The notes beneath the pieces are model-generated. The model had not been told where the DNA came from and did not search any database. It worked only from the letters and a program-made list of their open reading frames with translations. Both the position numbers and the translations under genes were made by a program. From assembly GCA_024345305.1 (NCBI GenBank), contig BRON01000010.1, positions 1,532,577 through 1,596,576 of the forward strand: a stretch of 64,000 nt of DNA, in the 5' to 3' direction. Origin of the DNA: Mrakia gelida (taxonomy: Eukaryota; Basidiomycota; Tremellomycetes; Cystofilobasidiales; Mrakiaceae). Each line of letters starts with the position of its first letter. Positions within the stretch are counted from its first letter, which is position 1. Below are positions 1 to 64,000 of this stretch, in pieces.

Positions 1-247
1 GCGAGCTGCAACGAAACGAGTCACGCGTAAGAGTCAGATATGGGTCGAGCGAAGAGAGATAGCCAAGAGATAGATGAACTCACGCAAGCATCGAACTGTC
101 GGAAGGGGAAGGAAGGGGAGGATCAGCTCTCATCTCCTTCCGTCCAACAAGACCGTGCTTTCGTCGATGGGATGGAAAGAGAAAGCTCACCTTCTTGGCG
201 ACGATATCTTCCGATGCTATAGGAGAGGAGGAGGAAGGGGCGGCCAT
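1..247 (-). CDS. 5' end of a small spliced gene, possibly Mic10 (MICOS subunit)
   Basis: The start codon is at 247-245 on the minus strand. The first exon (247-191) encodes a short Ala/Ser/Pro leader ending SEDIVAKK and is followed by a GTGAGC donor. A tiny second exon near 89-100 encodes FDAC, flanked by a GACAG acceptor and a GTGAGT donor. A further acceptor (TTGCAG) lies at the very edge of the window, so the rest of the gene is outside. The spliced string EDIVAKKFDACL resembles the N-terminus of Mic10/MINOS1 proteins (acidic-rich, then K-W/F-D-x-C-L), which shape cristae junctions in the mitochondrial inner membrane. That match is short and the glycine-rich membrane segments are not visible, so the identity is tentative. 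The gene is divergent from UXS1. Confidence 0.4.
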
Positions 248-602
248 GTTTAAGAAGAGAAGAGGAAGGGAAGGAGAGAGAGAGGTTGGGTTGATTGGGT
301 TGGAGGTCAAGGAGGAGAAAGGGAGCGAGGGGCTCGAGGTCGTCGCCCGGCTCCTTTCTTTTTTCTTTCTTCGTCGCCTTTTTTTTCGGCGCGTGTTATA
401 TAGATTCACGCGCGTCTTCGGCTCCCCTTACTCGAGTGAGATTCTCGATTTTAGACTGAGTTGAGTCCAGGCTCCCTCTCTCTGCGGGCCAGGTGAGACC
501 AGCCCTCCTCCGAAACTGAATCTCCTTTCGTCTCGCTCGCTTCCTTTCCTTCTCTCAACCGCATCCTTCTCTCCCCCCCTTCCCTTCTTTTCTCTTCTCA
601 CC
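248..602. promoter_or_regulatory. Divergent intergenic promoter region
   Basis: About 355 bp separate the start codons of two divergent genes. A TATATA-like stretch lies near 397-402 and long C/T runs precede the UXS1 start on the plus strand (541-600), as is common upstream of fungal genes. No specific factor site is claimed. Confidence 0.35.
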
Positions 603-3395
<2,793 letters not shown>

Positions 3396-3621
3396 ACCAA
3401 ATCGCGACCCACCCTCCCTTGCCTTCGTTTCCTTTCCACCCCTATAGTTCAGATACACACTCAACCCACACTACACCCTCCCTTATCCCTTACCTAGACT
3501 CTCTGTCCCTCGCTCGCGCGTTCGTTTCGTTCGGTCGTCGCTCTCGCTCCTTCTTCTTCTCTTTTTTTAACTGGTTGAGATCGATTCTGATTTACTTGAA
3601 TCGACATGGCTTTTTCTGTTC

Positions 3622-5371
3622 TTACGCTTTGGGGCTTGCGAGACAGGTGGGTGGGAGTGGGTTTGTTGAGGGAGAGAGGTGCGGGAAAGGAGCACGGACG
3701 CGTCTTTTTGAGGCAGGAAGGAGAGAGCAGAAACGAGAGAGCAGATGATTAGGTAGAGTAAGGAAGACTTGGCTATCAAAGGATGAGTGAAGGCGACGTG
3801 ATGTAAGCGAAGGGAGCGAGCGAAGGGAAGAGTGAAAACGACGAGGAGAGACGAAGTCGAAGAAGTGAAGGAGGAGGACGAGGGCGACGAGCCTCTCCCT
3901 CTTGTCTGAAACGAATGTGAAGTTACGGGTCTTGGACGCCAGCTTCAAAAGAGAAAAGGGAGGAACGGAAAAAGGCAAGTCAGCTTCGAGGGAAGGGAGG
4001 GAGGATGAAGAGGAACGGGGACGACGAGGGAAGGGACGAACCTCACGAATAAACTCGACGAGCTCACACCCCTGCTCTTTCGAGATGGTCCCTAGTTCTG
4101 AGTGACCGAGCAGGATGTGCCTCTTGCGGGCGAGGTTTTGAAGAGAGGTCTAGAAAGGGGACGAGAGAGAGAGAGAGGTCAGCGACGAACGTCGGCGCGA
4201 GAGAAGAGAGCAGAGAAGGGAAGAGGGAACGAACGATGGACGGAGACGGAGAACGAGAACGAGGGTGAGTTCGAGGTCCGTTAGGTAGTGATGGGAGGGG
4301 ACGCTCTGTTGAAGAGAACGAGAGGGTGAGAGAAAGAGTCAGTCAGTATCGCGCGTGAAACGAGACGAAGACGAAACGAACCAAGGACGCGACGTACGAT
4401 TTGACAACGATCGTGATACGCAGAAGGATCGAAGAACCTTCGAGATCCGCGAGTAAAAACTCCTTCTGATTCTCTGTACAGCTTCGTATGACCACGTCCC
4501 CTATCCGAGACGCTGCGAGTTGGTACCTTTCTCCCTCCGTGTCCAAATCGGCTGATATGCAGTGAAGGAACTCCTCCGCCAGGTCCTCCAGCGACAGATC
4601 ATACGAGATCCGGAGCTTTCCCTCGAATTGAGCGTTCTCCATTCCTGGTCCCATGAGAGGGTGGTAAAGGAAGGCGTCTTCGAAGACGAGTTCTTGGAGA
4701 CGCGTCCATCTCGAGAAGTCGACGTCGAGGCAGGGGACTTCGCTTGGGTTTGAGGTCGCTGAGGAGAGCCTAACGACGACGGGATCGAAGAAAGTTAGGA
4801 GGGGAGTTCTGGCGAGACCTTCGAGGAGGACCGCGTTGAAGAGATGAATGGGTAGACGGCCTGGAGTTGAGGAGGAGGGGAGGAGGAGTCGTCGAGGTTG
4901 AAGGGGTTCGTTCGTTTGTCCTTTGGGATCGGTGAACAAATCGTCTTCGACGTCAACGTCGACGTAGGTGACTGAGTGAACCAGGGAGAGATCGAGCCAC
5001 GGTTCGAGCTCTGGGTGCCTCTTCTCGGCCTGGAAGGAGAGAGAGGAGGAGCAGAAGGAAGGTCAGCTTGGATCAGTGAGCTTTCCTTTGCGGTCCCGTC
5101 GCCCGTCGCCCTGGCTCGCGCGGCTTCTGAGATATCGACTGAGGAGATGGCACAGAGAAGTACTCACGACGAGCGAGAGGAACTTCTTGGAAGGTTCTGG
5201 TCCCTCGATTTCGACGTGTCGATAGAGGAGAGGGGAGGAGAGTTGAAGGAAGGCGAGGGAGAGGGCGGACGTCTTCGCGAGCGTGGGCTGGTCGCAGAAG
5301 CGAAGGATTTCCTTATGAAGCTCCACGGGAAGGGATTGGGGACGAGAAGGTGAAGAGGAAGAAGAGGGCAT
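3622..5371 (-). CDS. F-box-like protein, multi-exon
   Basis: The minus-strand start is at 5371. Exon 1 (5371-5168) encodes a Ser/Pro leader and then LPVELHKEILRFCDQPTLAK, a typical F-box-type opening (L-P-x-E-[IL]...L) continuing SPLLYRHVEIEG. Exon 2 (5029-4398) encodes 210 residues of leucine-rich sequence with no strong motif. A short exon follows from 4303 (SVPSHHYLTDLELTL, using a CAACAGAG acceptor), then one near 4150 (TSLQNLARKRHILLGH) and a last one from about 3945 to the stop at 3622. F-box proteins are substrate adaptors of SCF ubiquitin ligases. The role here is inferred from the opening motif only. Splice sites after exon 2 are my best reading; the 3' end could differ. Convergent with UXS1. 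Confidence 0.55.
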
Positions 5372-7279
5372 CTCTTGAGATCTCGAAGTTGTTGTGGATA
5401 GGAGAAGGAAGGGAAGGAGCGAAATCGTCGAGCTCACCAAAAGCGAGCTTGGAGGAGCTCGACCTTCCTCGTTCCCCACGTCCAGTATCGTTCTCCTCAA
5501 GTTTCCCACAGCCCTCTTCTCCTCATGTCGGAGGGATCTTGCGTTCATCTCGCTTGGGCTGTTCAAAGTCAGTCGTCCTCGACTTCAACAGTCGACTCGG
5601 GAAGACTCGAGATCACCTCTCTCCTTCCTCCTCCCCTTCGTCTTCCAGTCGAGCGATCCCCTTCAGACGATCGTCGATCTTATCTGAACCTGCAACGCTA
5701 GAACGAACCATTAGTCAGAGATGTAGGGGCTGAGATCGATTCGGTCATCGTGGCGAGTGCGCTCGTTCGAGGACAAGGGAGGGAGGGAAGGGAGGAGGGG
5801 AGGAGCGAGCTCGACGTCTCCTTCGTTCGTTCGTTCGAGCTCACGAGCTGGTTTTCGTTGTCGAGCTGGTTGGGATTAGTTGTAACGAAGGCACAGAGGT
5901 GGGAGAAGCTTCCATTGTGAGATATTCATAGAGGGGACTTCGGAAGATGGCGAGAATGGGCTGGCGAGGACTCCGATGGAGGAGGAAGGGAGCGGAGGGG
6001 CGAGAGGTTGAGCTCGCTCGCTCGTTCGCGATCGTCGATGGGTTGGCTTGTATGGAAACGAGTCTCGGACTGATGGGAGGGTTGTTGGAGGGTCTTAGCC
6101 ATTGTCCAAATCGGATGGTTTGCGTAGGGGGGAGGACGGGAAGCGATGGGATGAGCGAGCTCGACTCGTCGCAAGGGAGGGAAGCGATGGAATCGAAGCT
6201 GACGTCGCCTCTCCTCGCTCTCTACTTGTATCTACAGGGACTTCGAACGATACTTATACACTCTAGGAGATCGAGGGCTGTATTCACCTGGTCTCCAAGC
6301 GTTCATCTTCATGGTACGTCTCAGTCGTGTTGAGCTCGCTGGCTTCCTTCCTCCCTCCCTCCCTTTCCTTCGTTCGACGCGCCGTTGTACCGCGTGAGCG
6401 CTGACCTTCGGGCTTTTCTTCCCATCTTCCATCTCCTCTATTCATCCTACTGCTCCATATTCCATCAATCCCCTCATCACAGCTCCTCCCATCCTCCTCT
6501 CCTCTCGGTTTCTCCCGTCGACGTCGACACCTCTCCACGCCATTCTCGCCCTCGTCCTCGTCGACCTCGAACTCTCGCAACCCGAGCCCTCCTTGACCGG
6601 ACGTCTTCTCGTCCAGCAATTTGTATTCGTTACTCGTCGTCCTTGCTCTCGTGAGTCCATCGTTCCTTTCCTTGCGACGACGGCTTGACTGTCCTCTTGT
6701 CGTTCGCTCGAACTCCCGCTCGTCAAGCTGACTGTTCCCTCTCCTCTGTCCACCCATCGTTCCTCTCTCCCTCTCCAGGCCGTACGCTCACTCACCCTCC
6801 TCACCTTCCACCATCCTCGGCGCGTCAACTTGACTCGACTCGACACCACCTCTCCACCTCCGTCTTGTTCTCGTCGTTGGACACAAACCCTTGCCACCTT
6901 CATCCTCCCCGACTGAACCACATCTCTGCGCAGCCGCTCAGGTCGCTCGCCAATTAGCTGAGAACGGTTCATTTCTCATCGTCGCTCTTGTGAGTTCACC
7001 CATCATATTGTTTCTTGCGACGTCGTTTCGCATCTCCTTTCTTCGCTCGTTCAATCTCCCGTTCGTCAAGCCGACTCCTTCCCCTCCTCTCTTCTCCCGT
7101 TCTTCCTCTCTCTTCTCCTCCCCAGCGTTTCCACTCAACCAATCTCCTCAGTTCTTCCCCTCTACGTCGCGTCAACTCTCCTTGCCCTCTGCTCGTCGTC
7201 GTCTGTCAACCTCAACTCCTCCCTCCTCTCCTCCTTCCTCCTCTCCCAATCTCTTCACCTCTTTGCCTTTCTACGGCTG
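5372..7279. other. Intergenic stretch without a supported gene
   Basis: Reading frames here are short and of low complexity (Ser/Arg/Pro). A possible spliced plus-strand reading lies around 6235-6640 (donor GTACGT after 6312, acceptor CACAG near 6480), but the phases do not join cleanly. I see no recognisable domain, tRNA or terminal repeat. Confidence 0.5.
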
Positions 7280-7300
7280 CCTCACATCGCCTTCCCGGGA
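6640..7300 (+). repeat. Diverged tandem duplication, about 338 bp per copy
   Basis: The stretch from about 6640 and the stretch from about 6978 align along their length. Both begin with a CTCGTCGTC-like tail followed by GTGAGT, then TTGCGACG, CTTCGCTCG, CCCGTTCGTCAAGC and a C/T-rich run ending in CAG, in the same order and spacing. The copies are clearly diverged. Each could be an intron plus the start of an exon of a duplicated gene relic. Confidence 0.4.
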
Positions 7301-8685
7301 GGAGAACCGTCCTTGAGCTCCCTTTCGGCGCGGTGTGCGCCGAGCGAGTCCGAGGAGGGTTTGGAGCTCGCAAGAACAGCGAGCAAGTGTGCGAGCTTCC
7401 TGTTGGTGACTCCTCCTTTCCCCCTTCCTGCTTCTCCCTTCTCTTGATCGGTTGGAGTGTTGATGGGCTGGTGGTGAAGAGAGGCGTGGTGAGGAGGAGT
7501 GAACCGGAGGAGGTGGATGGGAGAGCGAGCCAGCAAGGAGGAGGGGACGCGACGACGAGCACTGACTCTTCGGGTTCTTCTTCTCCCTTCGTTATAATAA
7601 CATTCAGGGATCCTTGCCCGTCGCTTACTCTACCTCTCTCCTTGGCCAACCACGATCTTAAAGACAGCATCCTCGTCGTTCATCATTGTCGTTTGTCGTC
7701 GAGCTCAACACCTTCTCCTCGTCCTCACGCGATTCTCAAACCGGACTTGACTCACATCGGAGCTCTTGCTCCCGCTCGGGTTGGGTCGGGTTAGTCCTTG
7801 GGCACGTTGAGGTTGAGTTGGAGCTCGTTTGGGCTGGGTTGGGGTTGAGCTGAGGTAGTTTTTTGGAGAGGAGAGGGACGCGTCAAGAGAGAGAGTGGCG
7901 GTGAGGCCGCTTCTCCTTCCCTCTATATGTCTCCTCTTGCGTATACTTTTGGTCCGGCAAGAGTGGCGCCGCTGCTGGTGACAAGAGACGGAGGAAGTAA
8001 GAGGAGGAGGACGGATCTGAGGGAAACAACAGCCACGAGGTGTTCTCTCAACTCGCTCAACTCGACGCGTCTCTTGTCTCGACTTGGAGAGACAAGACAT
8101 TGAGGATCGTTTCGCAACTCAGGTCTTTACGTCCAGATGAGCATTCCTTCCTTGTGGGATTGATCACCTTGTCAACCAAGACGAAGGAGACAAAACAGGA
8201 TCAATGGACGCGTTGCCTTGCATCGAGTCGGTTTGCCTCATGTCGAGGAAAGAGAGAGAGAGTTTACTGGTTGAGCGGAAGGATATACAAGGATGAGTAC
8301 GTTGCTTACGAGCTTGAGCAAGGGTGAAAAGGAGAGCTTGGCTCGAGGGGAAGGGAGGAAGAGGGAACGCGTTCATCAAACTTGAAGAGAGTGAGCTTGC
8401 TTGCTTACTAAAAGAAGGGGAGGCCACACAAGGAAGAGGGAACGTTGGTGGCGGAAGAGAAAGAAAGAGAGGGATAAGGGAGACAAGGAGGAGATGGCTG
8501 TGATGGTTGGAAAGGACAAGGGTGAGCTCGCGGAGCAGAGAAGATCGCGGAGCAGAGAAGAAGTGAACAGTGGTTTTGGAGGCTCTTTTGATGGTAGGAT
8601 TGTGAATATCAATGCAGTCAGATAGGAGTCAAATATTGAGAGTGATCCAGAGTGATCCTTCAGAACGAAAAGTCTGAAGACTCAC
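7280..8685 (+). repeat. Outer (diverged) arm of a large inverted repeat, left copy
   Basis: Its reverse complement aligns with 29655-30780 with many substitutions and indels. Anchor blocks are the TCTTTACGTCCAGATGAGCA stretch near 8123 with its mirror near 30185, the GCTTGCTTGCTTACT block near 8396 with its mirror near 29905, and 7300-7420 with its mirror 30620-30750. The last pair also keeps a similar translation (RRTVLEL...GAVCAE against RQTILEI...GTVCVE). Confidence 0.65.
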
Positions 8686-9046
8686 CTCGCAGTGAATGAG
8701 AGGGAGCGCGTCGTTGAGCAGTCCCTTTTGCTTTTCACGCTCTTCTCTGTGTCCAATGCTAGTCTAGAGCATATCACAGCGCTCTACAATGGACTACCAT
8801 GCTATCTAGGCTATCATGTCATCAAGGGAAAGAGAAGAAGGGCTGAAACGGAGGAGGAGGACAGACGCGACGTGTCGTCGCAACTCAGGTCTCTCTCCCT
8901 CCATCTCACTCATCGCAATCTCCCGACTTCCTTGCACCAAATGAGAACAAGGAGTATCCCTCCCAAAAGGGAAGAAGGCGCGAAGGAGTGAAACAGTCTA
9001 CTCAACGGAAGAGTCGAGTCGACGTGTCGAACGGCAAAAAAGGAAG

Positions 9047-9130
9047 TACTCGGACTGGGAATCGAACCCAGCTTGCAAGCGAACAAATCAAGATGTTAAG
9101 CTTACGTCCTAACCGATAGACGATCTGAGC
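9047..9130 (-). tRNA. tRNA-Val(AAC)-like, intron-containing
   Basis: It folds as a tRNA: acceptor GCTCAGA/TCCGAGT (one A-C mismatch and a terminal G-U), D arm GTCT...GGAC, anticodon stem TAAGC/GCTTG and T arm CTGGG-TTCGATT-CCCAG, with discriminator A. The anticodon is AAC. An intron of about 13 nt follows, with a GTT that can pair with the anticodon. The mismatch leaves functional status open. T-runs follow the gene. An identical copy is at 29210-29293. Confidence 0.6.
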
Positions 9131-9606
9131 TTGATGACAATTAAATGGGGGGCTGTGCTAGTTCATAGGCACTGTAAGGGAGCGTCTTGCTCCTTCCTTT
9201 CCTGCCTCTTGTCGTCTGTATGAAGACAGAAGGGAAGCGGAGGGAGCTTCCAGGAAGTGTGAAAGAGAGTGGTACGCAGAGGGAAGCGCGTGCTGTTGAG
9301 AGCGGGGCGTGGGGAGGGAGGGAAAGGGGCAGAGAAGGGAGCTGAAGTCAATCATCGGTCCTCCCTCCCTCCATCCTCCCCCCCTTCCCTTTCTTCACTG
9401 TTGCTTCCGTTGCATGTGAGGGGCTACCTCGGCCTTCCTGTTGCTCAACTGGCCGCAAAAGCGAAGGCATCTGTGCTTGATGCTCGTTTGCTTTCCCCGC
9501 TCCCTCCAGCGCGTCAAAGAGCAGTTCTTCCCCCTCTTCCTCTTCTCCCTCCCCACCAAAAGGATCAACCGACGCGTCCAAACGGAGGACAAAATGGAAA
9601 CCTGTT

Positions 9607-9694
9607 AGATCATGGCCGGGATCGAACCGACGATTGCTTGATATCAATGATGAAACGTCGAAGTCAAGAGTCAAAACCACTAGACCGCACGACC
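9607..9694 (-). tRNA. tRNA-Arg(UCG), intron-containing
   Basis: Acceptor GGTCGTG/CATGATC pairs throughout with two wobbles. D stem GTC/GAC, anticodon stem CTTGA/TCAAG and T arm GTCGG-TTCGATC-CCGGC are all present. The loop reads CT-TCG-A, giving anticodon UCG (Arg), followed by an intron of about 15 nt. The discriminator would be T, which is unusual. Mirror copy at 28646-28733. Confidence 0.65.
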
Positions 9695-10123
9695 AGTGGA
9701 TGACAAATTATCGCCATGCCAAAATGGATCAGTGGGTTCGAAACAACGCGTTTCGAGGCTCTTTTCGCTGCTAGAAGGAGCGTTTGGACGGGCTGCGAAA
9801 GGATGGTGATGAGTGGGAGGTGGGAGGGAGGAGGGAGGAAAGGGGAAGCAAGAGTTTCGGTGGTGAAAGGGAAGGGAGAGCGCGCCGGAGGGAGCGCGGG
9901 AGGAAGGGCGCGTCAGGTGAGAGAGGGGGCAGATAAGGGAGGGAGAACGACGAGGGCAGCGAGGGAGACCCTGCTGACCTAAGGTCTCAAAGCACTCATC
10001 GCTGGAAAAGCTGAGAAAAAGAAGATCCAAATGGGAAGAAACCGGTCTTCGCTGCACCTCACAACACCGACGAGGACTTGTCGACGTGTTGGAAACCAAA
10101 AGACAGACGCCCCCGGGGCAAAA

Positions 10124-10205
10124 TGAGTGAAGCGTGACTCGAACACGCGTCTCAAGAAAATCTCTCAATGGAAATCTTGAATAATAACCCCTATACGATC
10201 CACCC
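10124..10205 (-). tRNA. tRNA-Gly(UCC), intron-containing
   Basis: Acceptor GGGTGGA/TTCACTC, short D stem GTA/TAT, anticodon stem CAAGA/TCTTG, loop TT-TCC-A, about 10-nt intron, T arm GCGTG-TTCGAGT-CACGC and discriminator A. Mirror copy at 28135-28216. Confidence 0.7.
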
Positions 10206-12420
10206 GATGACTAAGCAAGCCCAGTTAAGGGACTGGACAGCAAAAGGCAAAGGGGCCGGGTGGTAGAGATTCCGTCTGGAAGTGATTAATCTCCAGGTAA
10301 GATAACATCCATCCTCATGTACTCAATCTTTCCTGACCAGTCCTCTTCAATCTTTCAAACATTGATCGTCCGACTTCTCATCTCCGGTTCGTCCTCTCCT
10401 TCTTTGTCACATCTGCCCTTCCCGGGCCTTCACTCACGTGTCCTTCCCTTTCTCTACAGGCAATTGCTACCCCGACGCGGTAACAGAAGCAGCTGCTGCC
10501 TTCCGACGAGCTTCCTTCGACCCTCTTGATCCTCCCGCTCACCTGCTCGAGCATATCCCGAAGACACCACAAGAAGTCCTCGAGTTCGCCGACGCTCTCC
10601 TCGCTCAACCCAAAGACGAGGTCACTCCTGAGAGTCAGCTCCTGGAAGCTGTGGCTGCGCTTATTGGTGAGTCTTGTTTCTTTAGCTGGTCAACCTGAGA
10701 TCAAAGACTGACCTTCTCTTGATCTCGAACAGGTTACGTCGGGTGAGCTCGAGCTCTGTGTTTCACGAGCGTCTCGTTCAACCACAGCTGATCTCGGTCT
10801 TGCTTCCTCCTTCCAACCTCAGTCCTTCTGTCTATATCACTCAGCCAGGAGATGTTCGGAAACCATACTTTTCACTCGGAGCCGCCCTGTGTTTCTCCTT
10901 GCCCTCTCAACTTCGCGCGGACTCGTCAATGTACATCCTCGCCGTTTACTCCTTATCGGTTCGTCCTTCGATCCCCCTCGCTCTTTCTTCAAGACCAACT
11001 GACTCACTTCCTTTATTTCGCCTGCCTCAGGTCTGCGACGACATGGAATCGAGAAGAGCTTCGTCTCGGTCTCCAACACGATTGCCCAACTTCGTCCCGA
11101 CTCGTTCTTCTTTTTGGCTGGTATTGTCGTAGCACTTCTTCAGTGAGATCTTGTTCAGCGTTTGGCTCCAACGCAACAACCACTCGCTGACCTCGTCTCT
11201 CTTTTTGCAGGTCTCACGGTGAGCGACGAAACACGATCTCCGGACGAGGACGCGTCAAGCTGACCGCCGTTGCCTCTTTGTTTCTTTTTCCCCAGGATAG
11301 GTTGGACTCGACCAGCTCAACTCGAAGGCGTCTTATGACTCGGCTATGAGCACGATGAACACCAATGTTGCGACCTACATCATCAGTCTGGACTTTGAAT
11401 CGAAACTCTTCAGTTGACGCTCCTTCTCGTTGCATCTTCCAGCCATCAAGGATTTCTACTCTGGAGCAATTGAGGCTATGACTCCCACTGTTAAGCTCAT
11501 TTAAGTTCTTGAAACCCGTCGAGCTCCTTGGAATTCTTGCGTCCTGGCTCCGATGTTTTGTCCTCCAGTCACGTTCTCATCAGAATCTGTTCGTCCTTCT
11601 TGCTTCCGCCGTCTGCTCTCTTTGAATGCTCTCTGACCTTTCCTTTACCTTTTGACTCCAGCCCTTCAAGCTGTAGAAGTGCTTGGAAGTATCGAGTTGG
11701 TCACCGATGACCCTTGGAGTAAGTCCCGTCGACGACGAGAAAGCGATCTTCGACGCATCGACGATCTGACCATCCTTCTTCTCGCGCAGGCTTCGACGGA
11801 GCTTTCCTTCAAGCAAAGGATTACGAGGTCATCCAGGACTTTCCCATGCACTCGGTGACCTGGTGGTTAGTCTCCTTCTCTGTCCCTGTTTGATCAAGCT
11901 CCAAGTTCGTCCCTGATCTGACTCCCCTTCTTCCTTCTCGCAGGGTCAACACTCTTCGAGTCGCGATACTATTTGGAGCCAAGGAGGAAGTTCTCTCGGA
12001 ACTCGTTTCTAAGATGCTCATCAACAGGGCTGCTGTCCCAGGTCTCGTCACCGAGTTGGGTGAGTTCAATTCGAACCAACCGAGCCTCGCGTCTCGCACG
12101 ACCTGACTCGACTTCCTTCCTATTGATCACATTCAGAGCTGCTCTGGCTTCTCTCCATCTATCACCTCGTCTACGGAGATGATTCAAAACAGGTCGAGGT
12201 CGAGGCGAACATCACCGAGATTCGTCAATACTCTGCTTGTGAGTAGTTCTCGTCGCGTCGCTGTCGAAGAATGAACACTGACCTTTGCTTTGTCTCAATC
12301 ATCAGCTATCGACTACCGAGCTCGACTTAAGGTCTTGGAAGTTGCTAAGGCCATCAGAGTCGTCCAGTCTGGAGGAGTTTGGTTGACGGTCATCACGGAA
12401 GTCGAGTCTTGCCTCTCTTC

Positions 12421-13016
12421 TACACTTGGAGCCCATTGAATCGGCAGCCCTTTTCAAAAATCGGCAAGCCGGTTTTCACTCCTTCGAGGGTCAATTCGCA
12501 GTTGGCAGATTTGTCGGCGCCAATTTTGCCCACTTCGAAGATTAATCAGCAATTATCTGCCGCTGGTGGGCGAAGTCGGCGCGTCCAGCTCGAGGAAGGA
12601 TTTTACCCTCTCTCCAGATTTCAAGACGCGAAGAAGAAACTCTCGTAGCTCTCCTCGGGTTTGACCCGCCTTGCGAGTCCTGTGGAGGAGGATCAGAGAC
12701 GAGTCTGGATCTCGAAGCTCGGACCAAACGTCTCTCACTTCCGTCTTTCTTCGTCTATTCCCATTGTTTCAACGCTATGAGATGGATGGGTACTGAGTTG
12801 CTTACTCATTGACTCTGGAGCTCTGTTGATCTTGTCCTGTAGAGAGAGCCGATTCGCCAAATGAGCGGCGCGTCTCGACGTCGCGATCGGCACTCCGCGT
12901 CTAATCGGCTCGCCGATTTGCCCACTTCCTGCCCACTCGAAACGCCAATTAAGTGCCCACTAATCGGCAAAATACTCGGCAGCGCCGACTTGCCGATTCA
13001 ATGGGCTCCAAGTGTA
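12421..13016. mobile_element. Non-autonomous TIR element (MITE-like), 592 bp plus TA on each side
   Basis: The first 26 bases (12421-12446) are the exact reverse complement of the last 26 (12991-13016); the ends read TACACTTGGAGCCC... and ...GGGCTCCAAGTGTA. If TA is the duplicated target, the element is 12423-13014 and ends CACTTGG/CCAAGTG, as in Tc1/mariner-like or related TA-targeting families. The inside is packed with subterminal ATCGGC/GCCGAT motifs in both orientations and has no transposase frame. It sits within coding-like sequence of the kinase relic. Confidence 0.75.
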
Positions 13017-13851
13017 CTCCCTTCTCTCCTCGCCGACGGGTTTGAACTCCTCGCTGGTCACTTCAACCTTCCTTGACGTGCCATGTGCGTCTCCTTTGAA
13101 CTATACTCACACCACTTTCTCTTCATTCCCAGGTCTTGCTTCTCTTCTCACAGCTCAGCTCCTCGTGAGCATTCCTGGAGGAAGTCCACATCTCGCTGCC
13201 GGTTTGTTTTTTCTCTCAGCCTTTTCTTCCGACGATCTCAGCTGACTCGACCGCACTCTCCTAGGCTACGCTCGCACTGCCTATGACTGCTTCCTCGCTT
13301 GCAAGGCGGTCGGTCGCTCTCGCTCGAAACCATCACAAGGTGTTCCCGTCGGCGTTCTCTTCCCTCCCTCACGCTTCAGCACCGGTTCTTCCTTCTCACG
13401 TCCCCATGATCTCTCCATTACCTCCCGGATCCGCCATCCTGTACCACCTCCTCTTTTCTCCGCCGACTCCAACTCAACCGAAGCTTCACACAAGGACGCC
13501 TCGTCGTCAATTGGCTCGGACGATCAAGTTGGATTGACTGACGAGACTCTCAACAACCTCACCTTCATGCGCTCGTTGTTGCTTGTTGACGAAGAGAGAG
13601 AGATCGAAGTCCTCGTAGTGACATTGATCCGGATCTTGCATCAAGTGAGTCTCGGGAGAGGTTCTCTTTTTGTCACAGCTTCATTCGACGCGTTCTGACC
13701 TCCCAACTTCTCCTCCCCTCCTACTCAGTTTGTACGCGCCGGTGAGTCGACACCAAACTACGCGCTACAGGTGTACTGATAAGCTGACTACCCATCCCTT
13801 CTTAGACTTCGGCGCCGTCGCTCTCCGCGATCCCACCTCAAACTCCCTTCA

Positions 13852-14210
13852 TGTGAGGATCGAGCGAGGAGCGGGGATGGCGAGGGAACGAGAGCGACGC
13901 GACGAAGAGAAGTCAGGTGCTTATCGAGGAACGAGGACGAGGTATGATCCAAAGGTGATTCAAGATAGAGGTTAGAAAGTGAAAAGCGAGGCGAACATAT
14001 TTAAGGGAGGCGAAGCGATCAAAGGGAAGAAAGAACAAAAGACTTTGAAGGCTGAAACGATAACAGGGGAAGAGTTATGAACAAAGGGACAAAGGCAGAA
14101 CGCGTAGCTGAGAACAAAGGACTAGTAGCGGTGAAAGGGAAGTAGGGGGGAGAAAGGGAAAGAGTAAGGGAGAGTGAAACAAGAAGGAGCTGAAACCTGA
14201 TTCCCTGACA
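13852..14210 (-). repeat. Element 1 3' LTR
   Basis: 359 bp, with termini TGTGAGGATC...CTGACA on the plus strand. It is preceded on the element strand by the polypurine tract GATGGGGGATTA (14211-14222 complement). Confidence 0.92.
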
Positions 14211-14247
14211 TAATCCCCCATCTAAGACGCGAAGGTCTCTCAAGCGT

Positions 14248-17200
14248 CTAAGAACCTTTCCTAGGGCGAGCATCCTTGTGAGAGCGAAGATAAGAGTTGA
14301 GAACTCGAAGTCGAGCAAGTCCGTTGGCCGGTTCCCAAGTGTCGTCGAAGTCTTGATATCCTTCCCAGTGAACGAGGTAGTAGGTTCCGTCAGGACGATG
14401 TTCGTGAGCGAGGATCCGTTCCGGGATGAAGTGTTCCTGGGATTCGAATTCAATGATGGGAGGAGGATCCTGATGCTGATCGTGGAGGCCGGGAGAGTGA
14501 GGGAGGAGGAGCGAGACGTGGAAGACGGGATGAACTTGGAGGGTAGGGGGAAGGTCCAGGACGAAGGTGATTGGGGAGAGTTTCTTGACAATGGGGAAGG
14601 GACCGAGATTTCGTGCGTCGAGCTTGAACGAGGGCCGAGCGGTGGAGATGTTTCTGGAGTTGAGCCAAACGAGATCCCCGACGTTGAAGAGGTCGACCTC
14701 CTTTCCATCCTTGTCGCGTCGAATTGGAGCCCGATGTTTCCGATCGTAGTACTTTTTTTGGAGGTCTTGAGCGTGGATGATTGAGTGGTGGATAGAGGAG
14801 TGGACTTTGGCGAGAGCGAGGATTTCGGTGTTGGCGGCGGGGTTGTGAGAGGTGGCGGTGAGGAGGAAGTCGGAGGGAGCCAAAGGATGGTAACCATGAT
14901 CCGCGAAGAAGGGAGATTCGAGGGTGGTGGCCGAGCGAGAGTTGTTGAGAGCGAAGGCGCATGTTGGGAGGAGTCCGGACCAGTTCGATTGGTTGTAGTC
15001 GCAAAACATCCGAAGGTAGGTTTCCGTTGCTTGATTCGTCTTTTCCGTTTGACCGTTTCCTTGAGGGTGGAACGCCGTAGTAAAGTGAGGACGAACGCCG
15101 AGGAGTTGGATGAAGGAGGTGAAGAAGGAGGAGGTGAAGGTAGTTCCGCGATCCGAGAGGATGTCTGTTTGAAGACCGTGATGAGCGACGACGTGGTTAA
15201 GGTACATTTTGGCGAGATCCGACGCGTTGAATCCATCTTCCTTATAAGGGACGAGGACGACCATCTTGGAGAAGCGATCGACGAAGACCTGAATGCAGTC
15301 GAATCCGTTGGAGAGAGGGAGCTTGACGATTCCGTCCATCGAAATTTGGCGCCAGGGAGCAAGTGGAGGAGGGATAGGTTGGAGGAGGCCGAGGGGGAGT
15401 TGTCGCGAGGGTTTGTTTCGAGCGCAGGTATCACAACCCGCGACGTAGGTTCCGACGAAATCCGAGTCCAGAGGGAAGATGAAGGATCGTCGAAGGAGGT
15501 CGTGCGTCTTGGTTCGTCCGAGGTGACCAGCAAGGAGGGTGTTGTGGCAGGAGCGAACGATGTCGAGGCGAAGTTGGTGATCGTTGGGTACTCGGATGAG
15601 TCCCTTGAAGAGGATGAGGTCGAGGGTTGGGTGGAGTGAGAAGTCTCGGAGGAGGATGAAGTTGTCGTATTCTAGAGGGAGCATCGGGTTCCGGAGGAGC
15701 TGTCCGATTTCGTCGAGCGAAGGGTCGAGGGAAGTAGCGCGACGAATGCGTCCGACAAGGTCGGGATCCGGATCGGCAGGTTGAGGGTCGAGAGAGGGAG
15801 CGAGGATCGAGGGAGGAGGTTGAGGTTCAGGGACGAGGGAGGGAGCGAGGATCGAGGGAGGAGGTTGAGGTGCAGGGTCGAGGGAGGGAGCGAGGATTGA
15901 GGGAGGAGGTTGAGGTGCAGGATCGAGGGAGGGAGCGAGGATCGAGGGAGGAGGTTGAGGGTCGAGGGAGGGAGCGAGGATTGAGGGAGGAGGTTGAGGT
16001 GCAGGGTCGAGGGAGGGAGCGAGGATCGAGGGAGGAGGTTGAGGTTGTTGAGGTTTCGAGAGTGAAAGGCGAGTGGATGTTCGGATTGGCCGAGAGCCTT
16101 GAGCGATAGATAGATGTGGAGGAGTGTTGATAGCCGGGGTAAGGTTGACGAAGGGTTCCGAGGGAGGACGGGGAGGAGCGACGAGTTGACCAGGCTTGAG
16201 GACGCGTTGAGGGGCTTGTTGAGAAGCTCTACTCCCCTCTGAAAGACCCGATCGTCTCGAGAGGGCATCCGGAAGTTCCATCTTAGTTCCCTGTTTGTAG
16301 TGAATGACGAAGGAGAAGTTTCCGAGGAGTTCGCACCAGCGAGCTTGTCGACGCGTGAGGACCTTGGACGAATTGAAGTATTGAAGGGCCTCGTGGTCGG
16401 AGTGAATGGTGAGGGTTGACGGGTGTCCTTCACAGTAGTGTCTCCATTCCTTGAGGCACTCAACGATGGCGAGCATCTCCTTGTCGTGGATTTCGTAGTT
16501 GAGTTCGGCGGGGTTGAGTTTTCGAGAGTAGAAAGCGATGGGGTGGTTGAATTCGTTGGTGGGAGAGCGTTGGGAGAGGATTCCGGCGATAGCGAAGTCG
16601 GACGCGTCGGTTTCGAGGAGGAGTGGGAGTGAGGGATCGAAGACGGTGAGGACGGGAGCGGTGGTGAAGGCGGTTTTGAGTTTGTTAAAGGCGGAGAGAG
16701 CGTCGCGTCCAAAGTCGAAGGGGACGTCTTTTCGAAGGAGGGAGGTGAGGGGAGCGGCGATGTCCGAGAAGTGATGGATGAAGCGGCGATAGAAGTTGGC
16801 GAATCCAAGGAAGACCTGAATATCCTTGACCGAGGAGGGAGGGGACCATTCGAGGATAGCGGAGACCTTGTTCTTGTCCATTCGAACTCCATTTCGACCG
16901 ACGACGTAACCGAGGAAGTCGACCTCCTCCTTGTAGAACTCACACTTCTCCGGTTTGACCCAGAGTTGTGCTTCTTGAAGAGCCTTGAGGATGACGGAGA
17001 CGTGTTGAGTGTGTTCGGCGAGGGAGTTGGAGTAGATGAGGATGTCGTCGAGGTAAACGATGCAGAAGATGTCGAGGTGTTGGCGAAGGGTGTCGTTCAT
17101 AAAGTGCTGGAAGGCGGCGGGAGCGTTGGTGAGGCCGAAGGGCATGACGGTGTATTCGAAGTGGCCGTAACGACAGCGGAAGGCGGTTTTCCACTCGTCT

Positions 17201-18621
17201 CCAGGAGCGATCCGAACGAGGTTGTATGCTCCACGAAGATCGAGTTTGGTGAAGAATTTTGCCTTGGAGAGTCGATCGAGGGATTCGGGGATGAGGGGGA
17301 GAGGGTAGCGATTCTTGAGGGTGATCTTGTTGAGTCCTCGGTAGTCGACGCAAAGGCGAAGAGATCCGTCCTTCTTTTTGACGAAAAGGATGGGAGCTCC
17401 AGCGGGAGAGGTTGAGTGTCGAATGAATCCTTTGGTGAGGTTTTCGTCGATGAAGGTCTTGAGAGCGTCGAGTTCCGTGGCGGAGAGTCCGTAGATGTGT
17501 TGGAAGGGAGGAGTGGAGCCGGGTTCGGTGTTGATCTTGAGGTCGTAGGATCGATGAGGAGGGAGGATGTCGGCGGAGGATTTTTCGAAGACTGAGCGAT
17601 AGGGAAGGAACTCGGGAGGGAGGTGTTTGTCGAGGTTGAAGGTTGGATCCGAGGGAGGTTCCTCTCCTGAGCGAGGCGGAGAGATGTCGACAGGAACGGG
17701 GGAATAGTTGGCTGAGAGAGAGTAGACGTTCTTGAATGCTCCTGCCTTGGCGGCTTGAGTGAAGGCGGCAGCGGAGATGATGGATATTTGAGGGAGAGGC
17801 GAGGTTGGGGGCGAGGGAGATGCGACGGTGGGCCGCGTCGAGGGTCTTGGTTTGCTGGGAGGAGGCTTGCTGAGGGAAGGAGGTTTTGGCGATGGGTGGA
17901 ACGATGAGGGAAGGGAAGAGAGTGGAGTGGGGGTGGAAGCTGTTGGGAAGCGAAGATTCCGATCCGCGATAGGTGGGAGGCAGTGATAGTCGCAGTGGTC
18001 CGAGAGGAAGTCGAGCGAGTGGGTGCTCCATCCGATTGTTGGTTCGTGTTTTTTGAGCCAGGGGATTCCGAGGATGATGGGGTAGGATCCGAGGGTAGTG
18101 ATGTCGAAGGAGAGGGTTTCGGAGTGAAGTGGCGATGAGGAGGTGACGGAGAAAGGGAGTGGAGAGGTGTGGTGGGTGACGGCGCCAGAGGAGATGGAAC
18201 GACCGTCAACAACGACGAGTTCCCGAGGAATGGGTTTGGCGACCGTTTTGAGGGAATGGGCGGAGACGAAGGTAGAGTCGACGAAATTTGAAGTAGCTCC
18301 AGAGTCCAGCATCGCGAAGGTCTTGATGGCGGAAGATCCGAAGCCCAACGAGACTTCGATAACGAGGTGATCCTCCTCTGAGAAGATCGTCTCGAGCGCA
18401 AGGATTTCGAAGGGGTTTGGATGGGTGAAAGGTGAGAGCGAGTTGGAGAGGGAGTTGAGGGAGATGTTGAGAGGGGAGGGAGTGGTAAGACGACCGGGGT
18501 GAGGATGGGAAGTCGATTTGGAGTTGGCGACCAGAGGGGAGTTTGGTAGGTTTATAGTTGACGAGGACGAGAGCGAGGACCGGTGATTGTTGAGCTGAGC
18601 GAAGGGGGAAGGCTGTGGCCT
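14248..18621 (-). CDS. pol: Element 1 Pol: protease, RT, RNase H, integrase, chromodomain
   Basis: The frame is open from directly after the Gag stop codon (18624-18622) down to 14248. Domains in order are aspartic protease (FAMLDSGATSNFVD), reverse transcriptase (LDLRGAYN, the YLDDILIY active site), RNase H (ETDASDFA through to DALSRR), a proline-rich linker with six PPPSILAPSL repeats, integrase with an HHCC zinc site (AGHLGRTKTHDLL...CDTCARNK) and DDE core (FVDRFSKM, ILSDRGTTF, HPQGNGQTEK), and a C-terminal chromodomain (YYLVHWEGYQDFDDTWEP). The chromodomain places it among chromoviruses. Pol is in the same frame as Gag, separated only by one TGA. No lesion is seen. Confidence 0.92.
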   Translation of the reverse strand, partial: RPQPSPFAQLNNHRSSLSSSSTINLPNSPLVANSKSTSHPHPGRLTTPSPLNISLNSLSNSLSPFTHPNPFEILALETIFSEEDHLVIEVSLGFGSSAIKTFAMLDSGATSNFVDSTFVSAHSLKTVAKPIPRELVVVDGRSISSGAVTHHTSPLPFSVTSSSPLHSETLSFDITTLGSYPIILGIPWLKKHEPTIGWSTHSLDFLSDHCDYHCLPPIADRNLRFPTASTPTPLSSLPSSFHPSPKPPSLSKPPPSKPRPSTRPTVASPSPPTSPLPQISIISAAAFTQAAKAGAFKNVYSLSANYSPVPVDISPPRSGEEPPSDPTFNLDKHLPPEFLPYRSVFEKSSADILPPHRSYDLKINTEPGSTPPFQHIYGLSATELDALKTFIDENLTKGFIRHSTSPAGAPILFVKKKDGSLRLCVDYRGLNKITLKNRYPLPLIPESLDRLSKAKFFTKLDLRGAYNLVRIAPGDEWKTAFRCRYGHFEYTVMPFGLTNAPAAFQHFMNDTLRQHLDIFCIVYLDDILIYSNSLAEHTQHVSVILKALQEAQLWVKPEKCEFYKEEVDFLGYVVGRNGVRMDKNKVSAILEWSPPSSVKDIQVFLGFANFYRRFIHHFSDIAAPLTSLLRKDVPFDFGRDALSAFNKLKTAFTTAPVLTVFDPSLPLLLETDASDFAIAGILSQRSPTNEFNHPIAFYSRKLNPAELNYEIHDKEMLAIVECLKEWRHYCEGHPSTLTIHSDHEALQYFNSSKVLTRRQARWCELLGNFSFVIHYKQGTKMELPDALSRRSGLSEGSRASQQAPQRVLKPGQLVAPPRPPSEPFVNLTPAINTPPHLSIAQGSRPIRTSTRLSLSKPQQPQPPPSILAPSLDPAPQPPPSILAPSLDPQPPPSILAPSLDPAPQPPPSILAPSLDPAPQPPPSILAPSLVPEPQPPPSILAPSLDPQPADPDPDLVGRIRRATSLDPSLDEIGQLLRNPMLPLEYDNFILLRDFSLHPTLDLILFKGLIRVPNDHQLRLDIVRSCHNTLLAGHLGRTKTHDLLRRSFIFPLDSDFVGTYVAGCDTCARNKPSRQLPLGLLQPIPPPLAPWRQISMDGIVKLPLSNGFDCIQVFVDRFSKMVVLVPYKEDGFNASDLAKMYLNHVVAHHGLQTDILSDRGTTFTSSFFTSFIQLLGVRPHFTTAFHPQGNGQTEKTNQATETYLRMFCDYNQSNWSGLLPTCAFALNNSRSATTLESPFFADHGYHPLAPSDFLLTATSHNPAANTEILALAKVHSSIHHSIIHAQDLQKKYYDRKHRAPIRRDKDGKEVDLFNVGDLVWLNSRNISTARPSFKLDARNLGPFPIVKKLSPITFVLDLPPTLQVHPVFHVSLLLPHSPGLHDQHQDPPPIIEFESQEHFIPERILAHEHRPDGTYYLVHWEGYQDFDDTWEPANGLARLRVLNSYLRSHKDARPRKGS

Positions 18622-19731
18622 TCATTCCAAAGCGGGAAGAGGGGTGACCGTGGCCGAGGGAAGTGCGTCGGTTCCGTATTCCAAAGCGGAAAGCTGATGT
18701 TGTCGTCGATTTGCCGCGAGAGGACAGGTGATTGCGAAGTGACCCGCTCCACCACAGTATCCGCAGAGTCCGAGAGTTCGTCGGCGAAGTTTTTCGGCGT
18801 CGGTGAGAGGTCCTCGAGGTCGAGAAGTAGTCGCGTCGACGTCCATTGGAGTTGGTCCAGAGGAGAGGGTGGAGTTTCGAGGGAGGAAGTTGGTGACGGG
18901 GAAAGGCTTGTTGGTGGTGGAAGGCTGTTTTCGACGGTTGTAAAGGAGGGTGTCCCATCGGATTGAAGTGTTGATGAGGGTTTCCAAGTCGGTGAAGTCG
19001 GTGGAGAGAGGGTTGAGGATTCGATCCTTGACGTCGTCCTTGAGTCCGTCGTAGTAGGCATGTCGAAGAGACTGATCGCTCATCTCGAGGGAGGAAGCGA
19101 AGCGTCGGAAGTCGATGGCGTAAGTGGTGCAGGGTCCTGTTTGTTTGAGTTTGGCGAGGGAGCGTCGAGAGGTTTCAATGAGGTCCGCGTCTCCGAAGTC
19201 TTGGAGGAACTTCTTCTTGAAGAGAATCCAATCCTGAGACCAGTTGGGAGGAGTCTCGTCATCCTTGAGATCGAGAGCCGGTCGGATCCAGTGAAAGGCG
19301 GCGTCCTTGAGGTAGGTAACGACGAAGGTGATCTTGGCCGAGTCGGAGGAGTAGGAACGAGGTTGGACTTTGAAGACGAGTTCGCACTTGATGAGGAATT
19401 CCCTCGCTTCGGAAACTTTTCCGGTGAAGGGAGTAGGAGCAGCGACCTTGGGCTCCTTGGGTTCTTGAGCGTAGGGGATGGAGGAGTTGTGGAGGGAGGA
19501 ATTGACCGAAGAGGGGAGTTGAGCTTGAAGTTGGTGGACGAGTTGGACGAGTTCCTCCTGTTGAGCTTGAGCTTGAGCAAGTGCCTGTTGCTGTTGATCG
19601 AGGTTGGTCCTGAAGCGGTTGGAGGCGACGTCATGTTGGTCTTGTTGCCATCTGAGGGCGTCGGAAAACCATCCAGGAGAGTTCGTTTCGTGCTCAGAGC
19701 TGAAAGCAGGAGAGGAGGCGTCGGAGGACAT
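18622..19731 (-). CDS. gag: Element 1 Gag with CCHC zinc knuckle
   Basis: 369 residues. Around residues 30-60 is a Gln-rich coiled-coil-like stretch (DQQQQALAQAQAQQEE). The capsid region follows (FTGKVSEAREFLIKCELVF, FHWIRPALDL). Near the end is one zinc knuckle, CGYCGGAGHFAITC (C-x2-C-x4-H-x4-C), which binds the element RNA. The protein forms the particle. The frame ends in TGA with Pol continuing in the same frame. The start codon is 24 bp from the point where element 2 inserted. Confidence 0.92.
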   Translation of the reverse strand: MSSDASSPAFSSEHETNSPGWFSDALRWQQDQHDVASNRFRTNLDQQQQALAQAQAQQEELVQLVHQLQAQLPSSVNSSLHNSSIPYAQEPKEPKVAAPTPFTGKVSEAREFLIKCELVFKVQPRSYSSDSAKITFVVTYLKDAAFHWIRPALDLKDDETPPNWSQDWILFKKKFLQDFGDADLIETSRRSLAKLKQTGPCTTYAIDFRRFASSLEMSDQSLRHAYYDGLKDDVKDRILNPLSTDFTDLETLINTSIRWDTLLYNRRKQPSTTNKPFPVTNFLPRNSTLSSGPTPMDVDATTSRPRGPLTDAEKLRRRTLGLCGYCGGAGHFAITCPLAANRRQHQLSALEYGTDALPSATVTPLPALE

Positions 19732-19755
19732 GTTGTTGTTGTTGGGGGATTGGTG

Positions 19756-20114
19756 TGTCAGGGAATCAGGTTTCAGCTCCTTCTTGTTTCACTCTCCCTT
19801 ACTCTTTCCCTTTCTTCCCCCTACTTCCCTTTCACCGCTACTAGTCCTTTGTTCTCAGCTACGCGTTCTGCCTTTGTCCCTTTGTTCATAACTCTTCCCC
19901 TGTTATCGTTTCAGCCTTCAAAGTCTTTTGTTCTTTCTTCCCTTTGATCGCTTCGCCTCCCTTAAATATGTTCGCCTCGCTTTTCACTTTCTAACCTCTA
20001 TCTTGAATCACCTTTGGATCATACCTCGTCCTCGTTCCTCGATAAGCACCTGACTTCTCTTCGTCGCGTCGCTCTCGTTCCCTCGCCATCCCCGCTCCTT
20101 GCTCGATCCTCACA
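19756..20114 (+). repeat. Element 2 5' LTR
   Basis: Termini TGTCAGGGAATCAGG...GATCCTCACA. A TATA-like TTAAATAT lies at 19962-19969. The RNA start is expected about 30-40 bp downstream, near 20000. Confidence 0.93.
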
Positions 20115-20125
20115 TAATTCAAGAT
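20115..20125 (+). promoter_or_regulatory. Putative self-primed primer-binding site
   Basis: The 11 bases right after the LTR (TAATTCAAGAT) pair at 10 of 11 positions with ATCTTGAATCA at 20000-20010, where the transcript is expected to start 38 bp below the TATA-like box. There is no TGG start typical of a tRNA-primed site. This arrangement is that of Tf1/sushi self-priming elements. The same layout is present in element 3. Confidence 0.5.
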
Positions 20126-20220
20126 CAACAAACCGGTCGCCTGCTTATCACCAATCCTCCAACAACCCCACCCCCCAGCCAACTCGCCTATTCCAACTCT
20201 CTTCCCCCAACAACAACAAC

Positions 20221-21312
20221 ATGTCCTCCGACGCCTCCTCTCCTGCTTTCAGCTCTGAGCACGAAACGAACTCTCCAGGATGGTTTTCCGACGCCCTCAG
20301 ATGGCAACAAGACCAACATGACGTCGCCTCCAACCGCTTCAGGACCAACCTCGATCAACAGCAACAGGCACTTGCTCAAGCTCAAGCTCAACAGGAGGAA
20401 CTCGTCCAACTCGTCCACCAACTTCAAGCTCAACTCCCCTCTTCGGTCAATTCCTCCCTCCACAACTCCTCCGTCCCCTACGCTCAAGAACCCAAGGAAC
20501 CCAAGGTCGCTCCTCCTACTCCCTTCACCGGAAAAGTTTCCGAAGCGAGGGAATTCCTCATCAAGTGCGAACTCGTCTTCAAAGTCCAACCTCGATCCTA
20601 CTCCTCCGACTCGGCCAAGATCACCTTCGTCGTTACCTACCTCAAGGACACCGCCTTTCACTGGATCCGACCGGCTCTCGATCTCAAGGATGACGAGACT
20701 CCTCCCAACTGGTCTCAGGATTGGATTCTCTTCAAGAAGAAGTTCCTCCAAGACTTCGGAGACGCGGACCTCATTGAAACCTCTCGACGCTCCCTCGCCA
20801 AACTCAAACAAACAGGACCCTGCACCACTTACGCCATCGACTTCCGACGCTTCGCTTCCTCCCTCGAGATGAGCGATCAGTCTCTTCGACATGCCTACTA
20901 CGACGGACTCAAGGACGACGTCAAGGATCGAATCCTCAACCCTCTCTCCACCGACTTCACCGACTTGGAAACCCTCATCAACACTTCAATCCGATGGGAC
21001 ACCCTCCTTTACAACCGTCGAAAACAGCCTTTCCCCGTCACCAACTTCCTCCCTCGAAACTCCACCCTCTCCTCTGGACCAACTCCAATGGACGTCGACG
21101 CGACTACTTCTCGACCTCGAGGACCTCTCACCGACGCCGAAAAACTTCGCCGACGAACTCTCGGACTCTGCGGATACTGTGGTGGAACGGGTCACTTCGC
21201 AATCACCTGTCCTCTCGCGGCGAATCGACGACAACATCAGCTTTCCGCTTTGGAATACGGAACCGACGCACTTCCCTCGGCAACGGTCACCCCTCTTCCC
21301 GCTTTGGAATGA
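20221..21312 (+). CDS. gag: Element 2 Gag with CCHC zinc knuckle
   Basis: 363 residues with the same layout as element 1 Gag: Gln-rich N-terminal helix, capsid region and zinc knuckle CGYCGGTGHFAITC. It differs by a six-residue in-frame deletion (STTNKP missing before FPVTN, near 21030). It ends at TGA 21310-21312, and Pol continues in the same frame. Confidence 0.93.
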   Translation: MSSDASSPAFSSEHETNSPGWFSDALRWQQDQHDVASNRFRTNLDQQQQALAQAQAQQEELVQLVHQLQAQLPSSVNSSLHNSSVPYAQEPKEPKVAPPTPFTGKVSEAREFLIKCELVFKVQPRSYSSDSAKITFVVTYLKDTAFHWIRPALDLKDDETPPNWSQDWILFKKKFLQDFGDADLIETSRRSLAKLKQTGPCTTYAIDFRRFASSLEMSDQSLRHAYYDGLKDDVKDRILNPLSTDFTDLETLINTSIRWDTLLYNRRKQPFPVTNFLPRNSTLSSGPTPMDVDATTSRPRGPLTDAEKLRRRTLGLCGYCGGTGHFAITCPLAANRRQHQLSALEYGTDALPSATVTPLPALE

Positions 21313-24300
21313 AGGCCACAGCCTTCCCCCTTCGCTCAGCCCAACAATCACCGGTCCTCGCTCTCGTCCTCGTCAACTATAAACCTACCAAACTCCTCTT
21401 TGGTCGCCAACTCCAAATCGACTTCCCATCCTCACCCCGGTCGTCTTACCACTCCCTCCCCTCTCAACATCTCCCTCAACTCCCTCTCCAACTCGCTCTC
21501 ACCTTTCATCCATCCAAACCCCTTCGAAATCCTTGCGCTCGAGACGATCTTCTCAGAGGAGGATCACCTCGTTATCGAAGTCTCGCTGGGCTTCGGGTCT
21601 TTCGCCGTCAAGACCTTCGCGATGCTGGACTCCGGAGCTACCTCAAACTTCGTCGACTCTACCTTCGTCTCCGCCCATTCCCTCAAAACGGTCGCCAAAC
21701 CCATTCCTCGGGAACTCGTCGTTGTTGATGGTCGTTCCATCTCCTCTGGCGCCGTCACCCACCACACCTCTCCACTCCCTTTCTCCGTCACCTCCTCATC
21801 GCCACTTCACTCCGAAACCCTCTCCTTCGACATCACTACCCTCGGATCCTACCCCATCATCCTCGGAATCCCCTGGCTCAAAAAACACGAACCAACAATC
21901 GGATGGAGCACCCACTCGCTTGACTTCCTCTCGGACCACTGCGACTATCACTGCCTCCCACCTATCGCGGATCGGAATCTTCGCTTCCCAACAGCTTCCA
22001 CCCCCACTCCACTCTCTTCCCTTCCCTCATCATTCCACCCATCGCCAAAACCTCCTTCCCTCAGCAAGCCTCCTCCCAGCAAACCAAGACCCTCGACGCG
22101 GCCCACCGTCGCATCTCCCTCGCCCCCAACCTCGCCTCTCCCTCAAATATCCATCATTTCCGCTGCCGCCTTCACTCAAGCCGCCAAGGCAGGAGCATTC
22201 AAGAACGTCTACTCTCTCTCAGCCAACTATTCCCCCGTTCCTGTCGACATCTCTCCTCCTCGCTCAGGAGAGGAACCTCCCTCGGATCCAACCTTCAACC
22301 TCGACAAACACCTCCCTCCCGAGTTCCTTCCCTATCGCTCAGTCTTCGAAAAATCCTCCGCCGACATCCTCCCTCCTCATCGATCCTACGACCTCAAGAT
22401 CAACACCGAATCCGGCTCCACTCCTCCCTTCCAACACATCTACGGACTCTCCGCCACGGAACTCGACGCTCTCAAGACCTTCATCGACGAAAACCTCACC
22501 AAAGGATTCATTCGACACTCAACCTCTCCCGCTGGGGCTCCCATCCTTTTCGTCAAAAAGAAGGACGGATCTCTTCGCCTTTGCGTCGACTACCGAGGAC
22601 TCAACAAGATCACCCTCAAGAATCGCTACCCTCTCCCCCTCATCCCCGAATCCCTCGATCGACTCTCCAAGGCAAAATTCTTCACCAAACTCGATCTTCG
22701 TGGAGCATACAACCTCGTTCGGATCGCTCCTGGAGACGAGTGGAAAACCGCCTTCCGCTGTCGTTACGGCCACTTCGAATACACCGTCATGCCCTTCGGC
22801 CTCACCAACGCTCCCGCCGCCTTCCAGCACTTTATGAACGACACCCTTCGCCAACACCTCGACATCTTCTGCATCGTTTACCTCGACGACATCCTCATCT
22901 ACTCCAACTCCCTCGCCGAACACACTCAACACGTCTCCGTCATCCTCAAGGCTCTTCAAGAAGCACAACTCTGGGTCAAACCGGAGAAGTGTGAGTTCTA
23001 CAAGGAGGAGGTCGACTTCCTCGGTTACGTCGTCGGTCGAAATGGAGTTCGAATGGACAAGAACAAGGTCTCCGCTATCCTCGAATGGTCCCCTCCCTCC
23101 TCGGTCAAGGATATTCAGGTCTTCCTTGGATTCGCCAACTTCTATCGCCGCTTCATCCATCACTTCTCGGAAATCGCCGCTCCCCTCACCTCCCTCCTTC
23201 GAAAAGACGTCCCCTTCGACTTTGGACGCGACGCTCTCTCCGCCTTTAACAAACTCAAAACCGCCTTCACCACCGCTCCCGTCCTCACCGTCTTCAATCC
23301 CTCACTCCCACTCCTCCTCGAAACCGACGCGTCCGACTTCGCTATCGCCGGAATCCTCTCCCAACGCTCTCCCACCAACGAATTCAACCACCCCATCGCT
23401 TTCTACTCTCGAAAACTCAACCCCGCCGAACTCAACTACGAAATCCACGACAAGGAGATGCTCGCCATCGTTGAGTGCCTCAAGGAATGGAGACACTACT
23501 GTGAAGGACACCCGTCAACCCTCACCATTCACTCCGACCACGAGGCCCTTCAATACTTCAATTCGTCCAAGGTCCTCACGCGTCGACAAGCTCGCTGGTG
23601 CGAACTCCTCGGAAACTTCTCCTTCGTCATTCACTACAAACAGGGAACTAAGATGGAACTTCCGGATGCCCTCTCGAGACGATCGGGTCTTTCAGAGGGG
23701 AGTAGAGCTTCTCAACAAGCCCCTCAACGCGTCCTCAAGCCTGGTCAACTCGTCGCTCCTCCCCATCCTCCCTCGGAACCCTTCGTCAACCTTACCCCGG
23801 CTATCAACACTCCTCCACATCTATCTATTGCTCAAGGCTCTCGGCCAATCCGAACATCCACTCGCCTTTCACTCTCGAAACCTCAACAACCTCAACCTCC
23901 TCCCTCGATCCTCGCTCCCTCCCTCGACCCTGCACCTCAACCTCCTCCCTCGATCCTCGCTCCCTCCCTCGTCCCTGCATCTCAACCTCCTCCCTCAATC
24001 CTCGCTCCCTCCCTCGGCCCTCAACCTCCTCCCTCGCCTGCACCTCAACCTCCTCCCTCAATCCTCGCTCCCTCCCTCGACCCTCAACCTCCTCCCTCGA
24101 TCCTCGCTCCCTCCCTCGTCCCTGAACCTCAACCTCCTCCCTCGATCCTCGCTCCCTCCCTCGACCCTCAACCTGCCGATCCGGATCCCGACCTTGTCGG
24201 ACGCATTCGTCGCGCTACTTCCCTCGACCCTTCGCTCGACGAAATCGGACAGCTCCTCCGGAACCCGACGCTCCCTCTAGAATACGACAACTTCATCCTC

Positions 24301-25704
24301 CTCCGAGACTTCTCACTCCACCCAACCCTCGACCTCATCCTCTTCAAGGAACTCATCCGAGTACCCAACGATCACCAACTTCGCCTCGACATCGTTCGCT
24401 CCTGCCACAACACCCTCCTTGCTGGTCACCTCGGACGAACCAAGACGCACGACCTCCTTCGACGATCCTTCATCTTCCCTCTGGACTCGGATTTCGTCGG
24501 AACCTACGTCGCGGGTTGTGATACCTGCGCTCGAAACAAACCCTCGCGACAACTCCCCCTCGGCCTCCTCCAACCTATCCCTCCTCCACTTGCTCCCTGG
24601 CGCCAAATTTCGATGGACGGAATCGTCAAGCTCCCTCTCTCCAACGGATTCGACTGCATTCAGGTCTTCGTCGATCGCTTCTCCAAGATGGTCGTCCTCG
24701 TCCCTTATAAGGAAGATGGATTCAACGCGTCGGATCTCGCCAAAATGTACCTTAACCACGTCGTCGCTCATCACGGTCTTCAAACAGACATCCTCTCGGA
24801 TCGCGGAACTACCTTCACCTCCTCCTTCTTCACCTCCTTCATCCAACTCCTCGGCGTTCGTCCTCACTTTACTACGGCGTTCCACCCTCAAGGAAACGGC
24901 CAAACGGAAAAGACGAATCAAGCAACGGAAACTTACCTTCGGATGTTTTGCGACTACAACCAATCGAACTGGTCCGGACTCCTCCCAACATGCGCCTTCG
25001 CTCTCAACAACTCTCGCTCGGCCACCACCCTCGAATCTCCCTTCTTCGCGGATCATGGTTACCATCCTTTGGCTCCCTCCGACTTCCTCCTCACCGCAAC
25101 CTCTCACAACCCCGCCGCCAACACCGAAATCCTCGCTCTCGCCAAAGTCCACTCCTCTATCCACCACTCAATCATCCACGCGCAAGACCTCCAAAAACAG
25201 TACTACGATCGGAAACATCGGGCTCCAATTCGACGCGACAAGGATGGAAAGGAGGTCGACCTCTTCAACGTCGGGGATCTCGTTTGGCTCAACTCCAGAA
25301 ACATCTCCACCGCTCGGCCCTCGTTCAAGCTCGACGCACGAAATCTCGGTCCCTTCCCCATTGTCAAGAAACTGTCCCCAATCACCTTCGTCCTGGACCT
25401 TCCCCCTACCCTCCAAATTCATCCCGTCTTCCACGTCTCGCTCCTCCTCCCTTACTCTCCCGGCCTCCACGATCAGCATCAGGATCCTCCCCCCATCATT
25501 GAATTCGAATCCCAGGAACACTTCATCCCGGAACGGATCCTCGCTCACGAACATCGTCCTGACGGAACCTACTACCTCGTTCACTGGGAAGGATATCAAG
25601 ATTTCGACGACACTTGGGAACCGGCCAACGGACTTGCTCGACTTCGAGTTCTCAACTCTTATCTTCGCTCTCACAAGGATGCTCGCCCTAGGAAAGGTTC
25701 TTAG
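21313..25704 (+). CDS. pol: Element 2 Pol polyprotein
   Basis: The frame is open from the codon after the Gag stop. Protease DSGATSN is near 21628-21650, the reverse transcriptase YLDD at 22879-22890 and the RNase H ETDASDFA near 23320. A proline-rich repeat linker (PPPSILAPSL, six full repeats plus a partial one) lies at about 23890-24170. The integrase zinc site is near 24400-24540, DDE core residues are near 24615-24915 and the chromodomain at about 25545-25680, ending at TAG 25702-25704. No ATG lies near the start, which supports expression as a Gag-Pol fusion across the TGA or by re-initiation. The polyprotein copies the element RNA and inserts the cDNA; the chromodomain usually guides it to heterochromatin. 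Confidence 0.93.
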   Translation, partial: RPQPSPFAQPNNHRSSLSSSSTINLPNSSLVANSKSTSHPHPGRLTTPSPLNISLNSLSNSLSPFIHPNPFEILALETIFSEEDHLVIEVSLGFGSFAVKTFAMLDSGATSNFVDSTFVSAHSLKTVAKPIPRELVVVDGRSISSGAVTHHTSPLPFSVTSSSPLHSETLSFDITTLGSYPIILGIPWLKKHEPTIGWSTHSLDFLSDHCDYHCLPPIADRNLRFPTASTPTPLSSLPSSFHPSPKPPSLSKPPPSKPRPSTRPTVASPSPPTSPLPQISIISAAAFTQAAKAGAFKNVYSLSANYSPVPVDISPPRSGEEPPSDPTFNLDKHLPPEFLPYRSVFEKSSADILPPHRSYDLKINTESGSTPPFQHIYGLSATELDALKTFIDENLTKGFIRHSTSPAGAPILFVKKKDGSLRLCVDYRGLNKITLKNRYPLPLIPESLDRLSKAKFFTKLDLRGAYNLVRIAPGDEWKTAFRCRYGHFEYTVMPFGLTNAPAAFQHFMNDTLRQHLDIFCIVYLDDILIYSNSLAEHTQHVSVILKALQEAQLWVKPEKCEFYKEEVDFLGYVVGRNGVRMDKNKVSAILEWSPPSSVKDIQVFLGFANFYRRFIHHFSEIAAPLTSLLRKDVPFDFGRDALSAFNKLKTAFTTAPVLTVFNPSLPLLLETDASDFAIAGILSQRSPTNEFNHPIAFYSRKLNPAELNYEIHDKEMLAIVECLKEWRHYCEGHPSTLTIHSDHEALQYFNSSKVLTRRQARWCELLGNFSFVIHYKQGTKMELPDALSRRSGLSEGSRASQQAPQRVLKPGQLVAPPHPPSEPFVNLTPAINTPPHLSIAQGSRPIRTSTRLSLSKPQQPQPPPSILAPSLDPAPQPPPSILAPSLVPASQPPPSILAPSLGPQPPPSPAPQPPPSILAPSLDPQPPPSILAPSLVPEPQPPPSILAPSLDPQPADPDPDLVGRIRRATSLDPSLDEIGQLLRNPTLPLEYDNFILLRDFSLHPTLDLILFKELIRVPNDHQLRLDIVRSCHNTLLAGHLGRTKTHDLLRRSFIFPLDSDFVGTYVAGCDTCARNKPSRQLPLGLLQPIPPPLAPWRQISMDGIVKLPLSNGFDCIQVFVDRFSKMVVLVPYKEDGFNASDLAKMYLNHVVAHHGLQTDILSDRGTTFTSSFFTSFIQLLGVRPHFTTAFHPQGNGQTEKTNQATETYLRMFCDYNQSNWSGLLPTCAFALNNSRSATTLESPFFADHGYHPLAPSDFLLTATSHNPAANTEILALAKVHSSIHHSIIHAQDLQKQYYDRKHRAPIRRDKDGKEVDLFNVGDLVWLNSRNISTARPSFKLDARNLGPFPIVKKLSPITFVLDLPPTLQIHPVFHVSLLLPYSPGLHDQHQDPPPIIEFESQEHFIPERILAHEHRPDGTYYLVHWEGYQDFDDTWEPANGLARLRVLNSYLRSHKDARPRKGS

Positions 25705-25741
25705 ACGCTCGAGAGACCTTCGCGTCTTAGATGGGGGATTA

Positions 25742-26100
25742 TGTCAGGGAATCAGGTTTCAGCTCCTTCTTGTTTCACTCTCCCTTACTCTTTCCCTTTC
25801 TTCCCCCTACTTCCCTTTCACCGCTACTAGTCCTTTGTTCTCAGCTACGCGTTCTGCCTTTGTCCCTTTGTTCATAACTCTTCCCCTGTTATCGTTTCAG
25901 CCTTCAAAGTCTTTTGTTCTTTCTTCCCTTTGATCGCTTCGCCTCCCTTAAATATGTTCGCCTCGCTTTTCACTTTCTAACCTCTATCTTGAATCACCTT
26001 TGGATCATACCTCGTCCTCGTTCCTCGATAAGCACCTGACTTCTCTTCGTCGCGTCGCTCTCGTTCCCTCGCCATCCCCGCTCCTTGCTCGATCCTCACA
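25742..26100 (+). repeat. Element 2 3' LTR
   Basis: 359 bp, apparently identical to the 5' LTR. The polypurine tract GATGGGGGATTA is immediately upstream (25730-25741). Confidence 0.93.
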
Positions 26101-26139
26101 TGGTGATAAGCAGGCGACCGGTTTGTTGATCTTGAATTA

Positions 26140-26498
26140 TGTGAGGATCGAGCGAGGAGCGGGGATGGCGAGGGAACGAGAGCGACGCGACGAAGAGAAG
26201 TCAGGTGCTTATCGAGGAACGAGGACGAGGTATGATCCAAAGGTGATTCAAGATAGAGGTTAGAAAGTGAAAAGCGAGGCGAACATATTTAAGGGAGGCG
26301 AAGCGATCAAAGGGAAGAAAGAACAAAAGACTTTGAAGGCTGAAACGATAACAGGGGAAGAGTTATGAACAAAGGGACAAAGGCAGAACGCGTAGCTGAG
26401 AACAAAGGACTAGTAGCGGTGAAAGGGAAGTAGGGGGGAGAAAGGGAAAGAGTAAGGGAGAGTGAAACAAGAAGGAGCTGAAACCTGATTCCCTGACA
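26140..26498 (-). repeat. Element 1 5' LTR (displaced by the nested insertion)
   Basis: 359 bp in minus orientation. The first 34 bp of the element 1 leader beyond the target duplication (26106-26139) sit to its left. The TSD half CTTCA follows at 26499. Confidence 0.92.
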
Positions 26499-27374
26499 CT
26501 TCAACTTTGAGGTGCTGGCCCTTATTCACGTCTCGCCGCCTTCGACCTTGACGTCTCTCACAAGGATGCAGCTAGGCTTGCTCCAGTTTCCTACCTCCTT
26601 CACGTCTCTCAAACCAAGAAGGTGATAATGTTGGTCTCTAGTCTTCAGAAACTACGAAACGACCCCCTCTTCGATCGACTCTTCTGATTCCTATCCTCCC
26701 ATCCCTTCGTTTACAAGCACTGCATGAATCGCGTTGATGAAACCGAGGTGCCAAGGGATGAATGCTCTACGAAACACGCAGAGATTGAGTCTGAGAGAGG
26801 ATAAACAAGCGAGGTATCGAGAAGAATAAAAGAAGGTTACGAACAAGGCAAAGATGAGCGAGACGGGCAAACAAGACAAGTGAGGGTACGAAAGAGGAGG
26901 GAGGGCGGGAGACTGTAAAAGTTCGTGCGAAGGAGAGGAGGGATTGAGGAAAGACGAGGGAGAGGAGGAGGAGAGAGAGAGAGCAAAATGTGGGAGGAGG
27001 AGCGAGATCGGACCGACGAGCTGAAGAAACGAGAATGAGAATGCGTCAGGAAAAGCAAGGGGGTGTAGACTCAGAACGCTTGAGGTGGCTACGGTAGCAC
27101 TTTCAACCTCCAGGATAAAGGGAGAGCCAGGATGGAGGTGGCTAGCGGCGCTTGAGACCTTGACTCAAGAGACGAAGGGTGAAGGGAATTTGATACTCAC
27201 AGAAGTCTCTGATGAAGTCTCCCGTGGTGCAACTGCCGTCTTCATCCTCCCACCCTTGATCGATCCTCGTTCTTCCTCTCACTCAACAAGGCAGATACGT
27301 CGGAGTGAGTCTTGTTCTCTCACTCTATCTATACAATAACCGCCCTGGCTTCGATTTTCTTTCCTTGCCTCCAG

Positions 27375-27954
27375 GTCCTCCTACTCTCGAGCAAAACGGT
27401 CGTCACTCCCTCCTCCCAAATTCCTCAGCTGACGGAAGTCGTTTCCTGCCTCGCCGCCATTGCTTTGGAGTTGTCTCAGTCTACCGCCAAGCTCGAGAGC
27501 ATTGTCAGCAAGCGGACAGCTAGACTTCAGGACGCTCTCAGCGCAAAGACGACTTTTTTGTCTCACAGTGCGTTTTCACCAGCGATCACGACGCTTCTCG
27601 ATCCATCTGTTGCTGACCTCTTTTTCCATCCGTTCACAGTGGGGCATGAGCTACGAACTCCTCTGTTTGCCGTGCTGGGTCTTGCTGCCGTCCTTGAGGA
27701 CTCGCCTGGATCGAACTCGGTGCAGGTGAGTCTTTCGAGCTTTGTGTTGTGTCTGGTAAGGACTTCCCTCTCTCTCGAAGAACGTTTGCTTACTCTCGCT
27801 TGATTTTCTAGTGTGACCATCCTGCTACCATTAGATCCTTGGGAGAAGACCTGCAGACTCTCATCTGCAATGTCCTTGACTACTCTCGGCTTGAGTCTGG
27901 CTTGATGGCAAAGAGTCAGCTCCTCAAATCAATCACTTTTCCCGCTTCGAGAGG
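27375..27954 (+). pseudogene. HisKA (phosphoacceptor) segment of the histidine kinase relic
   Basis: There are three exons with good splice sites: 27375-27567, 27640-27725 and 27812-27954. They encode a coiled-coil-like lead (LESIVSKRTARLQDALSAKT) and then FLSHMGHELRTPLFAVLGL. HELRTPL is the canonical H-box, with the phospho-accepting His at codon 27645-27647. SLGEDLQTLICNVLDYSRLE follows, the usual second HisKA helix. Introns have GTGCGT/CACAG and GTGAGT/CTAG borders. A further donor follows at 27955. The ATPase domain that should come next is absent, because the inverted-repeat arm starts at 28097. Confidence 0.75.
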
Positions 27955-28134
27955 GTGAGTTGTTTTCCTTCACTTCCCTCTCTCCTCGGTGCCGCCCCGT
28001 TTTCACATTCCTCAATCTCTCTGGTATCTCTTCTACATCTACACCAGCTTATATCATTCCATCATCATAATCTCTGCCATCCGGCGCCTTCGCCCCTTGC
28101 TGTCCAGTCCCTTAACTGGGCTTGCTTAGTCATC

Positions 28135-28216
28135 GGGTGGATCGTATAGGGGTTATTATTCAAGATTTCCATTGAGAGATTTTCTTGAGACGCGTGTTCG
28201 AGTCACGCTTCACTCA
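28135..28216 (+). tRNA. tRNA-Gly(UCC), intron-containing
   Basis: Same sequence as the copy at 10124-10205. All four stems pair; anticodon UCC with an intron of about 10 nt; discriminator A. Confidence 0.7.
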
Positions 28217-28645
28217 TTTTGCCCCGGGGGCGTCTGTCTTTTGGTTTCCAACACGTCGACAAGTCCTCGTCGGTGTTGTGAGGTGCAGCGAAGACCGGTT
28301 TCTTCCCATTTGGATCTTCTTTTTCTCAGCTTTTCCAGCGATGAGTGCTTTGAGACCTTAGGTCAGCAGGGTCTCCCTCGCTGCCCTCGTCGTTCTCCCT
28401 CCCTTATCTGCCCCCTCTCTCACCTGACGCGCCCTTCCTCCCGCGCTCCCTCCGGCGCGCTCTCCCTTCCCTTTCACCACCGAAACTCTTGCTTCCCCTT
28501 TCCTCCCTCCTCCCTCCCACCTCCCACTCATCACCATCCTTTCGCAGCCCGTCCAAACGCTCCTTCTAGCAGCGAAAAGAGCCTCGAAACGCGTTGTTTC
28601 GAACCCACTGATCCATTTTGGCATGGCGATAATTTGTCATCCACT

Positions 28646-28733
28646 GGTCGTGCGGTCTAGTGGTTTTGACTCTTGACTTCGACGTTTCATCATTGATATC
28701 AAGCAATCGTCGGTTCGATCCCGGCCATGATCT
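28646..28733 (+). tRNA. tRNA-Arg(UCG), intron-containing
   Basis: Same sequence as the copy at 9607-9694. Anticodon UCG, intron of about 15 nt, unusual T discriminator. Confidence 0.65.
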
Positions 28734-29209
28734 AACAGGTTTCCATTTTGTCCTCCGTTTGGACGCGTCGGTTGATCCTTTTGGTGGGGAGGGAGAAGAG
28801 GAAGAGGGGGAAGAACTGCTCTTTGACGCGCTGGAGGGAGCGGGGAAAGCAAACGAGCATCAAGCACAGATGCCTTCGCTTTTGCGGCCAGTTGAGCAAC
28901 AGGAAGGCCGAGGTAGCCCCTCACATGCAACGGAAGCAACAGTGAAGAAAGGGAAGGGGGGGAGGATGGAGGGAGGGAGGACCGATGATTGACTTCAGCT
29001 CCCTTCTCTGCCCCTTTCCCTCCCTCCCCACGCCCCGCTCTCAACAGCACGCGCTTCCCTCTGCGTACCACTCTCTTTCACACTTCCTGGAAGCTCCCTC
29101 CGCTTCCCTTCTGTCTTCATACAGACGACAAGAGGCAGGAAAGGAAGGAGCAAGACGCTCCCTTACAGTGCCTATGAACTAGCACAGCCCCCCATTTAAT
29201 TGTCATCAA

Positions 29210-29293
29210 GCTCAGATCGTCTATCGGTTAGGACGTAAGCTTAACATCTTGATTTGTTCGCTTGCAAGCTGGGTTCGATTCCCAGTCCGAGTA
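29210..29293 (+). tRNA. tRNA-Val(AAC)-like, intron-containing
   Basis: Same sequence as the copy at 9047-9130, including the A-C mismatch in the acceptor stem. A T-run (CCTTTTTTGCC) that can end Pol III transcription lies just downstream. Confidence 0.6.
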
Positions 29294-29654
29294 CTTCCTT
29301 TTTTGCCGTTCGACACGTCGACTCGACTCTTCCGTTGAGTAGACTGTTTCACTCCTTCGCGCCTTCTTCCCTTTTGGGAGGGATACTCCTTGTTCTCATT
29401 TGGTGCAAGGAAGTCGGGAGATTGCGATGAGTGAGATGGAGGGAGAGAGACCTGAGTTGCGACGACACGTCGCGTCTGTCCTCCTCCTCCGTTTCAGCCC
29501 TTCTTCTCTTTCCCTTGATGACATGATAGCCTAGATAGCATGGTAGTCCATTGTAGAGCGCTGTGATATGCTCTAGACTAGCATTGGACACAGAGAAGAG
29601 CGTGAAAAGCAAAAGGGACTGCTCAACGACGCGCTCCCTCTCATTCACTGCGAG

Positions 29655-30780
29655 ACAAGTCTTCCAACTTTTGACTCTGGCCCTCTCTTAGGAGACGACT
29701 CTCATCAGGATGTCTTGAGATCTGCAGTCCCACAGTCAGAGATCCCTGCGAGACCACTGCTCACTTCCTCGTCGCCTCACGAGCTTGCACTTTTCCTTCA
29801 TCAACGTTGTGATCTGCTCCTCCTCAACATCACCCTTGTCCCATCCTTTCTTTCTCTTCCCCAACCAACTTTCCCTCTTCCTCGCGTGAGCTTCCCTTCT
29901 CATAGTAAGCAAGCAAGCAAACTCTCCTTGCCTTCAACGAGCTTGTTGACAAACACGTCCCCTCGTCCTCCCTTCCCCCAAGCTTAACTCTCCTTTCCAC
30001 CTACTCCCAAACTTGTATACAAGACATTCACCTTTGTGAATTCCTTCCCTCAACCGGTCAACTCTCTCTCTCTCCTCAACAGAAGGCAACCCGACTTGAT
30101 GAGGCGACGCGTTCACTGATCTTGTTCTGTCTCCGCCGCCTTGGTTGATGAGCTGATTGATCACACAAGGAAGGATTGCCCATCTGGACGTAAAGACCTG
30201 AGTCACCAAACAATACTCAGCGTCTCATCTCTCCAAGTCGAGACAAGAACACGTCAATTCAAGAGAACACGTCGTAGCTGTGGTGTCGTTGCCCTCGGAT
30301 CTGTCCTCCGCATGCTCCTCATCTCATTGCCAACACGGCAACGCCCTCGCCCCAACTCAACTAGATGACAACAAAGAAGGAAGAGAAGTAAAGGAGGAGG
30401 ACTCACATCTCGCCAGGGTTAGCCAAAGAGGGAGGAAGAGTAAGCGACGCGAAAGGATCCCTGAATAATAGAAGAAAAAGGAAGAAGAAGAGACAAGGAG
30501 TCAGTGCTTGTCGTGTCCTCTCACTTGCTTGCTCTCCCACCCACCTCCAGCATCCTTGCACCTCCCTTTTCACCACGCCCCTCTTTGCCACCAACCCATC
30601 ACCACTCCAGCCAACCGAAGAGAAGAAGGATGAAGGGAGAAAGGAGGTCTCACCAACACAAAGCTCGCGCGCTCTCCAAGTCCCAACCCACCTCCAACTT
30701 GCTCGACACATACTGTGCCGGAAGCAATTTCAAGGATGGTTTGCCTACCACAATTTGCCGGCCTGGCCAGCAACAAGATG
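29655..30780 (-). repeat. Outer (diverged) arm of the inverted repeat, right copy
   Basis: The reverse complement aligns with 7280-8685, as described for that arm. No intact gene is visible. A minus-strand relic with translation RQTILEI...GTVCVEQVGG near 30690-30750 matches the left arm's plus-strand reading. Confidence 0.6.
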
Positions 30781-31395
30781 GCGCCAAAGGAAGGGAGGAA
30801 GAAGTGAGAAGAGCGACAAGGAGGGCAACGAGAGGAGCACAACATGACAACGAGGCGAGGAGAGAAAAAAGGGTTGAGGCGACGGAAAGGATGGAGGGTG
30901 AAGAGGAAGGGTGGGAGAGCAACCTGCAGAGGGGAAGAGGAAAGGTGGGAGAAGAAAGAGCAGGGCAAGGGAGTCAGTTGTCAAAACAAAACTTGGGAGA
31001 GGAGTGCAGTGGAGAGGGTGAGGTCATGAAGCTGAGGCAGTTTCAGCACTGAAATCAGGAGTCAGCTTGATCAGTGTTGACTTTTGTGAGCAAAGATATA
31101 ATAAACTCGTGACAGGAACAACGGAGAGTGAAGAGAGAAAAAGAGAGTGTAGAGAAGAGAGAGAAGAGAGAGAAGAAAGAGAGAGAACCAGCAAGCAAAA
31201 GACTAGTAGAAGGAGGGGAGTTCAGTCGTGCAGGTTGGATGCTGCTCAAAATCCTCGCGCTTCTGCTCAAGACGGAGTTCAAAAAGGTAGAGAACGAACA
31301 TCAGATCAACTCTCCCTCTTGTGCCCTTACCTTACAAGCGCACCTCCTTTGGCTTTCAACTACATACACACTTGATGAAGTGGCTTAGTCATCAC
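30781..31395. other. Stretch without a recognised gene
   Basis: Purine-rich on the plus strand (many GGAAGAG and GAGAGAG runs, especially 31120-31200). No frame shows a domain. Confidence 0.5.
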
Positions 31396-31567
31396 GCTTC
31401 CTTGGTTTAGTGGTATAACGCGACACTAGTAAAAGGAAGGAGAAAAGGAAAGAAAGAAAGGGGGAGGGAAAAAAGAGATGACCAAGTTCTCTCCTCCCCC
31501 CCCCCCTTTCTTCTCTCTCTTCTGTTACGAAATGTTGAGGTCAGTCGTTCGATCCGGCTAGGAAGCT
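31396..31567 (+). tRNA. tRNA-Thr(AGU) with a long intron of about 97 nt
   Basis: Acceptor GCTTCCT/AGGAAGC pairs perfectly. D arm is GTT-TAGTGGTAT-AAC, anticodon stem CGACA (31421-31425)/TGTTG (31533-31537), loop CT-AGT-A (anticodon 31428-31430) and T arm AGTCG-TTCGATC-CGGCT. The two halves are separated between positions 37 and 38 by about 97 nt that includes a long purine run and a C9 run. The discriminator is T. Confidence 0.7.
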
Positions 31568-31785
31568 CTCCTTTTGCGCTCTGCTGCCCCAGTGTGTCTG
31601 GCGTGCACCAGAAGAAGCGCAAGGGGCAGGCAGCATGCTCTCTTTTAGTTCCGCATGAGCCTTCTCTGTCATTGCCCTTTTGTCTCTTTCAAGGTCAGCT
31701 CTTCAATCCCCTTCTATGCATTCGGTCCGGCCAGAGTTGCCGCCTGCCAAAAAAGGAAAGTGCCGGCAAGAAGACCAAAAGGGAA

Positions 31786-31869
31786 TGGAGAAACGGGGAA
31801 TTGAACCCCGGTTACAAACAAATCTCATAAGAATGCGAAGCTTATGTGATACCACTACACTATTTCCCC
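31786..31869 (-). tRNA. tRNA-Ala(CGC), intron-containing
   Basis: Acceptor GGGGAAA/TTTCTCC carries the G3-U70 pair that marks tRNA-Ala. D stem GTG/CAC, T arm CGGGG-TTCAATT-CCCCG and discriminator A. The anticodon loop reads TT-CGC-A, and the stem TAAGC pairs with GTTTG across an intron of about 14 nt. Confidence 0.75.
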
Positions 31870-32408
31870 GTGATAACCGACTGTTCGGGGTAAGACACTA
31901 GTACGTGCACCGCAGAGGCAGCCGTCCCTTCTTTTCCCCCTCCGCTCCTCCTCCTTTGCCCCTCCTTGCCTCGGCTCCTCAGACTGCAGCAGTATAACTC
32001 GCAGCAGCGTACAGCATGAACATAGAAAGGATGAAAGGATTAATTCAATCCCACTGCCTGGGCAAGAGGTGGGAGCCGGCGGGAGGAGGAAAGAGGAGAA
32101 GGCCAGAAGGATGGACAAGGAGATGAACAGAAGGATGAGCATGAGCTTCAGAAGCACGGTGCTAAGTGGTGCTGCTGAAGATGCCAGCAGCCTCCATAAC
32201 AAGGGCTCGGATGTGGAGGGACAGACAGGAGCAGCCTGTGAATGGTAAGAGAGATGAGCGAGGAAGGTCAGTTGGGTTCCCATCAGCAGGTTAGCTTGCG
32301 AAGACAGTCCAAGACATACGCAAAAAACCTTCTCTCTGCCAGAATCTCTCTTTATATACATGAGCTCCGAATTTGCAATCATTAAAAGCCGGAGTTTCTT
32401 CTCCTCTT

Positions 32409-32483
32409 GACCGATTAGCTCAGTTGGTTTAGAGCGTGGTGCTAATAACGCCAAGGTCTTGGGTTCGATCCCCACATTGGTCA
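32409..32483 (+). tRNA. tRNA-Ile(AAU)
   Basis: Canonical cloverleaf: acceptor GACCGAT/ATTGGTC, D arm GCTC...GAGC, anticodon stem TGGTG/CGCCA with loop CTAATAA (anticodon AAU), T arm TTGGG-TTCGATC-CCCAC with one mismatch or wobble, and discriminator A. No intron. A T7 terminator run follows at 32485-32491. Confidence 0.93.
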
Positions 32484-32770
32484 CTTTTTTTGCCGCCCAA
32501 GAGCTCACCTTCCTACAAAGTTTGCTTTTGAACTTCTGGAAGCATCAGTTTGTCTTTTTGGCTCCAATTCCGGATTTGGGATTTTGGAGCCTGAAGATTT
32601 GCCCCTAACACGTGTTTCGTATGACGACTTAGCAGCTCTTCCTTCTTTGTCTCCAACGGCTTGATGCTTGAGCAAGCTGTCTGCCCTGGAACCTCAGATA
32701 TCCAGACGTGAATCTCCAGACCACCCTTTCCGTCTGCTATGTACCGTCAGCTGCACTTCAGACCATATAC

Positions 32771-33040
32771 TTTATTGCAGTCTTGTAACTGGAAGTTCCT
32801 CGGGACGGAATAGTCCGTGGGTATCTAATTCTGCAAGAATTTCAAGACTCTCATCCCGAGGTGAAGATTTGAACAGACAAACAGTAGATCCCGCACTTCG
32901 TCAAGGGAGGAAGTGAGGGATCTCCTTCAGTTCCCTCTCCCGCCCCGAGTTTTTATTGCAGTCTTGTAACTGGAAGTTCCTCGGGACGGAATAGTCCGTG
33001 GGTATCTAATTCTGCGAGAATTTCAAGACTCTCACCGGTC
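32771..33040. repeat. Two direct copies of a hairpin-forming element of about 78 bp
   Basis: The stretch from TTTATTGCAGTCTTG to CAAGACTCTC occurs at 32771-32852 and 32952-33033, 181 bp apart, with one base difference inside (CAAG/CGAG). The ends AGTCTTG and CAAGACT can pair, and an inner GGAC/GTCC pair flanks GGAATA. Function unknown. Confidence 0.65.
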
Positions 33041-33164
33041 GCTCGACCCAGCGAGGGGAAACACCCCCAAAAAGCGCAGTGAGCAGTCCCAAACTTCAAA
33101 CAGCTCTCAACCTTGCTACAGACCTCGGATCCGAACGAAACCTGGATGGTTGGAAAGGTCTGGT

Positions 33165-34105
33165 GTGTGGGCATGCGCTGAACCAAAGGAGGACGAGCTA
33201 GCTTCGGTTTTGGAGAACTCCGTTTTGGCACTGAGGCTGGAAGGATGGGAAGGCAAGCGGAAACTGTTTTCAAGACTGAATCGAAACCGTGCACGGTGGA
33301 TCGATGAAACTTTTCGCATAGGAGAATGGGTACTATATCTCGAGGATGAAGTGGTCGGAGGCGATTCAGTTTCGAAACGTTCGATTCAATCTGGCTCAAG
33401 GTGTTTTTGAGTCTCCGGCCCTGCCTCAGAGACTGATCTCGCTGCTGAGTCGGCGTTCTGAACGGTGAGTCGATGAAACTTCTTCCACGGGGGATTGGAT
33501 ACTATATCTTTCGGATAAAGTGGTTGGCGACAACTCTGTTGCGAAACGGCCGACTCACGCCAGCTCAAGGTTTTTTTGAGTCTCCCGCTCTGCCTCAGAG
33601 ACTGATCTCGCTGCTGAGTCGGCGTTCTGAACGGTGAGTCGATGAAACTTCTTCCACGGGGGATTGGATACTATATCTCAAGGATAGAGTAGTCGGATTC
33701 ATCCCGCTTCCAAAACGTTCGACCCGATCTAGCTCAGAGTGACTTTCCCTCTCTAGCCTGGGCTGAGAGACTGTTTTCAATATCGGGTCGAAACCACGCA
33801 TGGTGGGATTGTCAAAATTCTCACACAGTGCAATCATTACTATATCTCGAGGATAAAGTAGTCGGATTCATCCCGCTTTCAAAACGTTCGACCCGATCTA
33901 GCTCAGAGTGATTTTCACTCTCTAGCCTGGGCTGAGAGACTGTTTTCAATATCGGGTCGGAACCACGCATGGTGGGATTGTCAAAATTCTCACACAGTGC
34001 AATCATTACTATATCTCGAGGATAAAGTAGTCGGATTCATCCCGCTTTCAAAACGTTCGACCCGATCTAGCTCAGAGTGATTTTCACTCTCTAGCCTGGG
34101 CTGAG
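33165..34105. repeat. 169-bp tandem satellite, about 5.6 copies
   Basis: The word TATATCT recurs at 33334, 33503, 33672, 33841 and 34010, an exact 169-bp step. Each unit contains GTCGGATTCATCCCGCTT, an AGAGTGA...TCACTCT hairpin, GACTGTTTTCAATATCGGGTC and TGGTGGGATTG. The last two units are nearly identical; the first ones are more diverged. The array is cut on the right by the LTR of element 3. Confidence 0.85.
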
Positions 34106-34489
34106 TGTCAGGGTATCAGGTTTCAGCTCCTTCTTGTTTCACTCTCCCTTACTCTTTCCCTTTCTTCCCCCTACTTCCCTTTCACCGCTACTAGTCCTTT
34201 GTTCTCAGCTACGCGTTCTGCCTTTGTCCCTTTGTTCATAACTCTTCCCCTGTTATCGTTTCAGCCTTCAAAGTCTTTTGTTCTTTCTTCCCTTTGATCG
34301 CTTCGCCTCCCTTAAATATGTTCGCCTCGCTTTTCACTTTCTAACCTCTATCTTGAATCACCTTTGGATCATACCTCGTCCTCGTTCCTCGATAAGCACC
34401 TGACTTCTCTTCGTCGCGTCGCTCTCGTTCCCTCGCCATCCCCGCTCCTCGCTCGATCCTCACACTCCGCTCCTCGCTCGATCCTCACA
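34106..34489 (+). repeat. Element 3 5' LTR with a 25-bp terminal duplication
   Basis: It matches the 359-bp LTR (one change near the start, TGTCAGGGTATC), but the last 25 bp (CTCCGCTCCTCGCTCGATCC plus TCACA) are tandemly repeated at 34465-34489. Confidence 0.9.
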
Positions 34490-34547
34490 TAATTCAAGAT
34501 CAACAAACCGGTCGCCTGCTTATCACCAATCCCCCAACAACAACAAC

Positions 34548-35657
34548 ATGTCCTCCGACGCCTCCTCTCCTGCTTTCAGCTCTGAGCACGAAACGAACTC
34601 TCCTGGATGGTTTTCCGACGCCCTCAGATGGCAACAAGACCAACATGACGTCGCCTCCAACCGCTTCAGGACCAACCTCGATCAACAGCAACAGGCACTT
34701 GCTCAAGCTCAAGCTCAACAGGAGGAACTCGTCCAACTCGTCCACCAACTTCAAGCTCAACTCCCCTCTTCGGTCAGTTCCTCCCTCCACAACTCCTCCA
34801 TCCCCTACGCTCAAGAACCCAAGGAGCCCAAGGTCGCTGCTCCTACTCCCTTCACCGGAAAAGTTTCCGAAGCGAGGGAATTCCTCATCAAGTGCGAACT
34901 CGTCTTCAAAGTCCAACCTCGTTCCTACTCCTCTGACTCGGCCAAGATCACCTTCGTCGTTACCTACCTCAACGACGCCGCCTTTCACTGGATCCGACCG
35001 GCTCTCGATCTCAAGGATGACGAGACTCCTCCCAACTGGTCTCAGGATTGGATTCTCTTCAAGAAGAAGTTCCTCCAAGACTTCGGAGACGCGGACCTCA
35101 TTGAAACCTCTCGACGCTCCCTCGCCAAACTCAAACAAACAGGACCCTGCACCACTTACGCCATCGACTTCCGACGCTTCGCTTCCTCCCTCGAGATGAG
35201 CGATCAGTCTCTTCGACATGCCTACTACGACGGACTCAAGGACGACGTCAAGGATCGAATCCTCAACCCTCTCTCCACCGACTTCACCGACTTGGAAACC
35301 CTCATCAACACTTCAATCCGATGGGACACCCTCCTTTACAACCGTCGAAAACAGCCTTCCACCACCAACAAGCCTTTCCCCGTCACCAACTTCCTCCCTC
35401 GAAACTCCACCCTCTCCTCTGGACCAACTCCAATGGACGTCGACGCGACTACTTCTCGACCTCGAGGACCTCTCACCGACGCCGAAAAACTTCGCCGACG
35501 AACTCTCGGACTCTGCGGATACTGTGGTGGAACGGGTCACTTCGCAATCACCTGTCCTCTCGCGGCGAATCGACGACAACATCAGCTTTCCGCTTTGGAA
35601 TACGGAACCGACGCACTTCCCTCGGCAACGGTCACCCCTCTTCCCACTTTGGAATGA
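34548..35657 (+). CDS. gag: Element 3 Gag
   Basis: 369 residues, open. Same domains as the other copies, with zinc knuckle CGYCGGTGHFAITC. It ends at TGA 35655-35657, followed by Pol in the same frame. Confidence 0.9.
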   Translation: MSSDASSPAFSSEHETNSPGWFSDALRWQQDQHDVASNRFRTNLDQQQQALAQAQAQQEELVQLVHQLQAQLPSSVSSSLHNSSIPYAQEPKEPKVAAPTPFTGKVSEAREFLIKCELVFKVQPRSYSSDSAKITFVVTYLNDAAFHWIRPALDLKDDETPPNWSQDWILFKKKFLQDFGDADLIETSRRSLAKLKQTGPCTTYAIDFRRFASSLEMSDQSLRHAYYDGLKDDVKDRILNPLSTDFTDLETLINTSIRWDTLLYNRRKQPSTTNKPFPVTNFLPRNSTLSSGPTPMDVDATTSRPRGPLTDAEKLRRRTLGLCGYCGGTGHFAITCPLAANRRQHQLSALEYGTDALPSATVTPLPTLE

Positions 35658-38087
35658 AGGCCACAGCGTTCCCCCTTCGCTCAGCTCAACAATCACCGGT
35701 CCTCGCTCTCGTCCTCGTCAACTATAAACCTACCAAACTCCCCTCCGGTCGCCAACTCCAAATCGACTTCCCATCCTCACCCCGGTCGTCTTACCACTCC
35801 CTCCCCTCTCAACATCTCCCTCAACTCCCTCTCCAACTCGCTCTCACCTTTCACCCATCCAAACCCCTTCGAAATCCTTGCGCTCGAGACGATCTTCTCA
35901 GAGGAGGATCACCTCGTTATCGAAGTCGCGCTGGGCTTCGGATCTTTCGCCGTCAAGACCTTCGCGATGCTGGACTCCGGAGCTACCTCAAACTTCGTCG
36001 ACTCTACCTTTGTCTCCGCCCATTCCCTGAAAACGGTCGCCAAACCCATTCCTTGGGAACTTGTCGTTGTTGACGGTCGTTCCATCTCCTCTGGCGCCGT
36101 CACCCACCACACCTCTCCACTCCCTTTCTCCGTCACCTCCTCATCGCCACTTCACTCCGAAACCCTATCCTTCGACATCACTACCCTCGGATCCTACCCC
36201 ATCATCCTCGGAATCCCCTGGCTCAAAAAACACGAACCAACAATCGGATGGAGCACCCACTCGCTCGACTTCCTCTCGGACCACTGCAACTATCACTGCC
36301 TCCCACCTATCGCGGATCGGAAACTTCGCTTCCCAACAGCTTCCACCCCCACTCCACTCTCTTCCCTTCCCTCATCGTTCCACCCATCGCCAAAACCTCC
36401 TTCCCTCAGCAAGCCTCCTCCCAGCAAACCAAGACCGTCGACGCGGCCCACCGTCGCATCTCCCTCGCCCCCAACCTCGCCTCTCCCTCAAATAGCCATC
36501 ATCTCCGCTGCCGCCTTCACTCAAGCCGCCAAGGCAGGAGCATTCAAGAACGTCTACTCTCTCTCAGCCAACTATTCCCCCGTTCCAGTCAACATCTCTC
36601 CTCCTCGCTCAGGAGAGGAACCTCCCTCGGATCCAACCTTCAACCTCGACAAACACCTCCCTCCCGAGTTCCTCCCCTATCGCTCAGTATTCGAAAAATC
36701 CTCCGCCGACATCCTCCCTCCTCATCGATCCTACGACCTCAAGATCAACACCGAACCCGGCTCCACTCCTCCCTTCCAACACATCTACGGACTCTCCGCC
36801 ACGGAACTCGACGCTCTCAAGACCTTCATCGACGAAAACCTCACCAAAGGATTCATTCGACACTCAACCTCTCCCGCTGGGGCTCCCATCCTTTTCGTCA
36901 AAAAGAAGGACGGATCTCTTCGCCTTTGCGTCGACTACCGAGGACTCAACAAGATCACCCTCAAGAATCGCTACCCTCTCCCCCTCATCCCCGAATCCCT
37001 CGATCGACTCTCCAAGGCAAAATTCTTCACCAAACTCGATCTTCGTGGAGCATACAACCTCGTTCGGATCGCTCCTGGAGACGAGTGGAAAACCGCCTTC
37101 CGCTGTCGTTACGGCCACTTCGAATACACCGTCATGCCCTTCGGCCTCACCAACACTCCCGCCGCCTTCCAGCACTTTATGAACGACACCCTTCGCCAAC
37201 ACCTCGACATCTTCTGCATCGTTTACCTCGACGACATCCTCATCTACTCCAACTCCCTCGCCGAACACACTCAACACGTCTCCGTCATCCTCAAGGCTCT
37301 TCAAGAAGCACAACTCTGGGTCAAACCGGAGAAGTGTGAGTTCTACAAGGAGGAGGTCGACTTCCTCGGTTACGTCGTCGGTCGAAATGGAGTTCGAATG
37401 GACAAGAACAAGGTCTCCGCTATCCTCGAATGGTCCCCTCCCTCCTCGGTCAAGGATATTCAGGTCTTCCTTGGATTCGCCAACTTCTATCGCCGCTTCA
37501 TCCATCACTTCTCAGACATCGCCGCTCCCCTCACCTCCCTCCTTCGAAAAGACGTCCCCTTCGACTTTGGACGCGACGCTCTCTCCGCCTTTAACAAACT
37601 CAAAACCGCCTTCACCACCGCTCCCGTCCTCACCGTCTTCGATCCCTCACTCCCACTCCTCCTCGAAACCGACGCGTCCGACTTCGCTATCGCCGGAATC
37701 CTCTCCCAACGCTCTCCCACCAACGAATTCAACCACCCCATCGCTTTCTACTCTTGAAAACTCAACCCCGCCGAACTCAACTACGAAATCCACGACAAGG
37801 AGATGCTCGCCATCGTTGAGTGCCTCAAGGAATGGAGACACTACTGTGAAGGACACCCGTCAACCCTCACCATTCACTCCGACCACGAGGCCCTTCAATA
37901 CTTCAATTCGTCCAAGGTCCTCACGCGTCGACAAGCTCGCTGGTGCGAACTCCTCGGAAACTTCTCCTTCGTCATTCACTACAAACAGGGAACTAAGATG
38001 GAACTTCCGGATGCCCTCTCGAGACGATCGGGTCTTTCAGAGGGGAGTAGAGCTTCTCAACAAGCCCCTCAACGCGTCCTCAAGCCT
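35658..38087 (+). pseudogene. pol: Element 3 Pol, truncated and with a stop codon
   Basis: Protease and reverse transcriptase (YLDD) are intact. Within RNase H a CGA Arg codon present in elements 1 and 2 is TGA here (37755-37757, after AFYS), a TCG->TTG change. The frame then runs on through DALSRR to LKP at 38087, where the element is joined to unit A. Integrase and chromodomain are absent, so this copy cannot move on its own. Confidence 0.92.
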
Positions 38088-38101
38088 AACCGTATGCGCC
38101 C

Positions 38102-38194
38102 CGTTCCTGCTAGCAGGAACGGTCGATTCCGTCAAGTCGACTTGACGGATCCGTCAAGTCCGACCGTTCCAGCAGCCTTGACGGACTTGACGGA
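38102..38194. repeat. Palindromic cassette of unit A (tag CTTGACG)
   Basis: A 20-bp perfect palindrome CGTTCCTGCTAGCAGGAACG (38102-38121) is followed by CCGTCAAGTCGACTTGACGG (38129-38148). A 22-bp perfect palindrome overlaps it, centred on GGATCC (38139-38160). CCGTTCC (38164-38170) recurs next, then two direct copies of CTTGACGGA (38177-38194). The tag CTTGACG appears five times, in alternating and then direct orientation. Confidence 0.9.
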
Positions 38195-38673
38195 CTTTGC
38201 GTCGCTTCGTTCTCCCTCCTCCCTCCACCAAATCGCAAACGGGAAAAACGACCAGAGAGATCTACCTATGAAGCACAATGTATCAGAAGTACAGATTCAT
38301 ACGATAAAATCTGCATTGTCGACAGCGACTCTCCCGAGAGGTACCTCAAAACGATGAAGAGGGCGAGCTCGAGCTGACTGCCGCGAGTTCTTTTCGGAGG
38401 AGCTCCATCCTCTCTCTTTCAGCTTCTATGTATACTCGAGACCAAAACCGCAGATTGTAAACAGCTGGAGTCGTTGGTACATAGCTCTAGTATGTCCCGT
38501 AAAAAGGGCTTAGCTTTAGAGTGAAGATTTGCCGACGTCTCGAGGTTGAAAGGTATGAGCTCAAGCTCACCTCTGAGCTCCTTCTCCTCTCGCCCATGGA
38601 GCTGTGAGCCTTCTTAGCAGGAAAACCTGCTCGCTCGAAGGGGGATCGTGTTCTCTAACCCTACTTCTCAGGT

Positions 38674-39102
38674 TTGGATTTACTGCAACGACCCCCTCAC
38701 AGCAGCGACGAACCTGCCGATGGAAGAAGGAGCGTTCCGTTCGTTCAAGCTCAACATCGACCTCCTCCCTTCTCTCCCTGCTCTCTCGCTTACCTCCTAC
38801 AACAGCAGCTGCACTCTTCCTGGACCTCCTGCCTCTTTGATACTCTAGGATCGACCTGGGCGATGGGAGGGTGGTTTCATAAATTGGTGGATCTACAAAG
38901 CTGTGGACCGAAGGGGACGAGCTCCAAGTCAATCGCGTGTCTTCGAGGAGAAGTCGCGGAACTGCTCTCTCCCCCAACCACATCGACATCGACCTCTTCC
39001 CTTGACACCTTCCTTTCCATTTCCCACTTCCCCTACCACCAACTTGTCAGCTCCTACGAGGGACTAGCCTCCCTCCCCAGGACCCACTGGAGCAGTGCTT
39101 GA
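38674..39102 (+). CDS. Conserved frame of unknown function upstream of helicase A (possible 5' exon)
   Basis: 142 codons. The frame follows a TTCTCAG acceptor at 38671 and is kept in unit B (about 45015-45436) despite substitutions. The two copies share LAYLLQQQL, TWAMGGWFH, AELLSPPTTSTS and YEG.ASLPR.HWSSA, and differ by a six-base indel that keeps frame. Frame-preserving divergence suggests it was coding. I do not recognise it. It may be an exon of the downstream gene or a separate small gene. Confidence 0.4.
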   Translation: MDLLQRPPHSSDEPADGRRSVPFVQAQHRPPPFSPCSLAYLLQQQLHSSWTSCLFDTLGSTWAMGGWFHKLVDLQSCGPKGTSSKSIACLRGEVAELLSPPTTSTSTSSLDTFLSISHFPYHQLVSSYEGLASLPRTHWSSA

Positions 39103-39406
39103 ACGGCAGACTTGGTGAGCTCCCTCACCTTATCGCTCCCTTATCGCTTCCCTTTCCTTAACCCCTCCTCCTCTCGCAAAGGAAGGAGAGTCCTTTCTCT
39201 CGAGCTTCTATGTTGGGAGTGTATCCTCTGGGGTGTATAGAACCCACTGAGAACGTGGATGTATGCTGGGAAGGTCTCTCGTTGGAAGGAAGGAGGGAGG
39301 AGCTCGCCCGCTTGCTCATGACTCGGTCTTCCCCTCCTCCTTCCCTTCCCTCCTCCACGAGCGAGCTCGGTGCTGACCCTCTTTCCTCCCCTTCCCTCTC
39401 TACCAG

Positions 39407-42400
39407 GGACTTCTCCCCCACTCCTCCTCTACTTCTATCCATCCAACGGACCCGATCTACTGTCACAACCCTCTCGAGCTTCCTTCGAAAGCGACCTCAG
39501 CCAAACCTCCTTCCCCTTTGGAACCCTCGCTGAACGAGCGCTCGAGAGACCTTCTCGTAGGATTCAAGTGAGTCTTTTGCTTTCTGCTATGGAGGTGGGG
39601 GTAGGGAAAGGTCGGATGAGGTGTGATCTGCCTTTGGAAGGGGAGGGAAGGGAGGGGGAACGAAGAAGGAAGGAGGAGTTGCGAGCCCGAGCTGACCATC
39701 GTCCTTCCCTTCACTTCACTCGCTCTTCCTCCTTCCCCTTGCACTCTCAGGTTCTTTCTTTGATCACGTATGCTCCTCTCGCCTACACCCATCCTCCCAC
39801 ACCATCCACGCACCACTTGGTTTTGTTCTGACTCTTGATTGGCCTTCTCTCGTTCGTGCTTGAGCATATGAGCTTCCCGTGCCCGAGAGCTATCTGCCAC
39901 GGCCTCTCACCTTTCTCCTCTCTCTCTAAGGTCACTCAGCACATCAAGGATCGGCACCAAACTGAAGTTCTCCTTGCTGGAGGTTTCCAAGGTGAGCTCC
40001 CTCTTTCTCCATACGTCTCGCTTCTCACTGAACGAAGCACGAAGCTCATCTCCTTCCCTCCCTCTCTCTTTCCTCCCTCCCTCTGTCCCAACCTCCCCGC
40101 TCAGTTCTTCGTGGAGACGATGGTTCTCTGACCTGCCCTCGACCTCACTCCAACCCCCACCGATGCTCCAAGCCCTTCGCCCTACACAAACACTGGAGGA
40201 CGTGTACAGTCACCGAACCTCTCCATCCGCGCTTCCCTTCTCCTCTCGTTCACTCTCCCTCTCCCTCTCCCCAACCCGACGCTCCCCCTCCGCCAACACA
40301 GGATCAACAGGAGGAAGAGGAGAACGCTCACCTAGGGGATACGGAAGGGTTTGGTTTTGGGATGGACGAGGGGGAGGGAGAGGGAGAGACCGAGCGAGGT
40401 GGTGGCGAGGGAGTTGGAGGGAGTGCGAGTGGGTCGAGCTCGAGTGGGACGAGGAAGGGGAAGGAACGCGAGGTTGTTGTTGAAAGTGAGGGTGTTGGTG
40501 GGGAGGATGGGAACCTTTCGGAAGATGGAGGAGTCGGTGCTGCATATGGGATGGATGGAGTCGAGGGCGAGGTCTCTTCGGACAATGGTGAGTCTCTCTA
40601 GGTCACTCTTGTTTGCTCTCTCGCTCGAGAGTATGGACCTGTGCTGATCTTTAAACCCTTCTTCCTTCCATCAGGCTCAACAGCATCGGTGCCAAGAGAC
40701 GACGAAGCTGGGATTGGATGCTTCAGGAAACTCGACGTGGAAGGACTTGTCGCGTTTTGGAAAGGAGAGAGCCTCGCTTGTTCGTCCTTCATCTCCTTCT
40801 CTCCAATCTCTTGCTTCCCGATCCTGATCTTCCTTTCTCTTTCTCTCTCTCTCTCAGCCACGACCAACCTCCACGCCGCTTCTCTAGCCATCAACATGAG
40901 GATCGGTCTCGTCGTTTCCACCCACGAGGACCCGTACGGAGGAGGAGTCGCACCATCCGGACTCACCGCTCATCTACTCAAGTTCTGCCCTTCCCTCTCC
41001 TCCTCCCATCGAAAAACCCTCGTTCAAGAAGCAACCCATCTCCTCAATCTTGCACCTTCCCTCCACCACTCCATCTACGATCCCCTCTCCGATCGGACAC
41101 TCGCAAGCCAGCTGCTCCTCTCCAGACGGCCCACCTCGACCTTCCCTATGGTCGAGGGCATCGCCGTGAGGATGGGAGTAGGGTGTGGGAGCTGTGGTGT
41201 GGTCTGCAAGGATGGCGACTCCCTCCGAAGCCATCGTCACAAGAAGCACGGAGGAACGAACCTCGCTCCCACTCCCGCCTACTCCCAACGACTCTTCCCC
41301 GACGCTCACCTCCCCGCTTTCGCCGTTCCCCCTCCCTCCCACGACTCCACCAACCTCTTTCCTCCTCCCCCTCCCAAGGTCCCACGATCGGATCCCTCCT
41401 CAGCATCAGCAGCCTTCCTTCTCGAGCAGCAGAACGAAATACTCTCCTCCCTTCCCACCCCCAGCGACAAGCTCGACGATTCCCTCTACCAACAGCCAGT
41501 CTACCAGAACCCTCTCGGCTACGGCTCCTTCATCCGACCCTACCCTCTCGCCGTCCTCCGCTCAGCCATCTCCCCCGCCCACAACTACCGATCCTCGGAC
41601 AAGACTCGAATCGAAGACCGCGACCCTCTGCGAAACGTCTGGGTCCACGTTCAGGATCTCGCCTTAGGAGTTCGGAAGTACGGGACGAATCCGAGCGAGT
41701 TTGCTGTGGCGAGGAAGATCGGGATGGGGGACGGGTCGGTGCAGATCTCGGAGGACATGGTCGAGGAAGAGCGAGGAGGGAAGGGACCGACGAGGATCTT
41801 CAAGCCGCGGCTCGCGGATTCGACCCTCAAACGATACAGCAGGGATTCAAGCTCGCTCATCCTCTTTGCCCTCAGGGTCACGCCAACGGTCTACCGAAAC
41901 CCCATCCCCATCCCTCAGGGCGAGCTCGCACCTCCTCCAATCATCTCCCCTCCTCCCTCCTCCTCCTCCTTCACCACCTCCATCGACCTTCCCTCCTTCC
42001 ACACCACCGAGCGGATGGTACTCGCAGCCAACACCCTCCGTCAGGTCCTCCAGAGGGACGTCCTCGCCCAGCCGAACGGGGTCGTCAGAGGAGGAGGGAG
42101 AGGAGGAGTCGAGGAGTCGAAGGAGGTTCAGGACGCCCTCCTCCAGTTCCTCCTTGCGATCTACTCCCCTCGATACTCATCCACTCCTCCTCGGGGCCAG
42201 ATGGTCCTAGATCAGTTCCTAATCTGCCTTTCCCTCGCTGCTGGAGGAGGCTTTCGGGAGATCGGATCGTTCGGACCTCAGCTCGCGTCCTGCGAGTTCT
42301 TCGTTCGACTCGTCGTCTACCGCCTAGTGCTGGACGAGATTGGATGGGGAGAGGTTAGGGAGTTGAATGAAGCTGAGGTTGGAGCAGTGCCAGTGTCGAG

Positions 42401-44414
42401 AGGGTAAGTCTGTTGTCTTGATCGCTTCGGCGTTCGAAACGGGTCGCTCACCTCTCTTTCTCTCTTTCTTCTTTCTCAGTCTCGACTCGCCGCTCTTCGA
42501 CCTCGTCACAGCTCACCCCAACGGAGCTCAAGTCACACCCTTCGTCGTCCTTCGAGCTACTCGCTATCCCATCTCCCACGCCATCACCGCTGCTGGACCC
42601 GTCGTCTCCATCCAACCCCTCCACGACCCAGTTGAAGGCCACCTCCTCCCTCTCCTCTCCTACAACCGCTTCATCTCCCTCACCGCTATCGCCGACGCAG
42701 CCAAGGGAGCCATCGCATCAGCTGCTTCCTTGATCAAGACCCTCACCTTCTCGGCAGACCTCTCAGCAGTTGGCCGAACGATGGAAGGAGTGACGGTCGG
42801 AGGAGTTGCGGGAGAGGTTGGAGGATCGATCTTCACGGATCCATCAAACTGCATCAAGCTCGGGATACCTCGGAACCAACAGGCTCTCCTCCTCTCCCTC
42901 TCTCTCTCCAACTCCAAGCTCTGGATCTCAAACCCCTCGGATCCTCTCAAACCCCAGCTCAACCTTCCTCACGCCCGAGCCTTCCTTCACTCCCTCGCCG
43001 CCGCGAAGCTCAACGTCCTCGTCGCCATCCACCTCTCCTCCCCTGGAGGTCGAGCTTCGGAACTCGTTACTCAGCAGCTCACCCGAACGGTCGACCACGG
43101 TTCCTCTCTCTTCATCACCTCCAACCGACTCGCCATTCGTACGGAGGTCAACAAGACAGGAACGAAGACCATCCATCGCTTCGTGTCTCCGACCCTCGTG
43201 CCTCTCGTCATCCAGCTCTTCGGAGTCGTACAACCCTTCGCTCTCTACCTTCTCTCCCTCCTCCACTCTCTCAGCCCTCTGGACAACAACCTCGCCGTTC
43301 AGACCACCTTCAGGACGTTCCTTTGGACAGACGGTGTCGGGAAGCAGATCGTCGCCGCCGACCTCCGATCCCACCTCAAGCTCGCCTTCGTCTTGTCAGG
43401 CTCCTCGTCAGGAGTTGGGCTCCAAACGGTTCGGCACGCCGAAGTCTTCATCAGTCGGATCATCCTACCCCTTCTCGGATCAGACGCCAACGGACTCCTT
43501 GTCGCTCTGGAGACTCAGTCGAGCCAACGAGGCCACTCGCTCAAGACGGACGAGGCGGCTTACGGAAACACGGATTCGAGTGGTGGGATTCGGGACTTGG
43601 CTGCTTTTGGAGATGCAACGAATGCGATGAGGGTTGTGAGCCTGTATCAACTCGCGTTGGGAGTGGATCCTGTGAGTCTTCGCCTCCAGGCTCGTTCTCG
43701 ATCTTCACTCGACCCCTCGTTCTGACCAACCCTCCTCTTCCCCCTCCGCTACGCAGGTTCTCAAGATCGATCGCTTGCCCGACAGGCTGGATCTGTTTCT
43801 TGGGCGTAGCTCTCATCCGTCGGTGAGTCTTTCCTCCCTTCTCTCTTCTGTCGACGTCCCTCGCCTGACTGACGCGTCTCTCTTTCTCTCCTTCTCTTCA
43901 GCTCTCCTCCAAGCGTCCCTCCTCCTCTTCTCTCTCTTCCTCCCAACCTCTCTTCAAACGTCCCACACCAGTACCACCCTCCCCTCCTCCAGTCTCAGGG
44001 TACGACGACGAAGGATCCGAGCCGATGGAGCTAAGTCGCGACGACGCGGCAGGAGGAGGAGATCCAGTCTCGGAGGAGGAGGAGAGGATTTCGATTCTTC
44101 CACCAAGTGCGGTGGAAGTATCCTCAAGAAGCCGGACTCCTCTCGATCTCCAAGCTCTCACGGACGGTGTCGACTTCGACGACGACATGGACGACTTCGA
44201 CGGATCCAGTCCCCCTCCTCCTCCTCCTCCGCCTCCTCGCGTTCCTCCCAAACCCTCCCCTCTCCTCGTTCCTCCTCCCTACTCCCAAGCGGACGTCATC
44301 ACCAGCCTTCTTCGGGAGTGGACCGGCAACCCATCAGCGGAGCTTTACGAGAACCAGCTCGAAGCTGCTGCCAAGATCATCCGCGGAGGAACCGATTACC
44401 TTCTCAGCAGCCCC
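39407..44414 (+). pseudogene. Telomere-linked helicase, copy A (3'-truncated)
   Basis: Exons read: 39407-39567 (LELPSKATSAKPPSPLEPSL), zinc finger 1 from 39868 (CPRAIC...HIKDRH), zinc finger 2 near 40133 (CPRPH...FALHKHW) with an acidic Gly/Glu linker, then 40675-42404 with a third zinc-finger-like motif (CGSCGVVCKD...HRHKKH) and LADSTLKRYSRD. The next exon, from 42480 to about 43670, ends in SQRGHSLKTDEAAYGN, like the GHS...Y end of tyrosine recombinases. The helicase exon starts at about 43902 but stops at 44414, right at FLLSSP, just before the Walker A motif, because unit B begins there. The zinc-finger plus RecQ layout is that of fungal telomere-linked helicases; the recombinase likeness is an inference. 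Confidence 0.75.
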
Positions 44415-44429
44415 TAACCGTATGCGCCC

Positions 44430-44523
44430 CGTTCCTACGCGTTGGAACGGTCGTTTCCGTGTAGTCCACTACCCGGATCCGGGTAGTCCGACCGTTCCAA
44501 CAGCCCTTTTTGGACTACCCGGA
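44430..44523. repeat. Palindromic cassette of unit B (tag CTACCCG)
   Basis: The outer palindrome CGTTCCTACGCGTTGGAACG (44430-44449) has one mismatched pair. GTAGTCCACTAC (44461-44472) overlaps a perfect 20-bp palindrome ACTACCCGGATCCGGGTAGT (44468-44487). CCGTTCCAAC follows (44492-44501), then GGACTACCCGGA (44512-44523). Same layout as unit A, different tag. Confidence 0.9.
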
Positions 44524-45014
44524 GTTTGCGTCGCTTTGTTCTCCTTCCTCCTTCCACCGAATCGCAAACGAAAAACACGACCAGCGAGATCTACCCATGA
44601 AGCACAATGCATCAGAAGCACAGCTCTCTAGAACAAAATCTGCATCGTCGACAGCGATTCTCCCGAGAGGTACCTCAAAACGAAGGAGAGGGTGAGCTCG
44701 AGCTGACTTCCGCGAGTTCTTTTCGGAGGAGCTCCATCCTCTCTCTTTCAGCTTCTCTGTATACTCAAGGCCGAAACCGCGGATTGTAAAGAGCTGGAGT
44801 CGTTGGTACATAGCTCTAGTATGTCCCCTAAAGAGGGCTTAGCTCTAGAGTGAAGATTTGCCGACGTCTCGAGGTTGAAAGGTATAAGCTCAAGCTCACC
44901 TCCCAGCTCCTCCTCCTTTTTCCTATGCGAGTCTGAGCCTCGTGGTAAGAAAATTTGCTCGCTCGAAGGAGGAACGTGTTCTTTATATCCGGCCTCTGAC
45001 TAATATGTTTTCAG

Positions 45015-45436
45015 ATTTCGATTTACTGCTAGAGTCGTTGCGCAGCGGCAGCGAACCTGTCGATGGAAGGGCCCTCTCGTTCGTTCAAGCTCAACCCCCA
45101 TCTCCTCCCCCCTCCCCCTCCTCCCTCGCTTACCTCCTACAACAGCAGCTGGACTCTTCTCGGGCCTCCTGCCTCTTTGGTACTATAGGATTGACCTGGG
45201 CGATGGGAGGGTGGTTTCATACATCGATGGATCTACAAAGCCGTGGACCGAAGGGGACGAGGTCCGAGTCAACCGCGTGTCTTCGACGAGAAGTTGCGGA
45301 GCTGCTCTCTCCCCCAACCACATCGACCTCTTCCCTTGACCACTTCCTTTCCATTTCGCACTTCCTCTACCAACAACTTGTCAGCTCCTACGAGGGAGTA
45401 GCATCCCTCCCAAGGGCCCACTGGAGCAGTGCTTGA
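45015..45436 (+). CDS. Conserved frame of unknown function upstream of helicase B
   Basis: Counterpart of 38674-39102. It follows acceptor TTTTCAG (with CTGACTAAT branch-like sequence just upstream) and encodes DFDLLLESL...LAYLLQQQL...TWAMGGWFH...HWSSA. Same caveats apply. Confidence 0.4.
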
Positions 45437-45745
45437 ACGGCAGCCTTGGTGAGCTCCCTCGCCTTATCGCTTCCTCATCGCTTCCCTTTCCTCAACTCCT
45501 CCTCCTCTCGCAAAGGAAGGAAAGTCCTTTCTCTCGAGCTTCCATGTTGGGAGAGTATCCTTTGGGGTGAATAGAACCCACTGAGAAGGTGGATGCATGC
45601 TGGGAAGGTCTCTCGTTTGAAGGAAGAAGGGAGGAGCTCGTCGCTCGCTCGCTCGCTTATGACTCGGTCTTCCGCTCCTCCTTCCCTTCCCTCCTTCATG
45701 AGCGAGCTCGATGCTGACCCCTTTCCTCCACTTTTCTCCCACCAG

Positions 45746-48700
45746 GAACTTCTCCTCCACTCCTCCTCTACTCCTAGCCATCCAACGGATCCGATCCAAT
45801 TCTACAACCCTCTTCAGCTTCCTTCGAAAGCGACCTCAGCCAAACCTCCTTCCCCTTTGGAACCCTCGCTGAACGAGCTCTCGAGAGACTTTCTCGTGGA
45901 CTCAAGTGAGTCTTTCGCTTTCAGTTGGAGGTAGGGGAGGTGGGATGAGGTGTCACCTGCCTTTGCAGAAGGAAGGAGAAGGAAGGAGGAGTTGCGAGCT
46001 CGAGCTGACCATCGTTCTTCCCTCTACCTCGCTCGCTCTCCCTCCTTCCCCTTGCACTCTCAGGTTCTTTCTTCAGTACCGTAAGTTGCCCTCGCATACC
46101 TCAATCTTCTCATACTATCCACCCTCCACTTGGTTCTGTTCTGACTTTCGATTGACCTTCTCTCGTTCGTGCTCGAGCAGATGAGCTTCCCATGCTCAAG
46201 AGCGATCTGCCATGCCCTCTCACCCTTCTCCACCCTTGCTAAACTCACCCAGCATGTGAAGGATGTTCATCAAGCTGAAATTCGTCTTGCTGGAGGTCTC
46301 AAAGGTGCGCTTGCACACATCTTCTCCGTGTAGGTTCCGTTCAAGCCCAACACTCATCCCGTTCCTCCCTTCCTCTCGTTCTCCCTCCCCCATCCCTCTC
46401 AGTGCCGCGTGGAACCAACAGATCGTTCTCCTGCCCTCGACCTCACTCGGAACCTCACTTTTCCCGTACCCCAAACGCGTTTCATAAGCACTGGAAGATC
46501 TGCATCCTCACCGAACCTCTCCACCCGCTCTTCCCTTCTCCTCTCGTTCACTCTCCATCTCCCTCTCCCCAACCCGACACTCCCCCTCTGCCAACCCAGG
46601 ATCAGGAGGAGGAGGAGGAGAACGCTCACCTAGGGGACGGGGAAGGTTTTGGTTATGGGATGGACGAGGGGGAGGGAGAGGGAGAGACCGAGGGAGGTGG
46701 TGGCGAGGGAGTTGGAGAGATTGCGAGTGGGTCGAGCTCGAGTGGGACGAGGAAGGGGAAGGAACGCGAGGTTGTTGATGGGAGAGAGGGTAGTGGTGGG
46801 GAGGATTGGAACCTTTCGGAAGATGGAGGAGTTGGTGCTGCATGTGGGATGGATGGAGTCGTCGGTGAGGTCTCTTCGGACGATGGTGAGTCTCTCGCGT
46901 CCTGTTCCGTCACTCTCGTTTGCTCTCTCGCTCGAGAGTATGGACCTGTGCTGATCTTTAAACCCTTCTTCCTTCCATCAGGCTCAACAGCATCGGTGCC
47001 AAGAGACGACGAAGCTGGGATTGGATGCTTCAGGAAACTCGACGTGGAAGGACTTGTCGCGTTTTGGAAAGGAGAGAGCCTCGCTTGTTCGTCCTTCATC
47101 TCCTTCTCTCCAATCTCTTGCTTCCCGATCCTGATCTTCCTTTCTTTTTCTCTCTCTCTCTCAGCCACGACCAACCTCCACGCCGCTTCTCTAGCCATCA
47201 ACATGAGGATCGGTCTCGTCGTTTCCACCCACGAGGACCCGTACGGAGGAGGAGTCGCACCATCCGGACTCACCGCTCACCTACTCAAGTTCTGCCCTTC
47301 CCTCTCCTCCTCCCATCGAAAAACCCTCGTCCGAGAAGCAACCCTCCTCCTGAACCTCGCGAACTCCTTCAAGCACTCCATCTACGCTCCCCTCTCCGAT
47401 CGGAAACTCGCAAGTCAGCTGCTCCTCTCGAGACGGTCCACCTCGACCTTCCCTATGGTCGAGGGCATCGCCGTGAGGATGGGAGTAGGGTGTGGGAGCT
47501 GTGGTGTGGTCTGCAAGGATGGCGACTCCCTCCGAAGCCACCGTCACAAGAAGCACGGAGGAACGAATCTCTCCTCCGCTTCCGTTCACTCCCAACGACT
47601 CTTCCCCGACGCTCACCTCCCCGCCTTCGCCGTTCCTCCTCCGTCTCACAACTCCATCAACCTCGTTCCTCCTCCCCCTCCCAAGGTCCCACGATCGGAT
47701 CCCTCCTCAGCATCAGCAGCCTTCCTTCTCGAGCAGCAGAACGAGATACTCTCCTCCCTTCCCACCCCCAGCGACAAGCTCGACAATTCCCTCTACCACC
47801 AACCAGTCTACCAGAACCCTCTCGGCTACGGCTCCTTCATCCAACCCTACCCTCTCGCCGTCCTCCGCTCAGCCATCTCCCCCGCCCACAACTACCGGTC
47901 CTCGGACAAGACTCGAATCGAGGACCGCGACCCTCTGCGAAACGTCTGGGTCCACGTTCAGGATCTCGCCTTAGGGGTTCGGAAGTACGGGACGAATCCG
48001 AGCGAGTTTGCTGTGGCGAGGAAGATCGGGATGGGGGACGGGTCGGTGCAGATCTCGGAGGACATGGTCGACGAAGAGCGAGGAGGGAAGGGACCGACAA
48101 GGATCTTCAAGCCGCGGCTCGCGGATTCGACCCTCAAACGATACAGCAGGGATTCAAGCTCGCTCATCCTCTTTGCCCTCAGGGTCACGCCAACGGTCTA
48201 CCGAAACCCCATCCCCATCCCTCAGGGCGAGCTCGCACCTCCTCCAATCATCTCCCCTCCTCCCTCCTCCTGCTCCTTCACCACCTCCATCGACCTTCCC
48301 TCCTTCCACACCACCGAGCGGATGGTACTCGCAGCCAACACCCTCCGTCAAGTCCTCCAGAGGGACGTCCTCACCCAGCCGAACGGGGTCGTCGGAGGAG
48401 AAGGGAGAGGAGGAGTCGAGGAGTCAAAGGAGGTTCAGGACGCCCTCCTCCAGTTCCTCCTTGCGATCTACTCCCCTCGATACTCATCCACTCCTCCTCG
48501 GGGCCAGATGGTCCTAGATCAGTTCCTAATCTGCCTTTCCCTTGCTGCTGGAGGAGGCTTTCGGGAGATCGGATCGTTCGGACCTCAGCTCGCGTCCTGC
48601 GAGTTCTTCGTTCGACTCGTCGTCTACCGCCTAGTGCTGGACGAGATTGGATGGGGAGAGGTTAGGGAGTTGGATGAAGCTGAGGCTGGAGCAGTGCTAG

Positions 48701-51700
48701 TGTCGAGAGGGTAAGTCGGTTGTCTTGATCGCTTTGGGGTTCGAAACGCGTCGCTCACCTCTCTCTTTCTTCTTTCTCAGTCTCGACTCGCCGCTCTTTG
48801 AACTCGTCACAGCTCACCCCAACGGAGCTCAAGTCACACCCTTTGTCGTCCTTCGAGCTACTCGCTATCCCATCTCCCACGCCATCACCGCTGCTGGACC
48901 CGTCGTCTCCATCCAACCCCTCCACGACCCAGTCGAAGGCCACCTCCTCCCTCTCCTCTCCTACAACCGCTTCATCTCCCTCACCGCTATTGCCGACGCA
49001 GCCAAGGGAGCCATCGCATCAGCTACTTCCTCGATCAAGACCCTCACCTTCTCGGCGGACCTCTCAGCAGTTGGCCGAACGATGAAAGGAGTGACGGTCG
49101 GAGGAGTTGCGGGAGAGGTTGGGGGATCGATCTTCACGGATCCATCGAACTGCATCAAGCTCGGGATACCTCGGAACCAACAGGCTCTCCTCCTCTCCCT
49201 CTCTCTCTCCAACTCCAAGCTCTGGATCTCAAACCCCTCGGATCCTCTCAAACCCCAGCTCAACCTTCCTCACGCCCGAGCCTTCCTTCACTCCCTCGCC
49301 GCCGCGAAGCTCAACGTCCTCGTCGCCATCCACCTCTCCTCCCCTGGAGGTCGAGCTTCGGAACTCGTTACTCAGCAGCTCACCCGAACGGTCGACCACG
49401 GTTCCTCTCTCTTCATCACCTCCAACCGACTCGCCATTCGTACGGAGGTCAACAAGACAGGAACGAAGACCATCCATCGCTTCGTGTCTCCGACCCTCGT
49501 GCCTCTCGTCATCCAGCTCTTCGGAGTCGTACAACCCTTCGCTCTCTACCTTCTCTCCCTCCTCCACTCTCTCAGCCCTCTGGACAACAACCTCGCCGTT
49601 CAGACCACCTTCAGGACGTTCCTTTGGACAGACGGTGTCGGGAAGCAGATCGTCGCCGCCGACCTCCGATCCCACCTCAAGCTCGCCTTCGTCTTGTCAG
49701 GCTCCTCGTCGGGAGTCGGGCTCCAAACGGTTCGACACGCCGAAGTCTTCATCAGTCGGATCATCCTCCCTCTCCTCGGATCAGACGCCAACGGACTCCT
49801 CGTCGCTCTGGAGACTCAGTCGAGCCAACGAGGCCACTCGCTCAAGACGGACGAGGCCGCTTACGGAAACACCGACTCCAGTGGTGGGATTCGGGACTTG
49901 GCTGCTTTTGGAGACGCGACGAATGCGATGAGGGTCGTGAGCCTGTATCAACTCGCGTTGGGAGTGGATCCTGTGAGTCTTTGCCTCCATGTTCGTTCTC
50001 TCGATCTTCACGCGACCCCTCGTTCTGACCAACCCTCCTCTTCCCCCTCCGCTACGCAGGTTCTCAAGATCGATCGCTTGCCCGACAGGCTGGATCTGTT
50101 TCTTGGGCGTAGCTCTCATCCGTCGGTGAGTCCTTCCTCCGTTCTCTCTTCTGGCGACGTCCCTCGCCTGACTGACGCGTCTCTCTTCCTCTCCTTCTCT
50201 TCAGCTCTCCTCCAAGCGTCCCTCCTCCTCTTCTCTCTCTTCCTCCCAACCTCTCTTCAAACGTCCCACACCAGCACCACCCTCCCCTCCTCCAGTCTCA
50301 GGGTACGACGACGAAGGATCCGAGCCGATGGAGCTAAGTCGAGACGACGCGTCAGGAGGAGGAGACAGCGCGAGAGACCCAGTCTTGGAGGAGGAGAGGA
50401 GTTCGATTCTTTCATCAAGTGCGGTGGAAGTATCCTCAAGAAGCCGGACTCCTCTCGATCTCCAAGCTCTCACGGACGGTGTCGACTTCGACGACGACAT
50501 GGACGACTTCGACGGATCCAGTCCCCCTCCTCCTCCTCCTCCGCCTCCTCGCGTTCATCCCGAACCCTCCCCTCTCCTCGTTCCTCCTCCCTACTCCCAA
50601 GCGGACGTCATCACCAGCCTTCTTCGGGAGTGGACCGGCAACCCATCAGCGGAGCTTTACCAAAACCAGCTCGAAGCTGCTGCCAAGATCATCCGCGGAG
50701 GAACCGATTACCTTCTCAGCAGCCCCGTTGGGTCGGGCAAGACCTTCCTCTCCCTCCTTCGAGCTCTCCTCGACCGCAGTCACCCTACTGGTCGTCTCGT
50801 CGTCTTCATAACACCCTTCCGCTCCATCCTCGCTACGCTTCACGCTCGATGTCGGAACAGCAGTCTCGACGTCCACACCCACCCCTTCCCTCCCGAAACC
50901 CCTCTCGTCAGCCTCCGAGGTGTCCTCCTCATCTCGATCGAGCAGCTAGGCAACAAGCAGCTTCGAGAGGACCTCGTTTCCCTCGGCACCATAGGGAAGG
51001 TCCTCCAGTTCGTCGGGGATGAGGCTCACACCTGGGCGACTCAGTCGGATTGGAGGCCGTCGATGGGCTACGTCTCCCTCGCTCGACTCGCGCGAGCTCC
51101 CTTCCTCCTTCTCTCCGGCAGCTGGACTGAGGGAGCACGGAGACACGCCGGAACACTCCTTCACTCAACCCTCACCGAGCTCAACTTCCCTCTTCGTCGT
51201 CCTGGAGTCACGTTCCACGTTGTGAAGCTGGACTCCAGCGACGACGTCTTCAAGACGATGATGGATACTTTCGGGAACGGTCACCTCTCTGCTCCTAGAG
51301 CTCCAGTCATCATCTTTGGATTCACCAAGAAGGAGCTGGACGCGCTACGAGGAAGGCTGGTTGAGGAGGCGGAGAGGAAGGGTGTCGAGGTGAGGACGGA
51401 GGTCTACTACGCGGTGACGGGTGTGGAGGAGACAAGGAAGATGGATGGAACGAGCAGGGATTGGGAAGCCGGAAGGATCGACTACCTGTTCTGCACAACA
51501 GCGGGGATTCAAGCTCTGGACTGTCCGGTGAGTCAAACACAACCCCCCTTGCGTCGCGTCGGGTCAGGACGAGAACAACAACCGAACTCTCTTCCTTCCT
51601 CTTCCAGCAATGCAACCTCGTCATCTTCCTTCCTCACCCAAAAGGATGGACAGTCTCCGAGCGCGTTCAGGGAGGAGGTCGAGGTCGAGACTGGGAGACC

Positions 51701-52700
51701 GTCGTCTGGGACTTCCAACGGAAGAAGTCGCCGCTTTTCTTTTTGTCGACCACCCAAACGGGTTCGACCCTCGCTTCCGCTCTCCAAACAGCTGCATTGC
51801 CAAAGCACTGGAGGAGCAGCTCAACGATTTCTCGTCGGGAGACTGTGGGCTCTGTACGGAATGTCGTCGTCGTCGCGTTGCCCCTCCTCAATCTCCCTCC
51901 CTCCCCTCCCACCGAACCACCAACCTCCTCCCCTCAGCCATCTCTCCTCCCCTCATCAGCTCTCTCTTCCCTACCATCCCTCACTCCTCCGAGATCCCCG
52001 AAGCCTACCTCCAATCCCGTCAGCTCCATACTCAAGCAAACATCCTCCACGACGAACTTGCCCATCTCCTCCGAACCCTCGACTCCCTCTGCTCGTCGTG
52101 CATCCTCCTTCACCCAACCACTCAACTCTCTCCCAACGCCACCTCACTCCACAAGTACGGATGCCCCAGCAAGAAGAAAGAGTACGTTTTCGATTCTGTT
52201 TGCCTCTCCTTCTTGACCGCGACGCGTTCTGACGTCGCTTTCTTCTCTTCTCTCGCAGGTGCTCGTACTGTACTGGCTGCAACTGGAGGAGTCTCGAGAC
52301 ATGCGCAGTCCTTACCGCTCAACGCTCTACCTACTCCAACTGCTGTTTTGGATGCCTCTTCCCTATCTCGCTGCACGAGGAGGCGGCGGAGGGTGGGATG
52401 GGAGGAGGGTGTCCGTTCAGAGCTGCGAAGATGGTTGTTCCTCTTTGCATGCAGCTGTTCCGGGATCGGAGTTGGAGGGAGAGGGCTATCGAGGAGGGGA
52501 GGATTGGATCAGACTGGGGGTGGGTGTCTGACGGAGAAGGGATACTGCTGGGGACGAGGGAATATTACAAGTGGAAGATCACGAAGGAGAAGGACGTGGA
52601 GTTCTCGTTCTGGCTAGGTTTGCTCTCCCCTACACTTCCTTTCACCAACGCTGCTCTTCTCCTCCTCTGGTTCTACAAGACTGTCTCTCGCCCTACGTAG
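45746..52700 (+). pseudogene. Telomere-linked helicase, copy B (one frameshift)
   Basis: Zinc finger 1 is at 46181 (CSRAIC...HVKDVH) and zinc finger 2 from 46402 (CPRPH...FHKHW). An acidic linker follows, with in-frame introns at about 46887-46981 and 47088-47164, then the third finger CGSCGVVCKD...HRHKKH. A spliced middle region follows (48781-49971) ending GHSLKTDEAAYG. The helicase exon (about 50205-51529) has Walker A SPVGSGKTFLS, GDEAHTW (DEAH box) and FGFTKKELDAL. After the intron at 51530-51607 comes QGGGRGRD, like the RecQ arginine-finger motif VI, then a Cys-rich end (CSYC..C) and stop 52698-52700. A 5-nt insertion in a T-run near 51735-51741, compared with copy C, shifts the frame after RKKS. 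Everything before and after is open. Confidence 0.8.
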
Positions 52701-52730
52701 TAACTCGTGTCCTCCTAACGGTATGCGCCC

Positions 52731-52823
52731 CGTTCCAACGCGTTGGAACGGCCGTTTCCGTATCCCCAGGGATACGGATCCGTATCCCTCGAGCGTTCCA
52801 ACAGGCTTGCCGAGGGATACGGA
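52731..52823. repeat. Palindromic cassette of unit C (tag GGGATACG)
   Basis: Perfect palindrome CGTTCCAACGCGTTGGAACG (52731-52750). CCGTATCCCCAGGGATACGG is imperfect only at its centre. It overlaps a perfect 22-bp palindrome centred on GGATCC (52768-52789). CGTTCCAAC follows, then GAGGGATACGGA (52812-52823). Confidence 0.9.
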
Positions 52824-53302
52824 CTTTGCGTCGCTTCGTTCTCCCTCCCCTTTCCATCAAATCGCAAACGGGAAGAACGACCAGCGAGATCTACCTATGA
52901 AGCACAATGTATCAGAAGCACGGCTCCGTACGAGAAGATCTGCATCGTCGACAGCTATTCTCCCGAGAGGTACCTCAAAACGAAGGAGAGGGCGAGCTCG
53001 AGCTGACTTCCGCGAGTTCTTTTCGGAGGAGCTCCATCCTCTCTCTTTCAGCTTCTATGTATACTCGAGACCAAAACCGCAGATTGTAAACAGCTGGAGT
53101 CGTTGGTACATAGCTCTAGTATGTCCCGTAAAAAGGGCTTAGCTTTAGAGTGAAGATTTGCCGACGTCTCGAGGTTGAAAGGTATGAGCTCAAGCTCACC
53201 TCTGAGCTCCTTCTCCTCTCGCCCATGGAGCTGTGAGCCTTCTTAGCAGGAAAACCTGCTCGCTCGAAGGGGGATCGTGTTCTCTAACCCTACTTCTCAG
53301 GT

Positions 53303-53731
53303 TTGGATTTACTGCAACGACCCCCTCACAGCAGCGACGAACCTGCCGATGGAAGAAGGAGCGTTCCGTTCGTTCAAGCTCAACATCGACCTCCTCCCTT
53401 CTCTCCCTGCTCTCTCGCTTACCTCCTACAACAGCAGCTGCACTCTTCCTGGACCTCCTGCCTCTTTGATACTCTAGGATCGACCTGGGCGATGGGAGGG
53501 TGGTTTCATAAATTGGTGGATCTACAAAGCTGTGGACCGAAGGGGACGAGCTCCAAGTCAATCGCGTGTCTTCGAGGAGAAGTCGCGGAACTGCTCTCTC
53601 CCCCAACCACATCGACATCGACCTCTTCCCTTGACACCTTCCTTTCCATTTCCCACTTCCCCTACCACCAACTTGTCAGCTCCTACGAGGGACTAGCCTC
53701 CCTCCCCAGGACCCACTGGAGCAGTGCTTGA
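53303..53731 (+). CDS. Conserved frame of unknown function upstream of helicase C
   Basis: Same 142-codon reading as 38674-39102 in unit A, with no difference in translation. Confidence 0.4.
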   Translation: MDLLQRPPHSSDEPADGRRSVPFVQAQHRPPPFSPCSLAYLLQQQLHSSWTSCLFDTLGSTWAMGGWFHKLVDLQSCGPKGTSSKSIACLRGEVAELLSPPTTSTSTSSLDTFLSISHFPYHQLVSSYEGLASLPRTHWSSA

Positions 53732-54035
53732 ACGGCAGACTTGGTGAGCTCCCTCACCTTATCGCTCCCTTATCGCTTCCCTTTCCTTAACCCCTCCTCC
53801 TCTCGCAAAGGAAGGAGAGTCCTTTCTCTCGAGCTTCTATGTTGGGAGTGTATCCTCTGGGGTGTATAGAACCCACTGAGAACGTGGATGTATGCTGGGA
53901 AGGTCTCTCGTTGGAAGGAAGGAGGGAGGAGCTCGCCCGCTTGCTCATGACTCGGTCTTCCCCTCCTCCTTCCCTTCCCTCCTCCACGAGCGAGCTCGGT
54001 GCTGACCCTCTTTCCTCCCCTTCCCTCTCTACCAG

Positions 54036-57000
54036 GGACTTCTCCCCCACTCCTCCTCTACTTCTATCCATCCAACGGACCCGATCTACTGTCACAACCC
54101 TCTCGAGCTTCCTTCGAAAGCGACCTCAGCCAAACCTCCTTCCCCTTTGGAACCCTCGCTGAACGAGCGCTCGAGAGACCTTCTCGTAGGATTCAAGTGA
54201 GTCTTTTGCTTTCTGCTATGGAGGTGGGGGTAGGGAAAGGTCGGATGAGGTGTGATCTGCCTTTGGAAGGGGAGGGAAGGGAGGGGGAACGAAGAAGGAA
54301 GGAGGAGTTGCGAGCCCGAGCTGACCATCGTCCTTCCCTTCACTTCACTCGCTCTTCCTCCTTCCCCTTGCACTCTCAGGTTCTTTCTTTGATCACGTAT
54401 GCTCCTCTCGCCTACACCCATCCTCCCACACCATCCACGCACCACTTGGTTTTGTTCTGACTCTTGATTGGCCTTCTCTCGTTCGTGCTTGAGCATATGA
54501 GCTTCCCGTGCCCGAGAGCTATCTGCCACGGCCTCTCACCTTTCTCCTCTCTCTCTAAGGTCACTCAGCACATCAAGGATCGGCACCAAACTGAAGTTCT
54601 CCTTGCTGGAGGTTTCCAAGGTGAGCTCCCTCTTTCTCCATACGTCTCGCTTCTCACTGAACGAAGCACGAAGCTCATCTCCTTCCCTCCCTCTCTCTTT
54701 CCTCCCTCCCTCTGTCCCAACCTCCCCGCTCAGTTCTTCGTGGAGACGATGGTTCTCTGACCTGCCCTCGACCTCACTCCAACCCCCACCGATGCTCCAA
54801 GCCCTTCGCCCTACACAAACACTGGAGGACGTGTACAGTCACCGAACCTCTCCATCCGCTCTTCCCTTCCCCTCTCGTTCACTCTCCCTCTCCCTCTCCC
54901 CAACCCGACGCTCCCCCTCCACCAACCCAGGATCAGCAGGAGGAGGAGGACAACACTCACCTAGGGGACGGAGAAGGTTTTGGGACGAGGAAGGGGAAGG
55001 ACCGCGAGGTTGTTGAGGAGAGAGAGGGCGGTGGTGGGAAGGATAGGAACCTTTCGGAAGGTGGAGGGGTTGGTGCTGCATGTGGGATGGATGGAGTCGA
55101 GGGCGAGGTCTCTTCGGACGATGGTGAGTCTCTCTAGGTCACTCTTGTTTGCTCTCTCGCTCGAGAGTATGGACCTGTGCTGATCTTTAAACCCTTCTTC
55201 CTTCCATCAGGCTCAACAGCATCGGTGCCAAGAGACGACGAAGCTGGGATTGGATGCTTCAGGAAACTCGACGTGGAAGGACTTGTCGCGTTTTGGAAAG
55301 GAGAGAGCCTCGCTTGTTCGTCCTTCATCTCCTTCTCTCCAATCTCTTGCTTCCCGATCCTGATCTTCCTTTCTCTTTCTCTCTCTCTCTCAGCCACGAC
55401 CAACCTCCACGCCGCTTCTCTAGCCATCAACATGAGGATCGGTCTCGTCGTTTCCACCCACGAGGACCCGTACGGAGGAGGAGTCGCACCATCCGGACTC
55501 ACCGCTCATCTACTCAAGTTCTGCCCTTCCCTCTCCTCCTCCCATCGAAAAACCCTCGTTCAAGAAGCAACCCATCTCCTCAATCTTGCACCTTCCCTCC
55601 ACCACTCCATCTACGATCCCCTCTCCGATCGGACACTCGCAAGCCAGCTGCTCCTCTCCAGACGGCCCACCTCGACCTTCCCTATGGTCGAGGGCATCGC
55701 CGTGAGGATGGGAGTAGGGTGTGGGAGCTGTGGTGTGGTCTGCAAGGATGGCGACTCCCTCCGAAGCCATCGTCACAAGAAGCACGGAGGAACGAACCTC
55801 GCTCCCACTCCCGCCTACTCCCAACGACTCTTCCCCGACGCTCACCTCCCCGCTTTCGCCGTTCCCCCTCCCTCCCACGACTCCACCAACCTCTTTCCTC
55901 CTCCCCCTCCCAAGGTCCCACGATCGGATCCCTCCTCAGCATCAGCAGCCTTCCTTCTCGAGCAGCAGAACGAAATACTCTCCTCCCTTCCCACCCCCAG
56001 CGACAAGCTCGACGATTCCCTCTACCAACAGCCAGTCTACCAGAACCCTCTCGGCTACGGCTCCTTCATCCGACCCTACCCTCTCGCCGTCCTCCGCTCA
56101 GCCATCTCCCCCGCCCACAACTACCGATCCTCGGACAAGACTCGAATCGAAGACCGCGACCCTCTGCGAAACGTCTGGGTCCACGTTCAGGATCTCGCCT
56201 TAGGAGTTCGGAAGTACGGGACGAATCCGAGCAAGTTTGCTGTGGCGAGGAAGATCGGGATGGGGGACGGGTCGGTGCAGATCTCGGAGGACATGGTCGA
56301 GGAAGAGCGAGGAGGGAAGACCGACGAGGATCTTCAAGCCGCGGCTCGCGGATTCGACCCTCAAACGATACAGCAGGGATTCAAGCTCGCTCATCCTCTT
56401 TGCCCTCAGGGTCACGCCAACGGTCTACCGAAACCCCATCCCCATCCCTCAGGGCGAGCTCGCACCTCCTCCAATCATCTCCCCTCCTCCCTCCTCCTCC
56501 TCCTTCACCACCTCCATCGACCTTCCCTCCTTCCACACCACCGAGCGGATGGTACTCGCAGCCAACACCCTCCGTCAGGTCCTCCAGAGGGACGTCCTCG
56601 CCCAGCCGAACGGGGTCGTCAGAGGAGGAGGGAGAGGAGGAGTCGAGGAGTCGAAGGAGGTTCAGGACGCCCTCCTCCAGTTCCTCCTTGCGATCTACTC
56701 CCCTCGATACTCATCCACTCCTCCTCGGGGCCAGATGGTCCTAGATCAGTTCCTAATCTGCCTTTCCCTCGCTGCTGGAGGAGGCTTTCGGGAGATCGGA
56801 TCGTTCGGACCTCAGCTCGCGTCCTGCGAGTTCTTCGTTCGACTCGTCGTCTACCGCCTAGTGCTGGACGAGATTGGATGGGGAGAGGTTAGGGAGTTGA
56901 ATGAAGCTGAGGTTGGAGCAGTGCCAGTGTCGAGAGGGTAAGTCTGTTGTCTTGATCGCTTCGGCGTTCGAAACGGGTCGCTCACCTCTCTTTCTCTCTT

Positions 57001-60000
57001 TCTTCTTTCTCAGTCTCGACTCGCCGCTCTTCGACCTCGTCACAGCTCACCCCAACGGAGCTCAAGTCACACCCTTCGTCGTCCTTCGAGCTACTCGCTA
57101 TCCCATCTCCCACGCCATCACCGCTGCTGGACCCGTCGTCTCCATCCAACCCCTCCACGACCCAGTTGAAGGCCACCTCCTCCCTCTCCTCTCCTACAAC
57201 CGCTTCATCTCCCTCACCGCTATCGCCGACGCAGCCAAGGGAGCCATCGCATCAGCTGCTTCCTTGATCAAGACCCTCACCTTCTCGGCAGACCTCTCAG
57301 CAGTTGGCCGAACGATGGAAGGAGTGACGGTCGGAGGAGTTGCGGGAGAGGTTGGAGGATCGATCTTCACGGATCCATCAAACTGCATCAAGCTCGGGAT
57401 ACCTCGGAACCAACAGGCTCTCCTCCTCTCCCTCTCTCTCTCCAACTCCAAGCTCTGGATCTCAAACCCCTCGGATTCTCTCAAACCCCAGCTCAACCTT
57501 CCTCACGCCCGAGCCTTCCTTCACTCCCTCGCCGCCGCGAAGCTCAACCTCCTCGTCGCCATCCACCTCTCCTCCCCTGGAGGTCGAGCTTCGGAACTCG
57601 TTACTCAGCAGCTCACCCGAACGGTCGACCACGGCTCCTCTCTCTTCATCACCTCCAACCGACTCGCCGTTCGTACGGAGGTCAACAAGACAGGAACGAA
57701 GACCATCCATCGCTTCGTGTCTCCGACCCTCGTGCCTCTCGTCATCCAGCTCTTCGGAGTCGTACAACCCTTCGCTCTCTACCTTCTCTCCCTCCTCCAC
57801 TCTCTCAGCCCTCTGGACAACAACCTCGCCGTTCAGACCACCTTCAGGACGTTCCTTTGGACAGACGGTGTCGGGAAGCAGATCGTCGCCGCCGACCTCC
57901 GATCCCACCTCAAGCTCGCCTTCGTCTTGTCAGGCTCCTCGTCGGGAGTCGGGCTCCAAACGGTTCGACACGCCGAAGTCTTCATCAGTCGGATCATCCT
58001 CCCTCTCCTCGGATCAGACGCCAACGGACTCCTCGTCGCTCTGGAGACTCAGTCGAGCCAACGAGGCCACTCGCTCAAGACGGACGAGGCCGCTTACGGA
58101 AACACCGACTCCAGTGGTGGGATTCGGGACTTGGCTGCTTTTGGAGATGCAACGAATGCGATGAGGGTCGTGAGCCTGTATCAACTCGCGTTGGGAGTGG
58201 ATCCTGTGAGTCTTCGCCTCCAGGCTCGTTCTCGATCTTCACTCGACCCCTCGTTCTGACCAACCCTCCTCTTCCCCCTCCGCTACGCAGGTTCTCAAGA
58301 TCGATCGCTTGCCCGACAGGCTGGATCTGTTTCTTGGGCGTAGCTCTCATCCGTCGGTGAGTCTTTCCTCCCTTCTCTCTTCTGTCGACGTCCCTCGCCT
58401 GACTGACGCGTCTCTCTTTCTCTCCTTCTCTTCAGCTCTCCTCCAAGCGTCCCTCCTCCTCTTCTCTCTCTTCCTCCCAACCTCTCTTCAAACGTCCCAC
58501 ACCAGTACCACCCTCCCCTCCTCCAGTCTCAGGGTACGACGACGAAGGATCCGAGCCGATGGAGCTAAGTCGCGACGACGCGGCAGGAGGAGGAGATCCA
58601 GTCTCGGAGGAGGAGGAGAGGATTTCGATTCTTCCACCAAGTGCGGTGGAAGTATCCTCAAGAAGCCGGACTCCTCTCGATCTCCAAGCTCTCACGGACG
58701 GTGTCGACTTCGACGACGACATGGACGACTTCGACGGATCCAGTCCCCCTCCTCCTCCTCCTCCGCCTCCTCGCGTTCCTCCCAAACCCTCCCCTCTCCT
58801 CGTTCCTCCTCCCTACTCCCAAGCGGACGTCATCACCAGCCTTCTTCGGGAGTGGACCGGCAACCCATCAGCGGAGCTTTACGAGAACCAGCTCGAAGCT
58901 GCTGCCAAGATCATCCGCGGAGGAACCGATTACCTTCTCAGCAGCCCCGTTGGGTCGGGCAAGACCTTCCTCTCCCTCCTTCGAGCTCTCCTCGACCGCA
59001 GTCACCCTACTGGTCGTCTCGTCGTCTTCATAACACCCTTCCGCTCCATCCTCGCTACGCTTCACGCTCGATGTCGGAACAGCAGTCTCGACGTCCACAC
59101 CCACCCCTTCCCTCCCGAAACCCCTCTCGTCAGCCTCCGAGGTGTCCTCCTCATCTCGATCGAGCAGCTAGGCAACAAGCAGCTTCGAGAGGACCTCGCT
59201 TCCCTCGGCACCATAGGGAAAGTCCTCCAGTTCGTCGGGGATGAGGCTCACACCTGGGCGACTCAGTCGGATTGGAGGCCGTCGATGGGCTACGTCTCCC
59301 TCGCTCGACTCGCGCGAGCTCCCTTCCTCCTTCTCTCCGGCAGCTGGACTGAGGGAGCACGGAGACACGCCGGAACACTCCTTCACTCAACCCTCACCGA
59401 GCTCAACTTCCCTCTTCGTCGTCCTGGAGTCACGTTCCACGTTGTGAAGCTGGACTCCAGCGACGACGTCTTCAAGACGATGATGGATACTTTCGGGAAC
59501 GGTCACCTCTCTGCTCCTAGAGCTCCAGTCATCATCTTTGGATTCACCAAGAAGGAGCTGGACGCGCTACGAGGAAGGCTGGTTGAGGAGGCGGAGAGGA
59601 AGGGTGTCGAGGTGAGGACGGAGGTCTACTACGCGGTGACGGGTGTGGAGGAGACAAGGAAGATGGATGGAACGAGCAGGGATTGGGAAGCCGGAAGGAT
59701 CGACTATCTGTTCTGCACAACAGCGGGAATTCAAGCTCTGGACTGTCCGGTGAGTCAAACACAACCCCCCTTGCGTCGCGTCGGGTCAGGACGAGAACAA
59801 CAACCGAACTCTCTTCCTTCCTCTTCCAGCAATGCAACCTCGTCATCTTCCTTCCTCACCCAAAAGGATGGACAGTTTCCGAGCGCGTTCAGGGAGGAGG
59901 TCGAGGTCGAGACTGGGAGACCGTCGTCTGGGACCTCCAACGGAAGAAGTCGACGCTTTTCGTCGACCACCCAAACGGGTTCGACCCTCGCTTCCGCTCT

Positions 60001-60917
60001 CCAAACAGCTGCATTGCCAAAGCACTGGAGGAGCAGCTCAACGATTTCTCGTCGGGAGACTGTGGACTCTGTACGGAATGTCGTCGTCGTCGCGTTGCCC
60101 CTCCTCAATCTCCCTCCCTCCCCTCCCACCGAACCACCAACCTCCTCCCCTCAGCCATCTCTCCTCCCCTCATCAGCTCTCTCTTCCCTACCATCCCTCA
60201 CTCCTCCGAGATCCCCGAAGCCTACCTCCAATCCCGTCAGCTCCATACTCAAGCAAACATCCTCCACGACGAACTTGCCCATCTCCTCCGAACCCTCGAC
60301 TCCCTCTGCTCGTCGTGCATCCTCCTTCACCCAACCACTCAACTCTCTCCCAACGCCACCTCACTCCACAAGTACGGATGCCCCAGCAAGAAGAAAGAGT
60401 ACGTTTTCGATTCTGTTTGCCTCTCCTTCTTGACCGCGACGCGTTCTGACGTCGCTTTCTTCTCTTCTCTCGCAGGTGCTCGTACTGTACTGGCTGCAAC
60501 TGGAGGAGTCTCGAGACATGCGCAGTCCTTACCGCTCAACGCTCTACCTACTCCAACTGCTGTTTTGGATGCCTCTTCCCTATCTCGCTGCACGAGGAGG
60601 CGGCGGAGGGTGGGATGGGAGGAGGGTGTCCGTTCAGAGCTGCGAAGATGGTTGTTCCTCTTTGCATGCAGCTGTTCCGGGATCGGAGTTGGAGGGAGAG
60701 GGCTATCGAGGAGGGGAGGATTGGATCAGACTGGGGGTGGGTGTCTGACGGAGAAGGGATACTGCTGGGGACGAGGGAATATTACAAGTGGAAGATCACG
60801 AAGGAGAAGGACGTGGAGTTCTCGTTCTGGCTAGGTTTGCTCTCCCCTACACTTCCTTTCACCAACGCTGCTCTTCTCCTCCTCTGGTTCTACAAGACTG
60901 TCTCTCGCCCTACGTAG
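54036..60917 (+). pseudogene. Telomere-linked helicase, copy C (one frameshift)
   Basis: The exon order is as in copy B: zinc finger 1 at 54497, zinc finger 2 near 54762, a shorter acidic linker (in-frame deletion against A near 54,980), the third finger, then the middle region to GHSLKTDEAAYG near 58075-58110. The helicase exon (to 59751) has SPVGSGKTFLS and GDEAHTW. The last exons carry QGGGRGRD, FVDHPNGFDPRFRSP and the Cys-rich end, with stop 60915-60917. Two bases (GG) present in A and B are missing near 56319, so the frame changes after EERGGK and reads out of frame up to the next intron. The 3' part that is shifted in copy B is intact here. Confidence 0.8.
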
Positions 60918-60930
60918 TAACTCGTGTCCT

Positions 60931-61720
60931 CCTAACGGTATGCGCCCCGTTCCAACGCGTTGGAACGGCCGTTTCCGTATCCCCAGGGATACGGATCCGT
61001 ATCCCTCGAGCGTTCCAACAGGCTTGCCGAGGGATACGGACTTTGCGTCGCTTCGTTCTCCCTCCCCTTTCCATCAAATCGCAAACGGGAAGAACGACCA
61101 GCGAGATCTACCTATGAAGCACAATGTATCAGAAGCACGGCTCCGTACGAGAAGATCTGCATCGCCGACAGCGATTCTCCCGAGAGGTACCTCAAAACGA
61201 AGGAGAGGGCGAGCTCGAGCTGACTTCCGCGAGTTCTTTTCGGAGGAGCTCCATCCTCTCTCTTTCAGCTTCTCTGTATACTTGAGACCAAAATCGCAGA
61301 TTGTAAACAGCTGGAGTCGTTGGTACATAGCTCTAGTATGTCCCGTAAAAAGGGCTTAGCTTTAGAGTGAAGATTTGCCGACGTCTCAAGGTTGAAAGGT
61401 ATGAGCTCAAGCTCACCTCTGAGCTCCTTCCCCTCTCTCCTATGCGAGTGTGAGCTTCCTAGCAGGAAAATTTGCGCGCTCGAATAGGGAGCGTGTTCTC
61501 TATACCTACTCTCCTGACTAATATCTACTCAGATTTGAATTTACTGCTAGAGTCCCCTCTCAGCAGCTATGAACGTGTCCAAGGGAGGAGCTTCTTGCTT
61601 GCTCAAGCTCAACACCCACCTTCTCTCTCCTCTCGCTCTATACATGGGCCTCCCCCCGGTCCCTCCTTCTCCATTATGACTCTTTGGTAGTATGGGACCA
61701 ACCCCAGCTGGTTTTTATCT
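60931..61720 (+). mobile_element. Subtelomeric unit D, 5' remnant
   Basis: It begins CCTAACGGTATGCG like C and stays alignable through the leader and the acceptor near 61530 (CTGACTAAT...TACTCAG, then ATTTGAATTTACTGC). It becomes increasingly diverged and I lose homology at about 61,720. No zinc finger or helicase is present. Confidence 0.75.
60948..61040. repeat. Palindromic cassette of unit D (tag GGGATACG)
   Basis: Same sequence as the unit C cassette. Confidence 0.9.
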
Positions 61721-62424
61721 CTCGTCAAGGCTGGATGCAGGAGAAAATGAGCTCGATCGAGGTGAGCTCCACCTCCACCTCCTTCCCTCCCTTCCCTCCA
61801 TCTTCTCTCGTTTCGTTCTCCCCTCCTCTTGCTCGGATCGCGATGAGACTTGGAGGATATAGTAGGGCGGCTATGGAGCCTAGGCTGGTGGTCTCAGATT
61901 TTGAGGGATGTATACGGTTGAGGCTCCTCGCTCATGGAGTCTTGTTGAGCTTGACTCTCCTTCCTCCCATGCATCGCATGCTGCTGAGACTCTCCCACTC
62001 ACTCTATCTTCTCGTTCTCTCTTTCCTACCACTCTAGTATACTTCCTCCTCCATCGCAAACCGCTCCCATTGCACGCCTTGGCGCTCCTCTTCCTCCCTC
62101 GACCTCGCGATTTGATGCGCTGGCAGCTCGACCTTTCTCCTTCCTTTCCTTTGTCGAAGCTGTCGAGACGAGTTCTTGCTCCCTTTCCTCCCTTCTGGCG
62201 AATTCATACGGCTTATATATAGTGGGCCCATAGGTGGAGAAGTAGAGGGATACTGTAGGAGTGTTGGAAGGCCTCTCTCGGTCGTCGAGTCGGCTTGGGT
62301 TGAGCTCACCTCTCCTCCCCTTCCCTCCATCTCGACCTTGCCTCCCTTCGACGTTCGTCAGTTCTTCCCTGGCACTGCTATATGACCTACCGATGATCTC
62401 GTATCGCTTCGCTGACTCTCTGGG
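61721..62424. other. Subtelomeric stretch without a recognised gene
   Basis: C/T-rich with short frames only. No domain, tRNA or repeat was recognised. Confidence 0.5.
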
Positions 62425-63290
62425 TATGTTCAGTGTCGCTCTAGCTGCTTTCGTTGAGGAGTTGGGAGTGCTTGCGAGTGGGTGTGAGATGGTGGACGCG
62501 CTCTTTGACGGCTACTAGAACATGAACGGGCGCACCTATATACTCGCGGGCATACGCGATCAAAAGGGAATCAAAAGCCTGTTTGATCCATCTATGACCC
62601 GAGGTGATCTACATCAGATGGAAGCGATCGATCTAGGACTTCTCCTTCCAGTCGCGTCCTCCCTTCTTCCAGCCAAGTTCGACTTGCTCAAATCTTCTCT
62701 GAGCTGATCGAAACCAATTCGGATCATCTCTAGTAGTCTTGATGGTTCTCCCAATTTATTCGGTGCCGCTCCAGCTGCTCTGGGTCCGAAGTTAAAAGTG
62801 TTCGTAAGTAGGTGCGAGATGGTGGACGCGCTCTTCAACGGCTACTAGAACATGAACGGGCGCACCTGTATACTCGTGGGTATATGCGATCAAAAGGGAA
62901 TTGAAATTCGGTTTCAACTATGAATCACTCGAGGTGATCTATACGAGATGGAAGCGATCAATTCGGGACTTCTCCTTCCAGTCACGTCCTCCCTTCTTCC
63001 AGCCAAGTTCGACTTGCTCAAATCTTCTCTGAGCTGATCGAAACCAATTCGGATCATCTCTAGTAGTTTTGATGGTTCTCCCAATTTATTCGGTGCCGCT
63101 CCAGCTGCTCCGGGTCCGAAGTTAAAAGTGTTCGTAAGTGGGTGCGAGATGGTGGACGCGCTCTTCAACGGCTACTAGAACATGAACGGGCGCACCTATA
63201 TACTCCCGGGCATACGCGATCAAAAGGAAATCCAAATTCGGTTTCAACTTTGAATCACTCGAGGTGATCTATACGAGATGAAAGGGATCG
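62425..63290. repeat. 330-bp subtelomeric tandem repeat, about 2.6 copies
   Basis: GCTACTAGAACATGAACGGG occurs at 62511, 62841 and 63171, exactly 330 bp apart. Surrounding sequence repeats with it, including GGTGCGAGATGGTGGACGCG before and ATACGCGATCAAAAG after. The first copy is diverged and the next ones are close. Confidence 0.85.
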
Positions 63291-63934
63291 TCTCATGACT
63301 CTTTGTTCCAGTCACGTCCTTCCTTCTGACGAAGCACCCTGACCTGCTCAAGTTGCCACTGATCTCCTTTCCAGCAATGAAGACAGTCTTGGAAAGTGAA
63401 AACAACTAGCTGAAACCGTCTATGAGTCGTGGAGACAAGGGACAGCGCTGGGGTGTTGGGCTGGAGAAGGGAAGGAAAGGACGCGTTGGAAGAGTGTTGG
63501 GTACGACGGAAGGAGTGGGAGAGTAGTAGAGTAGTGAAAGTGAAGAAAAAGTAGAGAAACAGTGTTGGGTAGTAGGTAAGTTGGTTTGGAGGTGTTTGGT
63601 AAAGAAAAAAGGAAGGGAAAGTGAAAAAGTTGAGGAGTTGGAGTGAGAAGGAGAAAAGAGTAGGGGAAGTAGTGAGGAAGTAGAAAAAGTAGAGAAAGTG
63701 AAAAGGAAGTGAAAGTGAAGGTGAAGTGATGTAGTACGTTTGAGAAAGTGTGGGAGGGTGTTGTAGTAGAAAAGGAGAGGTGTGGGAGGGAAAAGAAGTT
63801 GGAAAAAAGTGAAAAAGAGAGTTGGAGTGGGTTTGAGAGTGAAGTAGTAGGAGGGAAGTGGTTTTGGAGTAAAGAAAGTGAGAAAGGAGTGTAGAAGAGT
63901 GTTTGTGGAAAGTTTGAAAGTGATTAGAAGTGTT
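63291..63934. other. Telomere-adjacent tract, nearly C-free on the G-strand
   Basis: From 63541 to 63934 I count two C bases in about 394, while G and A dominate (GAAAGTGAAG, GTAGTAGA and AAAAAGTAG words). There is no clear fixed-period repeat. It runs directly into the telomere. Confidence 0.85.
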
Positions 63935-64000
63935 GGGTTAGGGTTAGGGTTAGGGTTAGGGTTAGGGTTAGGGTTAGGGTTAGGGTTAGGGTTAGGGTTA
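63935..64000 (+). repeat. Telomere, 11 TTAGGG repeats
   Basis: 66 bp of uninterrupted GGGTTA units running off the window end, preceded by TGTT. Confidence 0.97.

Follow-up and report, generated by a model that had tools for sequence, protein, structure and literature searches.

A hairpin cassette with variable tags at the leading edge of a chromosome-end element in Mrakia gelida

Elements at the chromosome end

We analysed a 64,000-nt stretch of the Mrakia gelida genome (contig BRON01000010.1, positions 1,532,577 to 1,596,576 of the forward strand), hereafter the window. Its right end is a eukaryotic chromosome end, with the telomere at the contig end. The features are listed below by position in the window.

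38087..44413, + strand: element A, class 1 (helicase-bearing), from self-alignment and target comparison
38087..38090, + strand: TAAC tip at the junction of element A, preceded by C
38102..38194, no strand: cassette A, tag CTTGACG; hairpins I 38102-38121, II 38128-38149, III 38150-38194
44415..52713, + strand: element B, class 1, truncated at the junction with C
44430..44523, no strand: cassette B, tag CTACCCG, first copy CGTGTAG; hairpins I 44430-44449, II 44456-44477 (mismatched), III 44478-44523
52716..60930, + strand: element C, class 1, truncated at the junction with D
52731..52823, no strand: cassette C, tag GGGATACG; hairpins I 52731-52750, II 52757-52778, III 52779-52823
55177..56892, + strand: open frame in element C that resembles OrsD over one stretch, with a sub-threshold Pfam match
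58559..60433, + strand: open frame of element C, DEAD/DEAH (SF2) helicase domain, DEAD E 2e-6
60933..63934, + strand: element D, class 2, flush with the telomere
60948..61040, no strand: cassette D, identical to C; hairpins I 60948-60967, II 60974-60995, III 60996-61040
44415-44418, 52716-52719 and 60933-60936, + strand: TAAC tips of elements B, C and D, preceded by C
63935..64000, + strand: telomere (GGGTTA)n at the contig end

The elements form an array A-B-C-D in which A, B and C are each cut at the start of the next unit; the 3' truncation of A, at its junction with B, falls within the helicase frame, and its 5' end adjoins a truncated Ty3 element. Element D carries 330-bp tandem repeats and has a longest frame of 139 aa. 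The chromosome-end element comes in two forms, helicase-bearing (class 1) and non-coding (class 2). Both ends are common to them, the 5' end over roughly 660-690 nt and the 3' end as a terminal piece lying near contig ends. The shared 3' piece was also found near five contig ends whose outermost cassette was read as class 1. Because the helicase frame lies on the + strand with the telomere to its right, the 5' end of the gene is proximal. Comparison of the two ends of element D for a terminal inverted repeat gave just 8-13 nt matches.

A 237-aa piece of the helicase matched 28 places in the genome, with 99-100% identity at 26. Its PDB matches were weak (HamB 0.0019, RecQ5 0.12), and no homologue was found at E <= 0.001 in a large protein set. 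No reverse transcriptase domain was found in the element frames scanned, which lie upstream of the last 3 kb or so of full-length class 1. RVT_1 matched at least 20 places in the genome: 18 at E 3.4e-39 or better, one at 1e-33 and one non-LTR. The first 19 were taken as Ty3-type, judging by their likeness to the copies in the window. The other, in a chromosome interior, is the one non-LTR (R2/LINE-like) reverse transcriptase fragment among the places listed. Among the RVT_1 matches listed, we recognised no Penelope-like reverse transcriptase, and at the five contig ends where class 1 is outermost none fell in the last 3 kb. Telomerase-domain matches are present in the genome. A telomerase RNA gene, which would have a conserved template of about 1.5 repeats, was considered and rejected; the template-like CTAACCCTA near 38657 recurs there in just 4 of the 57 copies listed.

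Structure of the cassette and its copies

The cassette is the leading (left) edge of the chromosome-end element, its first 110 nt or so. A sequence-only reading had described it as two overlapping palindromes built from one tag in minus-plus-minus-plus order (m1, p1, m2, p2), with the tag replaced at every copy while the pairing and the surrounding bases were kept. The coordinates, the order and the surrounding bases agreed with our data at all four places, and the palindromes are real. Several points needed correction. First, the swap is not complete, since the first minus copy of unit B is CGTGTAG rather than CGGGTAG and its first palindrome is imperfect (CGTTCC TACGCGTT GGAACG). In addition, cassettes C and D are identical, so the window holds three types, not four. 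Finally, the overlapping GGATCC palindrome (p1/m2) can form, but it is a third pairing, mutually exclusive with hairpins II and III, and the folds favour these two adjacent hairpins.

A pattern search of the genome listed 75 cassette copies, of which 62 were read and 61 parsed, giving 30 distinct cassettes. Because the pattern already specified the hairpin I arms, nothing can be concluded from how constant they are; it contained neither the tags nor hairpins II and III. Seventy-three of the 75 face a contig end no more than 35 kb away, and the other two do not lie close to the end they face. Identical cassettes recur at different chromosome ends in several cases. Some copies are very short (pieces of about 21 nt, twice, and of 42 and 142 nt), which may hint at aborted synthesis.

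Hairpin II is present in 59 copies (28 distinct cassettes). All four arms match over 9 nt in 38 of these (19 of 28 distinct). By distinct cassette, the 9-nt arm matches were 30/30 for m2-p2, 26/28 for p1-m2 and 20/28 for m1-p1. Self-complementarity does not survive everywhere, as cassettes of the unit B type have one or two mismatches in the stem of hairpin II. Nor is GGATCC invariant; GCATGC takes its place in 8 of the 28 distinct cassettes.

The copies begin at one place, usually with TAAC[G/C]GTATGCG, after varied upstream sequence, unrelated or truncated, that ends in C. All 53 distinct upstreams have C immediately before TAA(C), 33 of the 53 have C at the next base upstream as well (p about 7e-7), and C at -3 was only weakly enriched (21/53, p 0.07). 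Uninterrupted targets that passed the filters were available for 25 distinct junctions, and in 25/25 the target's own sequence supplies the C, alone or extended by T or TA, where the copy departs from it; three of the 25 scored 0 for microhomology solely through the TAACGGG register. In two copies joined to TTAGGG arrays the junction C does not come from the target, indicating that the tip itself includes C. At C3:11448, GGG stands between the target and CTAACG, at a target match of 87%, under the cut-off. One copy (C1:18620) lacks the TAA tip, and others read TAAT or TAAAC. Most junctions sit on non-telomeric sequence.

Folding and turnover of the tags

Folding of either strand of the cassette gives three hairpins, which lie about 15 nt inside the tip. 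In the folds, hairpin II is m1/p1 (22 nt) and hairpin III is m2-loop-p2 (45-46 nt), with folding z of -3.4 to -7.7 for four types, whichever strand is folded and whether as RNA or DNA. Across 21 distinct cassettes, 600 of 610 base-pair cells were paired and 17 of 30 pairs had changed on both sides. When the 3' partners were slid by 1-3 columns, 27-45% of cells paired instead of 98.4%, and two-sided cells numbered 2-23 instead of 130, which indicates that the pairing exceeds chance. The cassettes are related, so cell counts are not counts of independent events. Two of five measures in a shuffle test were not clearly above chance: pairs with two-sided change (17 vs. 14.7 by chance; 20 of 500 shuffles reached 17) and further pair types (24 vs. 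26.2; 472 of 500 reached 24). A closing stem GCGC/GCGU around the three hairpins appears in the folds but has zero two-sided change. Rfam families gave no match near the gathering score in window positions 37000-64000 and three loci.

We compared the cassette with its flank in 15 copies. Identity was 50% in the tag columns and 87% in the flank. Cassette cells comprised 89 two-sided, 9 one-sided and 6 broken, and predicted pairs outside the cassette 9, 96 and 44, respectively; of the 9 one-sided cassette cells, 7 belonged to a closing stem and the other 2 to the innermost part of hairpin III. A structured RNA across the whole first 560 nt was rejected, as predicted pairs beyond the cassette change on one side or break.

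Several pair changes are of kinds with no possible G-U intermediate (UA to AU, CG to GC), and the flank tree requires at least 18 tag changes and 9 core changes. Given these changes and the excess of two-sided over one-sided cells, the data lean to arm copying rather than stepwise compensatory selection. A mutation mechanism of this kind has been described: template switching can make or mend a perfect stem in a single event (PMC8794818). Each hairpin I core goes with one hairpin III loop without exception (15 and 15 of 30 distinct cassettes), yet six tag types occur in the interval between core and loop, a pattern not easily given by contiguous recombination. The flanks of C9:1677107 and C1:3231394 are identical and their cores differ, so some tag or core changes are whole-cassette exchanges. 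Hairpin transfer predicts loop flips, and these were scarce (TGCCTCCA/TGGAGGCA in hairpin I, with TGGAGGCA in 4 of 75; CA/TG in hairpin II), which makes the flip evidence thin. Selection on the fold is probably needed besides copying, because the outer nine pairs of hairpin III are whole in 30 of 30 distinct cassettes. The choice between compensatory selection and arm copying had been posed from the four units of the window; the structure behind it is strongly supported, but the element terminus and its telomere-like tip had been missed.

Origin of the cassette and related systems

We judge it about an even chance that the cassette is the attachment (left) end of the chromosome-end element, its arms being renewed from one another by template switching while selection on the fold maintains them. 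A free or single-stranded element end, tipped with telomere-like CCCTAAC/GTTAGGG, would use 1-4 nt of microhomology to join chromosome ends that have broken or eroded, and the distal end would then bear the telomere. The hairpins may mark or hold the element end for the joining machinery. As the end is made or copied, synthesis would switch template within the palindromes and rewrite one arm from another, which would keep complementarity while the tag drifts fast; selection on the fold would purge copies that lose hairpin III. More tentatively, and with less than even confidence, we consider that a mobile chromosome-end element moves end-first without its own reverse transcriptase, by microhomology joining of a telomere-tipped end with three hairpins to broken chromosomes, its hairpin arms being rewritten each cycle to give end tags that change fast and stay self-complementary.

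The leading alternative, which we consider unlikely, is an RNA route. An antisense RNA would carry the folded cassette near its end, with GUUAG(GG) after it; a trans-acting reverse transcriptase would copy this RNA onto a broken end whose terminal C's pair with the RNA tip, much as LINE or terminon 3' folds are used, and compensatory change would reflect RNA selection. The adjacency of a fold to a short telomere-like tail, as in terminons (PMC6431247), the preservation of one end with loss of the other and the microhomology at junctions all agree with this. Moreover, in the outermost 8 pairs of hairpin I, 10 of hairpin II and 12 of hairpin III, two off-pairs that are A-C on the sense strand are G-U on the antisense strand (C1:4720 and C18:33822), with no sense G-U there. 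The remaining off-pairs, however, are of neither type, and a sense G-U occurs at pair 13 of hairpin III in seven distinct cassettes. One-sided changes are nearly absent, unlike in an RNA evolving by G-U steps. The non-LTR fragment and the telomerase-domain matches are candidate enzyme sources, but the element frames scanned lack a reverse transcriptase domain, the RVT_1 matches listed were nearly all taken as Ty3-type and the single non-LTR one is in a chromosome interior.

Ordinary subtelomeric recombination (break-induced replication, gene conversion) shuffling an old cassette pool, the palindrome being a functionless hotspot, is improbable. The cassette does recombine against its flank on the flank tree, helicase pieces are nearly identical across the genome, and in Pyricularia telomere repair copies other chromosome-end sequences onto failed ends (PMC8381367). 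Break-induced copying should start anywhere, whereas the junctions read share one start base; the tags interleave with the core and loop markers, and they are far more variable than the flank, yet paired.

That the tags are iteron-like binding sites of an element-encoded protein, co-evolving with its specificity, is very improbable. A short word repeated several times in inverted orientation near an end, with all four positions in agreement in most copies, would suit such sites. Helicase copies with different tags are nevertheless 99-100% identical: elements B (tag CTACCCG) and C (tag GGGATACG) are both among the 26 near-identical matches of the 237-aa piece, A (tag CTTGACG) matches C at 99% DNA identity over its coding part, and class 2 element D has only its short frame. 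Palindromes near telomeres are difficult to assemble, but an assembly or sequencing artefact can practically be dismissed, given that there are 30 distinct cassettes, that several of them recur unchanged at different chromosome ends and that junctions were checked against uninterrupted targets elsewhere.

Yeast Y' elements carry a helicase gene in repeated blocks at many chromosome ends, and parvovirus terminal palindromes have arms that copy each other. The parvovirus likeness lies in terminal palindromes whose arms would be copied from each other; flips are rare here, and the features recognised include neither a Rep protein nor a closed hairpin end. The Mrakia element resembles Y' elements and telomere-linked helicase (TLH) regions alike in its helicase gene in repeated blocks at many chromosome ends. 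It differs from both in having one exact left end with a covarying hairpin cassette and an inversely oriented telomere-like tip. In position it fits TLH regions, and its helicase, with weak sequence matches, is a candidate for the RecQ type. Full and truncated TLH regions are tabulated in the FoTeR paper, which also gives one short telomeric motif at the 5' junction of FoTeRs (PMC12857005). MoTeR1 and MoTeR2 have both ends in common and a reverse transcriptase in MoTeR1 alone, with the 5' end nearest the chromosome end (PMC7367193). Two forms with common ends, one carrying the gene, are thus shared with MoTeRs. MoTeRs and FoTeRs are retrotransposons, as described there; here there is no reverse transcriptase in the parts read, the gene's 5' end is proximal and the junctions are mostly non-telomeric.

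Terminons combine a Penelope-like reverse transcriptase with a hammerhead ribozyme, have a terminal fold beside a short telomere-complementary attachment stretch, pair with the G-rich overhang, and form head-to-tail arrays of truncated copies (PMC6431247). Here, too, truncated copies stand head to tail, and a fold beside a telomere-like tip may serve attachment. The differences are that no ribozyme match was obtained in the stretches searched, no reverse transcriptase was found in the parts read and the telomere strand is opposite. In RNA genes, Monttinen and Loytynoja 2022 attribute hairpin maintenance to template switching, with two-sided multi-base changes that keep stems perfect (PMC8794818); here there are four interleaved arms at the end of a mobile element.

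Hairpin maintenance is usually argued from few events in RNA genes, and the cassettes are a natural record, in one genome, of hairpins staying perfect through sequence replacement. The findings suggest that helicase-bearing blocks reach many fungal chromosome ends via an exact, reusable attachment end, not by recombination between existing ends alone.

The element array and its copies in the genome

The window spans bases 1532577-1596576 of contig 10, in a genome of 34.86 Mb in 25 contigs with telomerase-domain matches and Ty3 elements. These two features mark the host as a eukaryote, and its gene make-up makes a fungus likely. The contig and the window end together in (GGGTTA)n, and the chromosome-end elements lie as follows.

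38087-63934: units A-D, head-to-tail, directly after a nest of Ty3 elements

In the nest just inside the array (13850-38087), the Ty3/chromodomain retroelements are nearly identical and lie in either orientation, with arms 99% alike. A tandem repeat with a 169-bp unit (4.8 copies) lies at 33293-34105. Another, of 330 bp, occupies 62477-63327 in element D, and more of it is present in class 2 copies at contigs C15 and C16. A non-LTR (R2/LINE-like) reverse transcriptase fragment in the chromosome interior (C1:2140120-2140600) was the only such match among the matches listed; a second copy of this fragment was searched for and not found.

Class 1 elements (A-C) carry an OrsD-like frame and a helicase frame. 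The largest frame of class 2 (element D) has 139 aa, and the two classes share a 5' end of roughly 660-690 nt. A 237-aa helicase piece had 28 matches in the genome, 26 of them at 99-100% identity. The OrsD-like frame (55177-56892) reads on in a contig C16 copy where element C departs, which may reflect decay or an intron. Among contig ends of known length, 18 had a match to a 575-nt 3' piece of D in their outermost 2 kb. At five of these (both ends of C3, right of C5, left of C14 and C18) the outermost cassette was of class 1 and lay 11.4-11.7 kb from the contig end, likely the full length of class 1. Other outermost class 1 copies lay 4.6-12.5 kb from the end.

The genome was searched for the cassette pattern GTATGCGCCCCGTTCC-N8-GGAACGG, allowing at most 3 mismatches; this matched 75 places, and the reversed control matched 0. 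All but two cassettes (73/75) pointed to a contig end no more than 35 kb away. The exceptions, C15:1069030 and C23:131257, are far from the end that they face and may be old internalised ends or assembly joins. Of the 75 copies, 62 were analysed in sequence; 61 were parsed, the remaining one being a 42-nt fragment, and these contained 30 distinct cassettes. There were seven tag types, with arms starting TCCGTCAAG, TCCGTGGAG, TCCGGGTAG, TCCGTATCC, TGCGTACCC, TGCGGACCC and TGCGTATCC.

Fold of the cassette and change of its arms

The cassette comprises hairpin I (CGTTCC N8 GGAACG), a 6-nt linker, hairpin II (22 nt; tag copies m1 and p1) and hairpin III (45-46 nt; m2, loop, p2). The sequence-only reading had located all four window cassettes correctly. 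It described two overlapping palindromes centred on a conserved GGATCC; palindromes are present, the first of unit B imperfectly so, but the folds prefer a pair of neighbouring hairpins to the GGATCC palindrome, and this centre is not invariant across the genome. The tag swap, said to be coordinated at every copy, holds except in unit B, where CGTGTAG, with one deviating base, stands in the first tag position. The cassettes of units C and D are identical in sequence.

Across 21 of the 30 distinct cassettes, 600/610 cells (98.4%) of the three-hairpin structure were paired, as compared with 27-45% in slid controls. Both sides had changed at 17/30 pairs (130 cells), with a sole one-sided cell at a MAFFT gap shifting the 3' arm of one row (C2:11504). 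Two of five shuffle measures were not clearly above chance: the 17 both-sided pairs (14.7 expected, reached by 20/500 shuffles) and the further pair types (24; 26.2 expected, reached by 472/500). The alternative pairings p1-m2 and m1-p2 were 98.9% and 95.3% paired; one pair in this comparison falls on a gap column. The 9-nt arms matched in 30/30 distinct cassettes for m2-p2, 26/28 for p1-m2 and 20/28 for m1-p1; over 12 pairs, hairpin III had an off-pair in only 1/30 (C18:33822). In four types, on both strands and as RNA and DNA, folding energies were 3.4 to 7.7 standard deviations under shuffles, at most 1/200 of which were as low. Since folding is strong in all of these, it does not tell the strand or molecule.

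Hairpin II is absent in two copies, C1:18620 and C17:6274. In one cassette type, represented by 2 copies, hairpin II has one tag and III another. The hairpin I spacers TGCCTCCA and TGGAGGCA (three loci vs other cassettes) are mutual reverse complements, as a hairpin flip would leave; so are the hairpin II loops CA and TG (one locus vs window 52757-52778).

We compared changes in 15/62 copies aligned over 565 columns. Mean pairwise identity was 50% in tag columns vs 87% in columns 107-565. At the 35 predicted pairs of the cassette, 421 cells were unchanged, 89 two-sided, 6 broken and 9 one-sided; of these 9, the closing stem accounts for 7 and the inner end of III for 2. At 103 predicted pairs outside it, 1396 were unchanged, 96 one-sided, 9 two-sided and 44 broken. 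Thus, one-sided change or loss prevails outside and the opposite holds in the cassette. Several pairs showed three or four standard pair types, UA to AU among them. Multi-base two-sided changes of such kind are explained by template switching in published work (PMC8794818). Unit-B-type cassettes, with CTACCCG in p1, m2 and p2 and m1 still CGTGGAG or CGTGTAG, look like arm rewriting caught half way.

On a quick flank tree of 55/62 copies, two rows of which have very long branches, at least 18 tag changes among 7 states were counted, indicating that a tag is not bound to a particular flank; the same tree gave 9 core changes. Part of the tag change is plain exchange of whole cassettes. The hairpin I core, however, agreed with loop III in 30/30 distinct cassettes, also when each of the six tag types found with both cores is taken by itself, even though m1, p1 and m2 sit between them.

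The tip and its junctions

Copies start TAAC[G/C]GTATGCG or a near variant (e.g. TAATC, TAATG, TAAACG, TAACGGG); one lacks TAA. The copies with the tip have 55 distinct upstreams. Two of these are only 3 letters long (both ending in C); the other 53 were counted. The base before the tip was C in 53/53, and the next two positions were C in 33 and 21 (chance values 7e-29, 7e-7 and 0.07; local C 29.4%). Uninterrupted targets passed our filters (90% identity, 100 nt, match end within 10 nt of the join) at 25 distinct junctions, and in 25/25 the target's own sequence supplied the C, alone or followed by T or TA, up to the departure point. Matches filtered out include C4:11953 (pattern filter) and C3:11448 (87% identity), where GGG stands between the target and CTAACG. 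Two copies stand on TTAGGG arrays, and the junction C there is not from the target.

In the window, the sequence before A is a truncated Ty3 element; B, C and D each stand after the preceding unit, which is truncated in every case. The target continuation at the A junction occurs in the window only in an upstream Ty3 copy; those at the C and D junctions are absent from the entire window. Some full starts are preceded by very short pieces: two of about 21 nt, one of 42 nt and one of 142 nt.

The hairpin end with its telomere-like tip, and a proposed mechanism

Among the top-ranked papers in an open-licence library, as judged by titles and the first lines of abstracts, none dealt with a telomere-helicase element that has a palindromic, covarying end. 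The repeats that flank FoTeRs are, according to PMC12857005, a remnant of the telomere receiving the insertion. Here, in contrast, the tip has the telomere motif in inverse orientation and is therefore not simply such a remnant. The arrangement can be likened to that of terminons, which put a fold and a telomeric stretch to comparable use, although terminons use the other telomere strand and have their own reverse transcriptase (PMC6431247).

The fixed start, polarity, microhomology, structure and change pattern were observed directly in the copies. The intermediate, the polymerase and any role of the helicase are presumed in the mechanism that we favour, at even chances: the element end, with its fixed start, hairpins and telomere-like tip, would be joined to broken chromosome ends by microhomology, its hairpin arms being renewed by template switching and the fold kept under selection.
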